DNA of 41,090 nucleotides from Acidobacteriaceae bacterium. Its GTDB lineage: Bacteria; Acidobacteriota; Terriglobia; Terriglobales; Acidobacteriaceae. Of this stretch, positions 1 to 41,090 are shown in pieces. A program made the position numbers and the translations under genes. Below the pieces are notes generated by a model that worked only from the letters and a program-made list of their open reading frames with translations, was not told where the DNA came from and did not search any database. The first letter of the stretch is position 1; every line of letters starts with the position of its first letter. The stretch spans positions 1-41,090 of the forward strand of contig JASHOY010000251.1 of assembly GCA_030038435.1 (NCBI GenBank). The letters are read 5' to 3'.

Positions 1-7
1 GGTCCTA

Positions 8-273
8 GGGCCTGTTCACACTATTGGGGCGGATGGCGTTGCGAGCGAAAATTCGGCCAGACGAGGCGACGGCCGAAGGCTGTGGCAGGCCCCACCGTCG
101 AGGCCGGCAACGAAGTATGGCCGAATTTACGCCGCAACCCGAAGGGATGGGGCCAGATTTCCCGATTTCGTTGTCGCTCGTCGCTCCAGGGATTGACCAC
201 AGCACGCTCCTTGCTTCTAGAACTCGGCAAATCTGGCTCCCGTCGCCGCCATCCCAATAGTGTTAACAGGCCC
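8..273. mobile_element. MITE-like element, copy 1 (266 bp, TA target duplication)
   Basis: Non-coding element bounded by inverted ends of about 30 bases: the outer 21 bases pair with one mismatch (GGGCCTGTTCAC on the left, complement of GTTAACAGGCCC on the right), and pairing continues after a 3-base gap. It is flanked by the dinucleotide TA at 6-7 and 274-275. Two further inverted arm pairs lie inside, at about 45-59/118-132 and 149-165/224-240, so a single strand could fold as a cloverleaf closed by the terminal stem. A second 266-bp copy lies at 34312-34577 with ten substitutions. A TA duplication and lack of a transposase fit a non-autonomous derivative of an IS630/Tc1-type element; the family is inferred. 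It abuts the 3' end of the DUF3147 pseudogene and supplies the last base of its present stop codon. Confidence 0.9.
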
Positions 274-716
274 TAATCGTATTTGCGTCGCCGTCCGGGC
301 AACTTGCGCAGCCGCCAGATGGCCACTGAAGTTGCCAGCCACGCCGCGCTGGCAACAATAAGTGTGATCTAGGCTGGCTCGCGTGTCATCAACTCCCAGC
401 TCATCGCCGCAAACACCAGCAGCCCAAGGCTGCCTATCGCAGTTCCGTTCACATACACCCCGGCGACGGCTCTGCCTCTGCGCCGGCCTTCAAAACCGGC
501 GCGCCGTTTCATACTCATCTCATGCTTTTCAATTAACGTTACGCTGGCCGGAAGAATTGCCGGAAAGGCCAGGAATAACCCCGCAACCATCGGCCCGTAT
601 CGTTTTCCTATGAGGCCAACAATCGCGGTGATCGCGCCGCCGAAAAGAAACCGTATCGCGTACTCACTCCAATGCGTCCGCCGCTGGCTGTCATGAATGT
701 TGAATTTGATTTTCGT
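273..716 (-). pseudogene. DUF3147-family membrane protein, decayed copy
   Basis: The reading frame encodes a DUF3147-type membrane protein: YAIRFLFGGAITAIVGLIGK followed by MVAGLFLAFPAILPAS and TLIEKHE, all typical of the family. Three lesions are visible. The expected start codon at 716-714 is ACG, although a GAGGAG ribosome site sits six bases upstream. An in-frame TAG at 371-369 interrupts the frame, after which another hydrophobic segment (LIVASAAWLATSVAIW, then a basic tail) continues in the same frame. The frame then stops at 275-273 on a TAG made from the TA duplication and the last base of the MITE. The gene directly follows its intact paralogue (15 bases apart). Translation from an internal GTG or ATG (for example the ATG at 590) could still give a fragment. 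Confidence 0.75.
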
Positions 717-731
717 GGCGCTCTCCTCAAC

Positions 732-1073
732 TCAACGCCAAAAGGCAAACCAAAATGCGAATGCGCAGGCGAACCATACAAACACCAGAACAAACGAGGC
801 GCGAAGAGCCGACCACCTTTTCGTTGTCAGCATTCGCCGCACCGCCAGTGAATACACAAAAAGCGCAACCGCGCCGCCCATCATGGACCGCGTCTCCACC
901 GCCGCGTATTCCTTTCCATCCATGCAGACGGCGAGATACAGTGTGGCCAGCGCCACCGAAGGCGCCGCTCCAAACAATCCGGCAAAGCTCTTGGGCTGGC
1001 AGGCGTCGCCGATCACTGCGAATGCTGAAACCACCAGTCCGCCAACCACAAAGCGAAGGATCAGTTCCACCAT
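732..1073 (-). CDS. DUF3147-family membrane protein
   Basis: 113 residues starting MVELILRF. The stretch VVSAFAVIGDACQPKSFAGL followed by FGAAPSVALATL is the hallmark of DUF3147, a small bacterial membrane family of unknown function. Three to four hydrophobic helices are visible, the last ending in FWFAFWR at the stop. The ATG at 1073 matches the usual family start but has only a weak ribosome site. An in-frame ATG at 1217 preceded by AAGGAG at good spacing would add 48 mostly hydrophilic residues, so a longer product is possible. It is the first of a tandem pair, the second member being a pseudogene, and it is divergent from ku, with 236 bases between the two starts. Confidence 0.75.
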   Translation of the reverse strand: MVELILRFVVGGLVVSAFAVIGDACQPKSFAGLFGAAPSVALATLYLAVCMDGKEYAAVETRSMMGGAVALFVYSLAVRRMLTTKRWSALRASFVLVFVWFACAFAFWFAFWR

Positions 1074-1309
1074 AATTGCGCCTGTAGAACTCCGGGTGCT
1101 TCGTCGCCGGCAACTTGCCGCCTGCGATGTTTTTTTCTCGAAGAACGTATATGTGCCTTTATCTCGTTGCCTCCACAACACTCGATTGGGCGTCGCGGCG
1201 TCAGGTTGTCTGGCCATGGAAAACTCCTTTTTATCGGCGGGCATCTCATCGATCTATCGAAGAGAAGGCCTCGTTCGCCTTTTTTCGGCGATATTCCGCG
1301 GAGAAGAAA

Positions 1310-2203
1310 ATGGTAGGTCGCCCGTACTGGTCAGGTCAGTTAAAGCTTTCGCTTGTCTCCTTCGGGATTCAGCTCTATCCGGCGATCAACACCCGCTCCG
1401 GAGTTACATTCCACCAGATCGATCGCGAAACCGGGCAGCGAATTCACCACGCCAATGTCGTCGATCATGATGAAGCCGTCGATAACTCGCAAATTGTCAA
1501 AGGTTACGAATATGCAAAGGGCAAATATCTGGTGGTCGAGCCGGAAGAGCTGGCAAAGCTGCGCATTCCCTCTAAGAATGTGATTGAGATTCGCCAGTTT
1601 GTCGACTTATCCGAGCTTTCCCCGGCGCTCTTCGAGAAGCCCTATTTTGTCCGCCCCGATGCCCGGGAATCCATGGAAGCGTTCGCTGTTGTAAGAAAAT
1701 CGATGGAAGATAAGAACAAGGTTGCAATCGGCGAAATCGCCTTCGGAGGGCGAGAGCACCTCATCGCCATCGCCGTGCCGCCGGAAAAATCGGCGAAGGG
1801 GATGATGGCGTACACGCTTCGCTACGCTGATGAATTGCGAAGCGCGGAAGATTACTTCGAAGATCTGCCGGATTTTCGCGCGCAACACATCGACAAAAAG
1901 CAGATTGCGATGGCCAACGAACTGGTCAACGCCTATTCCGAGCCCTTCGAATACGCCGCCTTCAAAGACGACTATGAACAAGCCTTGCACGAGCTGATCG
2001 ACGCCAAGCGGAAGAATGCGCCGCTGCCTGTGGAGGAAGAAAAACCGCGGCCAACCAGGGCCATCCATCTCATGGATGCTCTGCGCCAGAGCGTGAATCA
2101 GGCCAAACGGCCGTCGGCCGCGAAAAAAACTTCCGCCAGGGGCGCTGCGAAGAAAGGGCCGGCGCTTGTGAAACCAGAGAAAAGCAGACACAGGGCGGCA
2201 TGA
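1310..2203 (+). CDS. ku: Ku protein, DNA end-binding factor for non-homologous end joining
   Basis: 297 residues, normal for bacterial Ku. The protein begins MVGRPYWSGQLKLSLVSFGI, the typical Ku N-terminus, and contains the core signatures FHQIDRETGQRI, VVDHDEAV and KGYEYAKGKYLVVEPEEL. The homodimer forms a ring that threads onto broken DNA ends and recruits LigD. The C-terminus from about residue 245 is lysine- and alanine-rich (AKRPSAAKKTSARGAAKK), as in the extended basic tails that add DNA binding in other Ku proteins. The ATG at 1310 is chosen because the Ku fold starts there and GGAGAAG precedes it; the upstream in-frame extension has no family resemblance. It ends three bases before ligD, so the two are co-transcribed. 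Confidence 0.97.
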   Translation: MVGRPYWSGQLKLSLVSFGIQLYPAINTRSGVTFHQIDRETGQRIHHANVVDHDEAVDNSQIVKGYEYAKGKYLVVEPEELAKLRIPSKNVIEIRQFVDLSELSPALFEKPYFVRPDARESMEAFAVVRKSMEDKNKVAIGEIAFGGREHLIAIAVPPEKSAKGMMAYTLRYADELRSAEDYFEDLPDFRAQHIDKKQIAMANELVNAYSEPFEYAAFKDDYEQALHELIDAKRKNAPLPVEEEKPRPTRAIHLMDALRQSVNQAKRPSAAKKTSARGAAKKGPALVKPEKSRHRAA

Positions 2204-2206
2204 CCG

Positions 2207-4960
2207 ATGCCGACTGCTAAGTCTCGAGTCCCCGCCAGGTTCACCGGGCAACTCGCCCGTTATCGCTCCATGCGCGACTTCAATACCACCGCGGAACCCC
2301 GCGGCGAGGGCACAAAAGCGCGCAAATCCAAGACGGCTCTTCTCTTCGTAGTCCAGAAGCATGCAGCGCGGCAGTTGCACTATGATTTCCGCCTGGCGTG
2401 GAACGGAGTCCTGAAGAGCTGGGCCGTAGCCAAAGGGCCGAGCTATTTCCCCGGTCACAAGCGGCTTGCGGTTCACGTCGAAGATCATCCGCTGGAGTAC
2501 GGTAATTTTGAAGGCACCATCCCCAAAGGGCAATACGGCGGCGGCGCCGTCATGGTCTGGGATACAGGCACGTGGCAGCCGCTGGGCGATGCCGAACGCG
2601 GCTTTCGAGAAGGTCATCTCAAGTTCCAATTGAAGGGCAAAAAGCTCAAAGGAAGCTGGGCGCTCATTCGCATGCACGGGCGCGCAGACCGCTCAGGACG
2701 AGAAAATTGGCTCTTGATCAAGGAAAAAGATGAGTACGCGCGCGACGAATCGGATCCAGCCGTTGTAGATGAATCGCCGGATAGCGCGCTCACCGGCAAG
2801 AGCATCGAGCAAATCGGCAACAGCAATGGCAAGGTCTGGAACAGTTCACATGCAAGTTCAAAAACTGCCAGGCAAAATCCATCGCTCCGCCGTGATTCGA
2901 GTCCACGATCCGCTTCCGGCAAACGGCAATCGTCCGGCCTTGCCGCCTTGATGGAATCGCTGCCCAAAGAGAACTTCCCGGGTTTCATTTCTCCGCAATT
3001 GGCGCAATCCGCATCGACTCCGCCCAGCGGCGATGATTGGTTCTACGAGATCAAGCTTGATGGATACAGAATCCAGATTCACATCCGGTCGAAAGCCGGC
3101 CGGCGCCGGGTGCAACTGCTAACCCGCAAGGGTCTCGATTGGTCCGCGCGAATGCCGGAGATAGCTCGCGCGGCAATGCAACTCAACGTGGAGAGCGCAA
3201 TCCTTGACGGAGAAGCAGTTGTACTGGATGAAAACGGCATCAGCAATTTTGCAGCGCTTCAGGCTGCGTTTCAGAAAGAGAACAGGCGCGAGGTGACTTA
3301 CTTCGCCTTTGATTTACTCCACATTGCAGGACACAATACTCGCCACCTCCCTCTCGCACAGCGGAAGCAGATGCTTGCGCAATTGCTCGCGCCGTTAGAA
3401 GATCGGGCTTTGATCCGGTACAGCGAACACCTGCAGTCCGGCGGGCAAACGGTCTTCGAAAAAGCCTGCGAACTCGGAGCCGAAGGCATTATCGCCAAAG
3501 GGATGTCGAGCAAATATGTCTCGGGTCGCAGCGGGCATTGGCTGAAACTCAAATGCATTCTGCAGCAGGAGTTTGTCATTGGCGGCTTTACTCTTCCCTC
3601 GAAAGGGAGCGCCGGAATCGGCGCGCTGCTGCTGGGCTACTATGACCAAAGCAGTCTGCGCTATGCCGGGCGCTGCGGAACCGGCTTCACGCAGCAAACG
3701 CACCGCATGTTGCGCCGCAGATTAGACGCCCTCGTCCAAAAGGAGAGCCCATTTACTGCGATTCCCAGAGATGCGCAGCGCGCCGCCGTTTGGGTCAAGC
3801 CGCAGTTAGCGGCAGAAATTGCATTTACTACCTGGACGCGCGAAAACCTCGTCCGGCAGGCCTCTTTCAAGGGGCTTCGCGAGGACAAGCCGGCAAAGGA
3901 AATTGTGCGTGAAGTTGCCGTGCCGCCGGAAAACGCGGAGAGCAAGAACACCCCGGCTCGAAAGAAGCTATCATCATCCAGGCGCCGGCAACACCGTGAG
4001 TCGACATCCGTGACCGATTTTCACATTACGCACCCCGACAAAGTCCTCGACAAAGAAAGCGGAATGACCAAGCGTATGCTCGCCGAGTACTACGCCGCTG
4101 TCGCAGATCACATGCTGCCGCATATTTCAAACCGGCCGCTCAGCGTGGTGCGATGCCCGGAAGGCAGTGACAAGCCTTGCTTTTTTCAAAAGCACGTCGG
4201 GTTGGGACCGCCGCCAGGTGTCGACAGCGTGGCAGTGGTGAGCAGGAAGAGTGGCAAATCCGAAAACTATCTCAGCGTAAATTCCGCCGAAGGCTTGATC
4301 GGGCTCGCGCAAATGGGCGTACTTGAAATTCACCCCTGGGGATCGAAGAATGGTTCGCTGGAGAAGCCCGACCGAATGGTCATCGATCTCGATCCCGATG
4401 CCGCGATTGATTGGGCAACGCTCGCGCAATCCGCCCGGCAGGTAGGTGCGCTTCTCAAGCGGAGCCATCTTGAAAGCTTTCTCAAGAGCACGGGAGGGAA
4501 GGGCCTGCACGTCGTAATCCCGATCGATCCGGAGCATGAATGGGCAGTGGTGAAAAAGTTCGCTCATGAGCTGGTCTCGGAGTTGGAACGGCAAGAGCCG
4601 AGCCTCTACGTGACCAAGATGACCAAGGCGAGCCGCAAAAATCGAATCTATCTCGATTACTTGCGCAACGACCGCGACGCTACCGCAATCGCTCCGTTTT
4701 CGCCGCGCGCGCGCCGCCGAGCGCCGGTCGCCATTCCGCTGCGATGGAACGAACTGGCCGCTGACGAAATGCCGCGCTTTTATGTCTCCGGATTCAAGGA
4801 GTGGCGGGCACGGCTTCGCCAGGATCCATGGAAGGCTCTTCTCCGAACCTCCCAGCAGCTACCGGTCGACGCTTTTCAGGGCGATGGCGCCGACATCGCA
4901 ACTCGAAAAACTGCGAATCGGAGCAGCCGCAACACGCCATCGGGAGATGGAAGCACGTGA
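2207..4960 (+). CDS. ligD: ATP-dependent DNA ligase D, three-domain (PE-ligase-polymerase)
   Basis: 917 residues in the order phosphoesterase, ligase, polymerase, as in Pseudomonas LigD. The 3'-phosphoesterase domain (about 35-190) shows FVVQKHAARQLHYDFRL, EDHPLEYGNFEGTIPKG and QYGGGAVMVWDTGTW. The nucleotidyltransferase domain (about 255-560) carries motif I KLDGYR with adenylated lysine K283, and DGEAVV. The archaeo-eukaryotic primase-type polymerase domain (about 605-890) has ITHPDKVLDKESGMTK and DLDPD with metal-binding D727 and D729. A charged linker of low conservation (about 195-250) joins the first two domains. With Ku it processes and seals double-strand breaks. Its TGA stop overlaps the GTG start of the acetate-kinase-like gene, so the two are translationally coupled. 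Confidence 0.97.
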   Translation: MPTAKSRVPARFTGQLARYRSMRDFNTTAEPRGEGTKARKSKTALLFVVQKHAARQLHYDFRLAWNGVLKSWAVAKGPSYFPGHKRLAVHVEDHPLEYGNFEGTIPKGQYGGGAVMVWDTGTWQPLGDAERGFREGHLKFQLKGKKLKGSWALIRMHGRADRSGRENWLLIKEKDEYARDESDPAVVDESPDSALTGKSIEQIGNSNGKVWNSSHASSKTARQNPSLRRDSSPRSASGKRQSSGLAALMESLPKENFPGFISPQLAQSASTPPSGDDWFYEIKLDGYRIQIHIRSKAGRRRVQLLTRKGLDWSARMPEIARAAMQLNVESAILDGEAVVLDENGISNFAALQAAFQKENRREVTYFAFDLLHIAGHNTRHLPLAQRKQMLAQLLAPLEDRALIRYSEHLQSGGQTVFEKACELGAEGIIAKGMSSKYVSGRSGHWLKLKCILQQEFVIGGFTLPSKGSAGIGALLLGYYDQSSLRYAGRCGTGFTQQTHRMLRRRLDALVQKESPFTAIPRDAQRAAVWVKPQLAAEIAFTTWTRENLVRQASFKGLREDKPAKEIVREVAVPPENAESKNTPARKKLSSSRRRQHRESTSVTDFHITHPDKVLDKESGMTKRMLAEYYAAVADHMLPHISNRPLSVVRCPEGSDKPCFFQKHVGLGPPPGVDSVAVVSRKSGKSENYLSVNSAEGLIGLAQMGVLEIHPWGSKNGSLEKPDRMVIDLDPDAAIDWATLAQSARQVGALLKRSHLESFLKSTGGKGLHVVIPIDPEHEWAVVKKFAHELVSELERQEPSLYVTKMTKASRKNRIYLDYLRNDRDATAIAPFSPRARRRAPVAIPLRWNELAADEMPRFYVSGFKEWRARLRQDPWKALLRTSQQLPVDAFQGDGADIATRKTANRSSRNTPSGDGST

Positions 4961-6207
4961 AAATCCTGGTCTTCAATCCCGGCAGCAATTCTTTGAAGGC
5001 TGGGGTCGTGCGTTGCCATCCGGCGCAGGAAACCGCGGCAGACGGCGAGAAACTCGTCGAAGTGATCTGCGAAGGAATCGGTGCCGAAGCAAAGCTTTCA
5101 GTCTATCGAGGTAAAAAGATTGCCGGCAGCGAGTCTATCCAGGCGCAAGACTTTGGCGAAGCCGCCGCTGCCATTCTCCAATGGTTGATGCAAGGCAAAG
5201 GGCCGCACCAGGGGCTCGCAGACGGGCTTGCATGCATCGGCGTCAGAGTGGTCCACGGCGGATCGCACTTTACAGAGCCAGTGGAAATCACTCCGGAAGT
5301 CGAGCGGGAGATCAACGAGCTAGCCAAGTGGGCGCCACAGCACAATCCTAGTTCCATTTCAATTTTGTCCCCCATAAGAGAGCGCTTTGAGAAAGTGCCG
5401 ATGATCGCCGTATTCGACACCGCATTCCATCGCACCATCGGTGATATAGCCGGGCTTTATCCGATTCCATTCGAAATCTCTGAACGCCACGGCATTCGCC
5501 GCTTCGGCTTCCACGGCATTTCACACCGTTACCTCATGGAACGTTATGCGCAGATTGTCAGGCGCAAGCCTGCGGAACTGAAGATGATTACTATGCACCT
5601 GGAAAGTGGGTGCTCTGCAACGGCAATTGCCGAGGGTCGTTCCGTAGACACAACCATGGGCCTGACGCCGCTGGAAGGGCTGATGATGGGCACGCGCTGC
5701 GGCAATGTCGACCCAGCATTGCCCGCCTATCTGATGCAGGCCGAGGGAATCGAAATGAGCGAAGTGATGCACATTCTGGAGAAGCAGTCCGGACTGCTCG
5801 GCGTTTCAGGCAAGTCGCTTGACACGCGCGTATTGATGCGCCACTACGAAGCAGATGAGCGAGTACGCCTTGCCATGGAGATGTTTTCCTACCGGGTGCT
5901 CAAGGCCGCAGGCGCATTCATTGCCGCTCTCGGCGGCGTCGATGCCCTTATCTTCGGCGGCGGCATCGGAGAGAACAACACGTTGCTCCGGCAGCGAGTT
6001 TGCGATGGACTGCGCTGGTGTGGACTCCGGATGGATCCGGAAAGCAACAGGACGGTCATTGACGTGGAAGGCCGCCTGTCCTCCGAAGATTCACGCGTTC
6101 AAGCCCACGTGATTCCCACGGAAGAAACATTGCAGATTGCGCACGAATGCTCTGTGACGCTTGAAGCCGCCAATTCGCGGCAACATCGGGCAGTGGCGCA
6201 GAGTTAG
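4957..6207 (+). CDS. Acetate kinase family protein (acetokinase/propionate kinase type)
   Basis: 416 residues with the ASKHA acetate-kinase fold: NPGSNSLKAGVV near the N-terminus, VRVVHGGSHFTEPVEITPEV, FDTAFHRTIGDIAGLYPIPF, RFGFHGISHRYL, SVDTTMGLTPLEGLMMGTR, GGGIGENN and VIPTEETLQIA. The family interconverts acyl phosphate plus ADP with the acid plus ATP. The catalytic Arg, His, Asp and Glu positions are present, but the usual HLGNG phosphate loop reads HLESG, so activity or substrate may differ from housekeeping AckA. The GTG at 4957 is chosen because it fits the family N-terminus; it overlaps the ligD stop as GTGA. No phosphotransacetylase is nearby. Its role next to ku and ligD is unknown; ATP or acetyl-phosphate supply is speculation. 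Confidence 0.88.
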   Translation: MKILVFNPGSNSLKAGVVRCHPAQETAADGEKLVEVICEGIGAEAKLSVYRGKKIAGSESIQAQDFGEAAAAILQWLMQGKGPHQGLADGLACIGVRVVHGGSHFTEPVEITPEVEREINELAKWAPQHNPSSISILSPIRERFEKVPMIAVFDTAFHRTIGDIAGLYPIPFEISERHGIRRFGFHGISHRYLMERYAQIVRRKPAELKMITMHLESGCSATAIAEGRSVDTTMGLTPLEGLMMGTRCGNVDPALPAYLMQAEGIEMSEVMHILEKQSGLLGVSGKSLDTRVLMRHYEADERVRLAMEMFSYRVLKAAGAFIAALGGVDALIFGGGIGENNTLLRQRVCDGLRWCGLRMDPESNRTVIDVEGRLSSEDSRVQAHVIPTEETLQIAHECSVTLEAANSRQHRAVAQS

Positions 6208-6268
6208 TTTTGCTTTCTCAAAATCGGCCAGGGCGGCGCACCTCGGTGACGGTGCATCTATATTGGTC

Positions 6269-6421
6269 ATGATTCGTAAACTTAAATCCGGACAATTTCG
6301 CTTGTATTCGCGTAAGAAAAATGCAAGAACCGGGAAGAGGCGCAATTTAGGCACCTTCTCTTCGCTCGAACAGGCCAAACAGCACGAGCGGGAAGTGCAA
6401 TTCTTCAAGCGCCATCACTGA
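6269..6421 (+). CDS. Small basic protein, unknown function
   Basis: 50 residues beginning MIRKLKSGQFRLYSRKK, with TGKRRNLGTF and a KQHEREVQFFKRH end. It is strongly basic and has the look of a conserved small protein of soil bacteria (single compact beta-alpha unit, lysine/arginine-rich), not a chance frame. A longer in-frame start at 6161 would overlap the end of the acetate-kinase gene and adds sequence without family character. It sits 61 bases after the kinase and 28 bases before the DUF3175 gene, in the same direction, as part of the ku-ligD run. No function is recognised; nucleic-acid binding is a guess from charge alone. Confidence 0.65.
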   Translation: MIRKLKSGQFRLYSRKKNARTGKRRNLGTFSSLEQAKQHEREVQFFKRHH

Positions 6422-6449
6422 GGCTCCAGGCCTCTGCGGAGGATTCGAG

Positions 6450-6761
6450 ATGCCGAGTTCAAGAAAAGCATCGGGGACAAAAAAGAACGCGAACCGGTGG
6501 TCAGGAAATGTGAAAACCGTTTCTACATTTCCACCGCCTGACCTTTTCACGAAGGATGCAAGAACCATTGCGCGGTCTCTGGCTTCCAAGAAGGTTTCGC
6601 CCAAGGGGCCGGGCTCAGGGATGCGCATGTTGACGTTTTATATCAACCGGGCTGGAAAAAACTTAAGCCGCGCGCGCCATGTTGAATTGGAGAAAGCGAA
6701 GAAGTTGCTATCGGAGCGCGTCCATGCCGCGCATGCAGCCCGCTCGAAGCGGGCCGCGTGA
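6450..6761 (+). CDS. DUF3175-family protein
   Basis: 103 residues. The pattern RWSGNVK, then LFTKDARTIARSLASKK, then MRMLTFYINRAGKNL and a C-terminal helix beginning ELEKAKKLL matches DUF3175, a family of small soluble proteins of unknown role. The start is supported by GGAGG seven bases before the ATG. The N-terminus is rich in Ser, Lys and Arg and the C-terminus ends RSKRAA, so the whole protein is basic. It belongs to the same-direction run after ku, ligD and the acetate-kinase gene; such small basic proteins near ku/ligD suggest a link to DNA protection, which is inference only. Confidence 0.8.
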   Translation: MPSSRKASGTKKNANRWSGNVKTVSTFPPPDLFTKDARTIARSLASKKVSPKGPGSGMRMLTFYINRAGKNLSRARHVELEKAKKLLSERVHAAHAARSKRAA

Positions 6762-6874
6762 CTGTTGATGGCGAGAATCGCTCCGGGAGTCAGCAGATGA
6801 TCCTGTGGTCACGGACATCGGAATGAATTGTTGCTGCATCCCAATCGATTTGGTGCTCGACACAAGGAGTTGGA

Positions 6875-7294
6875 ATGCCATCAAAACAGACGGTCACAAA
6901 AGCCAAGCGGGAATTGCGAGAAGGTAAATCGCCAAAGACCGCGGCGGGCGAGTTCGTGTACGAAGAGATTGAGCACGTCAGGCAAGGCAAGCATGGAGCA
7001 AGATCGCCGCGACAAGCCATTGCCATTGGCCTCAGCGAAGCGCGCCGTTCCGGAATCCCTGTGCCGCCAAAGAAGAATGCAGGTGTAGCGACAAAGAAAA
7101 AGGCGGAGCGCGAGATTAAGAAAGGCAAGTCATCGTCAAAGAACACAAAAGAGGCTTCGAGTAAGCGAAGCAGCGCGCGTGTGCAGGTAATGAAGCGCGA
7201 ACCCAAGAACACCACCGGTCACGCTGCGCTTTCACGCCATGCCAAAGCAGCAGCCAAGAGGCGCAAGAGTTCATCGAACCGCAAAGCGGCGTGA
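6875..7294 (+). CDS. DUF6496-type basic protein
   Basis: 139 residues. The first 60 residues carry the DUF6496 pattern: AKRELREGKSPKTAAGEFV, EEIEHVRQGKHGARSPRQAI and AIGLSEARRSGIPVPP. The remainder is a low-complexity Lys/Ser/Arg tail (KKKAEREIKKGKSSSKN, AAAKRRKSSSNRKAA) resembling histone-like tails. AAGGAG lies five bases before the ATG, supporting the start. The family has no proven function; the basic tail suggests binding to DNA or RNA. It closes the ku-ligD gene run; the next gene encodes a membrane protein. Confidence 0.75.
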   Translation: MPSKQTVTKAKRELREGKSPKTAAGEFVYEEIEHVRQGKHGARSPRQAIAIGLSEARRSGIPVPPKKNAGVATKKKAEREIKKGKSSSKNTKEASSKRSSARVQVMKREPKNTTGHAALSRHAKAAAKRRKSSSNRKAA

Positions 7295-7400
7295 AGGAGC
7301 GGTTGACTAACATTCCCAAAGCACGCTATCGCCGAGCCGCAATCGAGGCAATGAGGAGAAGCGCGAGAAAGAAACCGCCGAGTGTTCCCTTCGGGTTTGG

Positions 7401-8006
7401 ATGAAACTTCTGTCGCCATTCCTGCATTTTGTGCTCGGATTGGGATATTTTGCTCCGCTCGCCATGGGCATTCTCGATTCGTCGTTCCTTGTGCTTCCAT
7501 TCGGCAACGACCTGCTGGTCGTCGGCATCATCGCGCACCATCATCGCGGCGCCCCGTGGTATGTTGTGTCCGCGGCTTGCGGATCAACAATCGGAGTTCT
7601 GCTTCTGGCCATCGTCGCGCGCAAGCTTGGTGAAAAGGGTGTGCGCAGAATCGCCGGGGAAAAACGGTATAGCAAACTGAGAGATAGAATCGGCAATCGC
7701 GCCGGATTGGCGATCTTTGTTGGCGGCGTGGCGCCGCCGCCATTTCCTTTCACTGTGGATATCGCCGCAATCGCAGCCGTGGACTATCCCGTATGGCGGA
7801 TTCTGATATTCACCTTTATCTCGCGAGCAGTGCGCTTCTCGGTGCTGGCCATTCTTGCCTTTAAGTTCGGTACTGCGGTCATGAGCATCGCCAAGTCGGC
7901 GCCTTTTGAATGGGCGATGATCGTATTCATTGCATTGTGCGCCATCGCCAGCGGCTTTTCCATCTGGCAATGGCTGCGCCGATCGGGTGCAAAAAATAAG
8001 GCATGA
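7401..8006 (+). CDS. VTT/SNARE-associated (YqaA/DedA-like) membrane protein
   Basis: 201 residues with about five hydrophobic segments. GILDSSFLVLPFGNDLLVV and the glycine/proline-rich GGVAPPPFPFTVDIAAIAAV with nearby arginines are the re-entrant-loop signatures of the VTT superfamily, whose members act in lipid or undecaprenyl-phosphate movement across membranes. It lacks the E-D and G-x-x-x-R motifs of full DedA proteins, so the YqaA-like branch is likelier. The ATG at 7401 is the natural family start, although the ribosome site is weak. It converges with a true DedA gene on the other strand, with only four bases between their stops. Confidence 0.8.
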   Translation: MKLLSPFLHFVLGLGYFAPLAMGILDSSFLVLPFGNDLLVVGIIAHHHRGAPWYVVSAACGSTIGVLLLAIVARKLGEKGVRRIAGEKRYSKLRDRIGNRAGLAIFVGGVAPPPFPFTVDIAAIAAVDYPVWRILIFTFISRAVRFSVLAILAFKFGTAVMSIAKSAPFEWAMIVFIALCAIASGFSIWQWLRRSGAKNKA

Positions 8007-8010
8007 CGCG

Positions 8011-8634
8011 CTATCTGTTCTCATGCGCAGCGCTTTCTCGAAATCTCTCTTTTTGGCGTCTCCATAGGTAATAACCCACGCCAAAGATTCCGCCGGAAAT
8101 GGCCCAGGAGGCTTTTTCGAAATAGCCGATGAAGTTGTTAAACTCGTTGGAAAACGCGAAACCGATCATGGCTGTGAAGACAACCCAGGTACAGGCGCCC
8201 AAGGAATTGAACAGGAAAAACCTTTTCCATTTCATATGGAGTGCGCCTGCCACCGGACCGGCAAATTCGCGCAATCCAAAGATGTATCGCGCCCAAAAGA
8301 CGGTGGCGCCGCCATGTCGGCGAATGAGATCCTCGGCCACGGCGACATCTTCGCCCATCTTCAACTTTACTTCGAACCAACGGATAAAATGTGGTCCCAA
8401 CCGGCGGCCAATCCAAAAACCGCAATTGTCTCCCAGTATCGCCGCACCTATACCTGCGGGAATGATGATTGCGAGAGAAAGCTGACCGCTCTTCTGGGCG
8501 AGAAAACTGGCAAGCATGAGTACCGTTTCGCCGGGAATCGGCAGGCCCGCGTCTTCGGCGATCAGGCCCACCACAAGTGCAAGGTAGCCCCAATGTGCCA
8601 GTGCGGCTTCGACGAATTTCGCAAGCGAATGCAT
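8011..8634 (-). CDS. DedA-family membrane protein
   Basis: 207 residues. The start MHSLAKFVEAALAHWGYLAL, followed by LIAEDAGLPIPGETVLMLAS, GDNCGFWIGRRLG and FWARYIFGLREFAGPVAGAL, is a textbook DedA sequence with the conserved E/D of the first half and the arginines of the F-x-R-x-x-x-x-x-R motif. DedA proteins move lipid carriers such as undecaprenyl phosphate or phosphatidylethanolamine and support proton-motive-force homeostasis. The ATG at 8634 fits the family; an in-frame start at 8805 would add a 57-residue arginine-rich leader with no family support. The gene is convergent with the preceding VTT-family gene. Confidence 0.9.
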   Translation of the reverse strand: MHSLAKFVEAALAHWGYLALVVGLIAEDAGLPIPGETVLMLASFLAQKSGQLSLAIIIPAGIGAAILGDNCGFWIGRRLGPHFIRWFEVKLKMGEDVAVAEDLIRRHGGATVFWARYIFGLREFAGPVAGALHMKWKRFFLFNSLGACTWVVFTAMIGFAFSNEFNNFIGYFEKASWAISGGIFGVGYYLWRRQKERFRESAAHENR

Positions 8635-8947
8635 TACGCCAGGGCACCTTTGAGTTGCATAGCCGGCACCCATTCCCGAACGGAAGCGTGAGCTGCCTGC
8701 AAGCGATGCGCGGCGCCATTTATCGGCAGACTCAATTTCTGCATTAACAAGTGGCCGGACCTTCTGTGGATTGGATGCGCGCCTGCGCAGGTTGAAGCCT
8801 GGCACGCTGGAAGCGCCGGAAGGACTGCCGCGCCGCAGAGCCGCGAGGCTGAGTTTCCGGCTAACTTAGCCACAGGGCGCGGCATCTATCGTGGAAGACA
8901 GCACGCACGTCAACTTATACATATTCACCACCCGGAGGAACATAGTT
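8635..8947. other. Intergenic region between divergent dedA-like and small membrane protein genes
   Basis: About 313 bases without a convincing gene. It must hold the promoters of both neighbours. The only clear sites are GGAGGA at 8934-8939 serving the 70-residue protein and a short self-complementary CCTGCGCAGG near 8780. No palindromic operator or terminator with a T run was seen. Confidence 0.5.
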
Positions 8948-9160
8948 ATGGTCGATGTCTTGCATGAAGTTGCAAAGGATTTCAGGATGAGCGAAACCGA
9001 GCAAAAAGTCAGATATGGAATTGGCTCGGCTGCTGCAGCCGCAGCGATCTTTGCTCCCCTGAGCTACAAGTGGAAGGGTGTGTTGACAGGAGTAGCAGCG
9101 GAAGTGATTTTAGCCGCCGTCTATGGATTCTCTCCGCTGAAGCGTTTCTTTTACTCCTGA
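8948..9160 (+). CDS. Small membrane protein (YgaP/DUF2892-like), unknown function
   Basis: 70 residues starting MVDVLHEVAKDFRMSETEQK. Two hydrophobic segments follow (IGSAAAAAAIFAPLSYKWK and VLTGVAAEVILAAVYGFSPL), an arrangement like the two-helix YgaP/DUF2892 membrane domain, although the match is by pattern only. GGAGGA eight bases before the ATG fixes this start over an upstream GTG at 8891. It stands alone between the dedA-like gene (divergent) and the EamA transporter. Confidence 0.7.
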   Translation: MVDVLHEVAKDFRMSETEQKVRYGIGSAAAAAAIFAPLSYKWKGVLTGVAAEVILAAVYGFSPLKRFFYS

Positions 9161-9355
9161 GAATTCGCCGGAAGCAGGTCACGGCCGGCATTTGATTGCG
9201 CATCGCAGGCCGGCTTGCTCCTGGACCCAGGAATATGGAGTTGATGCTCGGTCTCTTTCAAATCAGTCGCGGCGCACCGTGCACGACGGATGTGGGGCCG
9301 TCAACTCGCGCGAGCGTCAGCGAGAAGGGCGCTGGATGGGCATCTCTAAAATTCC

Positions 9356-10273
9356 ATGCTAGACGGTGTACTGATCGCAATCGCGGCTCACGTCCTGGTG
9401 GGCATATCGCTGGTATGGGATAAGATACTGCTCAAGCGCAAGGGCATGAGAGATCTGTCATTCTACGTCTTTTGGCTGGGCGCAATCAGCATATTTGGAC
9501 TGCTTCTCATCCCTTTCGGATTCCATATGCCTCCGTTCAGGATCGCAGCGCTGGCGCTCGCCGCCGGATTCTGCGACCTGATGGCGACGTGGGCTTACTA
9601 TGCGGCATTGAAAGCCGGCCAAGCCTCGGAAGAAGTGGCGGCGACGGGTGGCTTCACTCCCCTTGCCACGGTTCTTCTTTCTATTCCGCTGCTTGGAGTG
9701 CATGTTGCCGGCGTCTGGGGCTTCGCACTGATGACGGCCGGAGGGTTTGTAATGTTCTTCGCCGAGAAGATGCCCCTAAGCCGCATGCTGCCCTCCGTTG
9801 TTTCGGCCGCTGTATTCTTCGGTTTGGCCGACGTTCTGCAAAAACTGGCCTTCAACGGAACAAACTTTGTCAGCGGGTATGTCTTTTTCACGATCGGCAC
9901 CTTTGCCGGTTCAATGTTGCTGTTGCTGCGTCCGATCTGGAGGCGCCAGATCTTCAGGGATTCGGGAGAGGCGCCGCCGCGCAGCAAAATTGGCTATGGC
10001 ATCAATCGATTTCTGGCTGGCGTGGGATCTTTCCTCGTCGTTTTCGCCTTAAGCCGCACATCTCCTTCGATGGTTGAAGCCATCTCTGGTGTGCGGTACG
10101 TTGTCGTGTTTGCAGGCGCATACGCGGTAACTCATTGGCGGCCTGCATGGTTTCGCGAAGACTTTACGCGGCGGGCCTTATTTGTAAAGGCGCTGGGAAC
10201 TGGAATGGTTGTTACCGGTCTGATCCTCGCAGGCTTGCATGGTAACGCAATTGGGTCTGCGGGGCCGGGATGA
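9356..10273 (+). CDS. EamA/DMT-superfamily transporter (full length)
   Basis: 305 residues with about ten membrane helices in two repeated halves, the layout of EamA (drug/metabolite transporter) proteins. The first half shows LVGISLVWDKILLK and TWAYYAALKAGQASEEVAAT, with a TPLATVLLSIPLLGV helix; the second ends RYVVVFAGAYAVTHWRPAW. An in-frame stop just upstream makes the ATG at 9356 the earliest ATG. The last 96 bases overlap the 3' end of the oppositely oriented SMR-like gene. Substrate unknown; the neighbouring half-size pair belongs to the same superfamily. Confidence 0.82.
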   Translation: MLDGVLIAIAAHVLVGISLVWDKILLKRKGMRDLSFYVFWLGAISIFGLLLIPFGFHMPPFRIAALALAAGFCDLMATWAYYAALKAGQASEEVAATGGFTPLATVLLSIPLLGVHVAGVWGFALMTAGGFVMFFAEKMPLSRMLPSVVSAAVFFGLADVLQKLAFNGTNFVSGYVFFTIGTFAGSMLLLLRPIWRRQIFRDSGEAPPRSKIGYGINRFLAGVGSFLVVFALSRTSPSMVEAISGVRYVVVFAGAYAVTHWRPAWFREDFTRRALFVKALGTGMVVTGLILAGLHGNAIGSAGPG

Positions 10274-10657
10274 GTGCGTGGCGTGCGGCGAAGGCCTGAC
10301 TGCCATGATCACCCCGATGCTGACGCAAATTACCCCGGCCCATCGTTTCCAAGGGATATGTTCATGCAAGATAAAGCGGGCGCCCAGCGTGTCGATTACG
10401 AAGCTCAATGCTGTAGCCGGCACCGCCACTGAGAGTTTTGCCACCGAAAGCAAGGCCATCAGCGAGAAAAAAGCCGCGGCATAAGCGACGTATCCCAGAA
10501 TAACCAGGCGCCGTGTCACTATGTACTCGACCGCGCGCAAGATGTGAGTGGCGCGATAATGGTTGAGCTCGCGGCCTTCGGACATGCCCTTGGCGCAAAG
10601 AATATCGCCGGTGGAACTCGCGAACACTGTGCAGACGATAAGCACCCATTTCAACAT
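10178..10657 (-). CDS. Half-size SMR/EamA-type transporter subunit (second of pair)
   Basis: 159 residues with four predicted helices, starting MLKWVLIVCTVFASSTGDIL and including SLMALLSVAKLSVAVPATAL and WKRWAGVICVSIGVIMAVRP, the final helix pattern of half-size DMT proteins. The polar 37-residue tail that follows is unusual and is encoded in the zone overlapping the 3' end of the EamA gene. Its ATG overlaps the stop of the upstream half-size gene by seven bases, indicating translational coupling and a likely heterodimer, as with other paired SMR proteins. Substrate unknown; LacI-type or efflux regulators are not adjacent. Confidence 0.78.
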   Translation of the reverse strand: MLKWVLIVCTVFASSTGDILCAKGMSEGRELNHYRATHILRAVEYIVTRRLVILGYVAYAAAFFSLMALLSVAKLSVAVPATALSFVIDTLGARFILHEHIPWKRWAGVICVSIGVIMAVRPSPHATHSSRPRRPNCVTMQACEDQTGNNHSSSQRLYK

Positions 10658-11085
10658 GAGTCAGCCTGCGATGGATGTGACTTGGTTGCCACCGGCGTCT
10701 TGGCCACCAATGTCACGCCCAGCGTAATCAGAATCACGCCTATCCAGCGAATCAAACGAACCTGTTCTCCCAGTACGAATTCACCAAGTAACGTGCTGGC
10801 GGCATAAGAAGACGAAATGCAGGGTACAACGAAACTCAGGTCGGCCCAGCTAAACAAGGAGAGCTGGGTGAGTGTGTAAATTGCAGTGAGCGCAACTCCC
10901 GGAAGCAGATAAGGATTTTCGATTAAAGAAATGAAGTAATGGGCGAATGCAGTGTGCGTAAATTGCGGCAGATGGTCCACAGCCAGCGCCAGCAACAGAT
11001 TCCCAAAGCTATTGGCCAGCACGGCGACGGCAATGAACAATGCGGTTTTCGAAGCAAGTGGAGCGGTTGCGGATTTCTCGGTCAT
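10651..11085 (-). CDS. Half-size SMR/EamA-type transporter subunit (first of pair)
   Basis: 144 residues with four helices: ALFIAVAVLANSFGNLLLAL, YLLPGVALTAIYTLTQLSLF, LSFVVPCISSSYAASTLLGE and WIGVILITLGVTLVA. This matches half-size drug/metabolite transporter subunits. The ATG at 11085 is preferred; a GTG at 11130 would add 15 residues. The gene overlaps its downstream partner by seven bases, so the two are made together. Divergent from the enolase-superfamily gene at 11300, which shares its upstream region. Confidence 0.78.
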   Translation of the reverse strand: MTEKSATAPLASKTALFIAVAVLANSFGNLLLALAVDHLPQFTHTAFAHYFISLIENPYLLPGVALTAIYTLTQLSLFSWADLSFVVPCISSSYAASTLLGEFVLGEQVRLIRWIGVILITLGVTLVAKTPVATKSHPSQADSC

Positions 11086-11299
11086 CACTGCCAGATTAGA
11101 TCGTATTCCGATTGCATCCGGTTGCAGCACGCTGCCGCTAAGATCTCCGGTTCAGACGTCGCAAGAGACAACCGCGCTCCGGACTTCCACATCCCAACCG
11201 GCAGATACGGCCGGAGCCGGCGTGCCGTGCACAGATTTGCAGGGCGCCAACCCTTCCTTGCGCGGTATTGAATCTCCTCAAATCACGGCAGGTGTCACG

Positions 11300-12400
11300 T
11301 TGAGTTTTTCCCTCCACGGCAACATCGACCGAATTGAAGTTTCGAGTTACAGGATACCCACGGAAATACCAGAATCTGACGGTACCTACAGGTGGGAGCA
11401 CATCGACTTATCCATCGTGATGGTGCACGCGCAGGGCAAGTATGGTCTGGGCTACACCTATGCGGGGCAACCGGTATCCGCATTGATCGAGGGCGTCCTT
11501 AGCAGGGTAATCAAAGGGATGGATCCGATGTCGCCACAGCTTGCATATATGTCAATGTGGCGAAACATTCGCAACATGGGGCGTCCGGGGATTTGCTCGA
11601 TGGCTATTTCAGCAGTTGACTGCGCGCTCTGGGACTTGAAAGCGCGCCTGCTCGAAGAGCCCCTGGTGACGCTGCTCGGGCAGGTGAGAGAAGTCGCGGC
11701 GATTTATGGCAGCGGAGGTTTCACCTCGTACACCGACAGGGAATTGGCGAATCAGTTTGAAGGTTGGGCAAGTCAAGGTATACGAGCCGTGAAGATGAAA
11801 ATCGGACGCGAGCCGGCGCGCGATCGGGAGAGGGTGGGGGTGGCGCGGCAAGCGATTGGAAATGCTACCAGGCTTTACGTGGACGCAAACGGTGCGTATG
11901 CGCCTCGCGAGGCACTGGCGCAGACGGAAATGCTTGCCGAGCACGATGTGCGTTGGTTCGAGGAGCCGGTTTCGTCGGATAACCTGACCGGGATGCGCTT
12001 CGTGCGCGAGCATGTGGGGCCGCGCATTAATATCGCGGCCGGCGAATACGGCTACGACCTGTGCTATTTTCGTGAAATGCTCAATTCCGGGGCAGTGGAT
12101 GTTTTGCAGGCCGATATCACGCGGTGCGGCGGAGTGACCGGCTTCATGCAAGTAGCTGCGCTTTGCCAGGCGCATAATGTGCAGCTTTCAGCCCATACGG
12201 CTCCAGCCGAACACACACCCGTGGCCTGTGCCGCCATTCCATTCACTGAAATTGAATACTTCCACGATCACGTCCGCATAGAGCAGATGTTTTTTGACGG
12301 GGTTCCAGACCTGGTCGATGGCCAGTTGCGTCCCGATCTTTCGCGAGCAGGCAACGGACTTGAGCTGCGCCGCAAGGATGCGGAGAAGTTCGCGGCTTGA
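11300..12400 (+). CDS. Enolase-superfamily sugar-acid dehydratase/racemase (mandelate racemase type)
   Basis: 366 residues with an N-terminal capping domain (IDRIEVSSYRIPTEI) and the (beta/alpha)7-beta barrel. The barrel carries the K-x-K catalytic motif RAVKMKIGRE, metal ligands in LYVDANGAY, WFEEPV and AAGEYGYD, and a late LSAHTAPAEH histidine motif. This set indicates a mandelate-racemase-subgroup enzyme, commonly a sugar-acid dehydratase; substrate cannot be read from sequence. The TTG at 11300 is chosen because CAGGTG lies just upstream and the family N-terminus follows; an upstream GTG would add over 100 unrelated residues. It faces the LacI-type regulator and belongs to the carbohydrate locus. 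Confidence 0.87.
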   Translation: MSFSLHGNIDRIEVSSYRIPTEIPESDGTYRWEHIDLSIVMVHAQGKYGLGYTYAGQPVSALIEGVLSRVIKGMDPMSPQLAYMSMWRNIRNMGRPGICSMAISAVDCALWDLKARLLEEPLVTLLGQVREVAAIYGSGGFTSYTDRELANQFEGWASQGIRAVKMKIGREPARDRERVGVARQAIGNATRLYVDANGAYAPREALAQTEMLAEHDVRWFEEPVSSDNLTGMRFVREHVGPRINIAAGEYGYDLCYFREMLNSGAVDVLQADITRCGGVTGFMQVAALCQAHNVQLSAHTAPAEHTPVACAAIPFTEIEYFHDHVRIEQMFFDGVPDLVDGQLRPDLSRAGNGLELRRKDAEKFAA

Positions 12401-12548
12401 TTCAGTCAAGGTAACAATTCGCTCTCCGGCAAATCTTCATAGTGGTTTCCGGGACGTCATTGGGGATCGAACGCCGCTCTATAGTCGAAGACTTTCATTC
12501 GCGGGAGAAACATCTCACAGAGTTTATAAGTGCGCTCCAGCCCTGGCG

Positions 12549-13607
12549 TCAGATGCGACTCGCTGTCAACTCAGACACGTTCTCTACCGGCGGTGAAATG
12601 GCACGGCACGAATCGCGCTGGATGAGCTCGGTCGGAATGGTTACGCTCTGCGGAAGTTCCCCGGGATTGGCGATGCGTTTGAGCAGGAGTTCCACCATAA
12701 CCTTGCCCAGCTGCTCGGGAAATTCACGAATGGTGGTCAGACCGGGATAGAGCCATGGGCCAACGGTGTCGTTGCAACCGGCCACGCTCATGTCGTCGGG
12801 AATCTTCAGGCCACTGTCGCGTAGCGCTTTGTAGACACCGTGCGCGCTGGGATCGTTGCCGGAAAAAATGGCGGTAACCGGTTCACGGCTGGCCAACAAA
12901 GCCTTGGTTCCCAGATAGCCGATTTCCGCATCGCTCTCGGAGCGGATTATGCTCTGGCGAGGCTTCAGGCCAGCCTCTTCCATGGCCTTGCGGTACCCCG
13001 CATGGCAGCGTGAAAACCAGGGAAGCTGAAGGTTCCCGACAAAGCAAATCTGCCGGTGCCCTAGCGAGATCAGATGCCGGGTGACGTCATAGGCGCCCTG
13101 AATGTCGTCCGAATAAACTACGTCGTGGTTTAGGTTCTCAGGCGGGCTGATGAGATTGTTTCCCAGAGCCACCAGAGTGATCCCTTTGTGTTCGAGCAAC
13201 TGGATCAGGTTCAGCGAATTTGTTCCCGCCAGGATCACCGCTCGCACCATGTCGCGGCGCTGCACCACACTGGGCACATGCAGTTCCTTCCAGGGAACCT
13301 GCGGCGAATAATTGAAGCATAGAAAGATCATGTCCCAGCCAAGCTCGGCGCAGTATTCCTGCGCGCCCAACAGAATTCTGGAGTGAAATGCGTGCAGCAT
13401 ATTGCGGTTACAGAAGAGAAAAGCCAGTGCCTTGGTCTTGTTGTGTTGCGACAGGTCAACATTCAACTCCGCTACTGCGCCCAAAACTCTCTTCTTTATC
13501 GCTGGACCGACGTGGCTGTTTCCATTTAGAACGCGCGAAACGGTTGCCAGGCTCACACCCGCGACTGCCGCCACCTCTCGAAGTCCTACATGGTTTTTTC
13601 TTGCCAT
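12549..13607 (-). CDS. LacI-family transcriptional regulator
   Basis: 352 residues. The N-terminal helix-turn-helix reads LREVAAVAGVSLATVSRVLN, followed by the hinge region and a periplasmic-binding-protein-like sugar sensor domain (about 60-330) with GNDPSAHGVYKALRDSGL and IPDDMSVAGCNDT. The dimer binds a palindrome and responds to a sugar or sugar phosphate. The hinge lacks the common N-x-x-A-R-x-L spacing (LSQHNKTKALAFLF), so DNA contact may differ slightly. Start ATG at 13607. It is divergent from the four-gene carbohydrate run; a GAAACGTTTC palindrome at 13727-13736 lies between and is the obvious operator. Confidence 0.93.
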   Translation of the reverse strand: MARKNHVGLREVAAVAGVSLATVSRVLNGNSHVGPAIKKRVLGAVAELNVDLSQHNKTKALAFLFCNRNMLHAFHSRILLGAQEYCAELGWDMIFLCFNYSPQVPWKELHVPSVVQRRDMVRAVILAGTNSLNLIQLLEHKGITLVALGNNLISPPENLNHDVVYSDDIQGAYDVTRHLISLGHRQICFVGNLQLPWFSRCHAGYRKAMEEAGLKPRQSIIRSESDAEIGYLGTKALLASREPVTAIFSGNDPSAHGVYKALRDSGLKIPDDMSVAGCNDTVGPWLYPGLTTIREFPEQLGKVMVELLLKRIANPGELPQSVTIPTELIQRDSCRAISPPVENVSELTASRI

Positions 13608-14006
13608 ACTCTAAATCAGCCGCCTGACAGAATTTCCCGTCGCAATGCGAAAGTCCCTTCCTGAAAAGCCGCCCCGCAATGACTCCGGGGCAGCAGCAAG
13701 CTCCGCATGCCGAGACAAGAGTACAAGAAACGTTTCACATGTTCAAGATTGTTCATCTGCATGTCGATGCGTTGCAGCGCCCGGAACCGCCGGTCATCTG
13801 TAAATATATCCCTTGTGCTTTAAGTTACTTGGGAATGAGAATGGCAATGATTTCGCTACTCCTCTGTCCAAGCCGTCGGCAAGTTGTTGGTGGGATTCGG
13901 CAGCTAGAACTTGCAATTTTTCTCAGAGCATGAGAAAACACATCTTGCAAAGGCAGCCAACCCAAACCGCGGCATTGCTCCTCCGCGGGGAGATCCGGAG
14001 GTGATT
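13608..14006. other. Regulatory intergenic region of the carbohydrate locus
   Basis: About 400 bases between the LacI-family gene and the first gene of the four-gene run. It holds the operator palindrome at 13727-13736 and, at its right end, a strong GGAGGT at 13997-14002 that decides the TTG start at 14007. A frame open from 13911 in phase with the enzyme gene has no signal-peptide or family character before 14007. Confidence 0.55.
13727..13736. promoter_or_regulatory. Putative LacI-family operator
   Basis: GAAACGTTTC is a perfect 10-base palindrome with the central CG typical of LacI/CcpA-type operators. It lies 120 bases upstream of the LacI-family gene and 270 bases upstream of the exported enzyme gene, so it may serve autoregulation and control of the four-gene run. 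Confidence 0.6.
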
Positions 14007-15206
14007 TTGAAGGGCTTTGTGCGACGCTGCATCGGTGTTTCGGTGGTTGCGATTGGCATAGGCATGGCGATGCAGACCCGCGCATCGGCGCAGCATGAAA
14101 CTCCCTTTTGCAGCAGGCAGGATTGCCTGAAAACTCGACAACTGCTGAAGAACCTCTGCGATTTTATTGTCAGGAACAAGGCCACCTATCCAACCATTTA
14201 CATCGGCGGCTATTACATGCGCACACTGGTGGCGGGTTATGAGATTTTTGGCGACGAACAATATCTCAACACCGCACTCGCCTACGGAGATTACCTGCTG
14301 GCGCATCAAATGCCCAACGGCTTCTGGAAGACCGGTTACGGTCCGGTGTATATGGCCGACACCGGGAGCGCGCTTGGTCTGCTGATAGTTCTCTATCCGC
14401 ACGCCGATCCACAACGGCAGCATGCGTATCTGCGCGCGGTGCAGCACTACGTCAACTCGATTCAGAAAGACGGAATGATTCATCCCTGGGGCGCGTTCGG
14501 TACCGGTTGGCATGCTACCACGGGCGATACGCTCGAGAATCCCATCTACGATCAGTACACGCTGTCATCCGCACTGACTGGTGGTGAGATCTTTACCTGG
14601 ATGTACCACGTGACTGGAGACGACGAGTATCGCGAGATCGCCTTCCATGCCCTGCGCTGGGTATTGAGCACCATGCGTCCGGACGGAAACATCCCGCACA
14701 TTCTGGCGATGGAAGGCTACGACTGGAATCGCCGCAACGATCCCAAAGTTGCCGGTGGTTTGTGGAACTCGCACACTTATGGGACCTCGGCTTACGTGGG
14801 CGAGGGCATCCTCAGCTTCGACCTTTACTGCGGAAAACGCTCCTGGCAGAAGTGGATTCAGAAGGCCGTCAAACCCAATATCGAATTTCTGCTGCGCAAT
14901 CAGCTTCCTGACGGTACTTGGTCCAAGCTGGCGCGAAACAGCTGGGACCGGACCCGCAGTCCCGGTATCGTCGATTACCTGATCTGGTATTACCAGCACG
15001 TTAGCTGCGATCCGCGCGTCGCCGCCGCGGTGCAGCGCTTCGACGCCTACGTGGTGAATCCGGACAATGGTAAATCCTATGGTCTCCTGAACGATGGAGC
15101 AGGAAAAGGTGCGGCGGATCTCAGCGGGCCATTCAACACGGTCACTGCACTCACAGGCCGCGCTTTGGCAGATATCCTTTCGCCGGAAGTGGACGCGCGT
15201 TGGTGA
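14007..15206 (+). CDS. Exported alpha/alpha-barrel carbohydrate-active protein
   Basis: 399 residues. A Sec signal peptide is visible (KGFVRRCIGVSVVAIGIGMA, cleavage expected after ASAQ). The mature part is a series of helix pairs with aromatic and Gly-rich turns (GYYMRTLVAGYEIFGDEQYL, YLLAHQMPNGFWKTGYG, GGLWNSHTYGTSAYVGEG, LLRNQLPDGTWSK), as in six-hairpin glycosidase or epimerase folds. The exact family is not recognised; glycoside hydrolase, polysaccharide lyase or sugar-epimerase activity are all possible. The TTG start is chosen from GGAGGT four bases upstream and because it gives a clean signal peptide. First gene of a run with an epimerase, a deacetylase and a Tat-exported glycosidase. 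Confidence 0.75.
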   Translation: MKGFVRRCIGVSVVAIGIGMAMQTRASAQHETPFCSRQDCLKTRQLLKNLCDFIVRNKATYPTIYIGGYYMRTLVAGYEIFGDEQYLNTALAYGDYLLAHQMPNGFWKTGYGPVYMADTGSALGLLIVLYPHADPQRQHAYLRAVQHYVNSIQKDGMIHPWGAFGTGWHATTGDTLENPIYDQYTLSSALTGGEIFTWMYHVTGDDEYREIAFHALRWVLSTMRPDGNIPHILAMEGYDWNRRNDPKVAGGLWNSHTYGTSAYVGEGILSFDLYCGKRSWQKWIQKAVKPNIEFLLRNQLPDGTWSKLARNSWDRTRSPGIVDYLIWYYQHVSCDPRVAAAVQRFDAYVVNPDNGKSYGLLNDGAGKGAADLSGPFNTVTALTGRALADILSPEVDARW

Positions 15207-15240
15207 GATGGGCGCCGAATTCATTCCGGGAAATCGACTC

Positions 15241-16464
15241 ATGACAGACACCGCCTTGCTTCGCCGCCAGTATCGTGAATTGCTGCTCGACAATTTCGTG
15301 CCGTTCTGGTTTCGCCACGGCATCGACTGGGAGTGCGGCGGCGTGCTTTCCTGTCTGCGCGAGGACGGCACACTTGCAAGTAGCGACAAGTTCACCTGGT
15401 CTCAGGCTCGTTCGGTGTGGACTTTCTCTGCGCTATACAACCGCATCGAGAGACGTGCGGAGTTCTTGCGCGCTGCCGAGAACTCGGTGCGCTTCCTCCT
15501 GGTTCATGGCCGCGATGCGCAGGGCCGATGGGCCTACCGCATGGATCGGCATGGCAACGTCATCGAGGGTCCGACCAGCATTTATGCCGATTGCTTTGTA
15601 GTTTATGGATTCAGCGAATATTACCGGGCCACTGCCGACGAACAGGCGATGGCGGTAGCGCTGGAAACCTTTGAGCGGGTGCGGCGCCGCATCGACGAGC
15701 CTGATTTCCACGAGACCGCACCCTACCCTCTGCCCCATGGCTGGAGGAATCATGGCGTCCCCATGATCCTGACCGAAGTGACCAATGAATTGGCGCAGAC
15801 CACCGCGGACGCGGGTCTGGATTCGCTCGCAGAGGAGTATGCGCATCGCGTCATGCGTCACTTTCTCCGGCCCGAGCGCCAGGCAATTCTCGAATTTTTG
15901 GCCAGCGATTACCGGGAACTACCGCCCCCTGCCGGAACTTTCGTCATGCCGGGTCACGCCATCGAGTCCATGTGGTTCGTGATGCATCTTTCCGCGCGGC
16001 GCGGCGATGAGACAACTATTCGTCGTGCTGCGGAGGCCATGCGATGGCACCTTGAACGAGGTTGGGACCCGGAATTTGGCGGAATCTTTTTGGCTGTCGA
16101 TATCGAAGGGCATACGCCCTATCTTCCTCACTCGGAAATGAAACTCTGGTGGCCGCACACAGAAGCGCTTTACGGCACTCTGCTGGCGCACGAGTTCACT
16201 GGTGAGCCCTGGTGCCTGGCGTGGTACAACAAGGTTGCAGACTGGGCCTGGTCTCATTTTCCGGTGCCCGAAACTGGCGAGTGGCGGCAGCGTCTTACCA
16301 GGGAGGGTTTGCCGTCCGACGAAGTTGTGGCGCTGCCGGTAAAAGACCCGTTTCATCTGCCCCGAGCCGCCATACTGATTCTGCAGTTGCTTGAGCGGAT
16401 TCGGGCACGCGAGCAGGCCGCTGTGCCTGCGCAGCCATCAAACGCACGGACCCGTTCAGCATGA
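15241..16464 (+). CDS. N-acylglucosamine 2-epimerase family protein (AGE type)
   Basis: 407 residues. The start LLRRQYRELLLDNFVPFWFR followed by WECGGVLSCLREDG and WSQARSVWTFSALYNR is characteristic of AGE/renin-binding-protein enzymes, (alpha/alpha)6 barrels that epimerise N-acyl or neutral sugars (GlcNAc/ManNAc, mannose, cellobiose). Catalytic-type histidines are in MPGHAIESMWFVMH and in PHSEMKLWWPHTEAL. The ATG at 15241 is preferred on family length; another in-frame ATG at 15208 is possible. It lies 34 bases after the exported enzyme and overlaps the nagA-like start by four bases (ATGA), so it is in one operon with both. Cytoplasmic, no signal peptide. Confidence 0.9.
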   Translation: MTDTALLRRQYRELLLDNFVPFWFRHGIDWECGGVLSCLREDGTLASSDKFTWSQARSVWTFSALYNRIERRAEFLRAAENSVRFLLVHGRDAQGRWAYRMDRHGNVIEGPTSIYADCFVVYGFSEYYRATADEQAMAVALETFERVRRRIDEPDFHETAPYPLPHGWRNHGVPMILTEVTNELAQTTADAGLDSLAEEYAHRVMRHFLRPERQAILEFLASDYRELPPPAGTFVMPGHAIESMWFVMHLSARRGDETTIRRAAEAMRWHLERGWDPEFGGIFLAVDIEGHTPYLPHSEMKLWWPHTEALYGTLLAHEFTGEPWCLAWYNKVADWAWSHFPVPETGEWRQRLTREGLPSDEVVALPVKDPFHLPRAAILILQLLERIRAREQAAVPAQPSNARTRSA

Positions 16465-17603
16465 GTTCTCGCTTCGTCACCGGACGCGATGTTTTCACCG
16501 GCCAGCCGATCAGGATCGCAATTCAAGACCATCGCATTCAGTCCGTCACCTCGGGCGCGGAGGTTGAATCGGGGTGGCTGTCGCCGGGATTGATCGACTT
16601 GCAGGTTAATGGCTATGGCGGTTGCGATCTCAACGGTGACACGGTCGATCCTGACACCGTCATCGAACTGGTGAAAAGCCTGGCCGCAACCGGTGTAACC
16701 ACATTCCTTCCCACCCTCATCTCCGCCCCGGAAGAGAAGCTTGTTCGTGCGCTGCGTGCCATTGCGCAGGCCCGCTCCGCCAGCGCACTCGCCAGATACG
16801 CAATTCCCTTCGTCCATGTGGAAGGGCCTTTCGTCTCACCCCAGGATGGCGCGCGCGGCGCTCATCCTCGAGAGGCGATCCGCTCGCCGGCTCTTGCTGA
16901 ATTCGAGCGCTGGCAATCAGCATCTGGCGGCCTGGTAGGCATGGTTACGCTCTCGCCCCACTGGCCGAATGCACTGGAATTCATAGCGGCCCTGGTCAGC
17001 AAAGGCGTTTTGGTATCCATCGGGCATACTCACGCCACTTCCGAGCGCATTCACGCCGCCGCCGCAATCGGGGCAACTCTCTCCACTCACCTCGGCAACG
17101 GCGTTGCCAGCACGCTTCCACGCCACCCGAATCCCATCTGGGCGCAACTGGCCGACGATCGGCTCATCGCTACCTTCATCGCCGATGGCCATCACTTGCC
17201 TGCAGATACTCTGAAGGCAATGTTACGCGCTAAAACCTGTGACCGCAGCATACTCATCTCCGATGCCACCGCCTTTGCGGAAATGCCGCCAGGCACCTAC
17301 CCGTCTGCGATTGGTGGCACTGTGGAACTGCAAGCCAACGGCCGCCTGACCATGGCCGGCACCGATCTGCTGGCCGGCGCGGCATTGCCTCTCAAAGACG
17401 GCGTCGCGCACGCCGTGGCGTCCGGCATCTGTTCGCTGAAAGATGCAATCCGCATGGCAACGTACAATCCGGGCCGGCTGCTCGGCGATCGAGGCGCCAT
17501 TGGTCCTGGCGCAAAAGCGGACCTTATCCGCTTCACCATCGATGAGGATGAGCAGCGAATGCGGATTCAGTCAGTGCTGATCGAGGGCAAGGAAGTGCTA
17601 TGA
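16461..17603 (+). CDS. nagA: N-acetylglucosamine-6-phosphate deacetylase-type amidohydrolase
   Basis: 380 residues of the amidohydrolase superfamily. Motifs in order: GLIDLQVNGYGG (the Q-x-N variant of the H-x-H motif seen in NagA), HVEGPFVSPQDGARGAHP with metal-ligand Glu, GHTHATSERI, THLGNG, FIADGHHLP, and ISDATAF with the catalytic Asp. NagA removes the acetyl group of GlcNAc-6-phosphate to give glucosamine-6-phosphate and acetate. No nagB, GlcNAc kinase or phosphotransferase is in the window, so the phosphorylated substrate must come from elsewhere or the true substrate differs. Overlaps the epimerase gene by four bases, fitting an amino-sugar pathway. Confidence 0.88.
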   Translation: MSSRFVTGRDVFTGQPIRIAIQDHRIQSVTSGAEVESGWLSPGLIDLQVNGYGGCDLNGDTVDPDTVIELVKSLAATGVTTFLPTLISAPEEKLVRALRAIAQARSASALARYAIPFVHVEGPFVSPQDGARGAHPREAIRSPALAEFERWQSASGGLVGMVTLSPHWPNALEFIAALVSKGVLVSIGHTHATSERIHAAAAIGATLSTHLGNGVASTLPRHPNPIWAQLADDRLIATFIADGHHLPADTLKAMLRAKTCDRSILISDATAFAEMPPGTYPSAIGGTVELQANGRLTMAGTDLLAGAALPLKDGVAHAVASGICSLKDAIRMATYNPGRLLGDRGAIGPGAKADLIRFTIDEDEQRMRIQSVLIEGKEVL

Positions 17604-17664
17604 AATGCGGTCCCGGCAACGCTCCCTCACAATTATCGAAAGTAACCACGAAGGGAGCCTGGCA

Positions 17665-20574
17665 ATGAATGGCGGTCGTCGAGACAAAGCCAAAACCAAT
17701 TGTTCCACCTCTCGCGCGTACAAGGTTTCGCGCCGGGATTTCCTGGCTCTCGCCGGGTCGGCCACCGCGACGCTTGCCTTAAGCGGCGATGCGTTCCCTC
17801 AGACCCCAAAAATCGGCGATGCCCTCAACACCGCTTCTTTTAACGTGGGGAAGCTTGCCGGGACGCACGATTTGGATTCGCTGCCCAGTTGGGGACCCTA
17901 TTCCAAAAAATTCTTCGGCATCTCACATATTCCCGATGTAACTCGAGGCTTGAGCTTTGACCTGAGCCTTTTTCCCGGGCTCAGCCAGGGTCCCGTGACC
18001 TTGCCGAGCGTCACCGATCATTCGGGCGTTCATCCCTGGGAGGCGTCCACCGATCTCAATTTCTATTCCTTTCGTATGGAGACGATCTGGAAGGATCAGC
18101 TCTACTGCGATCTCGCTTTCTGCCACCTTAGCAGCCATAGCCGGCTCATCCGCATGCAAGTGGCAAACGAAAGCGGCGCCTCCAGAGAAATCGCGATACA
18201 TTGCCTCGCGCAGTTGTGCTTTCCACCGCTCAGAGAGCTGACCGCGCAGCCGGTCCAACTTTGCGAAGTGGAATTACCTCCCGGAGCCATCTGGGTGCAT
18301 GCGCTCGATTATCAGGATCTAACTTATGCCGTCCCGCGCCCTACCGACAACCTGGTGCCCGAAGGCAAATTTCGCGGCGAAGCGCGGCTGCAGAATTGCG
18401 TCGGAGGATCGGCCGTGGCCGAAGGCTTCGGCCGCGACGCAGGAGACACGTTGAGATATCGACTGCGTCTTGACCGTCCGTTCACACGCGCCGCTTTGAT
18501 TTGGCGTTTCAAGCTCAATCTCGGCGAGAGTGTCACCTTTCAGATGGAGGGAGCGGCGCAAGAGAAAATTCGGTTCGAGGGCACCGGTGAATTCAGCACC
18601 GTCACGGTTCCACTGGGACCGCTAAGTGCCGGACCGCTCGATCTCCGCTTTGTTTCCAGAGGCGGCGCTTCGTCTCTTGTGCTGAACGGCTTCGTTATTG
18701 CCGAGCAAGACCAGGCCATGAGCATCCGATTTACTGAAAAGCACTGGAGCCAGGTTCCGAAAACAGAAAGCGTTGGGCCTTCCGGCATCCTGATTAAATA
18801 TCGCGATGTCCACAACTGGTATGGGTTTGCCTTGGACACGCCATGGTCGCTTCAGCAGCAACTCAAGTGGCGCGACTTAGACGCAACTTTTCAAAACCAT
18901 TCAAGCGCGGACACTCAGCAACGCATCTTCGGCGACGGCCCGGGGCGTCCCGGCGATCCTGACTCCCTTTTTATTCATGCCCTCTCCCACCCGCTCACGA
19001 TTCCGCCCCACGGCAAACACCTGATCAACGGTATCGTTTGCACCGGCACTGAGGCTGAGGTGCGCCAGGCGCTCGATTCTTTCCCGCCTCGATCTGCCAT
19101 CTTTCAAAATGCCTTCCGTTCCACTCGCAATAAAGTCTTTCAGTTCCGTTGCTCACCGGCAGGCGAAACCTTCCGCTTCAGCCAGCAGAGAATGGCGGCG
19201 GTTACCCTCACCAATGTGGTTTACCCGCTTTACACCCAGCGCGAGACAATCCGGCATTACTCGCCTGGAAAGATTTGGGACTGCCTTTATACCTGGGATT
19301 CCGGATTCATCGGTCTGGGCCTGCTCGAACTCGACCCCCGGCGCGCACTCGATGCCCTCAATGCCTACACCACCCCCGAGGGCGCGCAATCGGCGTTCAT
19401 TCATCACGGCACCCCATTGCCGACCCAGATCTATCTCTATTTGGAGTTGTGGAACCGGACCCAATCCAAGCAACTGCTTGCATATTTTTATCCGCGCCTT
19501 CGCCAGTATCATCGCTTCATGGCCGGTCGCCTGGGCAGCTCCAATACCCGCCGGCACGAGGATCACCTCATCGTCACATGGGACTATTTCTATAACTCGG
19601 GTGGCTGGGACGATTACCCGCCGCAAGTCTATGTGCATCGGCAGAAACTCACATCAGTAGCAACGCCGGTCATTAACTCCGCGCACACCATTCGCTGCGC
19701 CAAGCTCCTCTGCCGGGTGGCCCTCGAGTTAGGCCACACCCAGGACTGCGCGGAATATCACCGCGATATCGCCACCTTATCCGCTTCCCTGCAAAAATAC
19801 TCCTGGGATGGGGACTCCGGATATTTCGGCTATGTTATGCACGAATCATCCGGTCGGCCAACCGGCGTCCTGCGCACCGCCGGCGGGGTCAACTTCAATA
19901 TGGGACTCGACGGTGTTTCTCCGCTCATCGCCGGTATCTGCAATCCTGATCAACGGGAGCGCATCCTCGATCATCTCTTTTCTGAAAAGCGCATGTGGAC
20001 CGAAATCGGAATCACTACGGTTGACAAATCCGCACCCTATTTCCGTCCTGACGGCTATTGGAACGGCAGTGTGTGGTTTGCGCACCAATGGTTTCTCTGG
20101 AAGACGATGCTCGACCTCGGCCGTGGCGATCTGGCCCTGCGCATCGCCCAAGCCGGTTTGCAGGTGTGGAAGCAGGTCACCGACGCTTCGTACAACTGCA
20201 TGGAACATTTCATGCCCCGCCCGCCTTCTGGCGCCGGATGGATTCAGTTCAGCAGCCTCTCGTCTCCCGCTCTTTCCTGGTTCGCCGCACTGTACACGCC
20301 CGGGCGGTTCACCTGCGGATTTGATATCTGGATCGAGCGGTGTAACTTCAGCGCGGGCAACCGGCGTCTGCAGGCCAGGCTCATCTCAACCGCCAACCAG
20401 TCCAGCTTGGGGTCAACTGTACTTGCCTGTATGCATCCAAGCGCTAACTACCAGGTAACTTGGAATGGGAAACCGGCTCAATTTGAGCTTGTCTTTGACG
20501 GCTTGTTACAGATTCAAATCCCGGCAACTGAAAACGCGGGCTGGCTGGTTGTTTCTCCGAATTCTGCAGGTTAG
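17665..20574 (+). CDS. Tat-exported six-hairpin glycosidase (GH63/trehalase-like)
   Basis: 969 residues. The N-terminus carries a twin-arginine signal (SRRDFLALAGS then a hydrophobic stretch), so it is exported folded. The N-terminal half (to about 480) is beta-rich and not assigned. The C-terminal half is an (alpha/alpha)6 catalytic domain: YSPGKIWDCLYTWDSGFIGL near residue 545, WDYFYNSGGWDDYPPQ near 648 with the likely acid Asp, and PDGYWNGSVWFAHQWFLWKT, all in the manner of GH63 and related clan GH-G enzymes. Substrate unknown, probably an alpha-linked glycan. The ATG at 17665 is fixed by AAGGGAG seven bases upstream. Last gene of the four-gene run. Confidence 0.85.
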   Translation: MNGGRRDKAKTNCSTSRAYKVSRRDFLALAGSATATLALSGDAFPQTPKIGDALNTASFNVGKLAGTHDLDSLPSWGPYSKKFFGISHIPDVTRGLSFDLSLFPGLSQGPVTLPSVTDHSGVHPWEASTDLNFYSFRMETIWKDQLYCDLAFCHLSSHSRLIRMQVANESGASREIAIHCLAQLCFPPLRELTAQPVQLCEVELPPGAIWVHALDYQDLTYAVPRPTDNLVPEGKFRGEARLQNCVGGSAVAEGFGRDAGDTLRYRLRLDRPFTRAALIWRFKLNLGESVTFQMEGAAQEKIRFEGTGEFSTVTVPLGPLSAGPLDLRFVSRGGASSLVLNGFVIAEQDQAMSIRFTEKHWSQVPKTESVGPSGILIKYRDVHNWYGFALDTPWSLQQQLKWRDLDATFQNHSSADTQQRIFGDGPGRPGDPDSLFIHALSHPLTIPPHGKHLINGIVCTGTEAEVRQALDSFPPRSAIFQNAFRSTRNKVFQFRCSPAGETFRFSQQRMAAVTLTNVVYPLYTQRETIRHYSPGKIWDCLYTWDSGFIGLGLLELDPRRALDALNAYTTPEGAQSAFIHHGTPLPTQIYLYLELWNRTQSKQLLAYFYPRLRQYHRFMAGRLGSSNTRRHEDHLIVTWDYFYNSGGWDDYPPQVYVHRQKLTSVATPVINSAHTIRCAKLLCRVALELGHTQDCAEYHRDIATLSASLQKYSWDGDSGYFGYVMHESSGRPTGVLRTAGGVNFNMGLDGVSPLIAGICNPDQRERILDHLFSEKRMWTEIGITTVDKSAPYFRPDGYWNGSVWFAHQWFLWKTMLDLGRGDLALRIAQAGLQVWKQVTDASYNCMEHFMPRPPSGAGWIQFSSLSSPALSWFAALYTPGRFTCGFDIWIERCNFSAGNRRLQARLISTANQSSLGSTVLACMHPSANYQVTWNGKPAQFELVFDGLLQIQIPATENAGWLVVSPNSAG

Positions 20575-20610
20575 CTATAAAGCCAGTTAGAGCGAACGGT
20601 GCAGTTATGA

Positions 20611-20649
20611 CCTGCTTTGCAAAGCATAATTGCGGAATGGCAAAGCAGG
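20611..20649. terminator. Hairpin between convergent genes, possible bidirectional terminator
   Basis: CCTGCTTTGC at 20611-20620 pairs perfectly with GCAAAGCAGG at 20640-20649 (10-base stem, 19-base loop). It lies midway between the stop of the Tat-exported glycosidase and the stop of the GH31 gene. No clear T run follows on either strand, so it may be a transcript-stabilising hairpin instead of an intrinsic terminator. Confidence 0.5.
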
Positions 20650-20718
20650 AGCGATCTTCTGCAATTTGATCATGTCCGGACTTAGCCGCCGCAGGTCGAA
20701 ATTCACGCGGCACGAGAA

Positions 20719-23121
20719 CTACCGGATCACATCCACCACCTGGTTGCCGGGCGCCGTCCACGCCGGGGCGCCCGTGTGGGTCAGCTTTTGCGCGGCCTCA
20801 TCCCAGTGCAGATGTGTCAACTTATAGTCGCCGTGTTCGTAAGCATAAGTGGTGCCGTCATCTCGGTAAAGGTTAAAATCGGCATCCCGGCCAGGCCAGA
20901 CTTCGACTTTAGTTATGGTCTGCTGATCCTCGGTGCTCTCCACCGCACCGCCCATGGGAATGATCGATCCCGCCCGCACAAACAGCGGCAGCCTGTCGAT
21001 CGGTGCATCCACAGTCACCGTCTCTCCGCCGTGGTACTTGGTGTGCGTCCAGTAGTCATACCAGTCCACCCCCGCCGGCAGATACACCTGCTTGGTGGTC
21101 TCGCCCTGCGAAGTTACCGGAGCTACCAGCAAGGCCGGCCCGAACATATACTCATCGCCTATCTCGTCCACCTTCGGATCGTTGGGAAAATCCATGAACA
21201 GCGCCCGCATAAATGGCGCGCCCGTCTCGTGCGTGTACCAGCCCAGCGAGTAGATATATGGCATCAGTGTGTAACGCAGCCGCAGATATTTTTCCAGGAT
21301 CGGCTCCGCCGCCGTGCCGTACGACCACACCTCGTTGTGCTTTCGCGTTCCATGCGTGCGAAAGATCGGCAGGAACGCCGCGTACTCGAACCACCGCGTG
21401 TACAGCTCCGGATAGTCCAGGTATCCGCCCACGTTGTCCCGCGCTGTCGCCGGATCCAGTAGCGGCGGGTGTTCTGGGATGTGCACGGGCGGCAATGCCT
21501 GCCAGCCGCCCGTGTCGTTGCTCCAGTAGTTCAGCCCTGAAGCCGCCACGTCCAGCCCGGTTGGAATTTGCCGCCGCAGAGTGTCCCAGGTCGGGTAAAT
21601 GTCAGACGACCAGACAATCGTGCTGTTGTGTTGCACGCCCAGATAGCCGTCGCGAGAGAGAATCAGCCCGCGCGTGTCGCCCGCTGAGCGATAGCCGCTA
21701 TACAGCGCGCCAGTATGAAAGAGCGGGTAGACATTGAAGTACTCAATACCCGGTCCGATGTGGAAATAACTGCCGTTCGGTGGCAAGTCCGGCTCCGTTT
21801 CATCGGCCCATATGTAATTGAAGCCTTTGCTCAGGATGTTGTCCTTGATCACCTCCCAGTACCACTTCGCGGCCGCCGGGTTGGTCGCGTCGATGTCAGA
21901 CCCCGCATGGTCGTAAGGCAGGCCGTTGGTGGGCGTGCCATCGGCCAGGTGCTCGAACCACCCCTTGTCTTGCAGCATCTCGTAAAAGCGGTCGGTCGAG
22001 ACAAAGCGCGGCCACACGCTGATCATGGTTTTAATGCCCATCGCATGCAGCTCTGCATTCATCTTCGACGGATCGGGCCAGTCCTTGGCATTGAAGTCCA
22101 TCTGCCCCATGTTGGTGTAATAGAACCAGTCGACGATGATCATATCCAGCGGCAGATGCCGCTCGCGGTAGCCATTCGCCACCGCCATCACCTCGGACTG
22201 GCTGCTGTATCGCTGCTTGCACTGGATGTATCCATAGGCAGCCTTGGGCAGCATGGGCGTGCTTCCCGTCAGCAGCGCATAGCCGGAATACAGTTTGTCT
22301 GTGCTCTCTCCATAGATCACGAAAAACGACACCCGGTCGCCCACCTGCGACTCCCACCTGGTCTGTTCGTTGAACCCTGGAATAATCGTTGTCTTAGATG
22401 GGTTGTCCCACAGCACCGCGTAGTGCCGGTTGGTCACCAGCAACGGCACGCAAAACGTCGGCCCGGCGGGTGCCGTGTAGTTGTTCCAGCAGCGAATAGC
22501 ATGGTCGCGGTGATCGAGATATCCCTGCTGGTTCTCACCCAAGCCGTAATAGTGCTCGTCGCCTGGCGAGAAAAACGTCGCTCCTACCTCGTCGTATACC
22601 TCGTCCGGATTGCGCGGATCGTAATGGTCATATGCAATGGAAGGTTTCACCTCGTTGAGAATCCCCGCGTTGCCGTCCTTATAATTCGGAACCGACATCG
22701 TCCAGCCTTCCATCCGCAGCAGCGTCTTGCCATCGGCCCCCAATACCTGCAGCGGAATATGCGGCGTCGAGCCGCGGAAGTACTTGCAGGTGTCACAACC
22801 TTCCGGCGGTCCGCCATGCCCATAATGCGGCACTGCCAGCTCCACCTTCATCTGCGCGGACTCATAAGTGTCCAGCGAAGCGGTGTGCGTATACGTCCAG
22901 CCCGCATCCTTGGCCTGCGCGCTGATGCCATATCCCGGTGGCGCCAGGGCCGCCGCTTTGTCCAAGCTCATGGTGATGCGCACAATATTAGGTGCGTATG
23001 ATTCCAGCGTCACTGTCGCGTTGTCTCGTTGCAGAACTACCTGTTTCTGAGCACTCGCGCTGCCGGCGGTGAAAAGCGAAATAAGCAAAACTGAAGCCAA
23101 TAGCCTTGGTGTCATTTCCAC
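20719..23121 (-). CDS. Exported GH31 family enzyme, alpha-xylosidase type
   Basis: 800 residues with a Sec signal peptide (PRLLASVLLISLFTAGSASA, cleavage after SASAQ). An N-terminal beta-sandwich precedes the GH31 barrel. The nucleophile motif reads FNYIWADETEPD with D440, in the W-x-D-x-T-E-P form found in alpha-xylosidases; the acid/base region is NYWSNDTGGW with D536, and FRTHGTRKHN follows. LPLDMIIVDWFYY is the conserved first barrel strand. Expected role: release of alpha-linked xylose or glucose from oligosaccharides in the periplasm. A GTG at 23121 has GGAAG six bases upstream; an ATG at 23115 is the alternative. Convergent with the neighbouring carbohydrate operon and probably part of the same function. 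Confidence 0.92.
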   Translation of the reverse strand: MEMTPRLLASVLLISLFTAGSASAQKQVVLQRDNATVTLESYAPNIVRITMSLDKAAALAPPGYGISAQAKDAGWTYTHTASLDTYESAQMKVELAVPHYGHGGPPEGCDTCKYFRGSTPHIPLQVLGADGKTLLRMEGWTMSVPNYKDGNAGILNEVKPSIAYDHYDPRNPDEVYDEVGATFFSPGDEHYYGLGENQQGYLDHRDHAIRCWNNYTAPAGPTFCVPLLVTNRHYAVLWDNPSKTTIIPGFNEQTRWESQVGDRVSFFVIYGESTDKLYSGYALLTGSTPMLPKAAYGYIQCKQRYSSQSEVMAVANGYRERHLPLDMIIVDWFYYTNMGQMDFNAKDWPDPSKMNAELHAMGIKTMISVWPRFVSTDRFYEMLQDKGWFEHLADGTPTNGLPYDHAGSDIDATNPAAAKWYWEVIKDNILSKGFNYIWADETEPDLPPNGSYFHIGPGIEYFNVYPLFHTGALYSGYRSAGDTRGLILSRDGYLGVQHNSTIVWSSDIYPTWDTLRRQIPTGLDVAASGLNYWSNDTGGWQALPPVHIPEHPPLLDPATARDNVGGYLDYPELYTRWFEYAAFLPIFRTHGTRKHNEVWSYGTAAEPILEKYLRLRYTLMPYIYSLGWYTHETGAPFMRALFMDFPNDPKVDEIGDEYMFGPALLVAPVTSQGETTKQVYLPAGVDWYDYWTHTKYHGGETVTVDAPIDRLPLFVRAGSIIPMGGAVESTEDQQTITKVEVWPGRDADFNLYRDDGTTYAYEHGDYKLTHLHWDEAAQKLTHTGAPAWTAPGNQVVDVIR

Positions 23122-23149
23122 TCTGGTCTTCCGGAAGTTTTGGGTTGGA

Positions 23150-23166
23150 TCATATGATTCATATGA
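23150..23166. promoter_or_regulatory. Tandem TCATATGA palindromes upstream of the GH31 gene
   Basis: TCATATGA occurs at 23150-23157 and again at 23159-23166, each a perfect palindrome, nine bases apart, about 30 bases upstream of the GH31 start. The spacing places both copies on nearly the same helix face. Likely a dimer-binding operator for the GH31 gene or the divergent 139-residue protein; no regulator is assigned. Confidence 0.45.
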
Positions 23167-23325
23167 CCTGCCATTCTACAGAACTTGAACGGCACTGTAA
23201 CTGAAACGTCGTTGCTTGCAGCGCGATTACCCAGAAGCCCTGCCCGCGGCAATGCGCAACTCATGCCGGAGTTTGCGTTCGGCTTCCTTACGCTTTCCTT
23301 TCGACTCGCCATCCATAATGACCCT

Positions 23326-23745
23326 ATGTACATCCGTCTAAGCCGGGTGCGCCGCTCTCTCCCGGTAATTCTCGGCGTTGCCACGCTGGCCGGCGTCGGC
23401 CTGCTCTTCTTCCGGGATGCCAATCCCCAGCTTTTTCCCTCCCATGCCCATGATTATCTGGCCGCCTTTCCTTTGGCCATGATCGCGGTCGCCTATCTCC
23501 TCTACCAGATCGCCCACCGCCCTGCGCCTCTGGAAATGATGAAGGCCGTGCTGTTGGCGACTGCATTTCTGTTCTGGGCGGCCAACCAGCTCTGGCCCAA
23601 TCTCACCCAGGCCACGCTCTTCAACGACATCGCCATCGCCCTCTTTGTCCTCGACGTTTTTCTGGTCATCATCGGCTGGCCCGCTTCGTCTCCCGATGAA
23701 TCGTTTGCGGAAATTTACGCGGAGACCGAGAAAAGGCAGCATTAG
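23326..23745 (+). CDS. Four-helix membrane protein, unknown function
   Basis: 139 residues starting MYIRLSRVRRSLPVILGVAT. Hydrophobic segments at about 10-28, 43-62, 71-90 and 97-118 suggest four membrane helices with a short acidic C-terminal tail (SPDESFAEIYAETEKRQH). No family is recognised. The ATG at 23326 is chosen because the helices start immediately after; an earlier in-frame GTG/ATG adds a mixed leader. It is divergent from the GH31 gene and convergent with metF. Confidence 0.65.
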   Translation: MYIRLSRVRRSLPVILGVATLAGVGLLFFRDANPQLFPSHAHDYLAAFPLAMIAVAYLLYQIAHRPAPLEMMKAVLLATAFLFWAANQLWPNLTQATLFNDIAIALFVLDVFLVIIGWPASSPDESFAEIYAETEKRQH

Positions 23746-23877
23746 GCGGGATGCCTCGCCGCCGTGGCTATTGCGCCTCGTTCGTCCCGAGCATCATGTG
23801 GCTCCTTCGCTCGCGCACCATATCAACTTCGGCTTGGCGCTTGCCGGCATGGCGCCGCTGGCTTACGCCACCTTCGG

Positions 23878-24795
23878 TCAGCGCTCGCCGGTGCTGATGG
23901 GCGCAGCCGGAACCAGCGGTTCCGTCCCCACCGCCGCACGCTGAGCCAGCGGCAGTCCCAGATTCTTCCACAGCCGCGTGCTCGCCTCCGCCTGGTTAAT
24001 GGTGTAGAAGTGCAATCCCGGCGCGCCGTTGCGCAGCAGCGTTTCGCACATCCGCGTCACCACCTCCACGCCAAAATCCACCAGCCCCGCCTTGTCTTCC
24101 TGCAGCTCTTCGAGGCGCAGCCTTATCCACCTCGGCAGATCCGCTCCGCACCCCGCGCAGAACCGCACCGTGTTCGCAAATCCGGTAATCGGCATGATCC
24201 CCGGAATCACTGGAATGCGAACTCCCGCCCTTGCGCAGCGGTCCATAAAGTGGAAATAGGCGTCGGCGTTGTAGAAGAGCTGCGTGATCGCTCCATCCGC
24301 ACCGGCCTCCACCTTGCGGCAGAAGTGCTCAAAATCCGCACCCGGGCTGGGCGCCTGTGGATGCATCTCCGGATACGCCGCCACCTCGATTTTGAATGCG
24401 TCGCCGTGCTTCTCGCGAATGTATCGCACCAACTCCACGGCATAATGAAATTCGCCCGGCGCAGCCGCGCTCATCGCCGTCGCCGGCAAATCGCCTCTTA
24501 GCGCCACAATCCGCTTCATCCCCGCCGCGCTGTAGCGTTCCAGCAGCAAAGCGATATTGGCCCGCGTCGACCCCACGCAGGTCAGGTGCGGCGCCGCCTC
24601 GATGCCGGCGTGTTCCACCACTTTCATCAACGTCTGGTAGGTTCCGTCCTGCGTAGACCCGCCCGCCCCGTACGTCACCGAAAAATATTGCGGGCGCAGC
24701 GTCGCAAGCTGCGCAATCACGGCAGGCAGCTTGGCGGCGCCCTCCGGCGTGCGCGGCGGAAATAACTCGAACGAGAAACTCAGCGGCGAATTCAT
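23878..24795 (-). CDS. metF: Methylenetetrahydrofolate reductase
   Basis: 305 residues. The start SFSFELFPPRTPEGAAKL, then VTYGAGGSTQDGTY, GIEAAPHLTCVG, RIVALRGDLP, GADGAITQLFYNAD and IPVIPGIMPITGF are the canonical flavin and folate binding signatures of MetF. It reduces 5,10-methylene-THF to 5-methyl-THF, supplying methyl groups for methionine synthesis. Start ATG at 24795. It follows ahcY by 107 bases on the same strand, so the two may be one transcript of the S-adenosylmethionine cycle, facing an ArsR-methyltransferase regulator gene. Confidence 0.96.
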   Translation of the reverse strand: MNSPLSFSFELFPPRTPEGAAKLPAVIAQLATLRPQYFSVTYGAGGSTQDGTYQTLMKVVEHAGIEAAPHLTCVGSTRANIALLLERYSAAGMKRIVALRGDLPATAMSAAAPGEFHYAVELVRYIREKHGDAFKIEVAAYPEMHPQAPSPGADFEHFCRKVEAGADGAITQLFYNADAYFHFMDRCARAGVRIPVIPGIMPITGFANTVRFCAGCGADLPRWIRLRLEELQEDKAGLVDFGVEVVTRMCETLLRNGAPGLHFYTINQAEASTRLWKNLGLPLAQRAAVGTEPLVPAAPISTGER

Positions 24796-24902
24796 AGCAA
24801 GTGATCAGCGGTCAGTGTTCAGAAGTCGGTATTGCAATCCCCGCCGGCCACTGGCTGGTCCCCGTCCCCTGAGCCTGACCCCTGATCCCTATTCTCTTCC
24901 CC

Positions 24903-26333
24903 TTAGTATCTGTAGTGGTCGGCCTTGAACGGCCCTTCCACCGGCACGCCAATATAATCGGCCTGCTTCTGCGAAAGCTTGGTCAGCTTCACCCCGATCT
25001 TCTCCAGATGCAGACGCGCCACTTCCTCATCCAGCTTCTTGGGCAGCACGTACACCTTCTTTTCGTAGCTGTCGCGGTTCTTCCACAAATCGATCTGCGC
25101 GAGCGTCTGGTTGGCAAAGCTGTTACTCATCACAAAGCTAGGGTGCCCCGTCGCGCAGCCCAGGTTCACCAGCCGACCTTCGGCCAGCACAAAAATCGCG
25201 TGACCATCCGGGAAGACGTACTTATCCACCTGCGGCTTGATGTTCACCTTCTCCACGCCCGGCTCCTGGTTCAACCGGTCCATCTGGATCTCGTTATCGA
25301 AGTGCCCGATGTTGCACACAATCGCCTGGTCCTTCATCCGCTTCATGTGCTCCAGGGTGATGATGTCCGTATTCCCCGTGCACGTCACATAAATATCGCC
25401 GCGCCCCAGCGAATCCTCAACGGTCGTCACTTCGAACCCTTCCATCGCCGCCTGCAGCGCATTGATGGGGTCAATCTCCGTCACCAGCACCCGGGCCCCC
25501 ATGCCGCGCAGCGAGTGGCTCGATCCCTTGCCCACATCGCCGTATCCGCAGATCACCGCCACCTTGCCCGCCATCATCACGTCCGTAGCGCGCTTGATCC
25601 CGTCCGCCAGCGACTCCCGGCACCCATACAAATTATCGAACTTCGATTTTGTCACCGAATCGTTCACGTTGATCGCCGGCACCAGCAGCTTGCCCTGCTC
25701 CATCATCTTGTAAAGCCGGTGTACGCCCGTGGTCGTCTCCTCGCTCACCCCGCGCCATTCCCTGGCCACCTTGTGCCAGTGCTGCGGATCATCCCCATAC
25801 ACCTTCTTCAGCAGGTCCTTGATCACCTGCTCTTCGTGATTGCCGCTCGGCCCATCCACCCACTTATCGCCCTCTTCCAGCTCATATCCCTTGTGAATCA
25901 GCAGCGTCGCATCGCCCCCATCATCCACTATCAGCTCCGGCCCCTTGCCGCCCTTGTGCGTCAGCGCCTGGTAGGTGCACCACCAGTAGTCCTCCAGCGT
26001 CTCGCCCTTCCACGCAAACACCGGCACGCCCGCCGCCGCAATCGCCGCTGCCGCGTGGTCCTGCGTCGAAAAGATATTGCAGCTTGCCCAGCGCACCTCC
26101 GCGCCCAGGCTCACCAGCGTCTCAATCAGCGCCGCCGTCTGAATCGTCATGTGCAGCGACCCGCTCACCCGCACGCCCTTGAGCGGCTTTTCCGCGGCAT
26201 ACTTGTTGCGGATCGCCATCAGCCCCGGCATCTCCTGCTCGGCAATCTCAATCTCCTTGCGGCCCCACTCGGCCAGCGACATATCCGCCACCTTGTAGGC
26301 CTGCTCCGCCACTTCCACCGTCGTTGCTGCCAT
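24903..26333 (-). CDS. ahcY: Adenosylhomocysteinase (S-adenosylhomocysteine hydrolase)
   Basis: 476 residues. Typical motifs include [58 protein letters not shown], the NAD-binding [19 protein letters not shown], and the conserved C-terminal end KADHYRY. It hydrolyses S-adenosylhomocysteine to adenosine and homocysteine, relieving inhibition of methyltransferases. GAGGAG lies seven bases before the ATG. Upstream of the ATG, the 250-base region shared with the divergent ArsR-type regulator holds a TATC/GATA palindrome, suggesting control by that regulator. No consensus SAH riboswitch was recognised. Confidence 0.98.
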
Positions 26334-26355
26334 CTCTATTCTCCTCGCATCGTGT

Positions 26356-26365
26356 TATCGTGATA
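26356..26365. promoter_or_regulatory. TATC/GATA palindrome upstream of ahcY, putative regulator site
   Basis: TATCGTGATA is a palindrome apart from its two central bases, 23 bases upstream of the ahcY start, with a further TATC half-site at 26376-26379. A winged-helix ArsR-type dimer would be expected to bind such an element; the divergent ArsR-methyltransferase gene is the natural partner. Assignment is by position, not by a remembered consensus. Confidence 0.5.
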
Positions 26366-26421
26366 TGTTGATGTGTATCAGAAACCACCGGAGCCGTCAA
26401 CCGCTCTTCCATTGCAACTTC

Positions 26422-26479
26422 CCCCGGAAGGGGAAACGAAAATAGCTCAGGTCAAGCGGAGCGCAGCCCTGGGAACAGG
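26422..26479. repeat. Dispersed palindromic repeat, copy A (leader)
   Basis: About 58 bases beginning CCCCGGAAGGGG and containing ACGAAAATAGC and AGCGCAGCCCTGGGAACAGG. It matches a stretch inside the coding sequence of the divergent-downstream regulator gene at 26912-26970 with about 50 of 59 positions equal and one single-base indel. Short hairpins (CCCC/GGGG and CCCTG/CAGGG) are visible, as in REP-like elements. Confidence 0.7.
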
Positions 26480-26499
26480 GATCAACGTGACGGATGCGC

Positions 26500-26542
26500 C
26501 CGGGAGGGTCGCTGCGAACGACCCGATCTCCGACCCTCCCGG
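26500..26542 (+). other. Perfect 12-base stem-loop in the leader of the ArsR-methyltransferase gene
   Basis: CCGGGAGGGTCG at 26500-26511 pairs with CGACCCTCCCGG at 26531-26542, a 19-base loop between. It ends 41 bases before the regulator start. With no T run after it, it could be an RNA structure in the leader, a protein site, or part of the adjacent palindromic repeat. Confidence 0.6.
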
Positions 26543-26583
26543 CAAAACTAACCCCGGCACTTCAGCCCGAGGGATAAACACTC

Positions 26584-27759
26584 ATGGCTTCGATCGTAAA
26601 AATCCTGCGCGTCGCCGCCGACCCTAACCGGCTCCGCATTCTCCTGCTCCTCCGCGCCGAGGAGCTTTCCGTCGCCGAGCTGCAGGAAATCCTCGCCATG
26701 GGCCAGAGCACCATCTCCACTCACCTCGCCCAGCTCAAACAGGCCGGCCTCGTCGAAGACCGTCGCACCGGCAAGAGCAATCTCTACCGGCTGGCTTCTC
26801 CGCCAGGAACTGATGCCTCTGCATTCTCCCGCTCCCCGCAGGAAGAATCGGGAACCTCCGTATCGGTCATCTTTCCGCAGATCGAACCGAACGCTGCAGT
26901 CGCCCCCATTTCCCCGGAGGGGGAAAACGAAAATAGCCCAGGGCAGTCGCAGCGCAGCCCTGGGAACAAGGTCGAGGAAATTTCTGGGCCCCGTAGGGCC
27001 GCGTCGAAAAACGCGTCTCCCGCACCCGTCGCAATGACGCCGGAATCGCCCGCCCGTACCTTTCTCGACGACCTCCTCGCCTGCGCCGCCCTCGAAATCC
27101 CTCAAGCTCCTCACGACCAGGCCGCCATGCGCCGCGTCCTGCGCAAGCGCCAGGACAAAACCCGCGCCTTCTTTGACTCCGTTGCGGGCCGTCTCGGCCG
27201 CGACTACGTCCCCGGAAAATCTTGGAAAAGCACCGCCGAAGCCCTCCTTCGTCTCATGCCCCCCATGACCATCGCCGATCTCGGCGCCGGCGAGGGCGCT
27301 TTCGCTCTGCTCCTCGCCCAGCGCGCCAAAAAAGTCATCGCCGTCGACTCCTCCGCGCGCATGATCGAAGTAGGCCGCGAGCAGGCCGCTCGCAACGCCA
27401 TCAACAATGTCGACTTCCGCCTCGGCGACATGGAAGAGCTCCCCATCGGCGCGGGCGAAGTCGAGCTCGTCTTCTTCACCCAGTCCCTCCACCACGCCCT
27501 GCACCCCGCCCGCGCGCTGGAAGAAGCGTGGCGCATCCTCGCCCCTGGCGGCCGCATCGCCGTCCTCGACCTGGCCAAACACCGCTTCGAAGAAGCCCGC
27601 GAACTCTACGCCGACGAGTGGCTGGGCTTCAGCGAAGCCGAGTTGGAAGCCATGTTAGAAAAAGCCGGCTTCACCGAAGTAAGCGCCAGCGCCGTAGACA
27701 AAGAACCCGAGGCACCGCAGTTCCAGACACTGCTCGCAGTAGGCACCAAGCCGAGTTAG
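26584..27759 (+). CDS. ArsR-type regulator fused to SAM methyltransferase domain (SahR-like)
   Basis: 391 residues. Residues 1-75 form an ArsR winged helix (LRVAADPNRLRILLLLRAEE, then ILAMGQSTISTHLAQLKQAG and a GKSNLYRL wing). A linker of about 95 residues, low in complexity and rich in Pro, Ser and Glu, follows. Residues about 220-390 are a class I methyltransferase fold with motif I IADLGAGEGAFALLL and the acidic strand VIAVDSSARMI. This two-domain plan is that of SahR, an SAH-sensing repressor of methionine-cycle genes in Proteobacteria; its place divergent from ahcY-metF makes the same role likely here. Part of the linker is encoded by a palindromic repeat also found in the leader. A true methyltransferase activity cannot be excluded. 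Confidence 0.85.
   Translation: MASIVKILRVAADPNRLRILLLLRAEELSVAELQEILAMGQSTISTHLAQLKQAGLVEDRRTGKSNLYRLASPPGTDASAFSRSPQEESGTSVSVIFPQIEPNAAVAPISPEGENENSPGQSQRSPGNKVEEISGPRRAASKNASPAPVAMTPESPARTFLDDLLACAALEIPQAPHDQAAMRRVLRKRQDKTRAFFDSVAGRLGRDYVPGKSWKSTAEALLRLMPPMTIADLGAGEGAFALLLAQRAKKVIAVDSSARMIEVGREQAARNAINNVDFRLGDMEELPIGAGEVELVFFTQSLHHALHPARALEEAWRILAPGGRIAVLDLAKHRFEEARELYADEWLGFSEAELEAMLEKAGFTEVSASAVDKEPEAPQFQTLLAVGTKPS
26912..26970. repeat. Dispersed palindromic repeat, copy B (inside coding sequence)
   Basis: About 59 bases beginning CCCCGGAGGGGG, with CCCAGGG and CCCTGGG forming a 7-base stem. It resembles copy A at 26422-26479 and lies in frame within the interdomain linker of the ArsR-methyltransferase gene, where it encodes PEGENENSPGQSQRSPGN. 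It lengthens the protein without breaking it. Confidence 0.7.
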
Positions 27760-27820
27760 CCCATTGATACCCCCGGAAAATGAGTTCGACTTGTCACTTC
27801 CCCGAGTCGGAAACCTTGAT

Positions 27821-28705
27821 ATGCTGTTCACAACAATGCTCCGTAGGCAACGTACAATCCTCCGCGTTCTAAGCGCAGCGAATGGCATGGTAACCGCTAC
27901 GCAACTCCAGAAATTTACGTTCCTGCTCAGGGAAGAAACGATTCTTGGTCAGGATGGTGCGTTCTACGAGTTTCTTCCCTATCGGTTCGGCGCATATTCC
28001 TTCGCTGCACAGCGAGAGATCGAAGCTCTGACAACATACGGCTATATCGAATCCACTCGGTCCTCCCTAAATCTCACGGATACCGGCGAGAAGGAGGCAA
28101 GTCATGTGGACAGCGATACCGCACGCGCGGTCCTCGCCATCGTTTCAAAGTATGGAAGGATACCTCTGAATAGCCTATTGAGGGATGTTTATCGCCGATA
28201 TCCGTGGTACGCGTCCAAAAGCGACCGCAAAGATCTAATGCCGGCGAAAATGCCAGAGCTAAAGGCTGCGCCAATTGCGGTTTACACGATGGGGTATGAA
28301 GAACGCTCGGTGGACGGCTTTCTCAATAAGTTGCTTCGCACGGGGATACGGCGGATTATCGATGTTCGAGCGAACGCCGTATCCCGAAAATATGGCTTTG
28401 CGCGAAGCTCGCTTTCCACTTTGGCTGGGAAGCTAGGACTTGGATATTGCCATTGCCCGGAGTTGGGAATTTCTTCGGCAAAGCGCCGCGAAGTTGAGAC
28501 TCCCTCGGAATTCCGTGAACTCTTCGGGTATTATGAACGTCAGATTCTGCCAATTAAAGCGGACGAAGTGGCCAAAGTCGCGGCGCTGATAAAGAGCGTG
28601 CCTTCGGTTCTTGTCTGCATGGAAAAGGAGGCGGTGGACTGCCATCGCAGCCGGCTGGCCGCTCGAATCACGGCTCTCACGGATTTGAACGTCGTCCATC
28701 TATGA
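27821..28705 (+). CDS. Winged-helix/YwgA-like domain fused to DUF488
   Basis: 294 residues from this ATG. The N-terminal part (about 1-120) resembles YwgA/Panacea-type helical domains: LQKFTFLLREETILG, FLPYRFGAYSFAAQREIEAL and a LNLTDTGEKEA strand. The C-terminal part is DUF488: VYTMGYEERSVDGFLNKLL, IIDVRANAVSRKYGFARSSL and LVCMEKEAVDCHRSRLAARI with the conserved cysteines. DUF488 function is unknown. A TTG at 27764 in frame would add 19 residues; the ATG is preferred because of GGAAA upstream. G+C is visibly lower than in the flanking genes. The partner gene starts one base after this stop, so the two form a two-gene unit. Confidence 0.78.
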   Translation: MLFTTMLRRQRTILRVLSAANGMVTATQLQKFTFLLREETILGQDGAFYEFLPYRFGAYSFAAQREIEALTTYGYIESTRSSLNLTDTGEKEASHVDSDTARAVLAIVSKYGRIPLNSLLRDVYRRYPWYASKSDRKDLMPAKMPELKAAPIAVYTMGYEERSVDGFLNKLLRTGIRRIIDVRANAVSRKYGFARSSLSTLAGKLGLGYCHCPELGISSAKRREVETPSEFRELFGYYERQILPIKADEVAKVAALIKSVPSVLVCMEKEAVDCHRSRLAARITALTDLNVVHL

Positions 28706-28706
28706 A

Positions 28707-29522
28707 ATGACGGAACACCTCAGGGTCCTCATCACGGTTAAAACCTTTCCGATCCCATCTTCAAAGTATGACGAGCTTGTATGCACCGCCGGCGTAAATG
28801 AGCAGGGCGATTTTGTCCGTCTATATCCGATCAATTTTCGCGACCTACCTTTCAGCCAGCAGTATAAGAAATATCAATGGCTCGAAGTGGATGCGGTGAA
28901 ACACACCGGGCGGGATTCGCGGAAGGAGAGTTACCGGCCGGACTGCGACTCCATACGTCTTCGCGGAGAGCCAATCTCCTCGCGTAACAATTGGGAGGAT
29001 CGCGCTCGCTTTGTCCTCGCCAAGCAATCCGGGTCAATTGAAGAGTTATATGCGAAGCAGGAACTGGACAAGACCTCGCTTGGTATTTTCCGCCCCAAGG
29101 AGGTGTCCGATCTCATAATTGCACCCACTGAAGCGGATTGGAAACCGGGCTTTAAGGCCGCTCTGATGCAGCAGAGACTCTGGGAGAACCGCAGGGCCAG
29201 CAAGGAGCCGCTTCGCAAGGTCCCGTTTAAGTACCAATACAGATTTTCCTGCGAGGACGTTCGGTGCAACGGAAAGCACCAAATGATGATCGAGGATTGG
29301 GAGATTGGTGTGCTGTATTGGAAATGCGTCGACGGTGGCGCAACACCGCAAGAGGCATGCGACAAAGTCAAGCAGAAGTTCCTTGAGCAAATATGCGCTC
29401 CAGAACGAGACACGCATTTCTACGTAGGTACGGTGTTGGCGCATCCAAAGTCGTGGGTCATTATCGGCATTTTCTGGCCGAGGAAGAGCGTGTCATCGTT
29501 AGCGCAAGGCTCGCTTTTCTGA
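28707..29522 (+). CDS. Conserved hypothetical protein, partner of the DUF488 gene
   Basis: 271 residues, soluble. Recognisable stretches are LITVKTFPIPSSKYDELVCT, GDFVRLYPINFRDLPF, and RFSCEDVRCNGKHQMMIEDW, a Cys-x4-Cys-x3-His pattern that may hold a metal. The RLYP and C-x-H regions recur, as far as I recall, in a family commonly encoded next to DUF488 proteins, but no function is known to me. The ATG is one base after the upstream stop, so translation is coupled. The low G+C shared with its partner suggests joint acquisition. A role in nucleic-acid handling or defence is speculation. Confidence 0.7.
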   Translation: MTEHLRVLITVKTFPIPSSKYDELVCTAGVNEQGDFVRLYPINFRDLPFSQQYKKYQWLEVDAVKHTGRDSRKESYRPDCDSIRLRGEPISSRNNWEDRARFVLAKQSGSIEELYAKQELDKTSLGIFRPKEVSDLIIAPTEADWKPGFKAALMQQRLWENRRASKEPLRKVPFKYQYRFSCEDVRCNGKHQMMIEDWEIGVLYWKCVDGGATPQEACDKVKQKFLEQICAPERDTHFYVGTVLAHPKSWVIIGIFWPRKSVSSLAQGSLF

Positions 29523-29817
29523 GCGCAAACGGCGGTAATCCGTCCCTAACACCATCGCTCCCACGTCCATTAACATTGCATCGAACCACCAGAGCCAGGC
29601 CATGCCGCCAGCCACATCCGACCAACCCGCACAATCCACCACCAAACCGGCTCACCTGACCCGCGCCCGCCGCGCCGCCATCCTCAAAGCCCTCGCCGTT
29701 CACCACGCGTGCGGTTAATGGTCTGCGTCTACTGCCTGTTTCCAGACATCTGAAGATCTTTCCGGCGGCGGGGGTGATCGCGCACAGTATCCCGGTCCAA
29801 AGCGTACGCGCAAATGC
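29523..29817. other. Intergenic region with a possible gene remnant
   Basis: About 295 bases between the DUF488 partner gene and the DUF2306 gene (convergent). Apart from the short frame at 29602-29718 it holds nothing recognisable; no clear terminator hairpin with a T run was found. Confidence 0.4.
29602..29718 (+). pseudogene. Possible truncated gene start (38 codons)
   Basis: A 38-residue frame beginning MPPATSDQPAQSTTKPAHLT and continuing with an Arg/Ala-rich helix (RARRAAILKALA). Codon use is C-rich at third positions, unlike the lower-G+C gene just upstream, and the helix looks like the beginning of a longer cytoplasmic protein. The frame stops abruptly at TAA. It could be the 5' remnant of a gene lost when the neighbouring module arrived, or chance. 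Confidence 0.25.
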
Positions 29818-30552
29818 TTACACAGCAGAGGTTGCTCTAATGTGAGGCCCCCCGGTTGATTTGAGCCAGATCTCAATGACCATCCAGTTGATAGAGAAAC
29901 CGATCCAGAAGGCGATCCCGAAGAATTGCCGCGGGCCGAGGTGCGTTAAATGGCTGGTAGCGAAAAACAATCCCATCACGGGCCGGGTGGTCGCGATGCC
30001 GAGCAGAATGACGACAGCTCGCATCAGCCAGCGTCTCTTTTGCGTTAGCCGGCCCTGGGCCCTGTAAAGCAAGGCTCGGTAGAGCGAGAAAAGGAACAGA
30101 CTGTTGTAGAAGAGCACAGCGCTGCGCTCGGTCCATCCGCCGATGGAATACACGCTCATTGCGTAAGCCGTGACGCCGACAACGATTCCAAGTGGGAACA
30201 GCCAGCGTTCAGGCCATTTAAGATGGGAAAACTCGCGCAGGACGGCGAATGGCAACAGCACCACGAATGCCAGGGCGGGAAGAATATGCGCGAGGGTCAA
30301 CGCCGTGTGAGAAGCGAATGCCCGATCGAGATTCATCATCTGCGGTGGCGTGGATGGCGATGGCAACGCAAGTGCGAGGAGGCGTCGGATGACGGCTGCG
30401 GCCGCGATTGCAATACACGACCAGAACCCGATCCATAGCCATTGCGGCACGAAACCATCCCGGGCCGAACTCGGCTGCGCAGATCGGGCGCTACGGATCG
30501 ACTGTTTTTGTCCCGATATTGACTGCATCGCAGATCGCCCTTTCCATCTCAT
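29818..30552 (-). CDS. DUF2306-type predicted membrane protein
   Basis: 244 residues with about six hydrophobic helices after a polar N-terminus: WLWIGFWSCIAIAAAAVIRR, LAHILPALAFVVLLPFAVLR, WLFPLGIVVGVTAYAMSVYS, then AVVILLGIATTRPVMGLFFA. The histidine-containing helix and the TRPVMG region match DUF2306 proteins, a family of unknown function. The ATG at 30552 begins the longest frame; an ATG at 30528 with AGGG upstream would remove eight residues. It is the third gene of a run following the Spy/CpxP-like gene and the secreted protein, 34 bases after the latter. Confidence 0.7.
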   Translation of the reverse strand: MRWKGRSAMQSISGQKQSIRSARSAQPSSARDGFVPQWLWIGFWSCIAIAAAAVIRRLLALALPSPSTPPQMMNLDRAFASHTALTLAHILPALAFVVLLPFAVLREFSHLKWPERWLFPLGIVVGVTAYAMSVYSIGGWTERSAVLFYNSLFLFSLYRALLYRAQGRLTQKRRWLMRAVVILLGIATTRPVMGLFFATSHLTHLGPRQFFGIAFWIGFSINWMVIEIWLKSTGGPHIRATSAV

Positions 30553-30586
30553 GCCACCGGCGTTTCAGCAGATCTTTTTTCCCGAT

Positions 30587-31558
30587 TCATGGTCTCGGTT
30601 GAGAGTTTGAAGCTAAGATTTGACGGTCGGAGCCGGATGCGAGCCATGGTCCGAATTTTCTGGCAGAGACGAGAAATGAACCTCGCACGCCGTTCTGCTC
30701 AATGGACAGACTCTGTAGCCTGGGTCGCATGCTGGTGGACAGGTCGACAGGTAGGACGCGAGCCTCGGCCAGCAATCCAGATAAGTACGATGCCTTCTGG
30801 CTGCTCACGACATGAACGGCAAAATCGATCCGGTCAGTCGAGCCATAGTGAATCCCGAAGGTAAACTCGTCTGCCCCATCGAGGATGTGTGTCCAGGGAG
30901 CATGCAACTGCTCCGATTCTACGTTCCGGGCAAACATGGGCGACGACATCAGCAGCACATTCCAGGATTCCACGTCCTTATGGAGATCGCGGAGACAGTG
31001 GACAAGCCGTGGATCGGGACCTGACTTGCTTCGATAACGATCTAATGCCCGCCGAACGATTCCTGGACTTCCGAAAATCGCCAGGTGGTCATCGATAACC
31101 GCCATCCATCGCGATGCCGCAGTTGTTCCCTTCTCACGGGCGAACGGTTTCACAACCAGCACGTGTTGCCCGCAATACTGGGTGACAGAAGCGCCATTCG
31201 CGAGAGCCGCGCGGTAGATGAGTTCCCCATCGAATTGGCCGGCCAACAGCACCAGATGCTGGCTGAGTTCTTGACCTCCAAAAGATGCGGCCACCTCGAT
31301 AATTTCGTCGGCTCGCCGCTGCGGATCGACACCGCTGAGAGAGATCCAATCCTGGAGATCAAGACTGGTCTTGCGACTGAGCAGAAGCAGCCAGCCGTTT
31401 ACGGGAGGATTATGCGGATCTTCAATGCCGGCCACAAACTGCGCTCCCTCGGGAACGAGTGCCAGCACCTTGCTGTCCGCGGGGGAAGCAACGGCGGCAG
31501 CCGTGGCGGACAGGAATAACAGAACAATTACGACGAAGGGTCTGAGGTTGAAAGACAC
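30587..31558 (-). CDS. Secreted protein of unknown function
   Basis: 323 residues. An N-terminal signal peptide is clear (FVVIVLLFLSATAAAVASPA, cleavage near VAS-PA). The mature protein is soluble with alternating strands and helices (KVLALVPEGAQFVAGIEDPH, VASPADSKV region, WMAVIDDHLAIFGSPGIVRR); no family is recognised. The GTG start has GAGGAA upstream at good spacing. It begins seven bases after the stop of the Spy/CpxP-like gene and is therefore probably under the same envelope-stress promoter. Periplasmic location is inferred from the signal peptide. Confidence 0.75.
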   Translation of the reverse strand: MSFNLRPFVVIVLLFLSATAAAVASPADSKVLALVPEGAQFVAGIEDPHNPPVNGWLLLLSRKTSLDLQDWISLSGVDPQRRADEIIEVAASFGGQELSQHLVLLAGQFDGELIYRAALANGASVTQYCGQHVLVVKPFAREKGTTAASRWMAVIDDHLAIFGSPGIVRRALDRYRSKSGPDPRLVHCLRDLHKDVESWNVLLMSSPMFARNVESEQLHAPWTHILDGADEFTFGIHYGSTDRIDFAVHVVSSQKASYLSGLLAEARVLPVDLSTSMRPRLQSLSIEQNGVRGSFLVSARKFGPWLASGSDRQILASNSQPRP

Positions 31559-31565
31559 GATTTCC

Positions 31566-32057
31566 TCACTTTTCTGCAGGGATATCGCCTATCCGGTCTG
31601 CGATGTGGTCAAGCCGTGAGCTCCAGTGCCTTCGGAGCTCGTCCGCTTTCGTGCGTTGTGCAGGAGTCAGTACCTGAAAGTAGATCCTGCCGGTGAGCTT
31701 TTCCTTTTCCACGATCAACTTGGCGAGCGTGGCGCCCTGGCGCGCGGCGATTTCCTGGATTTCTCCCTCGTCGGATGCGCCACCCTGGTGCGTGACCGCA
31801 TCCATTTCTTTCTGTTCGGAGGCGAGCTCGTGGACGAGTTGCGCAAGATTCGGGCGCTCGCCTTCCCAAATGGACTTGATTTGCGACTTCTGTGCGTGGC
31901 TCAAATCCAGTTCGTGCGTGACGTAACCCATCGGTCCGTGATGGAACCAGAACGCACCGCGAGCTCCGTGCCATTGTTGTGTTTCTGTCCAAGCGGCGGT
32001 GATGCCGACAACAATCAACGCCACACCCAAGCTTTTCCAAAAGATCCTTCGCATCAT
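31566..32057 (-). CDS. Spy/CpxP-family periplasmic protein
   Basis: 163 residues. A hydrophobic N-terminal segment (FWKSLGVALIVVGITAAW) serves as signal or anchor. The mature part is helical with two LTxxQ-like motifs: DLSHAQKSQIKSIWEGER and VLTPAQRTKADELRRHW, the hallmark of the Spy/CpxP family of periplasmic chaperones and stress sensors. It is divergent from a response regulator and histidine kinase, the same arrangement as cpxP-cpxRA of enterobacteria. A GTAAA-N5-GTAAA box lies 71 bases upstream of its start, on the shared regulatory region. Start ATG-ATG at 32057-32052. Confidence 0.88.
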   Translation of the reverse strand: MMRRIFWKSLGVALIVVGITAAWTETQQWHGARGAFWFHHGPMGYVTHELDLSHAQKSQIKSIWEGERPNLAQLVHELASEQKEMDAVTHQGGASDEGEIQEIAARQGATLAKLIVEKEKLTGRIYFQVLTPAQRTKADELRRHWSSRLDHIADRIGDIPAEK

Positions 32058-32117
32058 GGGAGCACCTGGCTACACTTCCATACCAGCATCGGAACAACTG
32101 GAGTGCGATCAAGATTG

Positions 32118-32142
32118 GTTAAGGAGAGTAAAGTTTTGTAAA
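32118..32142. promoter_or_regulatory. CpxR-type box, GTAAA-N5-GTAAA with an extra half-site
   Basis: GTAAAGTTTTGTAAA at 32128-32142 is a perfect GTAAA-N5-GTAAA repeat, the consensus bound by enterobacterial CpxR. A third degenerate copy, GTTAA at 32118-32122, keeps the same 10-base period. The array lies between the Spy/CpxP-like gene (start 32057) and the response-regulator gene (start 32192), positioned to control both. Confidence 0.75.
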
Positions 32143-32191
32143 TGCGGGGCGCGCGATTCCGGCTATGGAATAGGATCGGAGAGTGTATTGA

Positions 32192-32887
32192 ATGTCTATG
32201 GATCGAGTGCTGATCATCGACGACGACATCGATCTTTGCGAATTACTCGCGGCGCGCATGAGCGGCGAAGGCTTCGAAATCGAAGCGGTGCATGAGGGCG
32301 CCCATGGACTCGAGCGGGCACTGTCTCGCGAGTATTCGCTGGTCGTGCTGGATCTTATGCTTCCCGGGATGGGCGGGCTGGAAGTGCTGCGCCGTATGCG
32401 CGCGCAATCTCCGATTCCGGTGCTGATCCTGACCGCCCGCAGCGAAGACGTCGATCGAATTCTGGGACTGGAGATGGGCGCCGACGACTATCTGCCGAAG
32501 CCATTCAATCCCAGAGAGCTGATTGCGCGAATCCGCGCAATCCTGCGGCGCGCCCAATCTCCTGCTGCATCGGACGGACCGCTGGTCCTCGGATCTCTGC
32601 GAGCAGATCCTTCAACTCGCGAGGCATGGGCGGGAGAAATGCCGCTGGAACTGACGAGCGTGGAATTCTCGCTGCTGGAGACGTTCCTGCGGAGTCCAGG
32701 CCGGACGTTGAGCCGCGAATATCTGACGGAGACCATCCTCGGCCGCAAATCAACTCCCTTCGATCGCGCAGTCGATGTACACGTCAGCAATCTTCGCCGA
32801 AAAATCACGGCTGCAGGGGGCGGCGAATGGATCAAGGCAATCCGCGGTAACGGATACCTTTTTGCGGCCAGGGTCAGGCACGCATGA
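32192..32887 (+). CDS. OmpR-family response regulator, CpxR-like
   Basis: 231 residues. The receiver domain has the acidic pocket (D10-D12 in VLIIDDDIDL), phospho-acceptor D54 in VVLDLMLPGMGG, T81 in LILTARSEDV and K103 in DDYLPKPF. The C-terminal winged helix (about 130-228) is OmpR type: LELTSVEFSLLETFLRSPGR, then RAVDVHVSNLRRKI and IKAIRGNGYLF. Phosphorylated by the kinase encoded next, it would bind tandem repeats. The stop overlaps the kinase ATG (ATGA). The GTAAA repeats upstream suggest self-regulation and control of the divergent Spy/CpxP-like run. Confidence 0.95.
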   Translation: MSMDRVLIIDDDIDLCELLAARMSGEGFEIEAVHEGAHGLERALSREYSLVVLDLMLPGMGGLEVLRRMRAQSPIPVLILTARSEDVDRILGLEMGADDYLPKPFNPRELIARIRAILRRAQSPAASDGPLVLGSLRADPSTREAWAGEMPLELTSVEFSLLETFLRSPGRTLSREYLTETILGRKSTPFDRAVDVHVSNLRRKITAAGGGEWIKAIRGNGYLFAARVRHA

Positions 32888-34260
32888 GACGAGTGATCTT
32901 CGGTTCGTTGTTCGTCCGAATCTTCCTTTGGTTCTGGATGACGGTTGTGGCGACCGGGATCGCCCTGATCCTGACGTTGGTGGTCCAGCATACTTCCATA
33001 CCCAATCGTTGGAATGGCATGTTGGCGGGCAATGCGCGGTACGAAGGGAATCTGGCGATTGACGAACTCGAACATGGCGGCATCGATGCCGTGAACCTTT
33101 ACTTAAATCAACTTGCACACGAGGGACATTTGCGGGCCTGCCTGTTCGATGCGCACGGCGCCTTCATTGCCGGCCGGCAATGCACTTCGTTTCAGGACCT
33201 GATGTACCGTGTGGCGCATGGCGAGGAGCCCGCGCTCAACATGCGTTTTGGGATGGCGCGAGCCGCGATGCGCATCCGAGCTGGCGATGGCAGGGTATAT
33301 ATCTTCGCCACCGAGCTCCCGGTGGGGCCGAGAGCTGCGTTTGGCGCAGGACGCCGTTTGTTTCTGTGGGAGTGGGCGATTGCATTTCTCGTTTCCGGCT
33401 GCATCTGCTGGCTGCTAACCCGCCATATTACGCGGCCGATTCTGGAATTGCGCCATTCCACACGGCAACTGGCAGAGGGAGATTTGAACACTCGCGCTGG
33501 CGCCAATGCCGCCCACAGGCGCGATGAGATCGGGGCGCTGATCGCAGACTTCAACCTGATGGCCAATCGCATCGATACGCTGGTTACGGGGCAGAGGCAG
33601 CTTATCTCCGATATTTCCCACGAACTCCGTTCTCCGCTTGCCCGCCTCAACGTGGCGCTCGACCTGGTGCGCAGCGACAAAAGTGTGTCGATGGCGTACG
33701 AGCATATGGAGCGGGATCTGGCTTCGCTCGACGAATTGATTGAACGGCTGCTTACAATCGCGCGTCTGGACGCATCACCAGCGCCGTCGCCGGCGACGAC
33801 GGTGAATTTCTCCGGCCTAGTCGCCCAAATCGTTCGCGATGCGGAATTCGAATCCCAGAAAAAGAACATCGGCCTGCGCCTGAATTCCGCGGACGAGGTC
33901 CGCGTCCAAGGCAATGCTGCACTGCTCAGTAGCGCGGTTGAAAACGTGGTGCGAAACGCCATCCATTACACGGTCACGGGGAGTTCAGTCGAAATCTCTC
34001 TTACAAGGGAAGTTTCACCGAAAGGACAGAATGCGCGGCTTGTTATTCAGGACCACGGACCAGGTGTTCCCGAGGCGGAATTGCAGAATATTTTCCGCCC
34101 TTTCTATCGAACTGCGGAAGCGCGAGACCGCAAATCCGGTGGCGCCGGTCTGGGCCTGGCCATCGCTGAGAGAGTGGTGCTAGCGCATCACGGCACAATC
34201 ATCGCCAGAAACCTGGAGGCGGGGGGACTTGAGATTACGATCACATTGCCTGCCGAGTGA
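32884..34260 (+). CDS. Sensor histidine kinase, CpxA-like
   Basis: 458 residues. TM1 is at about 10-35, a periplasmic domain of about 125 residues follows, and TM2 is at about 160-180. A HAMP linker (TRHITRPILELRHSTRQLAE) leads to the HisKA dimerisation helix with H246 in SDISHELRSPLARL, then the ATPase domain with N-box VENVVRNAIHYT, G1 box QDHGPGVPEAEL and G2 region KSGGAGLGLAIAERVV. It would sense envelope stress, with the Spy/CpxP-like protein as possible inhibitor, and phosphorylate the regulator just upstream. The gene overlaps the regulator by four bases. Confidence 0.95.
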   Translation: MRRVIFGSLFVRIFLWFWMTVVATGIALILTLVVQHTSIPNRWNGMLAGNARYEGNLAIDELEHGGIDAVNLYLNQLAHEGHLRACLFDAHGAFIAGRQCTSFQDLMYRVAHGEEPALNMRFGMARAAMRIRAGDGRVYIFATELPVGPRAAFGAGRRLFLWEWAIAFLVSGCICWLLTRHITRPILELRHSTRQLAEGDLNTRAGANAAHRRDEIGALIADFNLMANRIDTLVTGQRQLISDISHELRSPLARLNVALDLVRSDKSVSMAYEHMERDLASLDELIERLLTIARLDASPAPSPATTVNFSGLVAQIVRDAEFESQKKNIGLRLNSADEVRVQGNAALLSSAVENVVRNAIHYTVTGSSVEISLTREVSPKGQNARLVIQDHGPGVPEAELQNIFRPFYRTAEARDRKSGGAGLGLAIAERVVLAHHGTIIARNLEAGGLEITITLPAE

Positions 34261-34311
34261 GCGAGTTTCCACCTCTTCAATGCATCTGCCGGTGCATTAG
34301 GGACGAATCTA

Positions 34312-34577
34312 GGGCCTGTTAACACTATTGGGGTGGATGGCGTTGCGAGTGTAAATTCGGCCAGACGAGGTGACGGCCGAAGGCTGTGGCAGGCCCCACC
34401 GTCGAGGCCGGCAACGAAGTATGGCCGAATTTACCCCGCAACCCGAAGGGACGCGGCCAGATTTGCCGATTTCGTTGTCGCTCGTCGCTCCAGGGATTGA
34501 CCACAGCACGCTCCTCGCTTCTAGAACTCGGCAAATCTGGCTCCCGTCGCCGCCATCCCAATAGTGTTAACAGGCCC
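34312..34577. mobile_element. MITE-like element, copy 2 (266 bp, TA target duplication)
   Basis: Same length as copy 1 (8-273) and the same orientation, with ten substitutions and no indels. Here the outer 21 bases of the inverted ends pair perfectly (GGGCCTGTTAACACTATTGG). TA flanks it at 34310-34311 and 34578-34579. The internal arm pairs are kept. It occupies most of the 382 bases between the convergent kinase and GH2 genes. This copy is likely closer to a movable state because its ends match better. Confidence 0.9.
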
Positions 34578-34642
34578 TAGATCAGCCAGCAATTGAAACA
34601 ACACTGTCTCAGGCTAAGTATTTCCCGTTGTCCGCCGCGGGG

Positions 34643-37600
34643 CTAGAGACGCGTGAGTTGCGAAATGGCGCTGGCCAGCCAGCGCTGCTGCAGCGGCGGG
34701 CTGAAGGCAGGGGCGCGATGCACAAGAACTGCCGTGCCGGCGAGACGGCAGAGGAAACTGGCTGCGCCAATCTTGCGGGCGTGGTCGCGGCTGTAGCCCA
34801 GGATGACTTCCGGGTCGGGAGCGCCGGCGGCGCGCTCGATGAGCAGGCCGTTCGATTGCTTGCCGTTTGCCTGATAGTGGACGCCGAGGACGCGGTTGAC
34901 GGGAAGTCCGGCGAAGGTTGGGTGATCGCGCAGGAAGAGCCAGCAGCCCATCCAGGGTGCGCGAAGGTCGCCAACCTGGCCGTGATAGGAGAAGCAGCCA
35001 GCCGCGGCGAGCTGCGTGGCCACGCCATCGGCGAGCGAATCATTCGGGATGATGGCGAGCAGAGGCGTGCCGGTCTTGACGGCGGCGAGGACTTCATCGG
35101 GAATGTGGCCGGGCGTTTGCGGCTCGGCTGGTTCGCCCTTGCGTGGCGGTGGTTCGAGGCCGGTCTCTTCGCCCTCAGGACGGTCGAGTACGGAACCCTT
35201 GACCACGCCACCGGCGACAATGAGATCGTACTTTTCGCCGGCGGAAAAATCAGATACGGAAACGCCGGGCAGCGCAGTGAGCTGCTCGCGCGTGGCGGCA
35301 AGGATGCCGCTGACCGCGAGATGAATCCTGCGTGTGAATTTCGGCTTTGTGTTTGCGACCCAGATTTCGCGTTCGAAGTTCGAGGCCGGCAAGCTATCGC
35401 TGCTGAAACGGAACCGGTAGATGCCTTCGCGCGTGAGCGGCGGCGTGCTGAAGTCCGTTTTGAGTGTGTAGCTGAACTGGTCGCGGACGGGTGCAGGCGC
35501 CGGCCAGGAGCCCAGTTCTGTCGACTGTTGGTCAGGATCGATCATGGAAAAACGAAGATTGCCACCCACCGGACCGCCGCTGGAGTTCAAGAGATAGAGA
35601 TCGAAGACGGCGCGCTCGCCCACGGCGTAGCAGAGATGATGCTGCTTGGCGACGGGTCGCACCGGCTGCAGGCTGGTGGCAATCAAGTCCGGGTCGCCTT
35701 TGAAGTTGCGAAGGTTGTCGACGATACCGGAGTGGTTTTCGATGGCCGTCGATTCCCAGCCGCTGATGGCGCCGAAATCGACGGTATCGCAGATGCGGAT
35801 GTTTTCCAGATATTGCTGCCAGCTCTGGTAGACCTTCTTGCCGAGATCGCGGAAAAGTTGGCCGGCGGTGGGAAACGCGCCCCGGAATCCCCAGCGATCG
35901 AGAAAATGGTCATAGGCGGTGAGAATTTCCTCGTGGTCGGCGAGATCGTAGCTCTTGCCGTTGCCGCCGAATTCGCGGTCCTCGATCTGGTGGACCATGA
36001 GGGCGTGAGGATCGGCGACGGCGCAGCCCTCCATTTCGCCGAACTCGACGAGCGCCGTCTTGAGCGGCTGGCGATAGGTGAAATCATCGGCGTGTTTGTA
36101 AAACTCGTCGTACCACTGATCGCCGGCGCCCTGGTGATTGTTCCACCAATAGGCCCAGGGTTCCTTGTCGCTGCGGTAGATGGTGTCGTGATATGGCGCG
36201 AACCAGGCCTGCGCGGCGCCGCGGGCGACGAAGCCGTCGTTGAGCACCACCGAGCGCGAAGGGTCTTCGTGGTGCATGATCTGGAGCGGCACAAAGGTCT
36301 CAGGATTGTCGAGATTGGCGCCGATTTCGTTTTGCAGCGTGTATTGAATGAGCGAGGGGTGGCTGCGGAAGGCGCGCACCATGGCCGCGCATTTGGCCAG
36401 CATGAAGCGCTGCGAAAATGCGTCGGCTTCGCTGGTGGGCTTCTGCATCACGATGCCGGCCGCGCTGGAGGCTGCTCCGCGAGGCACTCTGCCAATGGCC
36501 AGCTTGCCGCCGCCCGGCTCCATGTAGCGGAGCAGGCCCAGGCGGTCATGGTAGCGAAACACCTCTTCCTTGCCCACGTTGCGATGGAAGTTGAGGCAGT
36601 TGAGCCCGAGCCGCTTGGCCTGGCGGACTTCGCGCTCGGCGAGCTTGGGCGTGGGCCAGAGGCCGTTCATCCCCCAAAAGCCCCATGAAATCGAGGAAAA
36701 CAGCTTAATGCGACGGCCGTTGAGACGGAAGATGGCGTTGCTGCCGAGGCCATCGGGCGCGAACCAGCGAAATCCGAAGGTGCGGTAGCGAACGTCGCGG
36801 CCCCCGTGCGCGGCAGCCATGGTGACGCGAAGGCGATAGAGATTCGGCGTGGGCAGGTCCCAGAGCTCCGCATCCGCGCAATGTAGGCTCACGCGCGCGA
36901 TGCGGGCGTCGTCTGCGCTACCAGAAGGTTGCGCTTCGGCTGTTTGGCTGATAAGCAACCTCCCGGTTGCGTAATCGAGGACTTCAAATCTGATCGATCC
37001 TGCGGGAGTGCCTTCGATCTTTGCGAAAGCGGTGATTGTCCTTGGCTCGGGCGTGTTGAGCACCCAGGTATCGGCGATTCGGGCGCTGCGAGGCACGGCA
37101 TAGATGACGAGTTCGCGGTCGATGCCGCCAAAACCGTGCGAGCGATAGACGTTGACTTTGCCCCAGCGGATAACGGTGCCGTCGACCCAGTCGTAACGGC
37201 CGCCGGGGTTCGTGATGCGGATGGCGAGATGGTTTGTGCCGCCGGGGTTGGCGGCATCGGCCAGGTCGCACTCGAAGGGCAGTTCCTCCATGATGGAATA
37301 GCCGGTGAGCTTACCGTTGAGATAAACCTCGGCCCGCATGCGCGCGCCGCGAACGTGCAGCAAAATGCGCTTACCGCGCATGGCCGCAGGAATTTCGATG
37401 GAGCGATACCACCAGGAGACGCCGCGATACGCGCCATTTTGCGGAACCGGATCGTTGGCGGCAAAGCGGTACTCTTCCGGCGTATAGGAGCGCGACCCGA
37501 ACCGGCCCCAGAAGTATTGCTCGACGGTGGCGGGCAGGGTGACGGACTGGTAGTTCTCGCCGCTGGTGCGTGCGTAGAGGCTCTCCCACCCGCCGCTGGG

Positions 37601-37840
37601 CGGATGGACGGGCAGCGTCTTGAGATCGACATCTTGCGGGAGATAAATGGTATCTTCCTCCCAGGGCGCGCTTTCATCTATCCACAGATTCCAGCCTTCA
37701 TCAGGGAGCACCAGGGAGCCGGGGCCGAAGTCGGAAGGCGATGCGCTGGACAAGGACTGGCTGCTGGTTTCGGCGTGCAGATTCAGCCCGGCTATTGCCC
37801 CAGCAGCCGCGCACCCTTCAAGAAATCTCCTTCGATCCAT
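34643..37840 (-). CDS. Tat-exported glycoside hydrolase family 2 protein
   Basis: 1065 residues. A twin-arginine signal is visible (DRRRFLEGCAAAGAIAGL). A jelly-roll sugar-binding domain (about 80-245) includes ARMRAEVYLNGKLTGYSIME and LPFECDLADA. An immunoglobulin-like domain and the TIM barrel follow; RLGLNCLNFHRNVGKEEVF starts the barrel and SLIQYTLQNEIG holds acid/base E505. The nucleophile is likely E599 or E602 in ALVEFGEMEG. The last 200 residues resemble a Rossmann-like accessory domain (YDLIVAGGVVKGS). GH2 members hydrolyse beta-galactosides, mannosides or glucuronides; the substrate is not assigned. GGGAGAAG precedes the ATG. Under a promoter with a LacI-type operator. Confidence 0.88.
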   Translation of the reverse strand: MDRRRFLEGCAAAGAIAGLNLHAETSSQSLSSASPSDFGPGSLVLPDEGWNLWIDESAPWEEDTIYLPQDVDLKTLPVHPPSGGWESLYARTSGENYQSVTLPATVEQYFWGRFGSRSYTPEEYRFAANDPVPQNGAYRGVSWWYRSIEIPAAMRGKRILLHVRGARMRAEVYLNGKLTGYSIMEELPFECDLADAANPGGTNHLAIRITNPGGRYDWVDGTVIRWGKVNVYRSHGFGGIDRELVIYAVPRSARIADTWVLNTPEPRTITAFAKIEGTPAGSIRFEVLDYATGRLLISQTAEAQPSGSADDARIARVSLHCADAELWDLPTPNLYRLRVTMAAAHGGRDVRYRTFGFRWFAPDGLGSNAIFRLNGRRIKLFSSISWGFWGMNGLWPTPKLAEREVRQAKRLGLNCLNFHRNVGKEEVFRYHDRLGLLRYMEPGGGKLAIGRVPRGAASSAAGIVMQKPTSEADAFSQRFMLAKCAAMVRAFRSHPSLIQYTLQNEIGANLDNPETFVPLQIMHHEDPSRSVVLNDGFVARGAAQAWFAPYHDTIYRSDKEPWAYWWNNHQGAGDQWYDEFYKHADDFTYRQPLKTALVEFGEMEGCAVADPHALMVHQIEDREFGGNGKSYDLADHEEILTAYDHFLDRWGFRGAFPTAGQLFRDLGKKVYQSWQQYLENIRICDTVDFGAISGWESTAIENHSGIVDNLRNFKGDPDLIATSLQPVRPVAKQHHLCYAVGERAVFDLYLLNSSGGPVGGNLRFSMIDPDQQSTELGSWPAPAPVRDQFSYTLKTDFSTPPLTREGIYRFRFSSDSLPASNFEREIWVANTKPKFTRRIHLAVSGILAATREQLTALPGVSVSDFSAGEKYDLIVAGGVVKGSVLDRPEGEETGLEPPPRKGEPAEPQTPGHIPDEVLAAVKTGTPLLAIIPNDSLADGVATQLAAAGCFSYHGQVGDLRAPWMGCWLFLRDHPTFAGLPVNRVLGVHYQANGKQSNGLLIERAAGAPDPEVILGYSRDHARKIGAASFLCRLAGTAVLVHRAPAFSPPLQQRWLASAISQLTRL

Positions 37841-37890
37841 GTGTTCTTCTCCCTTCCTGTCAGCGAGCGCAGAGGTGCGAAATTGCGTGC

Positions 37891-37918
37891 ATTAAAATGA
37901 CAACGTTGCCACTTTGAA
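37891..37918 (-). promoter_or_regulatory. Promoter of the GH2 gene overlapped by a LacI-type operator
   Basis: On the minus strand TTCAAA (37918-37913) and TTTAAT (37896-37891), 16 bases apart, fit a -35/-10 pair. TGACAACGTTGCCA at 37898-37911, a near-perfect palindrome with central CG, lies between them, so a bound repressor would block the promoter. It differs by one base from the perfect palindrome at 40866-40879. The regulator is probably the LacI protein encoded immediately upstream. Confidence 0.65.
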
Positions 37919-37973
37919 CTGTATGGGAGCGCTCGCAGAATCGTCAACCGGGCTGCATCCCTCCAGATCTGCT

Positions 37974-38993
37974 TTATGCGCATCCACAGGACCGGCGCAG
38001 AACGAGCTCACCGGGAAGTGAGATTTCCTGAATTTCCTCCTGCTCATCGCCTTTGATCCTCCGAAACAAAGCCGACAGGGCATAACGCGCCATCTTCTCA
38101 ACCGGCTGCCGAATGACCGTCAGTGGCGGATCGACGAGCGCAGCATAGGGAAAATCGTCGAAACCGATAAGTGGAATGCACTGGTCGCGCGGAACCCCGA
38201 CCTCGTCGAAAGTGGTGAGGGTATGCAAGGTTGCAAAATCGCTTAACGATAGAATGGCTCCGGGGCGCTTCTTGCTTCGCACCGCCGCGCCGAGCATGTA
38301 GCGCAACTGCTCGTAATCAGCCGCGACAATCAACTCGGGACGCGCGTGGGCTGCGCTCACAGCGTCGGTATATCCGGCGATGCGTTCCCGGATGCTGTAA
38401 ACCTCGGGTTTTCCGCCGACGCAGGTAATCCTCTCATAACCGTGCGAGAGGAGATGCTCGGTCGCTATGCGAGCCGCTTCCCGATTGCGCAGCAGAACGG
38501 AATCGATTTCGGGCGAAAGGAAGCTGTCAAAAGCCACCACGGGGACGCCGGGAAGTATGGCGCGGATATCTTCCATTTTGCTGCCGGGAGCGGCCACCAA
38601 AAGCACTCCGTCGGCGCGAAAACGTCTCAACGTAAGCAGGTGTTCCTGCTGCTGTTCCATGCGATCCTGGTGGGTAAGAAGAATCACGCTCCAACCGTGC
38701 CGGCGAGCCTCTTCTTCCATCATCTGCGTCGCGGCGCTGAAGAAGGTATTGGAGACCTTAGGCAGAACGATACCAATGGTGCGGCTCTGGCCCCCGCGCA
38801 GCGAACGCGCGGTCTCGTTGGGAGTGTAGCCCAGATCCCGGATCGCCGCCTGGATGCGTCCAGCCGCCTGGCGCCGCACGGTCAGCCCGCGCAGAAAACG
38901 AGAAACGGTGGACGCGCCGACGTTGGCAGATTTCGCGACGTCCCGAACCGTCGGATGCTTCGTAACCGCTGCCAATGGCTCCGCTTTCTTCAA
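37974..38993 (-). CDS. LacI-family transcriptional regulator
   Basis: 339 residues. The helix-turn-helix VRDVAKSANVGASTVSRFLR is followed by a typical hinge (YTPNETARSLRGGQSRTIGI) and a sugar-binding sensor domain ending QPVEKMARYALSALFRRIKG. The TTG start has GAGG six bases upstream, a site that lies within the final codons of the transporter gene, so translation is coupled. Three same-direction genes (MFS, this regulator, GH2) form a unit; two matching palindromes (37898 and 40866) are the likely operators. Confidence 0.93.
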   Translation of the reverse strand: MKKAEPLAAVTKHPTVRDVAKSANVGASTVSRFLRGLTVRRQAAGRIQAAIRDLGYTPNETARSLRGGQSRTIGIVLPKVSNTFFSAATQMMEEEARRHGWSVILLTHQDRMEQQQEHLLTLRRFRADGVLLVAAPGSKMEDIRAILPGVPVVAFDSFLSPEIDSVLLRNREAARIATEHLLSHGYERITCVGGKPEVYSIRERIAGYTDAVSAAHARPELIVAADYEQLRYMLGAAVRSKKRPGAILSLSDFATLHTLTTFDEVGVPRDQCIPLIGFDDFPYAALVDPPLTVIRQPVEKMARYALSALFRRIKGDEQEEIQEISLPGELVLRRSCGCA

Positions 38994-38996
38994 AGC

Positions 38997-40271
38997 TTAC
39001 CTCAGGTTTTCTGCCGAAGAATCGGCGGCACACACTCCCTCGAACACTCGCTCATCTCCCCCGCTGTGCCATGTGTGACCGCAGCGACGCCGGGTAAAAG
39101 TTGTGTACAGAAGGACCGCCGCCAGAGTCAGGATCGCCATGGTGGATCCGGTGGCTCTTCCCGCGTAGGCGAGGTGGCGCGAACAGATTATACCGAGGAT
39201 CGCGCTGGCGGCTGAATTCATCAGCATGAAAATGCACCGGATCATGCCGGAGCCGGAGCCGAGAAGGTGCGGGACAGGCTGCAATGCATCGACCAAGAGC
39301 GAAGGTCCTGCAAGGTTAAAGCCGAAGAGGGCCACGAATTCCGACGGCAGCAGCGACAGAGTCGCTGGAAGTCCGGTCCACAGGAGAAGTACCGCGACCA
39401 GTGTGCTGCAAGAGGCCATTGCCAGACCCGCCAGGATGATCCGATGTCCTGAAATCTGATGTTTGCTGAGGAGGCTGCTGGTGGCCGCTCCCAGAATCGA
39501 GGCGCATGCGTCAATGACGAGGATCGCCGCGTAGGTGCTGCGGTGCATGCCATAACGCTGCACCAGGATCAGCGGGGAAACGGCAGTAAAGGAAAATGTC
39601 GCAGCGAACAACAGCCCGAATACCAGCGCACATAATCGGAGGGCGGGCTCAGAAAGAACGGTCCACGCATTGCGCAATTGCATTCGCATGTCCAAAGGCT
39701 GGCGCAGTGTTGCCGAAAGCGTCTCAGGAAAGCGCGCGGCGGCGATGGTGACAACTGCGGCGAGCGCTCCCTGCACGGCAAAGAGCAGGCGCCATCCGGC
39801 AATGTGGACAGTCCAGGCTCCGAGGGTAGGCGCGATAACCGGCATCAGTCCACTAAGAGTGTTGACCTCGGACATGGCCAAACGCGCGTCGCGCTCGGAC
39901 CAGAGATCGCTGATCACCGCCAGCGGCAGAGTGGTGGCGATCCCGGAGGCGCAGCCTTGAAAAATTCGGTAGAGCAGCAAGCAGTCAAAGGAAGTAGCCG
40001 AAGCGCAGGCCATCGCGGTCAGAGCAAATCCACCGAGAGCGAATAGAAGGATTCGCGAGCGTCCAAAGCAGTCACTCAGCGGCCCTCCAATGAGCGGTGT
40101 CAGGGCAAAACCCGTTACAAACATGCTGATACTCAGAGTTCCCTGGCCAATGTGGATGCCCAGACCGGATTCCATTTGAGGAATGCCGGGCAGAGTCATG
40201 TCGATGCCAAGAGAGGTAAACGCAGCGACGGAACCGAGAAAGCAAATCGTCTGTCGGCGCGTAAAACTCAT
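38997..40271 (-). CDS. MFS transporter, Bcr/CflA-type
   Basis: 424 residues with about twelve membrane helices. SLGIDMTLPGIPQMESGLGI at the N-terminus, GGPLSDCFGRSRILLFALGG (the MFS loop 2-3 motif) and RIFQGCASGIATTLPLAVIS match the Bcr/CflA branch of drug-proton antiporters. In this context it could also move sugars, but no substrate is readable. The ATG at 40271 follows AGGAG closely. The stop lies three bases before the LacI-family start. Confidence 0.88.
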   Translation of the reverse strand: MSFTRRQTICFLGSVAAFTSLGIDMTLPGIPQMESGLGIHIGQGTLSISMFVTGFALTPLIGGPLSDCFGRSRILLFALGGFALTAMACASATSFDCLLLYRIFQGCASGIATTLPLAVISDLWSERDARLAMSEVNTLSGLMPVIAPTLGAWTVHIAGWRLLFAVQGALAAVVTIAAARFPETLSATLRQPLDMRMQLRNAWTVLSEPALRLCALVFGLLFAATFSFTAVSPLILVQRYGMHRSTYAAILVIDACASILGAATSSLLSKHQISGHRIILAGLAMASCSTLVAVLLLWTGLPATLSLLPSEFVALFGFNLAGPSLLVDALQPVPHLLGSGSGMIRCIFMLMNSAASAILGIICSRHLAYAGRATGSTMAILTLAAVLLYTTFTRRRCGHTWHSGGDERVFEGVCAADSSAENLR

Positions 40272-40353
40272 CGCTCCTGCTGGCGCTTCCTCCTTTCACG
40301 CGATGTTGTCTGATCCCGAATTCACATTCATCCTAGCACCCGTCTTTTGCGTA

Positions 40354-40620
40354 GTGGGTCAGTTGGAAGCTGTCTTGAAAGGGCGTGGCTTCACAGCTTA
40401 CGGAAAAACTCATTGGAAGAGGCTTTGTAACCAGGGCACGACCTCAGCCGCGCAGCAATGGTCGCAATATGAGTGGGGCTTTATCCCTTGCCAAGCGCGC
40501 GCCTCAGCCGCTTTTGCCGTCTATTCGGACTTTTTCCGCAGCCTGTTCAGTCGTGCCGCAAATGCCGGGAACGTAAATTGAGCTTTAGCGCCTGGGACGG
40601 CTCCCGGCAAACTGACCCAC
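40354..40620. repeat. 267-bp element with short inverted ends, no coding content
   Basis: GTGGGTCAGTT at 40354-40364 and its complement AACTGACCCAC at 40610-40620 bracket 267 bases without a believable gene. The interior contains GGCGTGGCTTCACAGC and GGGGCTTTATCCCTT, stretches similar to short palindromic repeats common between genes in acidobacteria (from memory). It may be a remnant or non-autonomous element. No clear target duplication was identified. Confidence 0.5.
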
Positions 40621-40821
40621 ACCAGCTATTGCCTCCGCGGGCGCGGTTTCCGGCACTGAGCCATCGGCTAAGGGCGCTCCATAGCGCAGTTCAGATCTAT
40701 TTTGGCAACGATATTACACGTATCGGTGCCCAGCCGCAGAAGGCAGGACACTGGCCCGGCCGATCCGGAGTCTGGAAAATACAGCAAGATCCCAATCTCT
40801 ACTCTTCGCGCAAAATTTTGG

Positions 40822-40851
40822 TTGACATTCATTTCGTCTCGGGCGTAGAGT
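40822..40851 (+). promoter_or_regulatory. Putative sigma-70 promoter next to the second LacI-type operator
   Basis: TTGACA at 40822-40827 is a perfect -35; TAGAGT at 40846-40851, 18 bases later, agrees with the -10 at four of six positions. Transcription to the right would begin near 40858, just before the operator palindrome at 40866. Confidence 0.5.
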
Positions 40852-40865
40852 TGCTTCGGCGTAAT

Positions 40866-40879
40866 TGGCAACGTTGCCA
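40866..40879. promoter_or_regulatory. Perfect LacI-type operator palindrome
   Basis: TGGCAACGTTGCCA is a perfect 14-base palindrome with central CG. It lies about eight bases after the predicted start point of the promoter at 40822. The GH2 promoter carries the same sequence with one change (37898-37911). Sharing of this unusual sequence by two sites around one LacI gene strongly supports a common regulator. Confidence 0.75.
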
Positions 40880-41090
40880 GTTAGGTTAAATCCGCAGACC
40901 TGAGCTCAGAACATGGGGTGAACGTCCGCGGTGGCCGGAGCGCAGGCCTCGCAGATGATCCGCAAGGCGCTGGCTGCGAGCTTCTAAATCTCGAACTGGT
41001 GTCGAAGATTTCCTCGGTGACCGAGCCCTGACCGTTGTCGCGGTCGGCGCGGCTGCCCTACGTCATACCATCTCGCCGGGTTCATATCTA

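Follow-up and report, generated by a model that had tools for sequence, protein, structure and literature searches.

A foldable core shared by TA-inserting, non-autonomous elements with unlike IS5-group ends in Acidobacteriota

The window analyzed here, a 41,090-nucleotide stretch from an Acidobacteriaceae bacterium (GenBank assembly GCA_030038435.1, contig JASHOY010000251.1), carries two copies of a short repeat. Judging from sequence comparisons, these repeats are non-autonomous elements that insert at TA and are predicted to be mobilized in trans by DDE transposases of the IS5 group: their ends match those of IS5-group insertion sequences, and in relatives of the host we found empty sites and TA duplication. 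We favor, with moderate confidence, the reading that they are two-module MITEs mobilized by the IS5 group, in which a core is exchanged between end stems and its fold acts as a pairing device.

Anatomy of the two copies

Copy 1 (8..273) and copy 2 (34312..34577) both lie on the + strand, and each is a complete element of 266 bp; ten mismatches separate them (96% identity). TA flanks both copies on the left and right (6..7 and 274..275 for copy 1; 34310..34311 and 34578..34579 for copy 2), presumably as target duplications. The terminal inverted repeats agree at 20 of the 21 outermost positions in copy 1 and at all 21 in copy 2. Next to copy 2, a histidine kinase gene stops at 34260 on one side and a glycosyl hydrolase 2 gene, converging with it, stops at 34643 on the other.

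As single-stranded DNA, both copies fold into a four-way cloverleaf (z -7.5 for copy 1 and -10.8 for copy 2) that none of 200 shuffles equals. The fold divides copy 1 on the + strand into the left half of the end stem P1, including the terminal inverted repeat (8..35; the module boundary is taken from a core-swap junction), the arm A hairpin (36..137; model R1 matches at 36-150), the mini-hairpin P3 with the sequence CCC-GAA-GGG (138..146), the arm B hairpin (147..247) and the right half of P1 with its terminal inverted repeat (248..273). The corresponding parts of copy 2, on the same strand and with the same P3 sequence, are found at 34312..34339, 34340..34441, 34442..34450, 34451..34551 and 34552..34577. 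With RNA parameters, five of the ten differing positions (10, 23, 41, 60 and 154 of the element) are paired in copy 2 only, two (39 and 143) in copy 1 only, two (124 and 141) in both copies and one (205) in neither.

An earlier note, made from the letters of the window, had described two 266-bp copies with TA flanks, inverted ends, two inverted arm pairs, ten differences and a cloverleaf-like fold, all of which we confirmed. Its remark that the differences in the arm near 45-59 keep most of the pairing is fair in light of the positions just listed, and its statement that no transposase is present holds for the complete copies, which are too short to encode one.

Copies and insertion sites

The host genome contains 16 complete copies, eight of 266 bp and eight of 309 bp. 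Fifteen of them (eight and seven, respectively) were recovered in a single match, and the additional 309-bp copy, on contig C18, was read as two pieces. Of 57 candidate places, 40 were scored, and at least 35 proved to be good matches to the element; because 18 of the 35 reach a contig end, two of them may in some cases represent a single element. The folded core probably accounts for contig breaks in such assemblies. Further copies occur in 49 of 300 genomes of the family, and cores are present in Terriglobus albidus and Silvibacterium bohemicum. The two checks that the earlier note set for itself, further copies in related genomes and an empty site with a single TA (below), both came out in its favor.

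TA adjoins 113 of the 130 recognized element ends and is found on both sides of 42 of 51 elements. A single TA occupies an empty site in a relative rather than in the window's own genome: the insertion L089, compared with the empty locus L203, shows a clean TA duplication. At a second insertion, L283, the site is continuous in nine of the ten relatives' loci checked, out of 19 fetched, and the left TA copy has changed. For the window copies, 44 of 59 genomes of the genus gave matches, nearly all through the element and with partial matches to the flanks, and there was no empty site among the matches listed. In having terminal inverted repeats and many dispersed copies while encoding no transposase, the repeats show the properties of MITEs; in relatives only (L089 and L283), a target duplication is seen as well, by comparison with an empty site.

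Ends match IS5-group insertion sequences

The same ends are found on insertion sequences of the IS5 group (Pfam DUF4096 and DDE_Tnp_1, NCBIfam NF033580), and a clear pair of ends could be read by eye in 28 of 43 insertion-sequence loci, duplicates included. Within the same bacterial family, L108 is identical to MITEs with T2 ends over 17 nt at both ends, and L232 to those with T4 ends over 18 nt at one end; L105 and L235 each agree with T3 ends at 16 of 17 positions at one end, and L107, L110 and L112 have one difference from T1 ends. The earlier note was right that a TA-targeting, non-autonomous element depends on a transposase encoded elsewhere. Its candidate, an IS630/Tc1-type enzyme, is unsupported: in a comparison made among IS5-group insertion sequences, the matching ends sit on IS5-group elements, and the sole IS630 gene we met adjoins one Azotobacter copy (L314).

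The host assembly, which is 94.5% complete, contains insertion sequences of T3- and T2-like type. It yielded no T1-type transposase, its two matches being just 37% and 33% identical. Three one-contig genomes that carry copies (G119, G128 and G217) gave no DUF4096 match, and lone ends on host contigs C276, C188 and C395 were accompanied by no transposase in the surrounding ORF lists or in Pfam searches of five ORFs.

A core shared by unlike ends

Elements with unlike end stems have in common a core of about 212 bp that consists of arm A, a CCC-NNN-GGG mini-hairpin and arm B. We assembled 95 unique complete cores, 14 of them from the host genome, from 127 complete and 190 joined matches, a set biased against inverted or truncated cores; one further row set of the analysis kept 39 of 43 rows. 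The end stems of core-bearing elements match four IS5-group end types. The two ends of an element agree in type in 78 of 95 cases, and there are no mixtures of T1, T2, T3 and T4.

Cores need not follow the ends. The core of L204 (T2) is identical to that of L188 (T1) at 204 of 212 positions and to that of L153, also T2, at 192 of 212. In one clear end swap, the breakpoint is the four-way junction. Together, the tree and this junction support the view that cores move between end stems, so that several transposase lineages have in turn transported one core.

We also considered a plain internal-deletion MITE and rejected it: a profile of the core and element found no match in 43 insertion-sequence loci, and the likeness to insertion sequences ends within about 20 bp of the terminus. 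An unsampled parent insertion sequence could still exist.

Model matches to the core extend to 13 further families of the phylum, although the ends as read differ. With blastn, matches appeared on plasmids of Azotobacter, Pseudomonas and Halomonas, and L294 as the query again matched Azotobacter and Halomonas; four queries of other element types gave no plasmid match. One query and one exact pattern found nothing in phages and IMG/VR. Among the titles and abstract openings listed in searches of the open PMC literature, none names the element. The earlier reading stands as far as it describes a TA-targeting, non-autonomous element; its IS630/Tc1 assignment is unsupported by the IS5-group comparison, and it missed a core conserved across the phylum with exchanged ends.

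Conservation of the fold

The fold of the core is strongly maintained. Paired positions show 107 double changes on the same branch, 93 of which restore Watson-Crick pairing, compared with a null expectation of 23.7 (sd 4.2) and with 11-22 same-branch double changes in a slid-pair control. On five measures, none of 500 shuffles reached the fold of the core.

The loop of P3 is GNA, or its complement TNC, in 80 of 94 cases, and in 19 of 21 from plasmids and from other members of the phylum. Its middle base has changed 15 times and its outer bases five times (p 1.7e-4, with ties resolved towards GNA). In the internal loops of 120 arms, read on the arm strand, GA stands opposite GA 46 times and TC opposite TC never.

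These patterns bear on a rather improbable alternative, namely that the repeats are ordinary IS5-group MITEs whose arms are kept alike by hairpin template switching (quasipalindrome correction), with a functionless core spread by horizontal transfer and gene conversion. The process is evidently running: arm B of L157 is inverted internally, and parsimony places two exact inversions in the P3 loop. Hairpin template switching therefore occurs and can yield compensatory changes without selection. Copies of about 50 bp with no core, as well as single-arm copies (L300 and L301), suggest that a core is no absolute requirement, and unpaired sites of the core evolve no more slowly overall than paired ones (5.3 versus 4.4 changes per site, a slight excess). 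However, AACGAAG and CTCCTC, both of them largely unpaired, show only 0-2 changes per site, as against 9, 23 and 9 at the positions of the P3 loop. The GNA loop rule and the GA tandem bias also argue against this alternative, as does a core that is recognizable in 13 further families and on gammaproteobacterial plasmids despite differing ends.

The strong covariation and fold would also be expected of a mobile structured RNA, a transcribed core that acts as RNA in the manner of ERIC or Correia elements; other bacterial MITEs are described as acting through RNA (PMC2229807). A structured RNA should accumulate G-U steps over A-C steps on one strand. Counted as events, G-T and A-C steps number 27:26 in the core, compared with 43:12 in RNase P, our single RNA control (Fisher p 0.0045). 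This equality points to folded DNA rather than RNA, and the ordinary-MITE alternative predicts it as well. Counted as sequences rather than events, GT exceeds AC by 248:106 over all pairs, and by 97:46 in a second count, for which 38 of 81 rows passed a filter of less than 92% identity and where 22 of the 97 come from one pair; these counts lean toward RNA. Against it, the window had no Rfam match at gathering cut-offs, and at E 0.5 ten element loci returned a neighboring tRNA only. The gene context is mixed as well: by crude ORFs, 29 of 62 places lie between tandem genes (18 in the same and 11 in the opposite orientation), 13 between divergent and 11 between convergent genes and five within an ORF, with an ORF running into the element in 22 of the 62 and no clear rule of orientation among them. 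We regard an RNA role as very unlikely. The strand test instead supports the view that folded DNA, of either strand, is the form in which the core is maintained.

Just as unlikely is that the arms are bound as duplex by some protein of the host, such as a nucleoid protein, gyrase or methylase, and that their inverted layout is a mere dyad of sites. GA-rich tracts on the arm strand would suit this reading. So would a comparison of elements from outside the window's family, in which four of 21 B arms, taken in reverse, score at least 10 bits with the model of arm A (shuffles 0 of 420); it used 21 of 22 elements, after the incomplete L300 and L301 had been set aside. Against it, duplex binding needs no compensatory pair changes, and inside the window's family the model recognized none of 39 reversed B arms, so that homology was not detected there.

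Discussion

Returning to the two-module MITE, the outer module would be an end stem, P1, of about 28 bp, which holds the terminal inverted repeats and fits an IS5-group end type that varies among the elements; inside it would lie the second module, the core of about 212 bp, with arm A, P3 and arm B. The simplest way for a core to change its end stem would be gene conversion among copies within a cell. When the element is single-stranded, as in lagging-strand gaps, DNA uptake or conjugation, or when it is extruded, the arms and P3 could fold and draw both ends into one double-stranded P1 stem, the sequence bound by the transposase. The fold would then serve a short element as a pairing device independent of the transposase. 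One core across the phylum with swapped ends suggests that the fold itself matters for spread.

The closest IS5-family MITEs are presumably those of the two-ORF IS427-like group. IS5-family MITEs likewise target TA, share ends of 16-20 bp with IS5-group elements, are non-coding and measure about 270 bp. In our elements, by contrast, the interior could not be traced to an insertion sequence, and a single folded core is found on elements with unlike ends.

ERIC (IRU, RU-1) of enterobacteria is described as a family-wide repeat of 127 bp with TA ends, a stable stem-loop and effects at the RNA level (PMC2229807). The TA ends, family-wide sharing and stable stem-loop recur here, but in a 266-bp four-way cloverleaf. 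We know of no end swapping in ERIC, IRU or RU-1. The CIR repeats of Caulobacter and Brucella, in the account given by the same source, have a pair of hairpin arms with a linker between them, TA ends and conservation between genera, with GANTC at the loop and no mention of a stem formed by paired ends (PMC2229807). Our elements share the two arms and linker, the TA ends and the conservation across genera; they differ from that description in that their ends pair into a stem. GANTC is present, anywhere in the core, in 42 of 95 cores. REP, BIME and REPIN sequences are described as inverted pairs of imperfect hairpins with units of 20-40 bp, linked to a tyrosine transposase (PMC3116915, PMC2817692, PMC3733652). 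The inverted pairs of imperfect hairpins resemble ours, although the units there are only 20-40 bp. REP-like units are also present here as inserts. RUP of pneumococcus targets TA, with IS630-Spn1 as the proposed mobilizer in trans (PMC2229807); TA targeting and mobilization in trans would apply here too, but our ends match IS5-group elements.

More tentatively, these elements could represent a widespread class of folded-DNA parasite, which we consider possible rather than probable. The selected unit would be a single-stranded DNA cloverleaf, with a GNA mini-hairpin at the junction and tandem G-A steps in the arms, that is passed between IS5 lineages by end-stem exchange and has accompanied Acidobacteriota and some Gammaproteobacteria by offering any TA-specific transposase a ready-paired double end.

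MITEs are commonly taken for defunct relics of a single insertion sequence. In the present case, a folded core seems to outlast its transposases and to change ends, and the lineage looks to be defined by the fold rather than by the ends. If the fold aids mobility, DDE transposition would be tied to single-stranded DNA, and the core would be a phylum-wide marker of recombination between mobile elements.

Anatomy and copies of the element

The earlier note had described two 266-bp copies of a cloverleaf-like MITE in the window, at 8-273 and 34312-34577, and both the copies and their fold are borne out. The copies differ at 10 positions, have near-perfect inverted ends and are flanked by TA on both sides. 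As single-stranded DNA, each is predicted to form a four-way cloverleaf, better than that of all 200 shuffled sequences. The element runs from one half of a ~28-bp end stem (P1) through arm A, the mini-hairpin P3 (nine bases in the window copies, CCC-GAA-GGG) and arm B to the second half of P1. The contig begins 7 bases ahead of copy 1, and a multi-domain DNA ligase D gene lies at 2207-4960.

The genome assembly (6.4 Mb in 512 contigs, 94.5% complete, 7% estimated contamination) contains 35 good matches. Sixteen copies are complete, eight of 266 bp and eight of 309 bp, one of the latter counted from two pieces. Eighteen of the 35 matches touch a contig end, and 18 contigs terminate within a copy or at its edge. 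The 309-bp copies (loci L012, L014, L015, L016, L021, L052, L058 and L060) carry an extra 43-bp REP-like palindrome at a single position in the arm A loop. Other palindrome-carrying elements are found at L090, L120, L148, L165, L175, L178, L185, L189, L193 and L202. The inserts are REP-like, 40-44 bp long (CCGGGGTCCCC...GGGGTGG) and near-constant in position; those in other genomes occupy the same arm A loop position or an adjoining one, or in a few elements P3 or arm B, and their sequences differ from genome to genome. Copies reduced to the ends, about 50 bp without the core, occur at L065:1029-1081 and L062:3140-3189. At L157:7603-7869, arm B has its interior inverted while the stem halves on either side are intact, pointing to hairpin-mediated inversion.

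Distribution and empty sites

Further copies, which the earlier note had suggested looking for in related genomes, were found in 49 of 300 Acidobacteriaceae genomes and 13 of 79 genera, with at most two candidates scored per genome; they are often full-length, at 68-81% identity. Named genome contigs, some of which are apparently the same assemblies as our genomes, were also scanned with a pattern. This gave at least 95 stretches; the titles of those listed all name Acidobacteriaceae, Acidobacteria or a genus thereof (Terriglobus albidus, Silvibacterium, Terracidiphilus and Acidobacterium).

A covariance model built on arm A and P3, used with stricter filters across the phylum, matched 52 of 396 genomes, 43 of them in 13 other families (best E per genome in these families, 4e-14 to 4e-4). 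We read 20 places from 11 of these 13 families. Most have TA, arm A, P3 and a second arm, and the ends of most are unlike those in the window. To the eye, L289 and L292 seem to differ in their second arm, and L300 and L301, from another family, are apparently single-armed. In several genomes of one family (f24), the two halves of a single element are each matched by the model, in opposite orientations; arm B of these elements thus resembles an inverted arm A. Among 13 genomes counted, there were 29 matches in G066, 11 in G128, 11 in G638 (some elements being matched twice), 4 in G119, 3 each in G324 and G484, 2 in G217 and none in the other six.

Outside Acidobacteriota, blastn matches to the element lie on plasmids from Azotobacter chroococcum, Pseudomonas aeruginosa PA83 and Halomonas sp. 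PA16-9. No annotated features underlie these matches, although the Halomonas record is practically unannotated. The plasmid copies are again predicted to fold as cloverleaves (RNA parameters). The Azotobacter copy (L314) has a degraded right end and adjoins an IS630-family transposase gene (L314:231-1366).

Empty sites, obtained in relatives and not for the window copies themselves, agree with the TA duplication proposed earlier. The filled site at L089 reads CACTA-element-TAGACC, and its empty counterpart at L203 reads AACTACACC, with a single TA. Among ten loci compared with L283, the gap between flank matches is one base in eight and four bases in one; the tenth is rearranged. The left flank of L283 is TCA when filled and CTA when empty, indicating that one duplication copy has changed. 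The element at L203:3016 is absent from L089 (near 100-220), where a remnant of its right end was left behind; this loss is an imprecise deletion.

Ends, a candidate mobiliser and end swapping

Of 95 complete cores, 78 are flanked by two ends of the same type. A further 11 have a single recognised end, and 6 pair near-identical types; none mixes the four end types T1, T2, T3 and T4 within one element. TA lies just outside 113 of 130 recognised ends. Each type matches an insertion-sequence end: T1, GGGCGTGTTMACACT, and T3, GGGCGTATCGACATATA, each one base different from the MITE; T2, GAGCCTGTTATTAACTT, identical to it; and T4, GGGCGTGTCATCAAACTC, which one end of L232 matches exactly. The insertion-sequence proteins have hits to the IS5-family model NCBIfam NF033580 and to Pfam DUF4096 and DDE_Tnp_1. 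L108 encodes its protein in one ORF, L107 and L105 in two; the separate halves of L107 each score under the NCBIfam cut-off. By sequence, these shared ends and protein matches make an IS5-group transposase a fitting candidate mobiliser, in a search that covered IS5-group families; the earlier note had suggested an IS630/Tc1 type. The element would then move in trans.

DUF4096 matches occur in four of ten genomes searched, and relatives of the first L107 ORF in 82 of 300 family genomes at E 0.001, many of them weak. The window's own genome has T3-like and T2-like insertion sequences; a T1-type transposase was not found in its 94.5% complete assembly. No core or element profile matched within 43 insertion-sequence loci, so the core is no obvious remnant of them.

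A quick core tree with many weak forks requires a minimum of 14 changes of end type, or 9 after merging near-identical types. In the clearest case (SH-aLRT 99), L204, with T2 ends, sits beside L185, L188 and L118, with T1 ends. Core identity in this clade is 203-204/212, against 192/212 between L204 and L153 (T2), and stops at the base of both arms. Assemblies JASHTU and JASHOC each hold T1, T2 and T3 copies. Gene conversion bounded by the unlike ends would be the simplest cause, and cores may change ends in this way.

A probable DNA fold and how it may be kept

Pair changes in the core are strongly compensatory, as counted on a structure predicted from the same sequences. Selection on RNA should favour single steps to G-U over steps to A-C. 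At pairs predicted on both strands, GT:AC events are 27:26 in the core and 43:12 in a single RNA control, RNase P from 30 same-family genomes. Over all core pairs, two counts are near even (68:60 and 88:90). A structure predicted from a single strand biases the count towards that strand (60:35 and 35:51), so only the common pair set is neutral. Counting sequences instead of events gives a GT excess over all pairs (248:106 and 97:46, a single pair supplying 22 of the 97), which is evidence against a DNA reading; at common pairs the ratio is 38:30.

In the P3 loop the middle base is hypervariable and flanked by G and A: 71 of 94 loops read GNA and 9 TNC, in related copies whose p-values are consequently too small. 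The GNA/TNC rule holds in 19 of 21 cases from other families of the phylum and from plasmids. Single changes number 15 at the middle base and 5 at the outer bases, against an expected ratio of 1 to 2, with ties settled in favour of GNA. Loops of the GNA kind with G-C closing pairs are extraordinarily stable DNA mini-hairpins (PMC4686876). Predicted internal loops in 120 arms (DNA parameters) place GA opposite GA 46 times and TC opposite TC never on the arm strand, where SGAS density is 3.5 to 9 times higher. Tandem G-A mismatches are stable in DNA. The GA motif lies on one strand in arm A and on the other in arm B, consistent with a DNA dyad.

We favour a reading in which, when the element is single-stranded, the fold would bring its ends into pairing. 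The main rival is that template switching alone keeps up the fold. Template switching does occur, as two flipped P3 loops and one flipped arm attest, and unpaired sites overall change no more slowly than paired ones (5.3 versus 4.4 changes per site). However, two observations argue against template switching as the whole story: the mostly unpaired AACGAAG and CTCCTC are conserved, with 0-2 changes per site versus 9-23 in the P3 loop, and the core is widely spread. Fold-aided end pairing and template switching may act together.
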